A stretch of 64,000 nt of DNA from Hirsutella rhossiliensis (taxonomy: Eukaryota > Ascomycota > Sordariomycetes > Hypocreales > Ophiocordycipitaceae). Every line of letters begins with the position of its first letter. The first letter of the stretch is position 1. A model generated the notes under the pieces. That model was given only the letters and a program-made list of their open reading frames with translations. It searched no databases and was not told the origin of the DNA. The stretch is from positions 2,232,001-2,296,000 of the forward strand of contig NW_025408672.1 of the NCBI RefSeq assembly GCF_020360975.1. The letters run 5' to 3'. Shown here piece by piece: positions 1 to 64,000 of the stretch. Made by a program: the position numbers and the translations under genes.

Positions 1-647
1 ATCCTACTACTAAATAAAGATAAAGATAAAGGGATTCTATAAGAAGAATAAGCCGAAATCCTATTAACTCTTTACTAGTTTAAAGATACTTTCTTAGCTA
101 ATAAATCTAACCTACTACTAGCTAGAAAAGGAATAGATTACTTAATTAATTTAATCCTTAATATAAAACCCCTTTATAGACCGATTTACCTTTTATTATA
201 AAAGGAACTCTAAGTATTACGCGACTAGATCTAAGACGCGATAAAAAGGAAAATAATCTAGGAGTTAAAGAGCCTAGCTAAGGCGCTTATCCTTTTCGTT
301 CTAAAAAAGGTTAGTACCTTATAGCTATATATAGACTACTAAGGACTTAACTAGGTTATATAAAAGAATCGGTACCTTTTACCCCTTATTTTAAAGATTA
401 TTAACTACTATTAAAGAGCTAAGTATTTTTCTAAGATTAATATACGGAATATATATTAACGTATTTAAATTTAAGAAAGAGATAAATAAAAGACCGCTTT
501 CTAAATATATTATAGATATTTTAAATACCTAGTAATACCTTTTAGACTTACTAACGTACTAGCTACGTTTTAGAGCTATATCTATTAAGCGCTTAAGGGG
601 CTTATAAATATAATCTATATAGTCTACCTTAACGATATCCTTATATA
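1..647 (+). pseudogene. C1 pol, reverse transcriptase N-terminal part (RIPped)
   Basis: Conceptual translation shows the Gypsy RT fingers and palm: a region resembling ILFVKK...IDYRGLN near 290-350, a TAF/FQ segment near 550, and the active-site box near 622-645. The box reads VYLNDIL; the usual YLDD has become YLND at codon 631-633 through a TpG to TpA change (GAC to AAC). Stop codons sit where Gln or Trp is expected. The reading frame is cut at 647 by a pogo insertion and resumes at 2503. Confidence 0.8.
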
Positions 648-2500
648 AGTTAGTACCCTTAGCTTCCGGCACCCCTTACTTCTAGCACCCTTTATAGTAC
701 TAAGGTAGGTATATTCTAAACGTAATTAAAGCCGTATTTTAATATCACGATAATTAAATTTGGTGTTTCTAGCTACTCTAGCTACTAGCTATTATAAAGA
801 GCTTTAAATCCTACGTTCTAATTAGCTATAGCGGCGGCAGCCGGCTTAAGCATGCGCTCGAGCTATTTCTTTATCTTTATAACTTATTTAATCTATATAA
901 ACCGCTTATTAAGGTCCTAAGGGACCTTTTTCTATTTTTAAGGCCGTAAACGATATAATTAATACTCTAGCTACTATATTCGAAGTTAGGAGGCTATAAG
1001 CTACTAATTTTACTTATTAAGGCTACGGCTAACCTTACTAAAGAGTAGTCGGATCGTACGGTTAACTTAACCGCGGTTTTCTAGCCCTATAATAAAGCGA
1101 CGGACTTCTTATAATCGTTTAGGCGTTTTAAGGGCATTATAAATAGCTAGGGTACTAGAATTCTTTCTTTTTAACGGCGTTAACGGCGTTAACAGCTATA
1201 GTAAGACGAACTAGCTTAGTAAGGGCTTTACTATATTAACTAGCTATAGTCCTAACCTACGCTACCCGCCCTTAATATTCTTTTTAGTTAGACCGGCCTA
1301 CTAGGCTTAATAATATACTTAAAGGAAGGTAGCTTTACTAATTAGCGCTATATCGTCGAAAGATATAATTTTTTTAAGTTAACGTCGGTAGGTAGCCTTA
1401 ATCGGCGAGAAAACTAAGATATTAAGAGGTTAGAGGATATAGGAGGAGCGTGCTAGTAGAAAAAGAAGATAAATACGATTCTTAAAGTATTTATATATAA
1501 AATCGTCGGTCTAATAGCTCCTATAGCTATTAACGATAAGGAGAACGTTCCCTTATAGGTAGCGCTTTATTTAGGGGATAAATACCTACTTACGCTATTA
1601 AATAGCGATAGAATCGCTTGTCTAGCCCTTTAAGGAAGTAACGAAGTCTTAATCCTTTAGAAAATCGAGTTTATTAGGGAACTATTACTATTAAAGGTCC
1701 TAGCCCTTAAAGATTATAAGGGGGGTTAAGGCCTAGCCCGTTATAGAAACGTATTTAACGATTATAGTCTAATATCGCGATCTAAGCCGCTTCTTAATAG
1801 CCTCCTTCTTCTCTAAGCTCCCTAGTACTAGCCCGTTATAGCTAAGGCCCTCGAGGATACCTATTTCGTCTATATTAAAGTATGATTCTAGTAGGATTGC
1901 CTATATAGCTAGCAGCTTAAGTAATTAGAACTATTCCTTAATCCCGCTAATAAAAGCGCTATTAATATAGGCAGAATTAAGAGATTTACCTTTAATCGTA
2001 CTAATCTCTATATTTCGGGCTAAAAAGCTCGAAACCTAGTGTTTTCTAAGTAAGCGGGGGTCTTTACTAGCTACGATAATACGGCCGGCGAATTCCCTAA
2101 GTTAATAATGCGTTAGAGGCAGCCTAAGGGCCGCTTAGGTAAGAACCTATTTATAAAGGTGTTTTTCCTACTCTCGACTAAGCCTTTAAGATGCCTCTTT
2201 TACCTCCTTTATAGGTAGGGCTCCTTTAAGACGCGTTTAAAGGGTTGTTCTTAGAATACCTTACTTACGACTAGCTTAGAGCTAAGGTATACTATTATTA
2301 ATAGCTTCGAGCGCTTCTTAGAGCTGGTTTTCGGTATATTTAGAAAGATAAGGCATCGCTAATTTAAATAATATTTATTTTATAATTATTAAATAAGAGA
2401 TATATAAGAAAACGCGGTTATAATATAGTAGGTAGTTAACGTAATAGTAATATAGGGAGGTACTAAAAGTAAGGGGTGCCGGAAGCTAGGGGTGCTAACT
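648..2500 (-). mobile_element. pogo/Fot-like DNA transposon in C1 RT, TA target duplication
   Basis: The 1,853-bp insert has terminal inverted repeats of about 42 bp. The left end reads AGTTAGTACCCTTAGC, and the reverse complement of the right end reads AGTTAGCACCCCTAGC; mismatches are C/T transitions. It is flanked by TA at 646-647 and 2501-2502. Removing the insert and one TA rejoins the RT frame as ILIYFKIREEY, as expected for Gypsy RT downstream of YLDD, which proves the boundaries. The minus strand carries a RIPped transposase with a pogo-type first catalytic block (NIDEIGI, around 1855-1890). TA duplications and this block place it in the Tc1/mariner-pogo superfamily. Confidence 0.88.
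950..2260 (-). pseudogene. pogo-type transposase relic
   Basis: Read on the minus strand, a region near 1855-1890 gives FNIDEIGILEG followed by NGLV. This matches the first DDE aspartate block of fungal pogo/Fot transposases. Upstream (about 2010-2090) is a segment like NTRFRAFKPE, in the place of the CENP-B type helix-turn-helix region. Many stops arise from CpA/TpG loss, and no start codon survives. The limits are approximate and set by the inverted repeats. The remaining catalytic residues were not located. Confidence 0.6.
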
Positions 2501-2502
2501 TA

Positions 2503-4032
2503 CTTTAAGATAAGAGAAGAATATACTAAATACTTAGGATAAGTAATAGAAAAGCTAAGGGCTATAGAGCTTTATATAAAACTATTAAAGTATACCTTTT
2601 ATTAATAGTTAGTTAAGTTCCTTAGGTTTATTTTATCTATTAATAAGGTATCGATAGACCCTTAATAGGTAGAGGTAATAGCTTAATAGCTTAAACCTAT
2701 AACCTACTATAATATTTAGGTTTTCCTTAGGTTCTATAATTTTTACTAACGATTTATATATAGGTACTTTAGAGTTATAGCGCCCTTAACTATACTATTA
2801 AAGGGGAGTAAGAATAGGAAGAAGCTAAAGAAAGTAGAGCTAAACCTTACTAAATAGGTAGCGTTTTAAGCTCTTAAGGATACTTTTTAAGGAGCCCTAC
2901 TCCTTTAATATTATAATCTAGAAAGATATATTTATATCGAAAAAGATATATCGTAATTCGCGATAGTAGGAATTATCTCTTAACTTAATAATAAAGGGTA
3001 TTATTATCCGATCGTATTTTAGTTAAAGAAGTTTACTAGAGCTAAACTTAATTATAGTATTTTAGACTAAGAACTATTCGCTATTATTAAGTTATTTAAA
3101 TACTAGCGATATTACGATAAAGGGGTAGTATATAAAGTAAAGGTATTATCGGACTACTATAACCTTTAAACGTTTATATACTAGACCTCCTTAAATAAGA
3201 GGTAAGTAAGATAGTATATATATTTAATACTATTTAACTTTATAATTAAGTATTATATAGGTAAATTAAACCTAGCGGACGCGCTATTAAGAATACCTAG
3301 AAATAAAGGTAAGGGGCCCTTATCTATAGAACTATTACTAAAGCTATAAGCGAAGCTAGCTACTATTAATACTATATCTATATAAAGGAATAATAAGGCG
3401 TTTTTATAAGTAAAGAGATACTTAACCTTAAGTTAATATAAGCGTAGTAAAGCGCCTTTATATAAGGAAAATATATAAGCTTATTTATAGTAAAACTATA
3501 ATAATTTAAGCGCGAGACCTAAACGATTAGCTAATTAAGCTAAAGAGAGAGCTAGTTATAAATAGTTACTCTTAAGGAAGACCGCTAAAAAAGCGGCCTA
3601 CTATATAAAGGTTTATATAGTAAAAGTTCTAGAACTATTACTAGAGTTACTAAAACGTACTTAGTCGGTTAATATAGTAATTAGTAAGCTAAAGGAGATT
3701 AAAAACTTCTTAAAAAGGAAGGGTTTTTAGTTAGTATACTTAAATAGACTACTATTATAAAAGGGTTATATTATAGTACCTTTAAAAGTAGCCTTATAAT
3801 AAGAGCTAATATAGCTCTTTTATAATAATCTATTAATAAGATACTTTAGCTCTTAATATACTAGTAAACTACTAGTAAGGAACTTCTATTAAGATAGAAT
3901 AATAAAAAACGTAAATAAATATATCTAGTTATACCTAGTATATTAAGGTATAGTATCTAAGAGGTATCGCCCTTATAGTACTATATAATCGTTACTATAT
4001 CTTATATAACTATAAGAAGAATTATTAATAGA
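2503..4032 (+). pseudogene. C1 pol: RT C-terminal part, RNase H, integrase zinc domain
   Basis: The frame resumes at 2503 after the pogo insert. It gives REEYTKYL, then a thumb region with FLRFILS, RNase H (segment like DASQFAIVGIISQL near 2950, with Asp and Gln codons altered) and LNYSILDQELFAI. From about 3780 it reads an integrase H2C2-type zinc region ending in QGI..KRYRPY near 3945-3975. The integrase core starts with ELLIDFI at 4020-4037 and is cut by B1, then resumes at 13608. All lesions seen are RIP-type. Confidence 0.75.
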
Positions 4033-4037
4033 CTTTA

Positions 4038-4487
4038 TATAACAACTAGTATTATTCCTAAGGGATAAACCTATCGAGGGGTTTATATTAGTAGATATAA
4101 TAAAGCGTGGTCTAAGCAATAATAAGTATATTACGTTAGTAATAAGTTAAAGGTCGTAGACCGTAGACTATAACTAGGTAATTAGAATTAGAGATAGAAT
4201 TATAATAAAGATCTATATTAAAAGCTAGAGAGCTATCTATCTAAAGGAGTAAAAGTAGGTAGCTATATATACTTATAGAGACTATCCTTAGATTATAGGC
4301 CTAGCTATAATCCCTAACGTTAGATCGTATAGAGCGTAGTAATCCTATTAATCCTAGATTACTTAGATCTCTACGATCCCCTCGATCCTATATCTATTAG
4401 ATAGTCGTGCTAACTATTTATCCGTTAGACTATATTATATACTTAACGCGGTCGACCGTTAGCGGCCTAGTAGCTATAGTCGTAATA
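4038..4487 (-). repeat. B1 3' LTR
   Basis: This 450-bp LTR is nearly identical to 13153-13602 apart from C/T and G/A transitions. Its ends read TATAAC...GTAATA, consistent with a TG...CA pair altered by RIP. In the coding orientation the purine tract lies immediately upstream. The U5-like half also matches the B2 LTR (29556-30025), but the U3-like half does not. Confidence 0.9.
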
Positions 4488-4629
4488 TAATATCTCCCCT
4501 CCTTTTAGTCTTATCTATAAGACCTACTATAGCTACCTTAGCCGCTATATATAAATATACCCTTATCGCGTTATACGTAAGTATATCGTTCTTTATTTCT
4601 TTATCCTTTTAGGATATACTACTAATAGT

Positions 4630-5300
4630 ATATCTAGTTATATACTAAAAAATCGTTCCCGAAAAGCCTTTAAGCGCGCTACTCTTACTAAATATATCGA
4701 CTTAAGTAGAGATCCTACTAATATACTATGTACTCGATACTTTAAGGCAAAGAAGATAAATTATTAGATAGCCGAAAATTCTTCGCGCTATAATAATTAT
4801 ATTACTAGTAGTCGTCCCTATTATAATAGTGTTTTAGTAGCCTCTTCTTATAAGTGTTTTCTAATTCTTTCTATATATAGTAGCTAACGTATTTCTTCTA
4901 GTAACTAAATTATTAGCGGAGTAGTATAGGCTATATTCTAAAGAGGAGGAAGCTAGAGAAGCCTTATTAGAGCTTTAGGTATAGCTTACGAACCTTTAGT
5001 CGTAAATATCTATCGCCGTTAATCGTTTAGCTCGTATCTAGAAGATTTAGAATTATATAAAGGAAAAGAGTTCTAAGTTATTTCGTCGTAGTATTTAAGA
5101 AGTAGATACCGAGGATAGCGTTTTACCTACGCTTAATATATATAAGTATTAAGTAGTAAATAATTTATAATCGTTAGGTATTCCTAATAAGGCAAATTAG
5201 TCCTTATTCGGTATTAGTAAGGAGTTTATAGATCTTAGTCCTTTAATCCCTCTTAAACCTTCTAGTAAAATTATCGAAGTAGAGAGCTATAGTAGGTTAA
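4630..5300 (+). pseudogene. Antisense spliced zinc-cluster gene of B1 (relic)
   Basis: This gene runs opposite to B1 gag-pol, between the chromodomain and the 3' LTR, and its 3' end converges on or slightly overlaps the pol end. Exon 1 starts at an ATA (probably ATG before RIP) near 4630. It carries six cluster positions at codons 4729 (TGT kept), 4738, 4762, 4789, 4798 and 4819. The last five are now TAC/TAT (Tyr), the RIP product of TGY, giving CX2CX7CX8CX2CX6C. That is close to the Zn2Cys6 consensus. A 52-nt intron (4850-4901) has donor ATAAGT (GTAAGT before RIP), branch-like GCTAAC and acceptor CTAG. Its length explains the frame change. Exon 2 opens LTKLLAE and continues into a Glu/Leu-rich helical stretch (EEEAREALLEL), a possible coiled coil. 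Stops are TAG/TAA at probable Gln codons. Function as a DNA-binding regulator is inference. Confidence 0.65.
4850..4901 (+). other. Predicted 52-nt intron in B1 antisense gene
   Basis: The donor ATAAGTG is GTAAGTG with one TpG to TpA change. A branch-like GCTAACG and acceptor TTCTAG follow. Removing 52 nt moves the frame from 1 to 2, exactly where the open translation switches. An intron of almost the same length and with the same signals lies at the equivalent place in B2 (29156-29206). Confidence 0.65.
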
Positions 5301-8300
5301 GTACTTAAGTAGTTCTTAGGTATTTTCCTTTAGTCTATATCCCTTCTACTTAATAAGGTATTCTTATTACTAACCTTATTTTCTTATATCTAGTATTTAT
5401 TCTACTTTATATTCTTAATTATCGTTAACTTTAATTTTTTCTTATAGTTTAGCGTTTTATAGCGCTAGTTTTAATAATAAGATATAAAATATTAGGTATA
5501 TCCGTATTATTATTAGTAGCGAAAGTTTATAGTTAACTTTTAAAATAGTTTTCTTAACCTTAAATAGTCTAAGTTTCTTAAAATCTGTTTTATTACTTAG
5601 TTGTTTTATTTTAATATTTCGTCGTACGAGGTAGACTATATCTCCCTCTTAAAAGATTAGTCCCTATAATCTTTTCCGATTATAGTAAGTAGATATTTAT
5701 TCTCTAATAAATTAAAGTTCTTATTATATTTCTTTATATAATTTTTATAGCTAATCTACTTATAGTATTGCTCGTTCTACTTATAGTCCTTATTAAGTAA
5801 CCTTAAATACTTCTAGGTTATATCTATAATTAGCGTATACTAGTAAGAGCTTAGTTATTTCTATAACTAAGCTATTATAAGCTAGTTATACTATTAGTAG
5901 CTATTTAACTTAATCGTTTTATTCGTAGCTAATATAGTATTATAAATATTATTTAAGCGTTTAATTAAGTCGTTCTATTTATCTATCTATTTATAGGTAA
6001 TAAGCTATACTAAGCTTATATTTTATCCTTAATTATACTATAAGAGCTTACTAAAACTTAACTATAAACGTACTTCCTTTATTAAAGATAATCTCGTTTA
6101 ATAGTCTATAATTACTAATAATAGTTTATAGGAATATATATACTAGCTCTTTTATATTACTTACTTCTTTATATAGTAAAAAGTATCTATACTTCGTTAA
6201 TCTATTAGTAATAATAAATATACTATTATACTTAATATTAGTTATAGGTTCTTTTAATAGTAGTAGCTTTATAATATAGTTAAAAGCTATCGAATCCTAT
6301 AGTTTCTCTAGTACTAATAGCGGTTATAATTCTCTATATAGTTTATATCGTTTAGCTTTACTTCGTATATAAAGTTTATATTCTTTAATAACTTATTATA
6401 CTACTTCTTTAAGCTATAGGGAGTTATATTATCGTTTAATCTATTCTATTATTCTTTAGATTCCTTAGTATTTATATATTAGATATTCGTATATATCTTA
6501 TATAACTTTATCTTATAATTCTAGTAGTATCTAGATTTTATTTTTATATATTAGAACTTTTAAATATTCTATATTATATCCGTTTAGTACTTCGTATTCT
6601 TTTATCTATTTTAGGATCTTTTAATATATTAAGTTATTAGGTTATACTTTAAATATTATATTTAGCTATTATTACTAGTAGTTCCTATTTTCGTTGATTT
6701 CTAGGAGCTATCCTTTCGCTATAAGTGCCCCTATATTATAGTTACTTCGTCGACTAAGGGTATTAGCTCGACCGTTTTCTATTCCTTTTCTATAGATTAT
6801 TTTATAGTCGAATTTTAATAAGTATTCGGCCTATTAGATCTATCGTACGTTTAACTATTATATTATTATAAAGTATAAAATATTCTTATAATCTATATAG
6901 ACCTTAACTTTATACTTACTTTTAAGAAGGTAGTATTAAAATTCCTTAAAAGCTTAAATAATTATAAGGAATTCTTTATCGTAGATAGGGTAATTAAGTT
7001 CTACGCTATATAGCTTTTTCGAATAGAATATAATCGGTCGTAGTCTTTCTTTATTATCTTTTTATCCGATTTATACTCCTAGAGTAAAGTTTAATATATC
7101 GGTTTTAAGTTCGATTTATTATTTTAGATTAAAGGTAGTTAAGACTAGTTCTTATATAATCGTAGTTTTAATATATTTAAAAGCTTCGTTAGCTTTATCG
7201 TCCTATATAAATTCTTTTTCCTTTTTCGTTAAGTTATATAATAGTACTATAATCTTTCCGAAATCTTTAATAAATCGTTAGTAGTAATTTATAAATCCTA
7301 GGAAGCTTTATATATCCTTAACGTTCTTTAGCGTTAGCTATTTTTTAACTAAGTTAATCTTATTTTATTATATTTATATCTCTCTTAATAAGATCGTATT
7401 TTTAAGGAAGTCTACTTCTTATATAGAACTTACTTTTCTTTAGTTTAACTAGTAACTTTATATTCTAAAGTACGCGGAGTACCTTATAAACGTATTTCTT
7501 ATATTCTTTTAGGGTATCTAAGAAGAATAAGATATTATCTAGGTATACTACTATAAAGATATCTAAGTATTTATATAGGATATTATTAATTATCCGTTAA
7601 AAGGTAGCTAGTATATTTATAAGTCTAAATAGTATTACTAGATATTTAAATAGTTTAAATTTCGTCCTAAAGGCTATTATCTATTTATATCCCTTTTTTA
7701 TATATATTAAGTTATATACGCTTTTAATGTTAAGGGCTATAAACTATTTTTTATTATATAGTTAATCTTATAGTTTTAATATAAGCGGTAATAGTATTCG
7801 GTCTATTATTATAATATTATTTAAGTATCTATAGTTAATAACTAGTTATAGCTTACTATTTTTCTTTAAAATAAATATAACTAGGTAGCTTACTTTAGAT
7901 ATTAACGTTTATATATATCCTTTTATAGATTCTTATTAAGGTAGTCGTATAGCGTTTATAGTTACTTTTCGTTTAAGTTATAGATCTTATAGAATACTAG
8001 CGTTATTCTATCCTTAAGATAAATTTTATAGTCTTATTAGTTATATTTAAGTAACCTTATCTTAAGTTCTTCCTTAAAGAGTTTATTATATTTCTAGTAT
8101 TTTAAGGGGATATTCTTTATTCTATCTTATAGGCTTTATTCTTTCTTTTAAGAGCTAGTTTCTCTTAACTTAAGCTCTTTATTAATTTATTTAAGGTCTT
8201 TTCTTAGAGTAGTAATAACTCTTTAGATCTTTATATTATATCCTTTTTTTTATTTATATTAGATACTAAGTTATATAGCTATATTAGTTAGTATATAGGT

Positions 8301-11200
8301 CTTATTAGTTAATTTTATTATATCTACTAGTTTAGTTACTATTTTCGTTTATATTACTAAAGCCTATAATAATTTACTTAAATAGTTATCTTTTTTATTT
8401 TATTTAGTAGCTAAGTTATAGTAAAATTTTACTTTCTTTTAAATCTACTAGTCCTAGAAACTTATATCTTTATTTTAATATAGCTAGCTAGTTTTTTAGT
8501 TATTTAATAGGTTGCTCTCCTATAGCTATAAAAGTCTTAATATAAGGTTATATTCTTTAATATCTATAATATTAAAGTTAACTTATTCGTCGTAGCCTTA
8601 GATATTAATATTAAGGTAATTAATCTTTATATTAATAATTCCGTTATTATAGTTAAAGGCCTCTCCTTTAATATTCGTAAGTTTATATAGATCTTTCTTA
8701 TATCTTTATATAAGTTAGTAACGATTAATAACTCTAAGTAAAATATAATTACTTATCGCGCTATAATTTAAAAGTATATATATATAATATCCTATAATTT
8801 AAATATTTAATACTATTTAGTTACTATAGCTTACCGTTACTATATATAAGGTCCTTAGATCTTATTATATCGTGCTAGTTTATAGCCCTTTTATAAATAG
8901 TATACCTTATTTTTTACTTAGTCTTTATTTATTTTATTTAGGTATTCTTCTTTAATTTATTATTAATATCGTTTCTTTATATTTCTATTATATAGTATTA
9001 TATTAAGGCTTAAAAGACTAATTTCCTATAACTAATTAAAGATTTCTTATTTCTTAATATTATATTATCTATATTATACTACTTTATAGTTAATTATATA
9101 CTATACTTTATAATTCTATTTAAAGTCTACTTCTTATATATAGAACTTACTTTTCTTTAGTTTAACTAATAACTTTATATTTTAAAGTACGCGGAGTACC
9201 TTATAGATATATTCCTTATATTCTTCTAAGGTATCTAAGAAGATTAAGATATTATCTAGGTATACTACTATAAAGATATCTAAGTATTTACGTAGGATAT
9301 TATTAATTATCTATTAAAAGGTAGCTAGTATATTTATAAGTCTAAATAGTATTACTAGATATTTAAATAGTCCGAATTTCGTTTTAAAGGCTATTATTTA
9401 TTTATATTCCTTTTTTATACGTATTAAGTTATAGGCGCCTTTAAGGTTAAAGGCTATAAACTATTTTTTACTATATAGTCGATCTCGTAGTTCTAATATA
9501 AGCGGTAATAGTATTCGGTCCTTTATTATAATATCGTTTAAGCGTCTATAGTTAATAACTAGTTATAGTTTACCGTTTTTCTTTAAAATAAATATAACTA
9601 GGTGGCCTACTTTAGATATTAACGTTTATATATATCCCTTTTATAGATTCTCGTTAAGGTAGTTATATAGCGTTTATAGTTACTTTTCGTTTAGGTTATA
9701 AATCTTATAGAACGTCGGCGTTATTCTATCCTTAAGATAAATTTTATAGTCTTATTAGCTATATTTAAGTAACCCTATCTTAAGTTCTTCCTTAAAGAGT
9801 TTATTATATTTCCGGTATTCTTAGGGGATATTCTTTATTCTATCTTATAGGCTTTATTCTTTCTTTTAAGAGCTAGTTTCTCTTAACTTAAGCTCTTTAT
9901 TAATTTATTTAAGGTCTTTCCTTAAAGTAGCAATAACTCTTTAGATCTTTATATTATATCCTTTATTTTATTTATATTAGATACTAGGTTATATAGCCGT
10001 GTTAGTTAGTATATAGGTCTTATTAGTCGATTTTATTATATCCGCTAGTTCGGTTACTATTTTCGTTTATATTACTAAAGCCCGTAATAATTTACTTAAA
10101 CGGTTATCCTTTTTATCCTATTTAATAGCTAAATTATCGTAAAATTTTACTTTCTTCTAAATCTACTAGTCCTAAAAACTTATCTCTTCGTTTTAATATA
10201 GCTAGCTAGTTTTCTAGTTAATTAGTAGGTTACTCTCCTATAGCTATAGAAGCCCTAATATAAGGTCGTATTCTTTAATATCTATAATATCGAAGTTAAC
10301 TTATTCGTCGTAGCCTTAGATATTAATATTAAGGTAATTAATCTCTATATTAATAATTCCGTTATTATAGTTAAAGGCCTTTCCTTTAATATTCGTAAGT
10401 TTATATAGATCTATCTTATATCTTTATATAAGTTAGTAACGATTAACGACTTTAGGTAAAACGTAATTACTTATCGCGCTATAATCTAAAAGTATATATA
10501 TATAATATCCCGCGATTTAAATATCTAATACTATTTAGTTACTATAGCTTACCGTTACTATATATAGGGTTCTTAGATCTTATTATATCGTGCTAGTTTA
10601 TAGCCCTTTTATAGATAGCGTACCTTATTTTTTACCTAGTCCTTATTTATTTTATTTAGGTATTCTTCTTCGATTTATTATTAATATTATTTCTTTATAT
10701 TTTCGTCGCGTAGTATTATATCGGGGCTTAAGAGACTAATTTCTTATAGCTAATTAAAGATTTCTTATTTCTTAACGCTATATCGTTTATATTATACTAC
10801 TTCGTAGTTAATTATATACCGTGCTTTATAATTCTATTTATTTTTATACTAAAGATTAAGTTTTCGTTCTATATCTTTTTATTTTACGCGTAGTTTATCT
10901 ACGTTAATTTTTCCTTAGTCGAATATAGCTTATAGCCTTTATACGTACTACTAGTAATCTTTTAATATACCGTTATATTATTTATACTATACTTATACTT
11001 TTTTATATTTATAAACTCTATAGTTTAAGTATATATATTTATTATAATCTTCTTTGTTATATTTAATTCGTTATATAAGTCTTTAAAAGATTAATAGTTC
11101 GGATTCCTTAAAGCGAGTAGCGTTATACTATTTCTTTATTTTAGTATATTTATAGATTTTATATATCTTTAAAAGGTATCTCGTTAATAAACCGTAATTA
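5290..11200 (-). pseudogene. B1 pol (protease-RT-RNase H-integrase-chromodomain), with internal duplication
   Basis: On the minus strand the RT box appears twice, at 7531-7548 and 9248-9265, both as VYLDNIL with the second Asp changed to Asn (GAT to AAT, RIP-type). The region 9123-10840 is repeated at 7408-9122, so the protease/RT part is present twice before the frame continues into RNase H. Integrase follows (segment like IITNRLTKYRYFLLYKE near 6190) and then a C-terminal chromodomain (segment like EYKVEQILDIRK with YLIK, about 5290-5425). The chromodomain defines a chromovirus. Stops from lost CpA/TpG occur throughout. Confidence 0.75.
7408..10840. repeat. Tandem duplication of about 1.72 kb inside B1 pol
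   Basis: Unit 1 (7408-9122) and unit 2 (9123-10840) align end to end, starting AAGTCTACTTCTTATATA and ending ATTCTATTTA. They differ by scattered C/T or G/A transitions and a very small indel. Each holds one copy of the mutated RT box. There is no spacer. This is an internal duplication rather than a nested insertion, since no LTRs, inverted repeats or target duplications bound it. Confidence 0.85.
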
Positions 11201-13100
11201 TCGCGGCATTTAAGTAGCGTGCTATAATCGGGTTCTAATAATATAACTTAGTCGTCTAGGTAGCGTTAATCGATTTTCTAGTAATCTAGTTTTATACTTA
11301 GGTAGGGTTTCGAAAGTACTTATCCCTTAAACCTAACTAAGAAGGCGTTATATTATACCTTTATCTAGAAGTATATTATATAATCTAGGTAGACGTATAA
11401 TATCTATAAAATATACTTATAGTACTTATAAGTAAGTAGTATTTATAGATCGTCTTTAAATTCTCCTTATAGTTACTATTCTTATTATAAAGCTATAAAG
11501 GTATCGACTACGGCGATAGCTATAGCGTAGTCTCCTCTATATAGTACCGTTAATATCGAATTAATATAGCTTACTAGTTTTCTATAAGAATTTAAAGCGT
11601 TTATTAGGTTCTAATTTTAAGTATTTCTTTAAATTCTTTAAAGTATAGAGCGTGTTCTCTAATCGTAGTATTCTCCCTTAGTAGCGAGGGTAGTAGTATA
11701 AGTTCGTTCTTATCTTTTATTTCTCTAAGTATTTCTTATTTTTTAGAGCTTATATCGTCGATACTTCGTTATTCCTCTTTAGGTAGTTATCTAAGTTTTA
11801 TAAGTATAAGGGCTATATCTATATCTTCTTTATTATATTATTTATAGACTGCCTATTATTATTATCGATTTTTATTTTATATATCTTCCTAGAATTATTT
11901 ACCGTTCTTCCTAATCTAGTTTTAAGAGACTCCTTTAAGATAAGAGTATTTTAGTTCTACGAATTTAACTTATTTCTATATTTTAAGATCCCTTTATTAT
12001 ATTATTATAAGGGTCTTCTTTAATAGCTTTAAGAACTATCCGGTACTATTCTTATCGCTTAAGTATACTATATATTCGTCGTCGTAGTATATAGTCTAAC
12101 TAAGGAGTTTATACTTTAGTTCCTATCTATTAATAGCGTTTAAGTATTTCTTACCTTTTAAGGCTAGTACTTAGTAGGTTTTCTTCTCCTTATAAGGTTA
12201 TCTATATTCTTTAAAGTAATATCTATATTTCCTATAGTTAAAATACTTTCTTTTACTTTTCTATATTATATTTAGATCTATCCTACTTAGGTTAGTTATA
12301 TAAGCGTAGGTAATAGGAGTTTCGCGCTTTTTTTTATAGTTAGCGCGTCGGTTAAAATTATTCCTATAAGAAGGGTTTTAGTTTCCTCTTCCTTATTTCC
12401 TTTTTTAGCGTCGCGTATACTATCTATCGTTAATTTATACTACTATAGCGATATAGTTTAAGAGGCCGTTAGGTCGATCTTCCTTATAGAGTTCGTCCTT
12501 AACTTCTTCCTTAAGTCTATTATAGAATCGCGATATAAGGGGTTCGTCGTCTTATTTAAGTTTTAAGGTAACTTAATAGAATTTAGTAGTATAGTTTAAT
12601 ACTAAGGTCCTTTATTAAAGTTCTCGAAGTTTCTATTTAGCTTCTCGTTCTTCGTTGGTTATTTTAAATACCTTAGTAATAGCTTCTTCGAATCCTTAGA
12701 AACTAGTAAAGACTTTATCTATTTTACTATTTCGTTATACTAGTTAGTTATCGAGATAGTCCCTTATAATAGGTCTAAACTAAGCGAGTGCTGTTTTAGA
12801 TAAATAATTTCCTACGTAGAGTACCTTTTTAACTAGGTTTAAAAGTTTCGTTAAGTAGAACCGGTAGTAGGCCTTAAGTTAAGTAAGAAAGTCTTAAAGA
12901 GTACTATAAGTACCGTCGAATAGTCTTAGCTACTTTAGTTTAACTGCTTCTCTAAGGTCCCTAACTTATCTATTACCTCCTCCGTTCTTAAGTAACTATA
13001 CCTTATATCGAAGGGTAATAATCTCGCGTATTATATCCTAAGGCGATATAGTAGCTCTAGAGTTAGTTAATCTAGCTTACTATATAGGTATATTAATAGT
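11200..13100 (-). pseudogene. B1 gag relic
   Basis: Minus-strand sequence between the 5' LTR and protease. A CCHC-type zinc knuckle can be read at about 12202-12250 (pattern YFNYRKYRYYFKEY), where Tyr replaces Cys and His as expected from RIP of TGY and CAY. The rest is too degraded for finer domain calls, and the limits are approximate. Confidence 0.55.
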
Positions 13101-13152
13101 TACGATATTACTTAAAGTAACGCGGTATTATATTAAATAAGAGCTTTTAACG

Positions 13153-13602
13153 TATAACGACTAGTATTATTCCTAAGGGATAAACCTATCGAGGGGTTTA
13201 TATTAGTAGATATAAAAAGGCGTGGTCTAAGCAATAATAAGTATATTACGTTAGTAATAAGTCGGAGGTCGTAAACTATAGACTATAACTAAGTAATTAG
13301 AATTAGAGATAGAATCGTAATAAAGATCTATATTAAAAGCTAGAGAGCTATCTATCTAAAGGAGTAAAAGTAGGTAGCTATATATACCTATAGAGACTGT
13401 CCTTAGATTATAGGCCTAGCTATAATCCTTAACGTTAGATCGTATAGAGCGAAGTAATCCTATTAATCCTAGATTACTTAGATCTCTACGATCCCCTCGA
13501 TCCTATATCTATTAAATAGTCGTGCCGACTATTTATCTATTAGACTATGTTACGTGCTTAACGCGGTCGACCGTTAGCGGCCTAGTAGCCGTGGTCGTAA
13601 TA
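13153..13602 (-). repeat. B1 5' LTR
   Basis: This 450-bp direct repeat of 4038-4487 is followed by the CTTTA target duplication (13603-13607), after which the C1 integrase resumes. Confidence 0.9.
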
Positions 13603-13607
13603 CTTTA

Positions 13608-15420
13608 TTATAGGTCTACTTAAAGTATAGTATAATAGATAAGACGCTAATACGATCCTAGTAATTATAGATCGATATACTAAGTATTACCTCTTCTTTC
13701 CTATCTCTAATATAATAATAGCTCTAGAGCTGGTAGAATTATTCTATTACTAAGTTAAATTAATATATAGACCTCCGAAAGGTATTATTTTAGATAAAGG
13801 GTCTTTATTTATAAGTAAGTTTTAGTTAGATCTTTATTTTATCTTGTAAGTAAAATATAAGCTATCGATAGTATTTTACCTATAAACTAATAGGTAAAGA
13901 AAACGAATAAACTAAGCTATATAATACTACTTAAGATACTTTACTAACTTAGAATAAACTAACTAAGCGTTACTCCTATATATTACTTAATTTATATATA
14001 ATAATATAAAGAACGTAATAACTAGGTTATTACCTATAAGAATATACCCTTATATTCCTATTTTACTATTATAAAGAAATAATAGGCATAGGGAGGCTTT
14101 ATAAAATAAGCTAGTAAAAAGAGGTTCTATAATATAGTTTAAGGGAATAACCCTTAAAGACAAAGACCTCTACTAGATATCTATACCTTCCTCTAGGAAA
14201 AGCGGGTTAGGATAAGCCTATCCTTATAAATAAAAATATATATAAAATGCATAAGTTAATTACGAGTAGAACTAATACCCTATTACCTATTTTGGCCTAG
14301 TAGTTCCGAAGGTATCCGCGATATAAGAATAGGTAGGGCATAGAACATTCTAGTTAAATCTACTACTTATACTAGAACCTATAGTCTTACGTTAACCATA
14401 ACGCTATAATTAGACCACTTACTAAGTTAGGAAGATATACTATAGATAGAGCTTTTTAAGTACTATAGAATATACTAGAAAGCTAACTAATTAGTCTACT
14501 AGTAGGCGAGCAATAGTCTATAAAAGACAAAGGATTTCCCTAGGAGTAGTAGATAGAATAAGTAAGTTTATAAGTATCCTTTGCAACGCTATTCTTTTAA
14601 TATATTATTCAGCCCCTTATATACTCGTTATAAATTCCGGACGAAATCCTACCCTATACTACTTCGACCGATCTTTCCGCTTACGTTATCGATTACCTAA
14701 ATCTAGGCTTATTACTTATACCTTCTTATATTACTTAATAAAGCGTTAATAGGTTACTAACTAAACTTTTCTATTAATACTAATGATAATATTATTTAAA
14801 GGGAGGTACCTAAAGTAAGAGTAAGAGTTACTAGGCTATAAGAGCTATAAAAGAAGCTTAAGGAATACTAAGGAAAGGCTATTAAATCGTAAGTAAAATA
14901 CTATAATTTAAGGTACTAACCGCTTATACTAAAAGTAAGAGACCTTATAATACTATCGATAAAGAACTTACGCTTTAAAGACGAAAAAAGAAAACTCTTA
15001 CCTAAGTATATTAAACCGTTTTAGGTCCTATAAGCTATTAAAAAGGAAGTATATCGTCTTATACTCCCTAAAAAGTACTTATACCTTTATAACGTTTTTT
15101 ATATTAGTCTCTTAAAGCTATAAAAGGATAGAAAAAGCACTTATAAAGATAGCGAAACCCTATTAATACTAAACTTAAAGGATAACGAAGGCAAATAAGA
15201 AGTCTAAGAGATTAAAAACTAAAAGAAATCTAAGGGTAATACCTTTTTCCTTATTAAATAAAAAGGATAGCTAGCTAAGTATAATTAATAGGTCGATGCT
15301 AAAGATATAGCAAATAGCTAAGACCTTATTAAAGAATATACTACTTACTTAATAGGGAAAAAGAAGCGTAAGACTAAGTAAGGTAAGGAAACCTATTAAT
15401 ATAAAGAGACGCTACTAAAT
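13608..15420 (+). pseudogene. C1 pol: integrase core and chromodomain
   Basis: The frame continues from 4032 across the B1 insertion. It shows integrase core segments (TKYYLF near 13675; RQYFTYKLIGKENE near 13870, corresponding to the conserved FHPQTDGQTER block after RIP) and the basic GPF/chromo linker (KNLRFKDEKRKLLPKYIKPF, about 14965-15025). A C-terminal chromodomain (FFLIK...KG, then VDAKDIANSQDL) lies at about 15240-15345. The chromodomain places C among chromoviruses. The antisense gene starts on the other strand just beyond. Confidence 0.75.
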
Positions 15421-15976
15421 CGGTAACGAATCCCTATTAAATTACTACTAACTTATTAGTATATTAGTACGCTTAAATATTCTATAACTATATATAAAAT
15501 AGTAAAATAAGAGAATAAGGGAAAACTATTTATACTACCTATTAAATATTATTAAGGAAAATAAAACTAAACTATAACTCTATTAAGACCTTAATAATAA
15601 AGGAGAGAAGGATAGTCGTAACTAAATAAAAGAAAGATAAAACTTATCTATTACTTTTAACTACCTCTCTTCTTTACTAGCGTAGCGGGAACTAACTAAG
15701 GCGCCCCTTCTATTATACTAAATACCTCTAGAAATACTAAAACTACCTTATCCTCCGCTCCTTTCTTATCCTCTATATTAAGACCTATCTCTATTAGTAT
15801 AGTACTTACCTCGGCCTTAGTAAAAAGTAAGGTATATTACTATAAAGTATAGCTTATATCGCTATCGATAAGGTAGAGTTTTAACTAGGATTCCTAGGCC
15901 TAGTACTCCGGGCTTATATAGGTAATATTAAATAAGGGCGCGGGGTTAAAGTAAATAATAAGCTTATAGCGCTTAT

Positions 15977-18900
15977 CGGTGGTGCCCGCAATTGCGTCGT
16001 AATTCACTTAGACCACGTGACCACTTATTGCCCGCAAAACGCCGCCCGTGAAATCGTGTGCAGGACGCCTGATAAGTGCATTTGATAAGTTCCCACCCGA
16101 CTTATCGGGTTTCCGGCCAACCGAGCCCAGACATTCGCCCGTAGGAAGGTTGCCCGATCGACCGAGATGGCCGCGGACGACTCGTACACGGCAGCTGACG
16201 AGCGCGCCCCCGCCCGGAGGGCGGCATCCAGGCGAAGAAGGACGAACAGCCGGCGAACACGACGCGGAGTTACGCGGCGAAGCAGCGGAGTGGAAGGCGC
16301 GTCCCCGGCCGGTCCTCCACTTCGATCCCTGTCACGTACGGCCCCAGGCGGCTAACAGACAAATGCGTATAGGCCTGGTGCCATACGCCTCGGGCTGCAG
16401 CAGACGGCTCGCTCTATAGCTGGCCCGACGGCGAGCTCGTAACGCCGGACAAGCTGGCGGCGTGGCTCAAAGAGGATATCCTGTTACGACGCGTTGTGCC
16501 GCCGCAGAAGAAGAAGCCGCGCGCGCGGGGTAAGATTAGGGGCAACGGCAACGGCGAGGCCGTACAGGTACGGCAACAGCGCGAACAGGAGCAGCTCGAG
16601 GCCGCGGCCATGGCAGAGGCCGAAAGCCTGGCCGAAGCTTTGGAGGTCCCCCTGGCCGAGGCCGCCGAGCTGCTCGCTGACGACCGCGAGGGCTACGTGC
16701 CACCCACAGGCCTCGCGACGGCTGCAGTAGACCTTACCGAAGGGTCTTTGCTTACGAGGGGCACTATCGACGCCTATATCGCGGCCGTTATCGAGCTATG
16801 GAGGCTCCAGGTGGCTCACGGCAACGCGAATACGGAGAATCCCGGGGCGCCGCCGTACGAGGATTCCTTGAGCAACGGGGCCGCCAGCGGGGGAAGCACG
16901 ACCGCGCCTCCTTTAAAGACCGCGGAAGCGACGGGATCCAGGCCGGCTACCTCCGATGAATGGCTTCGGATCCAGGATCTCCTTCTCACTGGCGCCGCGT
17001 ATACGCCGCAAAACCTCCGTACGCGAGTCGACCTCCTCTTCGGCCACTACTACCTCTTACGGGGGGAGAACCGGCGCAAGATGGAGCTTGCAGACCTATC
17101 CCTACTCGACTATCCGCCTTCGGAGGCCCGACCCCTGTGGTTGCCTGGTAAGCCTTTACGGGACGGCAAGCTAAATAAGACGGCGAGGAAGGAGTTTATG
17201 GGCGCGCTCCGGCACAAGGACCCCTTATTCTGTACGCAAGGGCCTAGCACAGCTCTTCTTTGGCGCTGGCACGTCGCCGGCGAACCCCCGTCCTTCCGGC
17301 GCCGTCAGGACTGGTATCGGATCAAGGTCCTCGTCGGGCGGGACCGCGAGCAGGAGCTCGTACCCGACACAGCTACAAGAGACCTGGCGTATCTTCGGCG
17401 CTGCCGGCCTTATCGCGTCGAAGAAGACGCACCTCCCGCGCAGGGTGGGCGCCCAGGACGCGGAGACCCATGGCACGTCGCTCGCCCAGATCTCGCAGGC
17501 CGGCCGCTGGAACCAGAGCGTGCTCTGCCAGGCATATCTTACGCACCTACCGCGGCAGTTCATGCGTATCGTCGCCGGCTTCTCGGCCTCCCCGGGGGAC
17601 TACTTCCTCGCGCGTGCGGCTCACGAACCCCCGTACGTCTTACAAAAGCAGCTGTGGCCGTGGATCGAGGAGTGGGAACCCGCTTTGAGGCGCGCGCGCG
17701 CCGGCAATGCTGGGCAGAAGGCGGTCTCGACGACGACGACCCAGCCGCTGACGGCTTCCTTAAGCTGCGCGGCGCCTGCGTATAGTACTTCTGCAGGACC
17801 TGGCCGTCCTACAGCTCCGCTACCCGTCGCTAGCGTTCTTCGCCTACGCCCCTTTGGCGGGCCCGAGTGGGACGAGTTCGCCGTCGCCGTGCGGTCCACC
17901 GCGGTAGGGGCTATGGAGCCGGTAAGCCTGCTCGTACGACGCGCGCTGCCGGAACTAAGCGGCGTCATAGAGAGCACGCGGGAGGCCCTGTTACAGAATA
18001 GTCAGCGGCTCGCCATCCGGCTTGAGGCCCGGCTGGACGGGATTCAGGGCGGCCTCGATGCCCTCCTCCAGGCAAGGTCCTATCACCTTTACCGGCTACT
18101 TCGGAGCCGGGTCAGCAGAGGCGCTGGCCCCAGCCCGGCCCCGGCCCCGTCAACAGTACCTACCTTGAATCTCAATACAGCTCCGGCCGGCCCCGGCCCC
18201 GCCCCAGAGCCTCTGGTACCAGGCATGCCTATCGTCACAGCCCTGGCAAGGGTCTTTACGGTGGGGACGTCTGGAAGGAGTGGGAGGAAGGGTTTGCAGG
18301 TCAGAAGGCCGTACGGGAGCTGGAAGAGACGTGGGAAGCCGCTGGCGCCGGGGAACGGGGTCAGAGTGCAGTTCTGTCGCCGGAAGGTGATCTGGGACGA
18401 GCTGTTGGCCCGTATGGCGTCCGGCAAATGCAAGGAGGCGGCCGTTGCAGAGCTAGAGCTGTTACGCGCCGGCCGAAGCTTGAACCGACTCGTCGACGAG
18501 CTCAAACAGCGCCGACGGCGGGGCCAGGATCGGGGCCAGGGCCAGGGCCAGATACGGGTACAGGTAGGGACCCCGTGCCCGATGACCCAGGTCCAGGCCC
18601 GGACCAGGTCCAACTCGAGGTCAGGGCCGTCGGGGCGGAGGACCCGGCTGGGAAGCGGACCGCCCTCGTCGACGTAAGCCAGCCGCCTCGTAGAGTCTTT
18701 ATACATATTTATATCCATGTAACTAGACATATTTTTGAGGATCAAAGGGCCGTAGGATCAGTGCATTACTATCTCGCAGTTCCTGTAGCCGAGCCTAGCC
18801 CCCCCATTACCCATTCGCGGCGCTGCAACGCAAATATCTCGACGGACAGTAGCCTATACGGGTGCTCCTCGACCAAACGCGCCGCCGGGTGGATTAGTCC

Positions 18901-19042
18901 CCAGGCCCCGGAATGGCCTCGATTGGGCTGCTGGCCGTGGAGATATTCGCGTGCGCGGCGCCGGGCACTTATCAGATGGTAGATATGTAATCGCATACGA
19001 TTTCCCGAAATTACTCCGCAAATCGACCCCACGATAAGTCCT
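15977..19042 (+). mobile_element. Crypton (tyrosine-recombinase DNA transposon), GC-rich, not RIPped
   Basis: A GC-rich, CpA/TpG-normal island lies inside the RIPped C1 antisense gene. The two flanks join to match C2 at about 34829-34865, so C2 holds the empty site. The hexamer GCTTAT is present once in C2 and on both sides of the island (15971-15976 and 19043-19048). Short direct repeats without long inverted repeats fit Cryptons, which integrate from a circle by recombination. The single gene inside encodes an Ndc10-like tyrosine recombinase with a GCR1_C-type C-terminus, the fungal Crypton arrangement. Insertion postdates RIP of the host element, or the Crypton escaped RIP. Confidence 0.85.
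16250..18677 (+). pseudogene. Crypton tyrosine recombinase (Ndc10/GCR1_C type), frameshifted
   Basis: The N-terminal region reads NTTRSYAAKQ from about 16256. A probable intron follows (about 16299-16372, branch-like GCTAAC, acceptor TATAG), then WCHTP and DGELVTPDKLAAWLKEDIL. The catalytic core has Arg in LLRGENRR (codon 17060), HxxR in THLPRR (His 17430, Arg 17439), Trp in GRW (17508) and Tyr in CQAY (17535). These make the full R-HxxR-W-Y set. GCR1_C-like blocks follow (VWKEWEEGF near 18266; RKVIWDELLARM near 18385). Frame changes are seen near 16843, 16951, 17355, 17680, 17775, 17860 and between 18080 and 18380, many next to G/C runs. The protein is thus broken, or the sequence carries base-call errors. 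No ATG begins the long frame. Confidence 0.75.
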
Positions 19043-20673
19043 GCTTATTAATTAGCGTATAGTAGTCGGTACGCTTAACCTAGTATATTATTAAGCGGTC
19101 GCTAATAAAAGGGTTAAATAAAACTTATAATAGTAGACTTTTATATACTTATAGTCTTAAAGGACTTATAATAAGCCGTCTTAGCGGAGTTAAAAGCCTT
19201 AGCTAAATACTATACTATAATAGTAAGATAGCGCTAATTAGCCTCTTTAAAAATAAGCACGCCCGCGTTTAAGCTATCGTCCTTAGTATCCTTATTACTA
19301 GTCTTTAGCTTATTAAGCTTACGTAAGTACTTAATAATAGTAACTATATCGGCCTAGTTACTAAATATAAAAGTAGCGGCTTTAAAAAGGATTAGCTTAT
19401 TAATTATAATATTTAAAGTTAAAGGGAAACTTACTTAGTTATAGGTCGCGGTATATTTATAGTACTACTTATAGCGCGTTAAGGAAACCCCTAAGAAAAT
19501 ATAGCTAATTAAGAGCACTTTAATAGGCTTAGGCTTAGTTATACTATACTCCTTAACAACCGTCCTAAAATAATATATATACTAGAGCTTATAAAGGATA
19601 ACCCCTTAGGCCCTAACTAAGTAGGCTTTAGCCTTAGATTAAGTACGCTTCTTTATAAGAGTATAACTATCTTATACCGCTACTTAAGTACCCTTATTTC
19701 TAGCGCCGCCGTTCTTAAGTTTATTAGTAAGAGAAGTTAAATTATAGCCGTTTCTATTATTACTATTATCGTTATCTTAGCCCTCGTTTAGCTATGTATT
19801 AAGATAGTCTTAGCCCTTATTTAGCTAGGCCTTATTGTTAATATTAGCCTACTTATTTTAAGGAGCGGCCTAGGCGATAATCTCTTATTAGCTAGAGCCG
19901 CTTTATTAAGATAGAGTAGCTAGGTTATCGGCACTTACCTAGGAGCGCCTAAGTATAATCTCCTCGTTAGTATTAATATCGCTAATAAAGGTAATAGACT
20001 TATAAGTTTCCTAGCTTATAGAGGTAGGCTTATCGATAGCTAGAGTTAAAGTATTTAGCGGGGTAATAGGGGCACGACCCTCGCTAATATTAGGTCTTAG
20101 ACTAAAAGTCTCTTAAGACTAGGATTCCCTTATACCTTTCTTAGCTTTCTTCGTTAAGGGGGAACTAGCGTTACTATAAGACTTTTAGGCTAATCGCTTA
20201 TACTTTAAGAGCAAACCTACTACTACCTACTCCTATATATAGCGTAGGAAATCGGCGTTATAGTTCTTTATCTTTTTTAGCGTAGAAGGTATTATCGTTA
20301 ATAAATCGTTAATAAAAAGTAATAAAAAAGGGTATAAGGGATTAATAAAAAAAGGTATAAAACTCTATAGTAATTATAAGTAAAAGAGTTAAAGAAGAAA
20401 AGAAAATAGAAAAAGTAAGAGATATATATATATACTCTTTATATTATAGTTCCGCGGCCGATATATAAGTAAAACTATAATAGTTACTTAGCGGTAACTA
20501 TTAATATAATAACTATTAGCGTTATAGAGCGTAAACTAACGTATACTTATATAAGCGTATATATATAATATATAACTAAAACTACCTCTCTTCTTAACCG
20601 AATATATATAGTATAGTAAAAGCAATATATATTAAAGATATAGCCGAGACGTCTATAGAAGAGGGGAGATAAT

Positions 20674-21174
20674 TATAAAAGCGCTACTAAGAAGTATAGG
20701 CTAATATAGTACTTAGGTATATAGTACTAATATATTAGTATAGTATTAGTAAGGAATTATACTTACCCTACTTATATATTATAAACTACTTACTATTCTA
20801 ATAAAAGAGGAAGAGGTATAGGCTAATAAAGTACTTAGGTATATAGTACTAATATATTAGTAGGGTATTAGTAGGGAATCGTGCCTACCCCGCTTATATA
20901 TTATAGACTACTTACTATTCTAATAAAAGAGGAAGAGGTATAAGCTAATAAAGTACTTAGGTATATAGTATTAATATATTAGTAGGGTATTAGTAGGGAA
21001 TTATACTTACCCCGCTTATATATTATAAACTACTTACTATTTTAATAAAAGAGGAAAAATCCCTTTTCTTATAAGCTTTATTCTTATAACGAGGAGAATA
21101 TAATATATATAGCGTAGTACCTCTAGCTATCTTTACTACCTAACTAATTATACCGTAATATATATCTCTTTATA
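20674..21174 (+). repeat. C1 3' LTR, enlarged by a triplicated 122-bp unit
   Basis: This 501-bp LTR corresponds to the 257-bp LTRs of C2. The extra 244 bp are two additional copies of a 122-bp unit. It starts TATAAAAGCG and ends TCTTTATA, and the purine tract GAAGAGGGGAGAT precedes it. B2 sequence begins at 21175. Confidence 0.85.
20691..21056. repeat. Three tandem 122-bp units in the LTR U3
   Basis: Units start at 20691, 20813 and 20935 with an exact 122-bp period (each beginning GARGTATARGCTAATA). They differ only at a few C/T, G/A or A/T sites. C2 LTRs contain one unit. They lie close to the start of U3, where LTR promoters and enhancers sit. Confidence 0.9.
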
Positions 21175-21772
21175 TACTAAAAGATCTTAAAATAGATAAA
21201 AGAGTATAAAGCACTAAATAGATATAATATAAAATATTTAAAAGTTTTAATATATAAAAATAAAATCTAGATACTACTAGAATTATAATATAAAGTTATA
21301 TAAGATATATATAAATATTTAATATATAGATACTAAGGAATCTAAAGAGTATTAAAACGGATTAAATAATAATATAATAACTTCTTATAGCTTAAGAAAG
21401 TAGTATAATAAGTTATTAAAGAATATAAACTTTATATATAAAGTAAAGCTAAACGATATAAACTATATAGAGAGTTATAACCGCTACTAAAACTAAAGAA
21501 ACTATAGGATTTAATAGCTTTTAATTATATTATAAAGCTACTACTATTAAAAGAACCTATAACTAATATTAAGTATAATAGTATATTTACTATTACTAAT
21601 AGACTAATAAAGTATAGGTACTTCTTACTATATAAAGAAGTTAGTAATATAAAAGAGCTAGTATATATATTCTTATAAACTATTATTAGTAATTATAGAC
21701 TACTAAATAAGATTATCTTTAATAAAGGAAGTATATTTATAGCTAAGTTTTAGTAAGCTCTTATAGTATAAT

Positions 21773-22248
21773 TCTCGCGAAGAGAGATACGAGAAGTGCA
21801 TGAAAATGCACGAAGGTAAAATTAGAAGTAAGGGGTCGGACAGGCAGGGCAGAGGGATTTAATTCTTACGGGGGCAGCAATAAAGGTAGGGGAGTGATTG
21901 TTGTATTGCCTTAATTGTCCTTCTTTCCTCTATCTAACGCCCCTCTTTATACCCTTCTAGCATCTCAATTGACAAAGAAGATCCTGCTTAAAGAAGCCAC
22001 TAATGTCCCTTTAACTACCGAGCTTTTTGCCGGTTTTTCCCCTCCTTTCTAGCCGTTGCCGGCGCATCCGTCTTATCTCTCGCCACCTCCATAGGAAGCC
22101 ATCGCCACTCCTGCTTCCCCTTATACCCCTACCCTCCTCTCTGCACCTCCTTTTAGCTCCTTCCTTAAAACCTGTTTTTCAGCTTCCTAGGTCCCTCGTG
22201 CCAAGGGATATCTCCGAGAACTGCGAAATCAGGCCACGCTTCGCGACA
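21773..22248 (-). repeat. Copia 3' LTR
   Basis: 476 bp. It differs from the other LTR at about a dozen sites, nearly all CpA/TpG to TpA in one copy or the other. It ends CGCGACA. A 92-codon open frame inside it (22027-22305) is not considered a gene. Confidence 0.92.
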
Positions 22249-22519
22249 CACCCCCTTAGCTATGGCCTGCCCCTTAAGGGCATAGCTAATACGGCTTCGG
22301 GCTAGTGAGCGTATAGAGGAGGTTCTTAGCTCTGCACTTCTCCCTTTACTCGAGGAAAGCAGGGGCCCTTTCGGGTCCCTAGGCTCTTTTAGACCTACTT
22401 TAAGGAAAAGGGGCCTTAAGGAGGAAATTAAGTCCTATAAGAAAGGGGAAAACCCAATTAAAATAGGGGCCCTCTAGGGAAAAACCTCTTCCTTTTCTTC
22501 GGCTGCAGACGTTACCTTC

Positions 22520-25510
22520 TCGTACGGGCTATTAGCTCCTCTCGTAGACTCTTAAGGCGGGCCTCTAAGGACAGCTTCTCTCGAACGTCTTCTAGCCCAA
22601 TTTGCTATAAGAAGACAGCTAGCTTCTGCTTCGGCAGGGGCTTCGTAAGACCGTCGGCTTTTATTAATGCCGTTAGAACCTAACGGACGGAAATAAGTCC
22701 CCTTTAGACCTCTTAGCGTAACCAATGCTAGTGGATATCGATATACCGTAGCCGGGTCGATAGCTTGCTATTTTCCTCCGTAAGAATTCGTATAGTCTAC
22801 GTGTTATCGCATTCTATAGCTAACGGGGACGGAATTTGCAGTCGTAACGATATTAGTAGCCGGCTAAGGAAAATCGCTTCTTTTAACGCTTCTAAAAGAG
22901 CTAGTAGCTCTGCCTCCGTACTAGAAGTCGTAACGGTAGCCTGCTTCGAAGCTCTCTAAGCAATGGTTCCTCTAAAAAGGGATATAATATACCCCTATAA
23001 GCTCTTTCTATCTAAGGAATTGTCCGCAAAGGACGAATCGCTCGAATAGAGGAAGATTTCGGCAGCTTGTTTCCTTCCCTGCCCTCCTAGGCGCAGACCA
23101 TATGATCTCGTTAAATAGAGATAAAGGATAGCTCTATCTGCTGCTTCTTAATGCCTAGGGCTAGGATTCTGGTTATGCCTAGCTAGCCGGGAGACCGTAA
23201 AAGAGATATCCGGTCTAGTAGAAATAGCTAAAAAAAGCAGGGAGCCTACCTTCTATTGATATTAGTGTTTCTCTTGCTCCCTAGCTTAAAAGGACGGATT
23301 AGGCAAAAGCTCTTCGTCTAATATAGGCGTAGAGGGAAGCTTCTTATCGAGGGATTTAAGGAGGAATTTATAAGCGACCTTATCGATATAGGCGTCCTAG
23401 GTAAGCTAGATAGTCCGTTAGGACCTATTCCGAAGGATTCGTATCCCTAGGAACCACTTTAGCTCCCCTAGCCTAGTTATCTTATACCTTTGTTATAGGC
23501 CTCGTATAGCCTCCCTAGCAGCAGCTTCTTCCTCTTTCGGGTACGCCTAGATAATGTCGTCGACGTAGAAGAAGACCGTGATTTTACCCTTCTACATTAT
23601 ACACGGTTCCTAAGGGACTTTCGTAAAGCCTAGGGCTTCGAGGGAACCTATTAAATGCTATTACTAAAGAAGGGGTGATCTTCGTAGTCCGTATAGAGCT
23701 TTCCTAAGCTATAGAACCTTTCCTAGCTATTAGAAGCCTAGTAGAAGGCGTATATAGACAACTTCTTCTTCCTCGAGTGGGCAGTTAATAAAGGCGTTGA
23801 CTGCATCCATCTAATCGAGCTCGAGGTCGAATTCTACTGCTATAGCCATAAGGGTCCGAAAAGACATCCCTACTAGGGTAGTTGCCCTAGTAGGTAAATC
23901 CCCTTTTTCCTATTAATTCCTATAGATAACTAGCCGGGCTTTGCACTTTTAAAGGAAGCCGTGTTTATTAGTCTTATAGATAAAGACCCACTTATAGCTA
24001 AGGACCTGTTTTCCTCTTGCTTTTTCCTTAAGGACCTCTTCGAAAGACCCTATCTCTTCGTGTAAGGCTAGGTGGTCTTTCTAGGCCTGGAAAAACTAGT
24101 CTCTAAAGGGGTGTCTTTCTAGCTGCTTCTGGTTTGCTGGTGGGTCCGGGAGGTCTCTTTTATGTACCTTCCTTGCTGATACTGGCTTGAAAAGCCGGCC
24201 TGCTATGAACGCTCCGTGGGAACCGTCTTCTATCGGCGTTAGGTAGAAGTCGGAAAAACGATCGAAATAGGGGAGAGGTTGGTCTTCTTTAGTATCCGTA
24301 TCGGGCCCTATACCTTCCTTTGCTTCTCGAAGCAGGGACAAAAAGCAGCCGGGTAATCCTTCGAGAGAGGTGCCTTTCCTACCCCTTAGGGGTCGAGACG
24401 GGAAGACTGACTGAAAAAGCTGCTTCTAGATCTTCTTCTTATTCCGTAAGAGGAGGCGTAGGGAGGTAGGCGTATTCTAGCTCTACCGCTTTCCTATAGT
24501 CTCCTTCTTCGTCTAGATTATCTGATCTAGCAGCTTTCTCTTCTTCTTCTTCTTCGAAGTCGGCGTTATCCTCGACTACTTCGACGTCGGTTTCTTCTTC
24601 CGTTTCCTCGTCTAGGACTTCTTCTTAAGACTATTAGGAAGGCGGGATTTAAATCTTCTAAATTAGCTGACGTTAAGAGAGTAAAAGGGGCTATTGATCC
24701 CTCTTTCCGTTAAAGAAGCTAAATTCGTCGAAAATCATATCCCTAGTCGAAATAACCTTCCGTAGAAGAGGAATCTAGATCCGGAAGATATTCGTAGAAT
24801 TATAACCAACGAGGTAACTAACAAAGGCTCTAGGATCAAGCTTTCTTTTCTTCTTCCTTTTTAGCTGTGCATCGGCAGTTATTGCGTATGCCTTGTAGCC
24901 GTAGGCACGAAGGTGGGCTAGCGAGGCCCTCTTCTTCGTAAAGAGCTCGAGGGGGGATTTCCAGTCTGTTCCTTAGGTAGTCCCTCTAGGGGTCCGGTTC
25001 CGAAGGTAATAGGCGGTCTTAACGACTTCCCTCCAAAGGTCGTGTGGAAGCCTTACAGCAAGTCTCATTATACGGGCCCTTTCTATTATAGCACCCCCTG
25101 ATCTTTCTGCCCCTCCGTTCTAGGCCTAGGTATTCGGTGCTAACGGGAGGGGTAAAATGCCCCTTTTTCGAAGCTAATTTAAGATATCCTTCGTAAATAG
25201 CTCTCCGTTAGACCGTATCTTCTTTACCTCGTAGCTAAAGTGGGATTTCATCTAGTTAACAAAGTCCCGGAGGGCAGACTAGTTATGCTTGCTTAGGTAG
25301 GTCCGTAAGAAATAGGGGAAAACCATCCCTAAAAAAGCGTCTATAAAAAACATCACCCTAACGAAGCTTTCCTGATCCCTAGAGACGTCGGTCTAATCGA
25401 CCTAAATTTCCTCACACGGCTGGTCCGGCCGTAAAGGCGTTCGTCTAGAAATTCGTCTCCTAGTCTTTCCTTAGCCGCAGTATTCGCATTCGACGGTCTT
25501 TAGGCCCCTT
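22520..25510 (-). pseudogene. Copia pol: integrase, RT, RNase H (interrupted)
   Basis: Read on the minus strand. A zinc-binding CEYCG segment (about 25490) leads into the integrase core with VDxTDVS (about 25385-25415) and NGGAERSGGAIIERAR (near 25080-25130). The RT starts with PANQKQLERHPFRD (about 24100-24145), includes YKWVFIYKTNKHGF and the intact active site FFYVDDII (YVDDI at 23553-23567). RNase H shows SDSSFADNSLD (about 23010-23040) and STEAELLALLEALKEAI (about 22870-22930). Stops (mostly TAG/TAA at Gln/Trp positions) break the frame many times. It lies downstream of gag in the same orientation. It is non-functional but better preserved than any Gypsy copy here. Confidence 0.85.
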
Positions 25511-26399
25511 ATTCGTACGCCTTATTGTTGACCTAGCTTATATAAAGCTAGGGGGCCCGGGTGACTAAGTCGTGCGTGCCAAAGAATGCCGTCTCCTTAG
25601 GCTGCTAGAAGAGGGTCCTTTGAACCTACCCTCCTTCGAGCAGGGAAAGCTAACTTCTCGAGAGGTTCCTTCCTAAGGATAGGTCGGAATTCGAGAACAA
25701 ATTAACCGAATTTTTCCTCGATAAGCCTAATAGTCTGATTCTTCTAGACTAGCCTCGTAGGCTTAGACTTCGTATCCTAGAAGATTCCTTCCTTTCGAAG
25801 AAGGCGGAAGGAAATCAGGCTCGTTAAAAATCGAGGGCAAAAAGCTACCCTTTTTCGTCGAAGAATTCGTATAGATCCATTAGGTAATTTCATCGTGAAA
25901 TTTACCCTTCTATATCCCTCTATCCGTACGGTTGATTCCCCGGCAATAAGGTATTCCCTCCGTGCCTTCTTAAAGGACCGGAATCGTGAGAGTGTATTAT
26001 ATATATCGAGGGAAGCACCCGAGTTAAGGATAGCTGATTTTCGTAGGGGATAGTTAGAGGGTTCTAACGGTTGGTCTTAGCCTTATTAATCCGTAGGGAA
26101 GACGAAGGCCGGATTTGCTATACTAACGATTTTTCCTCGAATTTACGGCTCGAATAAGGGCAGCGGCGTTAGTTGCTATTTCTTAGCAACCCGAATCTCG
26201 TCTATCTTCTTCTATAACGAGGGGTCCTCCTTAAGAGACTGTTGTACTGTTTCTCGTAGCCTCTTTGAAGGGTTGATTCCTTCGGGTCGGTTTTCCTCGA
26301 AGACCTGCTAGCAGTCTTCTAGCCGATAGGGCTTTTTGCACGCTTAGTAGGTAGGTCGATTCCTCCTCGTACGTTGTTTCTTCGAGGAATCCTTGTCCC

Positions 26400-27480
26400 G
26401 GTCCGGAAGGTCTGCTTGAAAGCCTCCCCTTTTTACCCCTTGTTGCTGATTTTAACGAGGTTCGATTTCGACTAGTTCCCTGATTTTTCGACTAACGGAC
26501 TAAAAGGTCTATTAGGGGACTAGTCGGGCCGGTCTAACTAACGGGACCGGGGCCGGGCCCGGAGCAAGAGGCGGAGCCGGGGCCGGGCCTAGGGCAGCCG
26601 TTGATAACGGTGTTGATACTCTCGAGGGAGGAGGAGCCGAAGGAGCAACAGCCGCAGCAGCAGCAGCGGGAGCCGCAGCAACAGGGGCTGCAGCAGCTGC
26701 AGGGGCAGCAGGTCGAGCCGTCTAGGTCGAGTGCTGGCCACGAAGGAATAAGACTACTTGCTGTTGTACTCTAGTAGCCTCTTCGTCTAGTTCCCGGCTA
26801 GCCTCTCGAAAGATAGTCGAGTAACCGTCACTAATAGGCTTTATTAGCAGAGATATATCCTATAGCCACTAGCCGGAAAGAGCTTCTATAAGGAAGTATT
26901 GGTTAGCTTCCTTAAGGATTTCTTCCCACTTAGCTAGCCACGAAGAAGCTAGCAGGTTCCTAGCAGAAAAGGCTCCTAGGTGGGCCGTATAGGTCTTCCT
27001 AATACGGTTAGTTATATAGCCCCTCGAGGGAGCTGTCGAGGTCTCGAGCTTTAAAAGCCACTGCCTAGGAGTCTCTTCTTCTCGAAGAGTAATTAACTTT
27101 ACGGCACTAACGGATTCCGTTATCGCCGTGCGTGCAGCAGTTAGCAACTTCGTCTCGTAAAGGTATTCCTTACGGTGACTCTCGTAGTCGCCTAAGGCAG
27201 CAGAAAAAGCTCTCTATTATGTAGAGGTTAGCTTAGAGAAGAGGGTAGCTCCCTCTATAAAGTCCGTTGCCCTAGGACGAAGAGGGGGCTCAAGAGGGTC
27301 CTGCTTATCAGAGAAGACCAAATTGTGGATGGTTCTGTCCACACGAGCCCGTAGCTCCTTTACCTACTTATCCTAATCTTAGGGCTCTGCAAGAATCGTC
27401 CTATAGACCGTAGGGACGGCAGAGGAGTCGGTTTTCGTTATTATTGCGGAAGAAGAGGGGGGCAGAAAAGTCGGTTAAAA
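26400..27480 (-). pseudogene. Copia gag-like region
   Basis: Upstream of integrase on the minus strand. The best open stretch (26869-27147) reads TPRQWLLKLETSTAPSRGYI, a gag-like segment without a domain I can name. Downstream (26560-26730) the strand is GC-rich with Ala/Gly/Pro/Gln repeats. No zinc knuckle was seen. Assigned by position only. Confidence 0.55.
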
Positions 27481-27589
27481 ATCGGCTTTTCTAGTAAGAG
27501 GGGTAAAATAAAGCCACGAGGGATGCAAGAAAGGTGCCTTTTACAGCAGCCGGAAGGTATAGGAATACTATTCCTCCCGGGCTTATAAC

Positions 27590-28065
27590 TCTCGCGAAGA
27601 GAGATATAAGAAGTGCATAAAAATGCACGAAGGTAAAATTAGAAGTAAGGGGTCGGATAGGCAGGGCAGAGGGATTTGATTCTTACGGGGGCAGCAATAA
27701 AGGTAGGGGAGTGATTGTTGTATTGCCTTAATTATCCTTCTTTCCTCTATCCAACGCCCCTCTTTATACCCTTCTAGCATCTTAATTAACAAAGAAGATC
27801 CTGCTTAAAGAAGCCACTAATGTCCCTTTAACTACCGAGCTTTTTGCCGGTTTTTCCCCTCCTTTCTAGCCGTTGCCGGCACATCCGTCTTATCTCTCGC
27901 CACCTCTATAGGAAGCCATCGCCACTCCTGCTTCCCCTTATACCCCGACCCTCCTCTCTGCACCTCCTTTTAGCTCCTTCCTTAAAACCTGTTTTTTAGC
28001 TTCCTAGGTCCCTCGTGCCAAGGGATATCTCCGAGAACTGCGAAATCAGGCCACGCTTCGCGACA
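27590..28065 (-). repeat. Copia 5' LTR
   Basis: 476-bp direct repeat of 21773-22248, followed by target duplication ATAAT (28066-28070). The internal sequence next to it (minus strand GTTATAAGCCCGGGAGG) is in the primer-binding-site position, but no tRNA could be assigned. Confidence 0.92.
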
Positions 28066-28805
28066 ATAATTAAGGATAAAATATAAGCTTAGTATAGCTT
28101 ACTACTTATAAATAAATAGATAAACGGAATAACTTAACTAAACGCTTAAATAATATTTATAATACTATATTAGCTATAAATAAAACGATTAAGTTAAATA
28201 GCTACTAATAGCGTAACTAGCTTATAATAGCTTAGTTACGGAAATAACTAAGCTCTTTCTAATATACGCTAATTATACATATAACCTAGAAGTATTTAAA
28301 GTTACTTAATAAGGACTATAAGTAGAACGAGTAATACTATAAGTAGATTAGCTATAAAGATTATATAAAGAAATATAATAAGAAGTTTAATTCGTTAAAG
28401 AATAAATATCTACTTACTATAATTAGAAAAGATTATAAGGATTAATTATTTAAGAGGGAGATATAGTCTACCTTATATAACGAAATATTAAAATAAAACG
28501 ACTAAGTAATAAATTAGATTTTAAGAAACTTAGACCGTTTAAGGTTAAGAAAACTATTTTAAAAGTTAACTATAAACTTTCGCTACTAATAATAATATAG
28601 ATATACCTAATATCTTATATCTTATTATTAGAACTAGTACTATAAAACGGTAAACTATAGGATAAAATCGAAGTTAATAATAATTAAGAATATAAAGCTA
28701 AATAAATACTAAATATAAGAAAATAAGGTTAGTAATATAAATACCTTATTAAGTAGAGGGGATATAGACTAAAAGAAAATACCTAGGAACTACTTAAGTA
28801 CTTAA
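28066..28805 (+). pseudogene. B2 pol: integrase C-terminal part and chromodomain
   Basis: Continues from 21772 across the Copia insertion. The translation contains segments matching B1 integrase (LNQTLKQYLQY area near 28130-28160) and a chromodomain near 28680-28805 (EYKAKQILNIRK-like, then YLIK). Lesions are RIP-type. Confidence 0.65.
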
Positions 28806-29420
28806 CCTACTATAGTTCTTTACTTTAATAGTTCTACTAGTAAAATCTACCCTAGGTATTATAAAATCGCCTAATAAACTAATAGTATTTTAATTAATTA
28901 TATTAAATTTACTTATAGACTAAATATCGACTATTACTTTAGATTCTTAGCGCTTAGCCTTGTTAAGGTTATTTAAGGAACGAAGGCCCTAATAGACTAT
29001 CTTAGTACCCTTTATCTTTAGCTAGCGCTTATAACGGTAAAGCCGCGCTAAACGAGCTAAAGCTTTATTTAGGTCGGCTTAAACTTTTAATATTCGCTCC
29101 TTAGTAATTTCTTCTTCTTTATCTAATTAATCGGACTCTAGATTTATTTAGGATACTAAGAAACACGTTAGCTATAAATAATAAGTAGGATAATAAAGTT
29201 ACTTATAGGAGCTAATCGCTATACTTAATATATCGTAAGAACGACCCCGCTATATATTCTTAGTATACTTAGAAGATTTCTCTAGTATTTTATAGTAGAA
29301 GCCGTATAACGAATAGAAAGAATATAGTATAATATCGAAACTAAGATAATTAAAAGACTTAGTTAAATAAATACGCTTAAGGGTCTTACGAGAACGATCC
29401 TTTAATACGCGACTAGATAT
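28760..29420 (-). pseudogene. Antisense spliced zinc-cluster gene of B2 (relic)
   Basis: Minus strand, opposite to B2 pol, between chromodomain and 3' LTR as in B1. It starts at an ATA (29420-29418) and opens SSRVLKDRSRK, close to the B1 protein. The cluster aligns with B1 but has CX2CX6CX8C spacing at the start, and one expected Cys position is Asn. The intervening residues differ clearly from B1, so this is a diverged paralogue and not just a mutated copy. The intron (29206-29156, 51 nt, donor ATAAGT, branch GCTAACG, acceptor CTTAG) is in the same place as in B1. The 3' limit is approximate. Confidence 0.55.
29156..29206 (-). other. Predicted 51-nt intron in B2 antisense gene
   Basis: The reverse complement starts ATAAGTAAC (GTAAGTAAC before a TpG to TpA change), contains GCTAACGTG and ends TTCTTAG. 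Position and signals match the 52-nt intron of B1 at 4850-4901, although the interior differs. Confidence 0.6.
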
Positions 29421-29555
29421 ATTATTAGTAGTATATCCTAAGGGATAGAAAGGACAGACGAGGAATATATATATACGTAATAAGGGTATATTTATATATA
29501 GCGGCTAAGGCAGTAGTAGGTCTTACGGATAAGATTAAAAGGAGGGGAGATATTA

Positions 29556-30025
29556 TATTATAACTATAGTTAGCGGGCTATAGGAGAGCCGGCTACGTTT
29601 ACGTAATAAGGCAGCTTAGAATAATAGTTAGAACGAGAAGTTACTTAGGCTTAGCTTACCTAGAGCGTATATAAGCTAAGTAAGCCTTATATAAGTAGAT
29701 TACTACTTAGGAGTATAGCTTATAAGTAAGCTATAGTAAGCTATAAAGGGGATTATAGCTAAGACCGTAATCTAAGGATAGTCTCTATAAGTATATATAG
29801 CTACTTACTTTTACTCCTTCAAATAGATAGCTCTCTAGCTTTTAATATAGATCTTTATTATAATTCTATCTTTAATTTTAATTACCTAGTTATAGTCTAT
29901 AGTCTACGACCTCTAACTTATTACTAATATAATATACTTATTATTACTTAGACTACGCCTTATTATATCTACTAATATAAACCCCTCGATAGGTTTATCC
30001 CTTAGGAATAACACCGGTCGTTATA
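29556..30025 (+). repeat. B2 3' LTR with divergent U3
   Basis: About 470 bp. It starts TATTATAACTATAG right after the purine tract and ends GGTCGTTATA. The second half (from about 29755) matches the reverse complement of the B1 LTR closely. The first 200 bp do not match, apart from the terminal bases. Confidence 0.75.
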
Positions 30026-31600
30026 CTTATACTTTCTATATCTTTCCCTTACTAGGTTTTTCCTTTTTAGGTTTCCTAGAGAAATATTTACTAGGTTTTT
30101 ATCTATTAAGATTTTCCTAGTAATAATAGGGTTTACCTTATATAAGGTTATCCTATAAATAATTATTATAACTATAGACTTTTCCTACTATAGGTTTTTC
30201 TATTAGTATATACCTAATAATTTTTTTTTTCCTAAGAAAGAATAGGTTTTTATATATCCTACTAAGGTATAAGAATAGTTTTCCTAAATTAGGTTTTTAC
30301 CCTATATATATACTACTATAAATAGATTAGTAAAGAGTATATAAATCTACTCTTTAAGGGAGGCTATAAGGAACGGTGTTCCTACTATAAATAAAGTAGC
30401 TATAATATACTCTCCCGATTATATAAGCTAATAAGTAGTATATTAATTATAAATAAAATCCTATATTATAGAGTAAGAATCGCTCGTTATTTTATATATT
30501 ATTATATATTAAACGGGTTGCCGGTTATTATATAATCGGGAATCGAAGAAATAGAGCTAGCTTAAAATACTAGCTAAGACCTCTTAAGAATACTAGCACG
30601 ACTAACCTCCTTTAAACACGAATATTAGTAGAACTAAGATACTTCCTAATATACTTAAGGTATTACTAAATTCCTTAGTCTTAGGGCTATATAGTAGCTT
30701 AAATCTAGTCTTAAAAGGTTCTTCCGTTTAGCTATAAGTATCTATATAAGATAGTATGTCCGCTAGTAGATAGAGAGGGAATTATTAACTAAAAACACCT
30801 CTTCTATACACTAATATATTACTAATAAAATCTATTAAAAATCCTACCTTATACTCCTTCTTCCCCCCTATTATATAGTCTTACGTAATTCCTTAATTTC
30901 CTAAAATTCCGCTTTTACTTATATACCTTAAGAATACTTTATATAGGCTATTACTTTAATAAAAGGGTAGTTATAAGTATCTTTTAAGGTAGAGGTATAG
31001 GAGACCGACTAAGACCCTTAGAGTTAGTTTAGCTTTAAGATTAGCTAGAAGGGGTATTAAGTTATTTATATACTGATTTTTTAGCGCTTAGTAATAGCCT
31101 TATTACTATAATTAATATATTTACGCCCTTTTAAGTAATATAATATAGCGTATAAAGGGGCAGCTACGTTAGGCCTCTTTATAGCTATAGTAAAAGCAAA
31201 GCCTTAGCTATAAGTAACGATATTATAGGCGGCCTATACCTCTTAAAAGGAAGGGAAGGTCTAGCTAAGTAGAGACTTTATAATAGCGGTAATATTAAGT
31301 AGAAATCGCGTTAAGAATAGCTTTACTTTTAATAAGGCTACTTAATATATATATTAAAGAGCGATATATATATTAAAGAGTCTACTATATAAGCGCGGGG
31401 AATATATATATATAAATCTATAGTATCGGCGCTATACCTTAACTAGCTATACTAACCTACTATTTAATTACTAGTTAGCTAAACCTACTTACTAGTTAAT
31501 AAAAGCGTTAAGATAAAAGATTATACCTTTTATAATATAAAGGGATTTTATATAAAGTTCTTTAACTCTAAGAGTTAGCGTAAAGAATAAAAAAGCATAC
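30026..31600. other. RIPped DNA, no gene identified
   Basis: AT-rich sequence. At 30045-30300 the motif TAGGTTTTT recurs about six times in a loose array, and at 31340-31390 the string ATATATATATTAAAGAG is repeated. Upstream parts of the kinase relic may begin here, but I could not follow the frame. Confidence 0.5.
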
Positions 31601-32967
31601 TAAGGAGGATAATAGTAGCGTATAATAGAAAGAAATAGATAGCCTTTTTATTTACTCCTAATAAAAATCGGTCTAGATATAGCTTTATACGCTTAAAGAA
31701 CGCTTCCTAACTAATATACTATATAAGTTATATACTATATAAACCGCTAACTAGTTTAAGGAATAGAAAGGCTAGATAGGTCTTTTCTTTTAAATACTAA
31801 ATAAAAAAGCTAATAGTACTTTTACTTATAAGTACGTCCTTATTATTAAAGAGTAAAAGAAGTTATATAATATAAGTAGGTTTAAGGTAGATATTCTTTA
31901 ACTTATATAGTATATATAAGGTATCTTCGCTAACTAGCTAACACGCTAATATATCTATACGTTCTCCCTTTACTCTTTTAAGATAGAGCTTTAGGTCTTC
32001 GATCGGTCTAGGCTATATAGCTTAGGGTTATTTAATATTTACGATAAGGTAGATAAGTTCGCGCGAGCTCTTATTAGATACGCTATAATAAGTAATAATA
32101 TAATAGGCCTAGATATATTTATTAATCGAGAGGAGGGATATCGCTATACTACTCTAAAGGACGTAAGTAGTAATAAAATAAGAGTTAAGCTAAAGGAGCT
32201 AATAGTTAGGCAGCGCGCTATTATATATTATAGGACTACTTACTACTATACCTAAAACGGCTATATTACTAAGTTCTCCTAAGTATTAAATAAGCGGAAA
32301 CCTAAGGTAGACTATCTTAAGCTAGTAGGAGAGAAGGTCGTTAAGGGGGTAGCGAGAGTAGTAGTATACTATTAAATTACTAGTATTATAGATATATAAA
32401 AAGGACTAAAGTTTCTAAAGCCTTACTAGTTCTAAGATAAAGATATCTACTTTAGAGATCTATTATTAGCTATAAGAAGCACGAGTATAGTAAGTTATAA
32501 GCGTAGATTATCCTCTAATAATATATCTAATAATATATTTAGATCTAAGAGGCAGCGATTTACTAGTTAGAAACCGAAGTTAGCTAAGGAATTTAATAAG
32601 TAGCTATTAATTAGTAAGACTAAACTAAGCTTATATACTTCTAAGGGTAAGGATTTATTTTAAAATAAGATCTATTCTTACCTTATTATCTTACTAGCTA
32701 GCTATATTATTAGCGACTTTAAGATAATAAGGAACTACTATAGTTAATATAAGATATAATTAAGGTATACTAGTCTCTCTATATAACTAGTAAGATTCTC
32801 TACTATAGTATCTCTTTAAATAATATTATTATTATAAAACCTAAGCTAGTAGATAGCTTTAAGGGTATACTTATTAACCTTAACCTAGCTAAAGGGAGAG
32901 ATAGAAGCCTAAGCAGAGTACGGTACTAGACTAGCATAATATAGTTTATAGCGGTCGAGGTACTATA
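31600..32967 (+). pseudogene. FunK1-type fungal protein kinase relic, N-terminal and catalytic part
   Basis: Translation gives the fungal kinase (Pkinase_fungal/FunK1) layout. LQVFDRSRLY (about 31990) is followed by DKVDKFARALIRYAI, ITKFS...KRKPKVDYLKL (about 32265-32325), GVARVVVYYQITSI (about 32350), a serine/basic linker (KRQRF..KPKLAKEF), and ISDFKIIRNYY (about 32710). The catalytic loop position reads KILYYSISLNN (about 32792-32825), where HRD is expected, so it is inactive. ILINLNLAKGRDRSLSR (about 32870-32915, in the DLDLA place) and FIAVEVL follow at the end. The reading stops at the C2 insertion and resumes at 40776. It is RIPped throughout, probably because it belonged to a repeated family or was mutated by spread from neighbouring repeats. 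Confidence 0.7.
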
Positions 32968-33224
32968 TATAAGGGAATATATATCACGGTACGATTAGTT
33001 AGGTAGTAGAGATAGCTAGAGGTACTACGCTATATATATTATATTCTCTTTATCGTAAGACTAAAGCTTACGAGAAGAGGGATTTCTCTTCTTTAGTTGG
33101 AGTAGCGAGTAGTCTATAATATATAAGCAGGGTAGGCACGATTCCCTACTAATACCCTACTAATATATTAGTACTATATACCTAAGTACTTTATTAGCTT
33201 ATACCTCCTAGTAGCGCTCTTATA
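32968..33224 (-). repeat. C2 3' LTR
   Basis: 257 bp, starts TATAAGGG and ends CTCTTATA on the + strand. It contains one 122-bp unit. The purine tract follows on its right. Confidence 0.9.
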
Positions 33225-33605
33225 ATTATCTCCCTTCCTATATAAACGTCTCGGCTATATCTTTAATATATATTACTTTTGCTACGCTATATATATTCGG
33301 TTAAGAAGAGAGGTAGTTTCGGTTATATATCGCGCGTATACGCCTATATAAGTATATATTAGTCTACGCTCTATAACGTTAATAGTTATTATACTAGCGG
33401 TTACCGCTAAGTAACCGTTATAGTATCGCCTATATATTAGCCGCGTAACTATAATATAAAGAGCGTGCGTATATATCTCTTACTTCTTCTATTTTCTTTT
33501 CTTCTTTAACTCTTCCGCTTATAATTACTATAGAGTTTTACGCCTTTTTTTATTAATCCCTTATACCTTTTTATATTACTTTTTATTAACGATTTATTAA
33601 CGATA

Positions 33606-35175
33606 ATACCTTCTACGCTAAAGAAAATAAAGAACTATAACGCTAATTTCCTATACTATATATAGAAGTAGGTAGCGGCGGGTTTGCCCTCGAAGCGTAA
33701 GCGATCGGCCTAGAAGTCTTATAGTAACGCTAGTTCCTTCTTAGCGAAGAAAGCTAAGAAAGGTATAGGGGAATCCTAGTCTTAGGAGACTTCTAGTCTA
33801 GGACCTAACGTTAGCGAGGGTCGTGCCCCCGTTACCCCGCTAAGTACTCTAACTCTAACTACCGATAAGCCTACCTTTATAGGCCTAGAAACTTATAAGT
33901 CTATTACCCCTATTAGCGGTGCTAATACTAGCGAGGAGATCGTGCCTAGGCGCTCCTAAGTAAGTGCCGATAACCCGGCTACTCCGTCTCGATAGGGCAG
34001 CTTTAGCTAATAAGAGATTATCGCCTAGGCCGCTCCTTAGAATAAGTAGGCCGATATTAATAACAAGGCCTAGCCGAACGAGGGCTAAGACTATCCTAAT
34101 ACCTAGCCGAATAAGGGCTAAGATAACGATAACGGTAATAATAGAGATAGCTGCGATCTAACTCCTCTTACTAATAAACCTAAGAATAGCGGCGCTAGAG
34201 ATAAGGGCACCTAGGCGGCAGCACGAGGCGGTCGCGCTCCTACGAAAAAGCGCACCCGATCTAAGGCTAAAGCCCGCCTAGTTAAGGCTTATAGGGTTAT
34301 CCCTCGTAAGCTCTAGTATATATATTATTTTAGGACGGTCGTTAAGGAGTATAATACGACCGAGCCTAAGCTTATTAAGGTGCTCTTAATTAGCTATATT
34401 TTCTTAGGGGTTTCCTTAACGCGCTATAAGTAGTACTATAAACGTGCCGCGACCTATAACTAGGTAAGTTTCCCCTTAACTTTAAATATTACGATTAATA
34501 AGCTAATCCTTCTTAAGGCCGCTACTCTTATATCTAGTAACCGGGCCGATATAGTTACTATCGTTAAGCACCTATACGAGCTTAATAAGCTAAAGACCGG
34601 TAACGAGGATACTAAGGATAATAGCTTAGACGTAGGCGTGCTTATTTTCGAGGAGGCTAATTAGCGCTATCTCGCTATTATAGTATAGTATTTAGCCGAG
34701 GCTTTCGACGCCGCTAAGACGGCCTATCGTAAGTCCTTTAGGACTATAGGTATATAAAAGTCTACTATTATAAGTTTTATCCGACCTTTTTATTAGCGAC
34801 CGCTTAACGATATACTAAGTTAAGCGTGCTAACTACCATACGCTAATTAATAAGCGCCGCGAGCTTATTATTCGCCTTAACCCCGCGCCCCTATTTAATA
34901 TCGCCTATATAAGCCCGGAGTACTAGGCCTAGGAATCTTAGTTAAAACTCTACTTTATCGATAGCGATATAGGCTATACTTCGTAGTAATACGCCTTACT
35001 ATTTACTAAGGCCGAGGTAAGTGCTATACTAATAGAGATAGGTCTCGACGCGGAGGATAAGGAAGGAGCGGAGGATAGGGTGGTTCTAGTATTTCCGGAG
35101 GTATTTAGTATAGCGAAGGGGGCGCCTTAGTTAGTTCCCGCTACGCTAGCGAAGAAGAGGGGTAGTTAGAAGTAA
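33606..35175 (+). pseudogene. Antisense spliced zinc-cluster gene of C2 (relic)
   Basis: Runs opposite to C2 pol, between the chromodomain and the 3' LTR. The start is ATACCTTCTACG (ATG before RIP, 33606) and the stop TAA at 35173-35175. The N-terminus is hydrophilic, with repeated NEGQD-like motifs and a basic patch (KKRTRSKAKARL, about 34250-34285). Cluster positions are codons 34317, 34326, 34350, 34425, 34434 and 34455, all now TAT/TAC, giving CX2CX7C-X24-CX2CX6C. The middle loop is longer than in classical Zn2Cys6 proteins. A 70-nt intron (34750-34819; donor GTATAT, branch-like CTTAAC, acceptor CTAAG) accounts for the frame change before VKRANYH. The C-terminus reads AEDRVVLVFPEVF and ends QLVPATLAKKRGSQKQ if stops are read as Gln. 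Most stops are TAG at likely Gln codons. Role unknown; a DNA-binding regulator is inference. Confidence 0.65.
34750..34819 (+). other. Predicted 70-nt intron in C2 antisense gene
   Basis: Donor GTATAT (GTATGT before RIP), branch-like GCTTAACG, acceptor ACTAAG. Removing it moves frame 0 to frame 1 exactly where the downstream open translation begins. The same sequence is present in C1 on the other strand near 34xxx-equivalent position 19100. Confidence 0.5.
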
Positions 35176-35499
35176 TAAATAGGTCTTATCTTTCTTTTAT
35201 TTAGCTATAACTATCCTTCTCTCTTTTATTATTAGGGCCTTAGTAGAGTTATAGTTTAGTTTTATTTTCCTTAATAATATTTAATAGGTAGTATAGATAG
35301 TTTTCTTTATTCTCCTATTTTACTATTTTATATATAGTTATAAGACGTTTAGGCGTGCCGATATATTAATAAGTTAGTAGCGATTTAGTAGGGATTTATT
35401 ACTAATTTAGTAGCGTCTCCCTACGCTAATAGGTTTCCCTACCTTACTTAGTCTTACGCCTCTTTTTCCCGGTTAAGCGAGTAGTATATTCTTTAATAA

Positions 35500-38400
35500 G
35501 GTCTTAGCTATTCGCTATATTTTTAGCCTCGACCTATTAGTTATACTTAGCTAGCTATCCTTTTTATTTAATAAGGAAAAAGGTATCGCCCTTAGATCTC
35601 TTTCGGTCTTTAATCTCTTAGACTTCTTATTTGCCTTTATCGTCCTCTAAGTTTAGTATCGGTAGGGTTTCGCTATCTTTATAGGTGCCTTTACGCTCCT
35701 TCTATAGCTTTAAGAGACTAATATAGAAAACGTTATAAAGGCGTAAGTACTTCTTAGGGAGTATAAGATAATATACTTACTTTTTAATAGCTTATAGGAC
35801 CCGAAACGGTTTAATATACTTAGGTAAGAGTTTTCTTTTTTTATCTTTAAAGCGTAAGTTCTTTATCGATAATACTATAAGGTCTCCTACTTTTAGTATA
35901 AGCGGTTAGTACCTTAAATCGTAGTATTTCGCTTACGATTTAATAGCCTTTCCCTAGTATTCCTTAAGCCTCTTTCGTAGCTCCTATAGCCTAGTAACTC
36001 TTACTCTTACTTTAGGTACCCCCCTTTAAATAATATCGTCCTCGGTATTAATATAGAAGTTTAGTTAGTAACCTATTAACGCTTCGTTAGGTAATAATCT
36101 AGTTATCGCGTTCTTTATATTATTATATATAAATTAAGTAATATATAGGAGTAACGCTTAGTTAGTTTATTCTAAGTTAGTAAAGCATCTTAAGTAGTAC
36201 TATATAGCTTAGTTTATTTATTCTATTTACCTATCGGTTTATAGGTAAAATACTATCGATAGCCTACGTTTTACTTATAAGATAAAATAGAGATCTAACT
36301 AAAACTTACTTATAAATAAGGACCCTCTATCTAAGATAATGCCTTTTAGAGGTCTATATACTAATTTAACTTAGTAATAGAATAATTCTATTAGCTTTAG
36401 AGCTATTATTATCTTAGAGATAGGAAAGAAGAAGCAATACTTAGTATATCGGTCTACGATTACTAAGATCGTATTAATATCTCGTTTATTATACTATACT
36501 TTAGGTAGACCTAGAGTAAAGTCTATTAATAATTCTTCTTATAGTTATATAGGATATAGTAACGATTATATAGTACTATAGGGGCGATGCCTCTTAGATA
36601 CTATACCTTAATATACTAGGTATAACTAAACGTATTTATTTATATCTTTTGTTATTTTATCCTAGTAGAAGTTCCTCGCTAATAGTTCGCTAGTACGTCG
36701 GGAGCTAAAGTATCCTACTAATAGATCGTTATAAAAGAGCTATATTAGCTCTTACTATAAGGCTACCTCTAGAGGCACTATAATATAACCCTTCTATAGT
36801 AGTAGTCTATCTAGGCGTATTAACTAGAAACCCTTCTCTTTTAAGAAGTCTTTAGTCTCCTTTAGCTTACTAATCGCTACGTTAACCGACTAAGTACGTT
36901 TTAGTAACTCTAGTAATAGTTCTAGAACTTCTACTATATAAACCTTTATATAGTAGGCCGCTTCTTTAGCGGTCTTCCTTAAGAGTAACTATTTATAACT
37001 AGCTCTCTCTTTAGCTTAATCGGCTAATCGTTTAGGTCTCGCGCCTAAATTATTATAGTTTCGCTATAGATAAGCTTATATATTTTCCTTATATAAAGGC
37101 ACTTTACTACGCTTATATTAACTTAAGGTTAAGTATCTCTTTACCTATAAAAACGCCTTATTATTTCTCTATATAAATGCGGTGTTAATAGTAGCTAGCT
37201 TCGCTTATAGCTCCGGTAATAGTTTTATAGATAGGGGCTTCTCGCCCTCGTATCTAGGTATTCTTAATAGCGCGTTTACTAGGTTAGATTTACTTATACG
37301 ATACTTAATTATAAAGTTAAATAGTGCTAAATATATATATTATCTTACTTACCTCCTATTTAAGGAGGTCTAGTATATAAACGTTTAAAGGTAATAGTAG
37401 TCTAATAATACCTTTACTTTATATACTACCCCTTTAACGTAATATCGCTAGTATTTAAATAACTTAATAATAGCGAAGAGTTCTTAGTCTAGAATACTAT
37501 AATTAAGTTCGGCTCTAGTAAACTTCCTTAACTAAAATACGATTAGATAGTAACGCCCTTTATTATGAGGTTAAGAGATAATCCCTACTATCGCGAATTA
37601 CGATATATCTATTTTAATATAAATGCGTCTTTCTAGATCGTAATATCGGAGGAGTAAGGCTCCTTAAAAAGCATCCTTAAGAGCCTAAAACGCTGCCCTT
37701 TTAGTAAGGTTTAGCTCTATACTCCCTAGCTTCTTCCTATTCTTACTCCTCTTTAGTAATATAGTTAAGGGCGCTATAACTCCTAAGTACCTATATATAA
37801 ATCGTTGGTAAAAATTATAGAACCTAAGGAAAACCTAAATATTATAGTAGGTTATAGGTTTAGGCTATTAGGCTATTGCCTCTACCTATTAAGGGTCTAT
37901 CGATACCCTATTAATAGATAATATAAACCTAAGGAACTCGACTAACTATTAATAGAAGATATACTTCGATAGTTTTATATAGAGCTCTATAGCCCTTAGC
38001 CTTTCTATTACTTATCCTAAGTATTTAGTATATTCTTCTCTCGTTTTAGAGTATATAAGGATATCGTCGAGGTAGACTATATAGATTATATCTACGAGCC
38101 CTTTAAGCGCCTAATAGATATAGCTCTAAAACGTAGCTAGTGCGTTAGTAAGTCTAAAGGGCATTACTAGGTATTCGAAATATCTATAACGCGTTCGGAA
38201 AGCGGTCTTTTATTTATCTCCTTCTTAAATTTAAATATATTAATACGTATTCTATATATTAATCTTAGAAAAATACTTAGCTCCTTAATAGCGGTTAATA
38301 ATCTCTAAAATAAAGGGTAAAGGGTACTAATTCTTTTACGTAACCCGGTTAAGTCCTCGGTAGTCTATTTATAGCTATAAGGTACTATCCTTTTTTAAAA

Positions 38401-40500
38401 CGAAAAGGATAGGCGCCCTAGCTAGGCTCTTTAACTCCTAGATTATTTTCCTTTTTATCGCGTCTTAGATCTAGTCGCGTAATACTTAGAGTTCCCTTTA
38501 CGATAAAGGGTAAATCGGTCTATAAGGAGGTTCTATATTAGGGATTAAATTAATTAAGTAATCCGTTCCCTTTCTAGCTAATAATAAATCGGATTTATTA
38601 GCTAAGAAGGTATCTTTAAACTAGTAGAGAGTTAGTAGGATTTCGGCCTATTCTTCTTATAGAATCCCTTTATCTTTATTTTTATCTAATAGTAGGATTA
38701 GCTTAGGATTAAGCGCTATTATATATACCCTTACTTTATTCCTATATTCCTAAAGGAATTTATAGGGATTCTATAGGGTTTCGCTACTTAGTTAATACTT
38801 AAACTACTACTATTATTTCTATAGGATAATATAGATACGTTTATCCTTTAAGGTAGTAACTAATAAAAGGATTAGTACTTAATCGTTTAGCGTTAACTTA
38901 TCGGTACCGATATAGAAATAAGTAATTATCTTTTTAGTGCCCCTTATATCTATTATTTAGAGCGGCACTAACTATACTCTATACTCCCTTACCCTATTAT
39001 TGTTAAGCCCTAATAACTTAGGGTATAATAGCACTACTTATAGCAATCCCTACTATTAGGTAAAGTATACGTTTACGAGGTTAATAGCACCGTAAGTATC
39101 TAAGTATATAGGGACTTTAGTAGGGTTTTGCCTTAATATCGTTATAGGAGTTTTAAGTAACTATCCTATAGGTATTAAGTTTACTAAGGGAGAGGCATTT
39201 ACCCCGATATCTTACCTTTTCCCTATTTTACGGTATTAAGTCTAAGAGTCTTTACTAGGGTTTCTACCTTTAGAGAATTAGTATATTCTATAGATAAGTA
39301 TCCCGGCTTATTATATTAGAAATATATAATTCCTAATTAAGTAAAAGATCCTCTTCCTTAATAACGTCCCTTAGTTCGGCCCCTAGTAGGTATATTGCTA
39401 ACTTACTAGTTATTAGTCGAATTAGTAGTATTTCCTTAACGATTTAGCCTAGCTTATCGGCCTCTTTAATTCCTTCCCCTATATATACCGCCTTAGGGTA
39501 TAGTACTACTTTTATTCTTAGTTCCTTTAAGGGTAAAAGTAATATTAGTACGTCGCCTCTTATTAGTAGTAGTATCCTAATATCGTTAGGCGACTTATAT
39601 AAGCTCTTCCTATTAATAGGTATAGATAGGTATTAAATAGAGGTTAATTTAGTCCCGAAGTTATAGCTCTAGCTTAGCGAAAAATATAAGAGCACGCGCC
39701 TTTTCTAATAGGCGTTTAAAATGCCTCTTTAAGGAGTTAAGGTATAAGCTAAACTCTAAGGGGGACTAGCCTTCTTATTAGCGAGCCTCCTTTAATTACG
39801 TCGCTAATAGTATCTCCTTATTTATAGTATCCTTAATTAAGATAAGTATTTATTCCTTAAAGTATACCTAATCCGTGCTAAATTTAGTTCGGTTAATTAG
39901 TATCTATTCTTTAAGGTATTAGCGCTATCTCGCTTTATAGTCGCTATATATATAATCTACCGTATAAAGGATCTTTATTTTATCGCGATAAAAGCGTTTA
40001 AGCGCTGCCCTAAAGGCGTCCTTTAGATCGTAAGTCTAGTCTAGACGTTTCCGTGTATTAGTAGGTTAGGATAATTAAGCGATATTTTTAATCTTAACCT
40101 CGCTACCGCGACTACCGTCCGATTTAAGGGAGTAGGACTATCGACGCTTCCCCGAATAGATAGCGATAGCACTAGCGCGTTTAGTAATTTCCTCCTCTAA
40201 TTATATAACGCGATCTTATAGGCGTTTCGTCTCCTCTAGCTCCTTAACGCGCGCTTATAGGGCTATAAGCTTTTCCTTATAAGACGGTTATCTTACGCCT
40301 ATAGGTAGCGATATCTTTAATATAGTTATAACGCCGTCTATAGTAGGGGTCTATTCCGAGGATATATCTTCCTATTCTTCGTCTCCCGAGTAGATACTCG
40401 ATATACGTAATAAAGAGGCCTCGACTAGTTAACTACTACGTCGCGCTATAGGAGCGTTACGTAGTCTTCTCTAAGTAGCTATCTCTATTAGGTAACTAAA
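35500..40500 (-). pseudogene. C2 gag-pol (RIPped, RT active site kept)
   Basis: On the minus strand from the right LTR: gag (about 40500-39300, low confidence), protease/RT with VYLDDIL intact (38057-38077), RNase H and thumb to about 37500, integrase (H2C2 region about 36650-36800; core about 36000-36600) and chromodomain at about 35510-35620 (FFLIK segment matching C1 15240). Numerous TAG/TAA stops from Gln/Trp codons. Comparison with C1 shows that the YLDD to YLND change in C1 was independent of C2. Confidence 0.75.
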
Positions 40501-40518
40501 AAGGGAAGCTTTAGAAAT

Positions 40519-40775
40519 TATAAGGGAATACGTATTACGGTACGATTAGTTAGGTAGTAGAGATAGCTAGAGGTACTACGCTATATATATTATATTCTCC
40601 TTATCGTAAGACTAAAGCTTACGAGAAGAGGGATTTCTCCTCTTTAGTCGGAGTAGCGAGTAGTCTATAATATACGAACGGGGTAGGCATGATTCCCTGC
40701 CGATACCCTACTAATATATTAGTACTACGTACCCGAGTGCTTTATTAGCCCGTACCTCTTAGTAGCGCTCTTATA
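40519..40775 (-). repeat. C2 5' LTR
   Basis: 257-bp direct repeat of 32968-33224, followed by target duplication CTATA at 40776-40780. Confidence 0.9.
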
Positions 40776-41080
40776 CTATATAAGGTCGATTATACCTACT
40801 AATACGATCTAGAATCGTTCTTTTATATCTTCCTTTAGATATATATATATAAATTATAGACTAAGAAAGCGTTTAGCTATAAAGAGAGGCCGCCTAGAAA
40901 GAGCCTTTTTTAGAAATAGGAAAGTAATAGCTTTAAGTATATTATAGCTACTAAAGAAGGCAATATAACCGTAAATAAGCTTAAAGGGATTATAAGCGAA
41001 TTTCTATAAAGGTCGCTTAAGAAAGTTATATTTAATACTAAAACTAGCGCTAAGCTATATAAGGAACGCTACTACTAAAT
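40776..41080 (+). pseudogene. FunK1-type kinase relic, C-terminal part
   Basis: Continues the frame cut at 32967. KVDYTYQYDLESFFYIFLWIC-like residues (about 40790-40850) match the conserved HTYRHDLESFFYV block of FunK1 kinases after RIP (His to Tyr, Arg to Gln). The segment ends with NKLKGIISEFLQRSLKKV (about 40975-41025). The stop is uncertain, near 41075. Confidence 0.7.
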
Positions 41081-41169
41081 TTAGCTATAGCTTACTCCTA
41101 CCTTTCTTATACTCGTTTCCTCCCTTAAGTATAATTATCTTTTAAATATACCTTAGAATTCTCTTAATC

Positions 41170-42380
41170 TAAGCTTAGATATACGATTATAATAGCTCTT
41201 TCTAAGCTAAATTCTAAGCTATAATAGCTTCCTACTAGCTCTACTACGCGCCTTTTCTTATAGTCCGTCTCTTTATCTAAGGCTAGGCAAGCTCTATTAT
41301 ATTAAGGTTAGGGCTATTACTATACTAAAGAAGCCGCTAAACTTAATAAAGGTTATAGGCTTACTACTAAATATTATAGTTATATACTAGAGCCTTATCT
41401 TCTTAAACTATTATACTTAGTCGCTCTTATATATATTCCTTAAAGAAAAGGAAGAGCTTTAAAATAAGGATCTTTTATTAATATTAATACTAGTTAATCC
41501 TAGCGCCCTTATAGTACGTAAGCTTACCGGTCTTAATAGTAAATTTCTAAGTTAGCTTCTTCCCGGGCTTTATATAAAGTCTTAGTCGCCTTATTCTAGT
41601 TATAAGCTCCTAGTTCTCTTCCGCGGCTAGCTCTAGCTCTTTATTTATCTCCTAGATAACTCTCTTAGTATCTCTTTTCTCTTATATAGTCTCCGGGGAC
41701 TAGCAATATAAAGGGCCTTTATAATTATATTAAAGCAGCCTTAGAATATAAATTCTAAAGAGCCCTTCTAACGCTCGCGAATATAGCTCTTTACGAACGC
41801 CTTATCGCTCTTACGCTAGACGCGATAGCTGCCTCTACGATAGAGTAAGATAATAGAGGTCTCGTTTAACTAAATTATATTCTTTTAATCTTTAAGAGTC
41901 TAGTCCTTTCTCTTAAGGCACTAGTATAGTCGATCCGCCTTTATCTTCTTCGTTAATCTAGGCTTCCTCGTTAGCTTAGTCTTCTAGAAGCTAAGCTTCC
42001 TTAGGACCTTCTAGACCGTAATAGAGGAAATAGGCAGTCCTTCTTAACTAAGCCCCCTAGTAATATTAGCACACGTCTTCTCCCGGCTATACCTATCGCG
42101 GCGGACCTTCTAGGCTATCTTCTCTTATGCCTCTTCTATTTGCTTAGTCGGGCGGCCGGACTATAGGGCATCCTTAAGAAATTTATCTCGAATAAGTAAC
42201 GGCCAGCAAGCCGGATCAAATATACGCTTAATTGCCTTCGCGTAGATACGGTTAACCTAACGGGCAGAGACTCCCGTAAGGCTAGCAACCTTAAGGGTAG
42301 TCTTACTACTAAATTTAAGCCCGACTACGAGAGCCCTTATTACGATATCTATATTTAGGGCTATAATAAGGAAGTACGTG
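41170..42380 (-). pseudogene. Tc1/mariner-type transposase relic
   Basis: Minus strand. The N-terminal helix-turn-helix region reads VASLTGVSARQVNRIYAKA (about 42230-42290), then RPTKQIEE and RRDRYSREKTC. The first catalytic block appears as LNETSI (about 41845-41865), where SDETS is expected, so Asp became Asn by a RIP-type change. RGSYR follows. Further on, IVQEDKAPAYNY (about 41385-41425) and NSPNLNIIEL (about 41320-41350) correspond to the second and third DDE blocks. Frames break at RIP stops and small shifts. Terminal repeats and TA duplication could not be fixed. Confidence 0.72.
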
Positions 42381-42828
42381 ATAATAAAGATACGTAAATT
42401 TATATAAAAGAAGAGGGGAATGTTCCCTTATAAAATAGGTGCGGGGTTTCCTAGCCCGATTTTAAGCTATACGTGCAGCGATGCGTGCAGGGATTAGCCC
42501 CCTATCAGACAGAACTTTCAAAATGCTCCTCCGTAGAGTCGTTGAATATTATTAAGCCGCTCTAATTAAGGATCAGATCGATAATGTTTAGAGACCCAGC
42601 GAGGCTAAACTTTGGAACCCCTACCGGAGATCCAGACCAACTTTACAAACCCCTCGTATCCGCCTACGATAATGCTATCAGCGAGCTCTAGATAATAGCA
42701 GGTTTGTCTCTGGCGATAGGGTGGGATACTTTGAGGTGCGACCGCAGTTAAGGGGATAGCGCATATGTGTCATGAAGAGCCTGACCGGGATGCAATCGAT
42801 TAGCTCCAAAGTTTCCAGGTAAGTACCC

Positions 42829-42887
42829 GTTGGCTGAAGCTAGGCGGGGCGCCTAGTCAGCCAACTTAGTGCTTCGCACTAAGTTGG
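42829..42887. repeat. Two overlapping hairpins at the 5' side of the island element
   Basis: Hairpin I (42829-42865) pairs GTTGGCTGA with TCAGCCAAC and CTAGGCG with CGCCTAG around a GGG loop, with a 2-nt bulge. Hairpin II (42861-42887) pairs CCAACTTAGTGC with GCACTAAGTTGG around a TTC loop. They share CCAAC, so they could be alternative folds. Most likely they are subterminal transposon structure. The same arrangement, weakened by RIP, is seen at 61530-61628. Confidence 0.75.
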
Positions 42888-42920
42888 GCGGAAAAAGCGT
42901 GACAGCCGCAAAAACCGTAG

Positions 42921-45180
42921 ATGCCCGAAAGCGGGCCCACTATTGTAGCTACCGCATTTTTAGTGCAAAACTTCCCCAAACCGCGCCACCGCGTGATGCT
43001 CGAGGCGTGTTTGAGTGTCGCAACCGCATTCATGTTCTCCCAGACCGCCGCGTCAAGGGCCGCAAAGCTGGTCATTGAGTCTCGCGATGTCATCAAGCAA
43101 GGAAGGCGCCGGGAGACGCAAGGGGCACCGCCCAAGCCCGTTTCTGTGCGTCAGGCAGCCAGACAACATAATGTCGCTGTCTTACCGTCCAGAAGGCTAT
43201 CCAGCGACATCTCGGGCGGTTTCGTCAGCACGGGCGGCCCAGGCTATTATCTGACGATGAAGACGATGCTATCGCCGCTTTCGTGATACGGCTCCAACGA
43301 AGTGGCTTCTCGGCCAGCAAAGCACAGGTGGAAGCCGCCGCTCAAACGCTCCGTCAACGCCGAGACCCTGACGCGCCTCCTTTCGCGAAAGACTGGTATC
43401 GTCGCTGGCTTCAAGACCACCCAGAGCTCCGCGTCACCTATATTAAGGCAGTTGAGAAGTCCAGGAAGACCATTGAGGCGGGGCATGTCTCACATGTGGA
43501 GAAATTCTTTCTCAAGCTTCGCGAGGTCATCGAGGAATACAAAATCGGCGCATCAGAGATTTGGAATGAAGACGAATGCGGTATCCGTATCGGTAGCCTC
43601 CGAGAGCGTATCCGAGTCCTAGTTGTACGTACAACACGTCACCAGCGCCCGCAGATATCTAATCCAGGGAATCGCGAGTCGTGTACGCTTATTGCTGCTG
43701 CCAACGCTGTTGGAGACACGATCCCTCCCTGGCTTGTGTTCTATACATTCCCTAGCGAGTCTTGGGCCCACGTTGATGCCCCTAGCGATGTTCGCTTTGC
43801 TCGATCAGATACTGGCTTTAGCAACACCGAAATAAACGTTCGATAATAACGTTCGATTGGATACACCAGTTCAATGTGTGGTCTTGGAAGGCATCCGCGC
43901 GAGCTCAACGCACCGGAAAGACCCTCTCTGAGTGGTTTGGCGTTGACGAGTGGTGCAGAGAGCTAGAATTCCCATTCCATGAGGCATCACCACGCATAAT
44001 CCCAAAGGGAGAGCGAATTCACCGGCTACTTGTCATAGACGGCTTTACAGGTCATACAGGCCTCGATTTTATACAATATTGTATTAAATTCGACATCATA
44101 ATTATCGTTCTCCCACCGCATTCAACACATATCACCCAACCGCTTAATGTGGGCGTTTTTCAGCCGCTCAAGCACGCACAACAGAAGGCTATACGCAAAT
44201 TTGTTGATACCGGCGAGTTGAACTTCTCAAGGCTTGATTTCCTTGAGTCTTTCTGGGAGACATTCACTGAGGGCTTCACAGCCCGCTACATCCTCTCTGG
44301 GTTCCAAAAAACAGGCATCTTTCCCCCAACGCCCGAGCCAGCTGTCAAACGCATCATTGAGGGACAACTTAAGCTTCGTCAGGCTGTTAACCCAGCGTAT
44401 GCCTGTCAGCTTCCTCAGGAGACACGATTCGAACAAGCCGTAGATACGATTCGTCACGTTCAAGGGCGATACCACGAAGTTTTTAGCTCCCCGACGCGAA
44501 GCAGGCTCTCCATCGTCAGCTAGGCAGTTACAGAGGCATCCCTCATCAACGCTAATCTCTCAAAACACTACCAAGACCGCCTCCAGCGAATCTAGAAGAT
44601 GAGCAGCCGGCTCAGGCGCGGGAAACCAGTCAAGGCGGCAGAGGGCACATTCTACACAAGTCTCAGTCTCGAAGACGTTCGTCAAGCTGCGAAGCGCACG
44701 ATAAAGCTTGAAGAAGAAAAGGCTCATCGCAAGGAGCTCCTTAAGGTCCGTAGCATGATTCGTCAAGAGAAACAGAAGCTGCTTGCGCAATACCGCAAAG
44801 AGAAGGTCTATTTCGTCAACGGGAAGAAGAAGAGATACACAATAAAGCAGTGGCTTGGGCTAACCGGGAACAACGACGAATTCCTCTCTCAAGAGAGCAG
44901 CGAAGATACCTTCAAGCGGCTCTTCAAGCGGCCAGGCCCCTTTACGATAGATAAAACACGAACGCCATACAGGAAGGTGCGTACAGCGGCCGAGCAAGAA
45001 GCGGCCGACGAAGCTTGTGCCTCAGCGCGGCCGCTACAGTCGATGCAGTGGCCTCACCTACAGAGGGAGCGGTCTGTCGAGATAATCACGACGCAGCCTC
45101 GCGAGCCTCGCGAGCTTTACGATAACGCGGTCGATTCTACCTCAAGGCAGCTTTTCCTGACGAAGTTGACTGCGTTTTGA
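42921..45180 (+). pseudogene. pogo/DDE_1-type transposase, decayed
   Basis: An N-terminal helix-turn-helix segment (VSVRQAARQHNV, about 43140-43175) continues with HLGRFRQHGRPRLLSDDEDDAIAAF in a second frame, then DWYRRWLQDHPELR (about 43390-43435). Catalytic blocks: WNEDECGIRIG (Asp codon 43571), LLVIDGFTGHTG (Asp 44038) and QPLNVGVFQPLKHA (about 44137-44175). In the last block the usual Asp is Asn at 44146-44148 (TpGAT to TpAAT). A 14-bp insertion, partly duplicating ACGTTCGAT (about 43829-43855), adds a frameshift and stops inside the conserved EITFDW region. TAG stops at 44521 and 44593 fit Gln codons. The C-terminus is basic and helical (KLEEEKAHRKELLKVRSM). It is dead through both indels and mild RIP. 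Confidence 0.8.
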
Positions 45181-45370
45181 GGTCATCATCGCCTGTTGGG
45201 ACTACGCCGCCGTCATCACCGCCTCGGAGCCCAATACCAGGAATTACAGACTGGAAGCGGCTTGAAGGAATCATACGTGATTTTCGAGCTTCCCAGCGAT
45301 CAAATCTTATTCAGGAAGACATATAAACCGGCAGGTAACCTATCTGGCAGGCATTCAGGGAGGGAATCGC

Positions 45371-46059
45371 CATCTAAGCTATATATATAATCTTAAGCAG
45401 GGGCTTGAGAGCATAGTAGAAGAAATAAGGGCATAGAAAGGTGAATTTAGTAATATATATCTTAGTCTATTTATTAGGATAAGGGAGGGGCTTATATAGG
45501 TATAGTAACTATATATAGCTAACTAAAAGAGGGTATTAAGATATTCCTATACCTAAGTTAGGCTTATATAATATCCTTAGGCTAAGGGAGTTATATTAGT
45601 TAGGTAGGCTTCCTTATATATAACTATTAGGTCTACTAGGTATAACTATAGGCTCTTATACTTACTCTCCTTAATATACCCCCTTACTACCCTAGCTTTT
45701 AGATAGTAAGGTAATAAGTAGAGGAGCGTTTAGTCTAATAAATATAAAGCTATTCTAATATTAAATTCGGCTACTTTATTATTTATTTAAGGAGGTTATC
45801 TAAAAATAAAGAAGGCTCTTTATTTTTATCTTATAAAAAGGAAAGGTAAGCATAATAAAAGAGAAGTTAATTTAGCGGATAGTACTTAGTACTATATAAG
45901 TATATTATACTAGTCGCCCCCTCTTACTTAAGAAGGGTTTAAATATTAATTAATTAAGGTTATATAACCTACTCTTACCGCTTAACTTAGTAGTTAAAGG
46001 TTATTATTATTAACCCTTCTTATAAGAAAGGGTATAGTAAGGTATCCCTTTAAGTAGCC
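45371..46059. other. RIPped DNA, likely LINE 5' UTR, no gene seen
   Basis: AT-rich with few CpA/TpG. It holds the short palindromic stretch GTACTTAGTAC near 45870 but no open frame. It probably includes the 5' untranslated part of the LINE that follows; the boundary is not visible. Confidence 0.5.
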
Positions 46060-47260
46060 TAGGTACTATAGCACCTCTTTCCTAGGGACTAGGCCTAGGG
46101 CTTCCTTTAATAGGCCCTCTAGGCCCTTAAGGAAGCCCAAAAAATCGAACCCTTTGATAAGACCCTTATAAAAGGGCTCGAGAAAGCAGCTATAAGGACC
46201 CTAGACCGCTAACAGCCCCTATAATAGCCCTTATACTAGCTTAAGGCCGCTTAGTAGCTTAAGGCTACTTAAGGAAACCTTAAAATAAGCTTATAAGCTA
46301 AGGTTACTATAAAGAAAGCGCTTAAGGCCTTAGCTAAGGCCTTAGTTAAGGCTTTAGTAAAAGCCCTAGTAAAAGCCTTAACTAAGGCCCTAGCTAAGAG
46401 GAATATAAAAGAAGACTTTTAACTTATTTTAAAGCTAAAAAAGGAATTATTAACGCTAACTATTAACCTTATTACTCTTTATAATAAGCTTAATAAGGCT
46501 ATAAGGGAGCTAGCTATATTAGCTTTATTAAATTTAAATAGAGGTAATATAGTTATAATAATAAAGGCCCTATATATAGTAAAGAAGCTTTTAAAGTAGT
46601 AGGAGAAGTAGTCCTTATACCTTAAGGAGCTACCTATTAAATCGGCCGACCTTCTTACTAGCTAGACTAAGCTAGTAGCCTAGAGCGTCCTTAACCTCTT
46701 AGAGACCCCTATCCTTAATATCTTTACTATAAAAGCTAAAACCTTTAGTAGGATCGATATCTTAAGGCAGCCTAGGTAGCTAAGTACCCTAGGCCTAACG
46801 TAAAAGGTAGGATTTATTATCTTTATAGTCCCTTTAAAGGCTATAAGGGCTAAATATAGGAAAAAAGGCCTTTATATAATAGGTTTATAGATTTAATTTA
46901 AGGCTTATAAGGAATATACCATATATATATAGTACTATAAGTGCCTTTCTTTTAGCTATAACCCTTAGACCTATTAATAGCTTATTAAGTATATCTTTTA
47001 CTTAGAAAAGCACCTAACTAAGAACTATAACTACCTTAGCTATAAAGCTAGCTAAGGCTACTTTAATAGGGATAAGGGTATATACCTAAAGTATATATAG
47101 TATATAGCTAAGGATTAGTAGAGCAATTAACTATATAATTATTTAATTATCGGTCCTATATATAGCTCTAAGGGCCTTAGGTTATAAATATAAGTCTTAG
47201 AGATTTCTTTACTCTATACCTCTTTATCTTTACTAGAGTCGTATAACTAGCGGTCTTTAC
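46060..47260 (+). pseudogene. Tad-like LINE ORF1 (gag-like, zinc knuckles)
   Basis: The + strand frame starts near 46060 and contains Lys/Ala/Leu-rich helices. At about 46315-46400 a 12-bp period encodes repeats of KAL plus A, V or T. Zinc-knuckle remnants lie at about 46930-47100 (YYKYLSF-YNP, then IKYIFYLEKHLTKNY), with Tyr for Cys/His as expected after RIP. ORF2 follows closely. The order gag-like, endonuclease, RT and RNase H indicates a Tad-clade non-LTR element. Confidence 0.65.
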
Positions 47261-47269
47261 TTAAAGGGG

Positions 47270-48446
47270 GAAAAACAAAAATTTAAATTAACTATAATTT
47301 AGGAAGATACTTAATTAGATAATCGAGGTCTTTATAACGCCTTTAAGTATACTTAGAAGTAAGTTAGAAGGGGGGTACTAGGGGTCTTATCCCTTTAACG
47401 GGCTAATATCTATAAGGGTATAATCTTACTTATTAAACTACTCTTACTTTAAGGTTTAATACTATAACTATAAAAGAGAGTACCTTATAACTAATAAGGT
47501 ATAATATAGAGTTTATAAGGGAATAACTAATACTTAATAGCCTTAGCCCCCTTATACTTATAAGGCTCTTAAAGCTACTTAGGCCCCTTAAGCTTAACTA
47601 TAACCTTATTAGTATTATATAGTATAATACTAATAGGTAGGAAATAGCTAACTTATTAATCTTAAAGTAAGCCTTAGAAATAAAAGTAAACCTTATCTTA
47701 TTATAAGAGCCCTACCTTTATAAGATCGATAATAGCTATAATCCTATATAGTATCTAGCCTATAATATTATAACCCCTATCCCTTTTACTAACTTTCCTA
47801 AGCTTATTAAGAAGCCTAGGGTTATAGCTTATAAAAGAAAGAAAGCTTAGATAAAAGCTAGCCTTAGCTTTAACCTCTTTTATAATCTTAATATATAGGC
47901 TATAAGGGTAAAAGGTATTAAACCGTTTACCTTTATTAACCTATTTAATAAAAAAGAAGTTAAAAGGGCCTTAGCTAGCTAAAGTTAGTAAGGGCCCCTT
48001 ATAATAAAAAAGCTACTATTAATAGCTTAGCTCTTATAATAGCCCTTTTTATTAGTAAGGGACTTTAACTTATACTACCTTTAGTAAAACCTATTTATAA
48101 AACCCTTTAAGGCCTATAAGGTAGAGGCCCTTATTAGCTAGCTTAACCGCTATAAGGCTTCCTTATTAATAGACCTTAAGGTAGCTATAAAAGGTAAGTA
48201 TTAAAAGAAAGGCTTAAAGGGGGCCTTAGTTATAGACCTTACTTTTTATAGCCCTTTTAAATAGCTAACCTAAGCTAACTTTTACTTCTTAGAAGCTATA
48301 AGCTTAGATTATAAGCTTATAGGCTTTAAAGCTAGCTTAAGGGGCCATAATAGGCCCTTACTAGCTAGGCCTACTACTTATAATTATAGGAAAGTAAACT
48401 AAAAGGTATTTTTAAAATACTTAGCTAAGAAAGAATAGGACCTCCT
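47270..48446 (+). pseudogene. LINE ORF2, endonuclease part
   Basis: The translation reads a segment like LLQEPYLYKID (about 47700-47730), then RVIAYKRKK, VRDFNLYYLQQN (about 48055-48090) and VIDLTFYSPF (about 48230-48260). These follow the AP-endonuclease-like domain of LINEs (QEP, GDFN and DLTF blocks). In GDFN the Gly is not preserved. The frame is cut by chromovirus D at 48446 and resumes at 55429. Confidence 0.7.
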
Positions 48447-48632
48447 TATTATAGAGTAGGTAAAGGCGTATATATAAGTGCCGTCTATAGGATAATATTA
48501 ATAAGCTATATAGAGCTCTTCTATACGCGGCTAGCCTACCCTTATACTTATAGGATCCGGCCCTCCGTACGTAACTATATAGCTTAGGCCGCGGCCTAAG
48601 CTTATTACCTATAATAGTTAAAGACTCTTATA
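48447..48632 (-). repeat. D 3' LTR
   Basis: 186 bp, starts TATTATAGAGTAGG and ends GACTCTTATA on the + strand. It matches 55238-55423 except for RIP-type transitions. Confidence 0.9.
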
Positions 48633-49139
48633 TAATGCCCTCCCTTAAGCGCGGCGTAGCGCTGCCTTATTAATAGCTCCTATATAATTAAGCCCGTGCC
48701 GCGGGCTCTTTCCTACCCTTTCCGTTAATAGGGCTAGCCCTATTAGCCCTATTATCCCTACGCCTATTAGCCTAGGTAGCTAGGACCTAGCTTTATACTC
48801 GTTAGCCGGCTAGCTATTTAAATAGGGGCGTAACCTATTATATACGCCCCTAGGTAGCCGGTAGCTAGTCCGGACCTACGTAAGCTTTAGGTTGCCCGTC
48901 CCCTTTACCTTAAGTAGTATCCTCTACTAAGGGGTATATAAGGCGGTATCCCTCCTTTCTCCCTTCCCTTTCTTTTCTCCTTTCTTTAACTATAGTAATA
49001 GTATTAATAGGTAAGTTCTACTCTACCTAAAGCGTTAGTCTATTCCTAGCTATATAGGCCGCTCTATTAACGTATACTTATAGTAGTAGCGGTAGTAGTA
49101 ATAATAGCCCTAATAATAATAATAACTTTAACTAATAAG

Positions 49140-50101
49140 TTCCGCGCTATATAGAGCGGGAGGCCGTATTCTATTATACTAACTTCCGCGATAGGTATAT
49201 CCGCCTCTCCCTCTCCTACCTCCTCCTTCTTAGAGCGTATAGAGTCGTTTATCGATGCCGTGCTAGCCGCGGCCAACGATAACTCCGCCGCTACCGCCGC
49301 TCTTGCCCGCGCCGCTGCTACCGCTCCTACCGCCGCCGCCGCCGCCTCTACTACGCTATTCGCTCTTACGTTACCCCTTAGGGTAACGACGCCGTCCCCG
49401 CCGCTACCTATAACGCCCGGCCCCTCGGCCCCCGCCTCTATCTTCGCTACCCTTATAAGTCTATAGTTAGGTAAGCGTAATAGACGTTATCCGCTAACCT
49501 CTTATAGTATAAGCGCTAAGTATAGGCCGGCGCCGCCCGCTCGGCCCCCTATATACGTTATACGTCGTAGGAGCTCGACTACTCTAACTAGGCTAGGCGC
49601 CGCCGCGGCGGTAGCTGCTATTAGTACGCGCGAGCCGGCCGCGCCTATAAGGCGGCGCCTCTTATCCTACTCGCTACGGCGTCGGCTTAGAAGGCCGGCT
49701 TATATAGGTAGGCGCGGGGGGCTACTAAGAAGCGCCTTACCGCCGCCGCCGCCGCCTACCGTAACCTTTACGCCCTCGAGCGATAGGGCCTTATACCTAA
49801 GTAAGTCCTACTCCTTTACTCCCCTATTTCCGCCTCTAATATACCCGGCGCTAGGGATACTACCTCTATCGCCCTATCGGCGGTCCCCTTAGCCGTGCCC
49901 GCCTCTGCTACCGCCGCTGCCCCTACCGCCGCCGCTAGCTACTGCCCCTCTACCCTTAGAGCCGCCGCCGCCGCCGACTAGCTTATAAGCTTTAAGGGCC
50001 GCCTTAGCGCCCTAGAGACCGCCGCTGCTACTAATAAGATAGAGGAGGCCGATAAGGATAACGATAATAAGGATAATAATAATAATAATAATAAGGAATA
50101 A
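49140..50101 (+). pseudogene. Antisense zinc-cluster gene of D (relic)
   Basis: Plus strand, opposite to D pol, between chromodomain and 3' LTR. Exon 1 (to about 49470) encodes an Ala/Pro/Thr-rich region (SFLERIESFIDAVLAAA, about 49225-49275). A candidate 50-nt intron (49471-49520; GTAAGC, GCTAAC, CTAAG) shifts frame 0 to frame 2. The cluster follows at codons 49550, 49559, 49580, 49616 (TGC kept), 49625 and 49646, giving CX2CX6CX11CX2CX6C, which fits the Zn2Cys6 consensus exactly. Five of the six are now TAT/TAC. An Arg-rich loop and an Ala-rich helix follow. The C-terminus has SALETAAATNKIEEADKD and an Asn-rich tail before TAA at 50099-50101. GC content is markedly higher than in D pol. The start is approximate. 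Confidence 0.6.
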
Positions 50102-50299
50102 GCTTAGGTAGTCTAAGGGCTCTGCTTTATAATAAACGCTATTTTTATCTTTACTTATACTATTACGCTTATATTACCTATATTACTATAACTACCCCCT
50201 TTACTATACTTACTTTATAGTCTTAGCCTAGGCTACTATTAGTAGTTTACTAGTCTATTATTCTTATTTACTATTTTAAATAAAGCTTCGAACTTATTA

Positions 50300-53200
50300 A
50301 GGGCTATAGTTCCTATAAACTTATATATAGGTTCCTATATAAGGTCGAGATACCCGCGCTACTTAATAGGGACCTTTTAGCGTTTTCCCTTACTAACCTT
50401 TTTCTAGTACGCGGCCTATATTTCTTTAACCTCGAACTCGTTCTCTCTCTTTACCTTAATTATAGGCGGTTAAGCGTCTACTACTTCTTATCTAAGTAGC
50501 GGGTTAAAAGAGGCTCTATAAAAAAGGTCTACGTTAATCTTATTATAGACCCTTATTAAGAGACTATCGAGCTCTATAACCTATAGGCTAATAACCCTCT
50601 ATACTATAAACTTTATATATAGTTAGTTAAGCTTCTTTTTTAGCCGTACCGACCTATAGTTACGGAGGTCTAGCTATACCTTATCTCTTACTATAAACCT
50701 ATCTACTAGGGCCCTAGTCTTATTAGCGTACCGCTCTTAATCTTACGCTATAGCGGCTATCGCGGATTAGTAATAATCTATAGTCTCTTATAGCTTTTAT
50801 ATAAACGCGGAGGCGCGGCCCTCCGGTAACGAATTACTATACTACTCCGCTACTACGTCTATAGTAAAGGGGACTAATAAGGGTAGTTTAAAGCTATATA
50901 TTATAAAGAAAAGGGCTATCTTAATAAAGGTATATAGTTTACTATTTAACGTAAGTTAGGCCGCGGGGAGCTAACGGTCTTAGTTTACTTAGTTATAGGC
51001 TATAACGGCCTATAGGTAAGCCTACGCCTCTTAGTTAACCCTCTTAGGCCCTCCGTTAGTCTATAGGTAATATACCGTGCTAAGTAGCTATATAATCTAA
51101 AGTAGTTAGTATAAGTACTATTAAAAGCGGCTAGTTTAATTCGATCCCCTATCGCTTATAATAAAGGCTAGCTAGCTATATAAGCGGGCCTAGTACTATA
51201 GGAAGCGCTTTATATAAGACTTTATATTTATAGATAGTATCGGCTTTAATACTATAGACTTACTAAGTTAGTCTTTAATTACCTATATATAGCGGTTGCC
51301 GCCCTCTATAAGTAGGAGGTCCGTTATAAAGTCTATCTATATATATATATAGAACCGGTTAGGTACCGGAAGCTACTTAAGTAGCCCCTTAAGCTATGCC
51401 CTTTAAATCTTAGTACGGCTATAGATATTATAGTTATAGAGAAAGCGGCGAACGTAGTACTATAGGAGGGGCTAGTAGAAATCCCTCGTAAGGCCTACTA
51501 CTATGCCTTGCTTACTTAGGTAGCCTACGATACTAGAGTTATAAACGAGCTAGACTAGCTTCCCTCGGAGCTCGTTCTATTTATCTAGCTCCGGCGGTCT
51601 ATCCTTCTCCCTAGCTTCTATAGTATATAGCGCGCCCGGTACTTATAGTCTTCCCCGCTAACGTAGGTACCCTTATAGGTTAATATAATAGTCGGCTACT
51701 TATACCTTTAGCTTTAGCTTCGGATTAAAGCGTTAAGCGCCGGACTTAACGGCGCGGTATATACTTTTATAGGTATAGTCTAAAGACGATATCCTATCCT
51801 ATAAGCGCTAGAGGACCTTATCTTAGAATACCCGCGCCGTACGCGCCCCTAGGCCGGTCTATCCCTCCTCGCTAGGCCGAGGCGAAGGTATAAGGGAAGG
51901 CTTATCTATTAGCGCCGCGCCTTCCTTTACTAGGGAAGCTCTTATATAAGTCTATAGCGCTTTTTACGGGATAAGCTATAGATCCTAGGCCTCGATGTCC
52001 GCTCCTATCGGCCGGTCTTAATCCCTCTAGGAAAGCGTATCTAGGATTACGGAGTCCTACCCTAGCTAGTACTTAATCGAGAAGTTAAAGTATAAGAGAT
52101 ACTCCGCTTAGCGGGCTTACCGCTCTAAGAGGTGCTAGCGAGTTATAAAGTACTTAAGGTTCCTATAGTCTATAAGAACCTCGAAGCTCTTATAGCTCTA
52201 GAGCTCCGCTTACTATTACTTAAGGTAGCTAATAATCGCTAGTATATCCTTATCGTAAATAGCGTAATTCCGCTCTACTAAGGTTAGCTTATAGGAGTAG
52301 AACGCTACCGGTTACTTCTACCTATCTACCTCCTAAGAGAGCGTTCCTTTAAGTGCCTAGCCGCTATAGTCCGCTTTAACTAACGTAGACCGGTCGAAGT
52401 CCTATTAGAGTAGTACTAGGGCTTAAGAGAATAGGTCCTTAAGCGTATAGAACGCTCCTTCTTATATAGGCCCCTAGCGAAAAGCGGTCTACTTCCTAGT
52501 AATCTCGTTTAAGGGCATTATAATATAGGAGAAGCCCTTAATAAGTATCTTATAATAGTTCGCGAACCTAAGGAAGCTCTATACGCTTATCTATATAGTT
52601 AGGGTAGCTTAGTCCTAAATCGCTTAGATCTTTATAGGATCCGCTTATATACCTATGCTAGCGTAGATAATAAAGCCTAAGTACTTAACCCTCTTAACCT
52701 TAAATTCGTACTTATTTAGGTTAAGGTAAAGCTTATAAAGTTAGAGGCGCTCTAGGACCCTCTATACTTTCCGTATATAGTCCTTATAGGAGCCGCTTAT
52801 ATAGATAAGGATATTATCTATATATATAGAAGCGAACTTATTAAGGAAGTCCCGAAGTATATTATTAATATAATGCTAGAAGGTAGCGGGCGCTCTTAAG
52901 AGGCTAAAGGGTATTATAAGCTACTCGAATAAGCTATAGTATATATAGAACGCTGTCTTTTACTCGTTACCCTCTAAGATCTATACCTTATAGAACGCTT
53001 ATTTTATATCTAGCTTTATAAACTACTTTACCTTTAAAAGGTTATAGAGTATATCCGAGATTAAGGGTAAGGGGTAGCGGTCTAGCCTTATAATTACGTT
53101 TAGAGCCCTATAGTTATAATAGAACTATATCCCGCCCCTTAGTTTACGTATAAATAGGACTAGCGCTTCTACTTTAAAGCTACTTACTTAAATAAAACTA

Positions 53201-55150
53201 TTATTTAAGAGGTCCCTTAGCGTCTTCTTTAGCACTAGTAGCTCCGCGTATAATATACTATATAGCGGTCTAAATAGTATAGGCAGTTCCTACCCTTTCT
53301 TATTAGTATAGAGTACGATCTTATAGTTTACCCCTAGCTTATATAGGTTAAGCTTATCCGCTTCCTAGGACTTAAATAGCGGTAGGAGGTCGTAAAAGCG
53401 CTCTAGTATTTACTACTATAGCTTAGAGGGCGACTTTAGCTTCTTTGCCTAGAAGGCCTTATCGATATCCGCTAAGCTAACTACGTAGACCGCTATATTA
53501 GCCGCTGCCTAGCCTTCCTCCCGCTTTAACCGTCGTATAGTTCTTATAAAGATAGAGGCAAGGACTTTTTATACTGAGTATAAAGCTCGTACGCCTAGTC
53601 CTATGCTTATAGAACTATCTTTATAGCGGACCTACTATTATATAGGCCTAAACTATAGCTTCTTTTAGTATAAAACTAAGTATAACTCTATATATAATAA
53701 CTAGGGTTTCCTAAAGATTAAGGGAAACTCTAGTTAAGGGATTATATAGGCTACGATAAGCTTATAGTAACCGTCGACCTTTATAGCTAGCTACGTAATA
53801 CCCTTAATTACTATACCCTCTATCGCGCCTAAGGCGCCCTTTACTCGCCTTAGGGCGATCTTTTCTACTAGTACTTATATCTCTTATATAAGCGCCTTAT
53901 TAACTACGGCGTAGTATTAATAGCCCTCGTCTATAAGGGCAGCGACGGGCAAGGAGTTATTAACTATAACTTATATTAAAGTAGGCTCCTCTTCTATATA
54001 GGCGGATAATTCCTCCTTCTCCTTTACTAGTGCTAGTAATTAAGGCTCTAGAGCCTATCTTTGCTTTAGAGCTACTCTTTTTCCTCTAGGCCTAAGGGAG
54101 TAGAGTCCTCTTCGTCGTTTAAGGCAAGGAGCGGTTCTATCTTCGCTACTCGAACTACTATAGGCCGCTTAGCTAAAAGGAAAGGGTATTTTAATATAAA
54201 GTATATAGACGCGCCGTAACGTAGGTAGCGGCCGTTAGCTTTCTTTTTCCCGATTTCCTTACTTATTACCTACTTCGCCTATTACTTAGAGAGTAGGATA
54301 GTATAGGGGATATTTAAAGATAACTTCCTACCGTATTTAGCTCGGTCTATATAGGTAGCCGATATTAAGGTATCTCTATTAGTATCGATAGTTAGCTATT
54401 CTTCTTATAAAGGGGCGGTAATCCCGTCGCCGCTATACGGCGTACGCTTATAAAGCTTTTAGAAACGCAGCGTCTACTTATAGCCCTATACTACCTTTAT
54501 TAACTAGCTTATATACTCGCCATAGTTAGTAGGTATAATTATAGGGATAAGTAGCTCTTATAGGGCCGGCGTAATTAAGTTCTATAACTATATAAGCTTC
54601 GCGCTATCTTCTTATACTATAGTTCCCGCTACTTATAAGAGCGTCTCTTTAAAGTTAGGGAGGAATTCGCTAAAGGTCTACCTATCCCTTTACTTAAGGG
54701 TCTATAGCCTATCCTATACCTTCTCCCGCTCCTATATATTGCCGAACGTATATATAAGGTATTAGAAGAAGTCCTATAGGTCGCGTCTACCTCTAGGGCC
54801 GCCCTTATCTTAGAATCTAGAGATCCGCTATATTTAGGGCTCCGGTAGCGTATAGAGGAGCGAATACTACGCTATATTATAATAGCTATTTAAGCCCTAT
54901 TTCTCGTCTATTATAAACTTTATCTATAGCCGGCTAAGGAAGAAGTAAAAGGACTTAAGCTTACTATCCTAAGTTAGCTAGGGAAGCGGCTTTTATATTA
55001 ATAGCGCCGCCGCTATAACCGGTATTGCTAAGGTCGTAGGGGTTAACGCTAGTCTCGTAGACGGCTCCCTTAATATAGCGAGAACCTCGTTCTTCTTATT
55101 AGCCGTCGCGCTTTTAATCGCTTTTAGGATAGCTATAATACTTCCTATCC
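50300..55150 (-). pseudogene. D gag-pol (RIPped)
   Basis: On the minus strand: gag with FGNIQERERVQDRLQTLKQRD-like residues (about 54680-54760), then protease. The RT box reads YIDNIL (codon 52813-52815, second Asp to Asn by RIP). RNase H and integrase follow to about 50800. A chromodomain gives EFEVKEI near 50420, with GYLDL and a WEP-like remnant near 50330. The domain order and chromodomain make it a chromovirus. TAG/TAA stops throughout. Confidence 0.75.
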
Positions 55151-55237
55151 GCTTAGGGGGTAGCGGGGTGCTCCCTTAAGAAAGCGGCACCCTTTTTAGG
55201 GAGATATCTATTAGATCTATTAGTTAATAGCTTATAC

Positions 55238-55423
55238 TATTACGGAGTAGGTAGAGGCGTATATATAGGTGCTATCCGTAGGATAATATTAATAAGCTAT
55301 ATAAAGCTCTTTTATACGCGGCTAGCCTACCCCTATACTTATAGGATCCGGCCCTCTATATATAACTATATAGCTTAGGCCGCGGCCTAAGCCTATTACT
55401 TATAATAGTTAAAGACTCTTATA
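55238..55423 (-). repeat. D 5' LTR
   Basis: 186-bp direct repeat of 48447-48632, starting TATTACGGAGTAGG, followed by CTCCT at 55424-55428. Confidence 0.9.
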
Positions 55424-55428
55424 CTCCT

Positions 55429-58400
55429 TAAAGCTATAAAGAGAGCTATAAAAAGAGATAACTTAAAAGGGATAGCTTCCTTTTTAATAAGAACCCTTAT
55501 AAAGGCCTTAAATATAGTAATACTAAAAAAAAGGCTTTATAAGGGATCTAAGCCCTAGTAGACTAACGAGCTAACCTACTTTTAGAAAGCCCTAAGCTTA
55601 GCTTAATAAGCTTATAGGCTAGCCTAAGATAAAGATAGTTAAAAGAGCTTTATAAAGGCCTAAAATAGCTTTAAGTATATTATTAAGGCTATAAAAAAGT
55701 AATACTAAGAGAGTTTCTTAATAAAAGTAGTAAGAAAGAATATCTTTATAGCCTTTTCTTATACTAAGGCTAAAGCTAACCCTACCCTTCTTAGTATCTT
55801 ATATATAAAAAAAAGGATAGAGGTAAAAGCTAATACCTTTATAGAATACCCTTATAGTATAGTAGTTATATACCTAAGAAGCTTACTAGCTATAATACTA
55901 AAGTTAGTTTAAATCTAGCTAAGGGTATAATTAATTTTTAGTTAGACTAGTAGACTACATTAACCTATTTATTAATTAGCTAATTAGCGCTTTAAAAGCG
56001 CTTATAAATATACTATTAGTCTAGCCCCGCTATAAGTAGGCCGGCCTAGACCTTACCTACTTAGACTTAGCGACGAATTTATTAAGACCTCCCTTTAACC
56101 TTAGTCTAGGCCCCTTAACTAGGAAAATAAAAACCTAGAGCTAATACTAGTAACTTAATAAGTATAGCGTAAAGCTAGTGCAATAACCTAATTACTAGCT
56201 TAGCTAAAGGCTAGTATTAATAAAAAAGATTAGCCCGCTAAGCTTTATAGTAGAAAAATAAAGTAAAGCTTAAAAAAATATTATTATAAGATAAGGTTAG
56301 AGATAATTATATAATTAACTATTAACTATTAACTAAAAAACGCTTATACTACTAATTAATATAATATACCTTATATATATAAAAGAGTTACTTTCTAAAG
56401 TTACTTTATAATAAGGCTAATATAATTCTAACTAACTATAATAATACTTAAGATAGCTAGCGTAAGATTCCTATATATTATAACTATAACTTAGTATAAG
56501 GGTAAACTAGCTATAAAAGAAAGGAAGGTTTTCTTTTAAGTATTTTAATTTTTCTTTTTTATTTAACGCTAAAGTTTTAGATACCTTTAAATAAGTTACT
56601 AGTATAATCTTAATAATAATAATAATAATGCCTTTATAGTAAAATATAAGGCCTTCCTAATTACCCTTTTCTTAACCCTAGACCCTAGCCTTAGCCCCTC
56701 CCTTAGCCCCCCTTAGAGCCTAGAAAAAGAAGAGCTTTTAAGCTATATAGGTAGTAAGGGCATAGATAAGTAAGACTAGCTAAAGCTAAAGGACCCTAAG
56801 ATTAAGAGGGCTATTTTAGCTCTTTTAATAAGAAAGCCCTTAGCCCGGACTCTCTTAGCTTCCTCTTAATTTAATACGCATATAAGGCTATCTTTATAGT
56901 CTTTAATAAGGCCTATAAAGCTTTATTTAACTAAGGATACTACCTTAAGGTATAGAAAGAAGCTATAGGAATTATACCTTTTAAGTAAAATAAGCTAAAC
57001 TATACTATCCCTAAGGCTTATAAGGTTATAAGTCTACTTAACTACTTAAGAAAGGTCCTTAAAAAGCTATATACTACCTAGCTAAGCTATTTAGCTAATA
57101 TAGCTAGGCTTTTAAACCCTATATAGCTAAAGGGACGAAAATAGTAGTTAGCTATAAATATAGCCTTCCTCCTTTTATACTATATTTAAAAGAAGTAGGA
57201 GTTTAATAAGAAGGCTATTATTAATACCTTCTTATTAAATATAAAGGGCGCCTTCGATTTCGTATTAAAGGAATAGCTTTTAGGGGTCCTAAGGGACTTA
57301 AACCTCCCTAAGGCCCTTATAAGCTAAGTAAACTACTTCCTTATTAAAAGAAAGATCTAGCTAGCTTTTAAAGGGTAAGTTTAGCCCCTTATAAACCTAG
57401 TAATAAGGGTGCCTTAAGGGTCCCTTATTAGCCTTATTTTATTCCTTTTATATATAAGGGGGATACTAGCGGCTAAGGGGTATTAACTATCTTATATAGA
57501 TAACTTTAGTATCTCTATAATATTAACCTTAGCTAAGAAGAACGTTTAATAGCTAGAAGTAATAGCTATTAACCTATTTAAATAAGCTAAAGACTAAGGG
57601 GTTTACTTTAACCCCTTAAAGATAGAACTTATTTACTTTAGTAAGTAATAGTAGCTTATTTTAAAAGGTATAATAGTAAGAGGCTTATTTTTTAAGGTAA
57701 AGCCCTTAATATAATAGCTAGGGGTCTTCTTTAATTCTAAGCTCCTATTTAAGTAATATATTAAGAAGAAGGTAGCCTTTATATAAGCTGCCTTTAAAGG
57801 ACTATCTTACTTAACCTCTATATAAAAAGGCTTATTATTTAAAGCCTTAAAATAGCTTTACTAAGCCTATATAACCTTTATAATAGACTATAGGGTTTGC
57901 TTTAATATAAGGGGCTTAAAACCCTTAAGAGCCTAATAAAGCCTTTTTAAAGGCTTTAAAACTAAGTTTTTTTAAAGGTCTTAAGGGCCTTTAAAAGATC
58001 CCTTATTAAGGCTTTAAAAGCTAAAGTAGCCCTACCGCTACTAAAAGTATAATTTAAAAAGGCATGCCTCTCTTATATACTTTAGACCTTATACTTCCTA
58101 CCTAGTTACCTTATAAGTTAAGCTTATAACCTAGCTATATAAGACGACCTCGCTAACTTAGGCTTTAATATAAGGGCCTTAAGCTATATTAGGTTATATA
58201 TATAGCTCTTTTACCTCCTTAAAGGCCTAGTAGCTTTTATATAACTTAATTATAACTTAGAAAGAAGAAAAGCTAGCTAGGAGCCCTTATAAGCCTTAGA
58301 GCTTAGGGCCTTTATTATAATAATAAAGGCCCTTAAGCCCTTAGCTAAGAAGTAGTACTAACGCTTCTTAGCTAGCCTAGCTAGCCTAAAAGACTTTAGG

Positions 58401-59360
58401 TTATAGCCCTTAGCTATTTATACTAATAGCTTTAAGGGGTGCTTTAAGGGATCCCTTATAAAGACTAATACTTACTCCCTTTATAAAATAAGCCTAGAAA
58501 ATAGGCCTATTAAAGTATACTATAAGAACCTAAGGCCCTTAATTAAAGTAGCTAATATAGAGCTATTTATAATACTAAGGGCCTTATAAGACTTAGCTAA
58601 GAGGCCGCGGCCCTTAAGGCCTAGCCCCCTTAACCCCCTTATAAATACCTATATCTTTATATATAGCTAAGCTGTTATAAGGAAGGTTATAGATTTCTTA
58701 GACTTAGCTATATATATTAAAAGGCTCTTATTTAGCTTAGGAGCCTTTTATAATATATAGCTATACTAGTACCTTAGCTACTTATAGGGATCTTTAGTAA
58801 TAAGCTTACTAACTAGCTAGCTAAAAAAGGCTTAAAGGCCCTTATCTAAGGGACCCCCTTAGTCTTTATTAGCTACTTATAAAGAAAGGTCTAGTAAGCT
58901 ACTAATAACTATTAAAAGGGACTCTAGGCTACTAAGGCGGCTAAAGGCCTTAGGGCTAAGGGCCTAGGTAAGTACTATATATTTATTTAAAAGACCCCTT
59001 ACTTAGCCCTTAGCCTAGAAAAGGGCCTTATAGGGAGGCCTAAGCCGACCCTCTTAGCTTTTTACTAGCTCCTTTTTAAGGCTAGCTTCTTATTTTCCTT
59101 CTTAAAAAGGATTAATAAGGTAGACTAAGACGACTACCGCTATAGCTAAGGAAGGTATATAGCTAGGCATATTATCCTAAGGTGCCCGAACTATAAGAGG
59201 GAAAGAGAGGTCTTTTACTAAACCTCTAAGAGATAAGAAGGGGCCCTTAGCCTACTTATTCTCTATAGCTTTAAGGAAGGAAGGGAAGCCCTTTTAACCT
59301 TCTTAGCTAAAATAAAGATAGAGATAGCTAAGTAGTTTAAAAATAAGTAACCTAAGGGCC
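55429..59360 (+). pseudogene. LINE ORF2: reverse transcriptase and RNase H
   Basis: Continues from 48446. The RT shows PQGSLISPILFLLYI (about 57410-57455; the PQGSPLSP block) and the active site YIDNF (57493-57507), where YxDD became YxDN at 57502-57504 by RIP. RNase H begins IYTNSFKG (about 58415-58440, with DGS lost) and runs through NIELFIILRALQDLAK (about 58550-58605). A Cys/His-type tail with NYKRE follows near 59190. Presence of RNase H after RT supports the Tad clade. Stops are mainly TAG/TAA. Confidence 0.75.
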
Positions 59361-59600
59361 CTAGGGCCCTTAGGAGGGAAAATTACTATATAAAAGGAAC
59401 TAAACTAACTATTTCTTTATCTTTACCTTTATAGCTACCCTTTCCTTAATTAGTTATAAGCCCCTAGGCTCTATAGCTAGCTAGGACTACTAATAAGGGC
59501 CTAGGCCCTTATTAGCCTCGCTATAGCCCTAGAAGCTATATATAAGTAATAATATAAAAAGAATTTAGAGCTAACCTTTACCTCTTAGATCTTTATAGTT
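59361..59600. other. LINE 3' tail, no gene seen
   Basis: RIPped DNA after the RNase H region. No poly(A) or target duplication was recognised. Confidence 0.4.
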
Positions 59601-61450
59601 TTTAAACTAAATTAAGATTTAATTATACTACTAGAATCCCTTAATCTTAGTATATATAATAGTACTCTTATTATTAAGATCTAACGATTATTAAGTTCTT
59701 TATAGTAAAGAGATATTATACCTTAATATAGTAATTAAGTATATTATCTCTTAATATATCTTCTAGCTATATTACTAGCCTTAGTTACTTAATAAAGTTT
59801 TAATACTTTTAGTATATAAGCGCCTTTATTATATTATTAGCTAGGTTATCTATTAATATAATCTAGTTAACTTATATCTTATCCTATTATACCTTTTTAT
59901 AAAGCTAGTATTTATAAATATTAATATACTTAAGGTTTACCTTAAGCTTTATACTTAATTTAGTTAAAAGCTTAATAGTTTTAAGGTTATTATACTAAAG
60001 CTTTATTATCCCTTTAATACTAATACTAAGCTCTTTAATTAGCTAGCTAAATACTATTAATTCCTTAGCTATTTATAAGAGTGCTAATAATTTAGCTTTT
60101 ATAAAGGACGTTATTATAATAGCTTACTTAATAGCTTTCTAATTAATTACCTTACTAAGAAATAAGAATATATATCCTTATAAGGACTTTTTATTTTCTA
60201 AGTTATTAGTATATAAGGAGTTAGATATATATATTAGCCGCCTTATTAAGTTTATTACTATAAAGTAAATATAGCGGTCTCTTATATAATAAAGGTAAGC
60301 TAGGCACTTATATACTTTATACTTATAGCGTAGCTTAAGGTTATAATTATATTAAGCTAGCTTTTTAACTATAAATATAATATCTAGCTTAGTATAAATT
60401 ACTAAATAAATAAGCGACTTAATTAAAGAGATATATTTATATATCTCTTCTTTTTAAGCTTACTTTTTATAGGGGATAAGCTCTCTTATTATTAATAGGA
60501 TCTTAAGCTTATAAAGGATATTATTATTAAGGATATAATATTTCTTTATAGTCTTAAAGATATATAAAGCTTATAAGAGCTATATCCTTTTAAGAGCCTT
60601 ATCTTTAATAATCTTAATACTAAGGAACTAATATAGCTCTCTTATATATATAGTAGTATATTTCTTTATAATAGCCTTTTATAGCTCTTTTTAATCTTAT
60701 TTTTTACCTTTTATAATATATTATAACGATATTATCTATAAAGATAAAGATAATAGCGCCCTTATAGACTAGTATATAAGCGTCTTTTACTAGCTACTAA
60801 GCTCTTAGTTTAGTAAAGAAACTAAATATCTCTTTAAACTATAGCTTTAAGGAGATATAAAGCCTATATAGTACTTTTAATAGCTTTAAGTATAGCCTAA
60901 GTATTAAGAATCCTAGTAGAGGCTAGTAATAGACTTCTTAGTATAGGATTATCTATAGAAATACTATTTTTATATTATATTATTCTATAGCGAAGTCCTT
61001 AAGGTAGTAGAAAGCTATTAGTAGTTATAATATTTATACTTATAGTATAGCTATATATATATCCTTATTATCTTTAAGTTATAAGTCTCTATAAACTATA
61101 ATACGTACTTTAAAGCGTATAATATACCTTTATTTATTAGTCTTATATATAAAGACTTAATATAAGGGGATTAGGAAGTAACCTTTTTATTTAATAATAG
61201 CTTTTAAGATAGTTTTATATATACCCCTTACTAGGTTTTCCTTTTTTTTATAGTCTATAGCTTCCTTTTACTTATATATAAATTCTAAAGCTATTACCGC
61301 GTTAAAAAAGGTAGGGGTAGGCGGTATATCTTTAATATAAAGCTTATACTTACTTACCTTTATAATAACATTATTAATAAGGGATCTCTTAGGCCTATAA
61401 TTTATTAATAGCTTTAATTTATAGACCTTAATTAGCCCTATAGTTTAAAT
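59600..61450 (-). pseudogene. Second Ty1/Copia relic: RT and RNase H (heavily RIPped)
   Basis: On the minus strand the RT active site reads FIDNIV at 60723-60740 (YVDD with the second Asp now Asn, codon 60731-60733). Upstream are segments like YKVNQGLQIKA and KGNSFRIYIQVKGSY (about 61230-61350). Downstream, NLENKKSLQGYIF (about 60170-60215) matches the Copia RNase H start. It is much more degraded than the Copia at 21773-28065. No LTRs were recognised, so the limits are approximate. Confidence 0.6.
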
Positions 61451-61529
61451 ACTTAGAATATATAGTACGAGATATAATTAATACTATATAGGCTATTTAC
61501 CTATAAATATATTCTAAAAAGGGCGTCTA

Positions 61530-61628
61530 TAGTTTTTATAGCTATAATTATATACTTTTTCCGCTTAACTTAGTATAAAGTACTAAGTTAGCTAACTAAG
61601 TGCCCTGCCTAGCTTTAGCTAACGGGTA
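61530..61628 (-). repeat. RIP-degraded copy of the island hairpin segment
   Basis: The reverse complement aligns with about 42825-42925 (ACCCGTTAGCTAAAGCTAGG against ACCCGTTGGCTGAAGCTAGG, and so on). Nearly every difference is CpA/TpG to TpA. The palindrome AACTTAGTA/TACTAAGTT (around 61567-61590) is still recognisable. Confidence 0.75.
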
Positions 61629-64000
61629 AGCGTGTTGGCTAGTTTATAAGCTACCTACCTAACTAGTATAAAAATAAGGAGGATAAGGTATTATAAGGAA
61701 AAGCTTTTAATAAAGCTAAAGGATAGTTAAATAAATTTTATATAATCGCCTATACTAATAATAATATAAAGATATAAAGAGTACTATTTTTTAAACTAGA
61801 AAAACTCCTTAATTAAGGAGATACTATAAATTACTAAGTAGGTATATTATAAAATTTATAGAATAGTAGATACTACCTTACCCTTTTATATAAGTTATTA
61901 TATATAACTAGAAAGATACTATATATATAAGGGTTATAGAGAGTTAAATTAATCTTAATTACTACTTAAGTTAAGGGGACGAAGGTCCTAGTTATATATA
62001 TAAAAGCAGTGCCTATATAGGTCGAGATACCTCCTTAACTAGGGCGGAATATCGTTTAATATAGTTATTTATATCGGCGTGCTCTCTTTTATCTAAATAG
62101 TACTATCCGGGCTAAGGATAAAGTTAGAGCCGCTATAAAATAGCATTTCGAGTTAGGTTAGCTCCTTATATATCGTGCTTTAGATATCTAGTAGTTCGAG
62201 CCTACTACTATAACCTTTAACGTAGCGGCCGTATATAAACCTATCTCTTATAACGTTTAAGCTTTTATTTAATATACTAGCGTATACGTAGTAAGAGGCA
62301 GGGTTAATCGCCGCCTTCGTTATATCTTATAAAGAAAGCAAGGCAAAGAGCATAATTTTTTCTTTTTAAGGTATATCTATATTTTTCTTCCTTTTTATTA
62401 TAGGCCCTTTATTTATCCCCTTGCCTTACTTCTTCCTCTATATTCTATCTTCTTTCTTACGAACTTACTAATCTATAGGCACCTATCTCTCCGCGTTAGC
62501 GTGCTACGTCCTCCCTATTTTATCCTATCTCGCCCCTATACCTTTAGCTAGCTATTAGGCTTTAGGACTAAGTCTTAGTCCCTTCTTCTCGATATTATAT
62601 ACGTAGGAGCCTCGCCTAGCTACCTTTATCCTCTTATAGCTAATCCCCCCCGCTAAAGGAGTTATAACGTAGAGACAGCACCTATTAAGATTAAGACGCT
62701 TATTTAGGGTGCTACCTACTACCTAATAAGCAGTTATAACTAGTTAAGCTACTGCCTATAGGTAATAGCTACCCTTAGTCTCTTTATTTTTATATATAAG
62801 AGATAGATCTTTTTTATTAGATAGAAACTAAGAGTCTTTTATTACCCGATTTATAGGGGATCCTCTTCCCGATCGTTACTTAGTTATCTATACTATCTAT
62901 ATATCTTATTATATAATAGTACTAGACACGTCTATATAGTAAGTCTTAAAATATAGGATATACTCTCCTTAACGTATAGTAAGCTCCTTACTATATTAGG
63001 TAGTAGCTATCTTAACGATACTTATTATTTCGGTAACTACTCTAGTAACTCTTAATATACTTTAGTAGCTTAGCTAAGTTATTAGTTATAAGTTTAGTAT
63101 TTAATCGACCTATTATTAATATTTTTATCTTAATCTAACTATATAGCTAATATAGGGTAATCCTTAAAGCTAGCCTATACTATTTAAGTAGTATTTTTAT
63201 AGAAATTTCTTATACTTTATTATATTTTATTTAATCCTATACTTTAGATTAAAGTCCGGCGGTAGTTAGTAGAAAGGCAATATAATCCCTCCCCCTGCCT
63301 CTCCTTTAAAATATACTAGCTATCTCGCTCGAAATAGCCTTATAATATTCTAGCGCTATTAGCTATTAAATCTTTTTATTAATTATTAATAGTCGTTAGT
63401 AAGAAGCAGCTAGCTAAATTAATAAAGTCTTCGTTATTAAGCACGAGATCTATAAGGATAATACCTATATATCTTATAAGCTTACTAACTTATTACTAAG
63501 GTTACTAAGTATTAAACTTATTATAGTTCTAGTTAATAACTAAAAAAGGCAAAGGTATATCCTTATATAGATTACTCCTATAAGCTAACGCTACTACCTA
63601 GTTAGGTTCTTAACTTATAAGGCAGTCCTTAGATTAGCTCTATATAAAAACCTCGGCCTTTAGTTTAGGCTATAGTAGAATTTCTATATAGGGACTATAT
63701 AACCTTATTATTATTTACTTTAGACTTATAGGCAGCGGAAAAAGCTAGTTAAAGGTATACTTATTAACTTTAGTTAGTTTCTTAAAAAGAATATTATTAG
63801 TTCTTAGGCCGCCTAGTAGTAAGACCTATCTAATAGCCTTAGTAGAATATATAATAAATTTTATATTATTCCTATTAAATTAAGGTAGTAAACTCCGATA
63901 TAGTTAATAAAGTTACTAATTTTACTATAGGTAAGTAGTTATAAGCTAGAAATAAGTAAGTATATATATATAAGAGTAATAGAGATATACGAAAATGCCT
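61629..64000. other. RIPped DNA, unassigned
   Basis: Highly AT-rich, poor in CpA/TpG and full of stops in all frames. Short coding-like runs on the + strand (about 63350-63900) could not be assigned to any family. Confidence 0.5.

What the first reader, a model, noticed from the sequence alone, without database searches (positions are those of the whole stretch)
4630..50101. Three chromovirus families each carry an antisense zinc-cluster gene between pol and the 3' LTR
B1 (4630-5300), B2 (28760-29420), C1 (15651-20292), C2 (33606-35175) and D (49140-50101) all have a coding-like relic on the strand opposite gag-pol, at the same place in the element. Each contains six positions, now mostly Tyr (TAY), spaced as a Zn2Cys6-type cluster: CX2CX7CX8CX2CX6C (B1), CX2CX6CX11CX2CX6C (D), CX2CX7C-X24-CX2CX6C (C). 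TGY to TAY is exactly the change RIP makes. Antisense extra ORFs between pol and the 3' LTR are known in some plant Gypsy elements, but I know of none with a fungal zinc cluster. Such a protein could regulate the element or host genes, or guide targeting. The conserved position across three families suggests selection or old ancestry.
Basis: partly seen in the sequence, partly recalled or inferred. Interest (0 to 1): 0.92.

Follow-up and report, generated by a model that had tools for sequence, protein, structure and literature searches.

The report
Fungal jumping gene's backwards zinc-cluster gene
Abundant, mutation-silenced jumping genes in this fungus carry an extra gene on the opposite strand; in the best-studied family it encodes a small protein that looks like a fungal DNA-binding regulator and has relatives in other fungi, so these elements may have carried their own regulator.

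Summary
The antisense gene is real in family B, well supported in D and only suggestive in C. B1, C2 and D are complete elements with pol on the minus strand and an opposite-strand frame between pol and the 3' LTR. In chosen, less-RIPped B2-type copies each of six positions occurs as a Cys codon, spaced CX2CX6CX8CX2CX6C. A profile of such copies found 13 proteins, best E 4.8e-62, seven from named fungi, none characterised. The gene has its own intron and a TATA box. Models of two homologues gave 15 PDB matches, all Zn2Cys6 domains, none significant alone; Pfam Zn_clus stays below its cut-off. B1 and B2 elements share R-U5 and pol end, yet carry antisense products only 36% alike and different U3: an exchanged cassette. 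The architecture has a fungal precedent, Boty/brtn. C shows one of six cysteines and no detected kinship to B. Expression, DNA binding and function are untested; self-regulation is inference.

The parts
4038..13602 (-). Element B1, gag-pol on minus strand; LTRs 4038-4487 and 13153-13602, duplication CTTTA
4299..4474 (-). U3 block that differs between B1-type and B2-type elements
4494..4506 (-). Purine tract next to 3' LTR of B1
4546..4559 (+). TATA-like box of the B1 antisense gene, inside the 4475-4574 island without fixed purine/pyrimidine differences
4630..4849 (+). B1 antisense gene, exon 1 with the six-position cluster (4729-4821)
4850..4901 (+). Predicted 52-nt intron (branch site GCTAAC, acceptor CTAG; donor hit by RIP)
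4902..5308 (+). B1 antisense gene, exon 2 (coiled-coil part to stop)
29207..29420 (-). B2 antisense gene, exon 1 with cluster (coordinates derived by hand)
29156..29206 (-). B2 predicted 51-nt intron (mutated in the window copy; read in less mutated copies)
28794..29155 (-). B2 antisense gene, exon 2
29484..29500 (-). TATA-like box of the B2 antisense gene
32968..40775 (-). Element C2; LTRs 32968-33224 and 40519-40775, duplication CTATA
33606..35175 (+). C2 antisense coding-like frame with one frame change near 34.8 kb; cluster positions 34317-34457
15651..20292 (-). C1 copy of the C antisense frame (strand opposite to C2's), split by a GC-rich insertion at about 16018-19040
48447..55423 (-). 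Element D; LTRs 48447-48632 and 55238-55423, duplication CTCCT
49140..50101 (+). D antisense coding-like region; cluster CX2CX6CX11CX2CX6C at 49550-49648; N-terminal half reads better in another frame

Best explanation
These Gypsy elements carry a true antisense gene between pol and the 3' LTR. In family B it is a TATA-promoted, intron-containing gene for a protein of about 190-210 residues with a Zn2Cys6-type cluster and a long coiled coil, hence most likely a dimeric DNA-binding protein in the manner of HAP1, PUT3 or GAL4 DNA-binding domains. Shown: position, strand, Cys codons at all six positions among natural B2-type copies, homologues in other fungi, splice signals, exchange of gene and U3. 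Inferred: transcription and splicing, zinc and DNA binding, nuclear site, and that the protein acts on the element's own U3 and antisense promoter, as the spliced antisense HBZ protein does in HTLV-1 (HBZ recalled). Because the genomic RNA is the other strand, this intron is not removed during retrotransposition (inference). D probably has a similar gene; C has an antisense gene of unproven type.
For: Homologues: 13 proteins at E 4.8e-62 to 1.2e-15; in 12 aligned homologues three Cys are invariant and three nearly so. Natural copies show Cys codons. Four of five exon stop columns of a B2-type reading align to Gln or Trp in homologues. Intron at the same place and phase in B1 (52 nt) and B2 (51 nt), and joining gives SSL-TKLL / SSL-SRI as in homologues. 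TATA box 65-85 bases upstream, kept in both types. Two AlphaFold models, 13 + 2 PDB matches up to E 10, all of chains I know as Zn2Cys6 domains. High copy number: at least 150 scored places for B2 and C, 40 for B1 and D. Gene flanked by LTR and pol end in 17 of 19 C copies and 29 of 30 B1-type copies (copies were found by the gene itself).
Confidence: 0.68

Rival explanations
1. The antisense gene is a captured host zinc-cluster gene that rides along as a passenger without a job in the element.
For: Host genome has at least 100 Zn_clus matches, so a source is at hand; function untested.
Against: Kept with promoter and intron in at least 150 scored B2-type places and in two diverged versions, with related proteins in several genera; a passenger should decay. 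But all this predates RIP and does not measure selection.
Confidence: 0.13
2. The protein serves integration or chromatin tethering (a targeting or nucleocapsid-like helper) rather than transcription.
Against: The elements already have SH3_Tf2-1/chromodomain-like parts at the integrase end; gene and U3 change together, which fits a regulator better.
Confidence: 0.12
3. What matters is the antisense RNA (dsRNA or interference with sense transcription), not the protein.
For: Antisense promoter-like island is the best kept part of the exchanged stretch; the review discusses this for plants (passages).
Against: Protein pattern is kept across genera.
Confidence: 0.06
4. Chance or a mirror of pol coding.
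For: The Cys/Tyr spacing alone occurs 6 times in the window.
Against: The frames lie outside pol; in ten B2-type copies the gene frame has 6-8 stops against 8-26 in the other five frames; homologues exist.
Confidence: 0.01

Closest known systems
Boty-like retrotransposons with antisense gene brtn (Botrytis cinerea; review also names Sclerotinia sclerotiorum)
   Same: Fungal Gypsy element with chromodomain in pol and an antisense gene; the review lists it among antisense ORFs between pol and 3' LTR (passages of citing papers; the 2011 Virology paper seen only as a cited title)
   Different: Whether BRTN has a zinc cluster, intron or kinship to this family could not be checked
Antisense aORFs of plant Grande, RIRE2, Retand, PvRetro13; TRP28 proteins of Retand
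   Same: Antisense, between pol and 3' LTR, suspected DNA-binding regulators (abstracts and passages)
   Different: Plant, TRP28 or SMC-like domains; no 'zinc' or 'intron' in the Retand paper
Fungal Zn2Cys6 DNA-binding domains (Pho7, HAP1, PUT3, GAL4, AlcR, PPR1)
   Same: Cysteine spacing, downstream coiled coil, only kind of PDB match found
   Different: Below Pfam cut-off; much shorter protein; encoded by a retrotransposon
HBZ of HTLV-1 (recalled)
   Same: Spliced antisense gene from the 3' end of a retroelement, coiled-coil regulator
   Different: No sequence kinship, bZIP and not zinc cluster; analogy only

Membership tests
Antisense ORF between pol and 3' LTR (aORF-3R) | Lies between pol and 3' LTR | tested here: met
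   B1, C2, D:
Antisense ORF between pol and 3' LTR (aORF-3R) | Coding frame antisense to gag-pol | tested here: met
   B: homologues and stop counts. D and C: coding-like frames only
Antisense ORF between pol and 3' LTR (aORF-3R) | Present in most copies of the family | tested here: inconclusive
   Many copies carry it, but copies were found by the gene itself
Antisense ORF between pol and 3' LTR (aORF-3R) | Own antisense transcript | not testable with these tools
   Only TATA box and splice signals
Zn2Cys6 (PF00172) | Six Cys spaced CX2CX6CX5-12CX2CX6-8C (recalled) | tested here: met
   B2-type copies and most homologues; D five of six seen; B1 has X7 at the second gap and three of six seen
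Zn2Cys6 (PF00172) | Score over Pfam's gathering cut-off | tested here: not met
   Best 19.5 bits against 21, 1 of 12 homologues; none in 3 relic readings
Zn2Cys6 (PF00172) | Binuclear-cluster fold | tested here: inconclusive
Zn2Cys6 (PF00172) | Zinc and DNA binding | not testable with these tools
   No experiment
BRTN family | Sequence similarity to BRTN | not tested
   Paper not held; no BRTN sequence at hand
Same family for B, C and D products | Detectable sequence kinship | tested here: inconclusive
   B-D: probability 5.6, E 0.0069 over the cysteines; B-C: probability 0.05, with heavily mutated C copies

The most novel reading that the evidence does not exclude
The antisense zinc-cluster gene and U3 form a swappable regulatory cassette: each version of the protein recognises its own U3 and promoter, and elements change regulatory identity by exchanging gene and U3 together while keeping gag-pol and R-U5. 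That would be a retrotransposon-encoded, lineage-specific transcription factor with its operator, comparable to phage repressor immunity.
Probability: 0.22. Interest if true: 0.87.

Novelty: new variant of a known kind. Interest (0 to 1): 0.6.

Why it matters
The function of antisense genes of LTR retrotransposons is not known according to a 2020 review (passages). Here the product looks like a fungal transcription-factor DNA-binding domain, has homologues in named fungi that are annotated only as hypothetical or uncharacterised, keeps its own intron, and has been exchanged together with U3. The question becomes testable in fungi that hold intact copies. If the annotated homologues also lie in elements, a set of unnamed fungal proteins would be explained as transposon products.

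Tried and rejected
Codon-level test inside family C: 20 copies differ almost only by transitions, so they tell nothing about selection; a first run was wrong because eight minus-strand loci were not turned round. B1-versus-B2 transversions by codon position were 58, 33, 55 with one B2 copy and 58, 32, 55 with another: weak, and the alignment was protein-guided.

Protein database with C copies: 7996 candidates scored, none at E 0.01; with the mutated B2 relic: 187 candidates, none at E 1. Viral contigs: 23 pattern stretches, no relative; prokaryote genomes with P0001: 79 stretches, none. Pfam on four relic read-throughs: none. BFVD: 7 matches, best E 4.2. PDB by sequence: best E 0.11. NCBIfam: only weak scattered matches. 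Kinship of C to B: not detected; B to D inconclusive. An intron in C near 34.75-34.85 kb was looked for; I found no splice pair that fits both frames. A hairpin at the B1 start codon is not significant. Paper searches for a fungal antisense zinc-cluster gene; the fungal antisense gene that came up was Boty/brtn. PMC3248453 (passages) does not use 'antisense'. Most subscription papers are not held.
Full report
Setting. The window lies at G000:C6:2232001-2296000 of an unnamed, fungus-like genome of 81.8 Mb in 40 contigs. It is a nest of elements heavily altered by RIP-like transitions. B1 (4038-13602), C2 (32968-40775) and D (48447-55423) are complete, with LTR pairs, five-base target duplications and a purine tract on the minus strand beside the low-coordinate LTR. 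Pfam finds reverse transcriptase and RNase H on the minus strand in all three. SH3_Tf2-1 is clear in C2 and weak in B1; the chromodomain is below cut-off in both (E 0.07, 0.002), and in D it was only read by eye and not found by Pfam in 50200-51500. A gag match exists in B1 only, E 0.005.

Are the tyrosines mutated cysteines? Twenty C copies differ almost only by transitions and CpA sites are nearly exhausted, so heavily mutated copies cannot answer. Instead of a consensus I looked at natural copies with less RIP. Among 16 B2-type copies each of the six positions is TGY in at least one; in B1-type positions 1-3 and in D positions 1-5 are, the rest are not. These samples were partly chosen for low RIP or by patterns with Cys codons, so the counts are no frequencies. 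In C one position of six is TGC, in 10 of 20 copies, and patterns asking for others found none.

Is it a protein gene? A profile of ten less mutated B2-type readings, stops as X, found 13 proteins among 7993 scored candidates, from E 4.8e-62 to 1.2e-15. Seven come from named fungi: Neoarthrinium moseri, Metarhizium anisopliae, M. acridum, Apiospora rasikravindrae, Cordyceps sp. RAO-2017, Fusarium oxysporum and Verticillium longisporum; the three I looked up are Sordariomycetes of three orders. The eight that carry a name are called hypothetical or uncharacterised, and none of the 13 has a precomputed Pfam domain. In 12 aligned homologues (all but P0003) three Cys are invariant and three at least 90% kept, followed by a coiled-coil region and often a DWNAVF-like tail. 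Some are shortened predictions; P0003 lacks half the cluster, and P0010 and P0013 have Tyr at cluster positions. Of the five exon stop columns in one B2-type reading, four align to Gln or Trp in homologues, the residues whose codons RIP turns into stops; the fifth column is variable (read). P0001 matches the window's own B2 relic at 1.8e-29; all 150 scored own-genome matches (of 335 candidates) hold at least one stop. In ten B2-type copies the gene frame has 6-8 stops and the other five frames 8-26.

Intron. Most homologues lack a stretch present in the B2 relic and in P0001. In B2-type copies it is 51 nt with GTAGGT, GCTAAC and CTAG signals; in B1-type it is 52 nt at the same place and phase, which explains the frame jump. 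Joining gives SSL-SRI and SSL-TKLL, as in P0009 and P0012. Such an intron survives retrotransposition because the genomic RNA is the complementary strand (inference), and it implies a separate antisense transcript. A TATA-like box 65-85 bases upstream of the start is kept in both types.

Cassette exchange. Comparing five B1-type with eight B2-type sequences, columns fixed for purine in one type and pyrimidine in the other number 195 between 4299 and 5261 (my sum of the binned counts; the other 5 of the 200 lie left of the LTR). There is none in the LTR part below 4299, none in 4475-4574, which holds the purine tract and TATA box, and none after 5261 in the columns compared. Single-copy pairs show a few transversions in the pol end. 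The two antisense proteins are 36% identical, whereas the B2 one is 54-57% identical to P0001, P0002, P0005 and P0008 of other sources. Recombination, for example template switching during reverse transcription, is the simplest reading: gene and U3 from one parent, pol end and R-U5 from another. The untouched island needs strong constraint or further crossovers; I cannot tell which.

D and C. D has the CX2CX6CX11CX2CX6C cluster with five positions seen as Cys, but its N-terminal half reads better in another frame, and kinship to B is not established. C has a long coding-like frame in at least 150 places, no database relative and no detected kinship to B. The claim of one old antisense gene shared by three families is therefore open.

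Known? [quoted passage not shown] passages of citing papers; the 2011 paper itself was not readable). The review says that no clear similarities had been described for such products. My paper searches (listed under Tried and rejected) returned no fungal zinc-cluster antisense gene, but the library lacks most subscription papers. Verdict: a real gene in B, a new variant of a known kind, function open.

Noticed in passing
16018-19040: GC-rich (about 0.64), hardly mutated insertion that splits the C1 antisense frame; its frames match NDC10_II (3e-15) and weakly GCR1_C, as in Crypton-like tyrosine-recombinase elements (recalled).
   Followed up: partly
21767-27883: Less mutated Copia-type LTR element (RVT_2 1.3e-22) nested in B2, LTRs near 21767 and 27584.
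   Followed up: partly
42921-45180: DNA transposon relic with DDE_1 (5.5e-13) and weak HTH_Tnp_Tc5 match.
   Followed up: partly
7420-9936: Direct repeats spaced 1717-1718 bases inside B1's pol, a tandem duplication.
   Followed up: no
20689-21056: Three tandem copies of a 122-base unit that resembles part of the C LTR.
   Followed up: no
4475-4650: Island kept between B1- and B2-type elements between U3 and the antisense gene, with a short inverted repeat at the start codon (fold z -1.36, not significant).
   Followed up: partly
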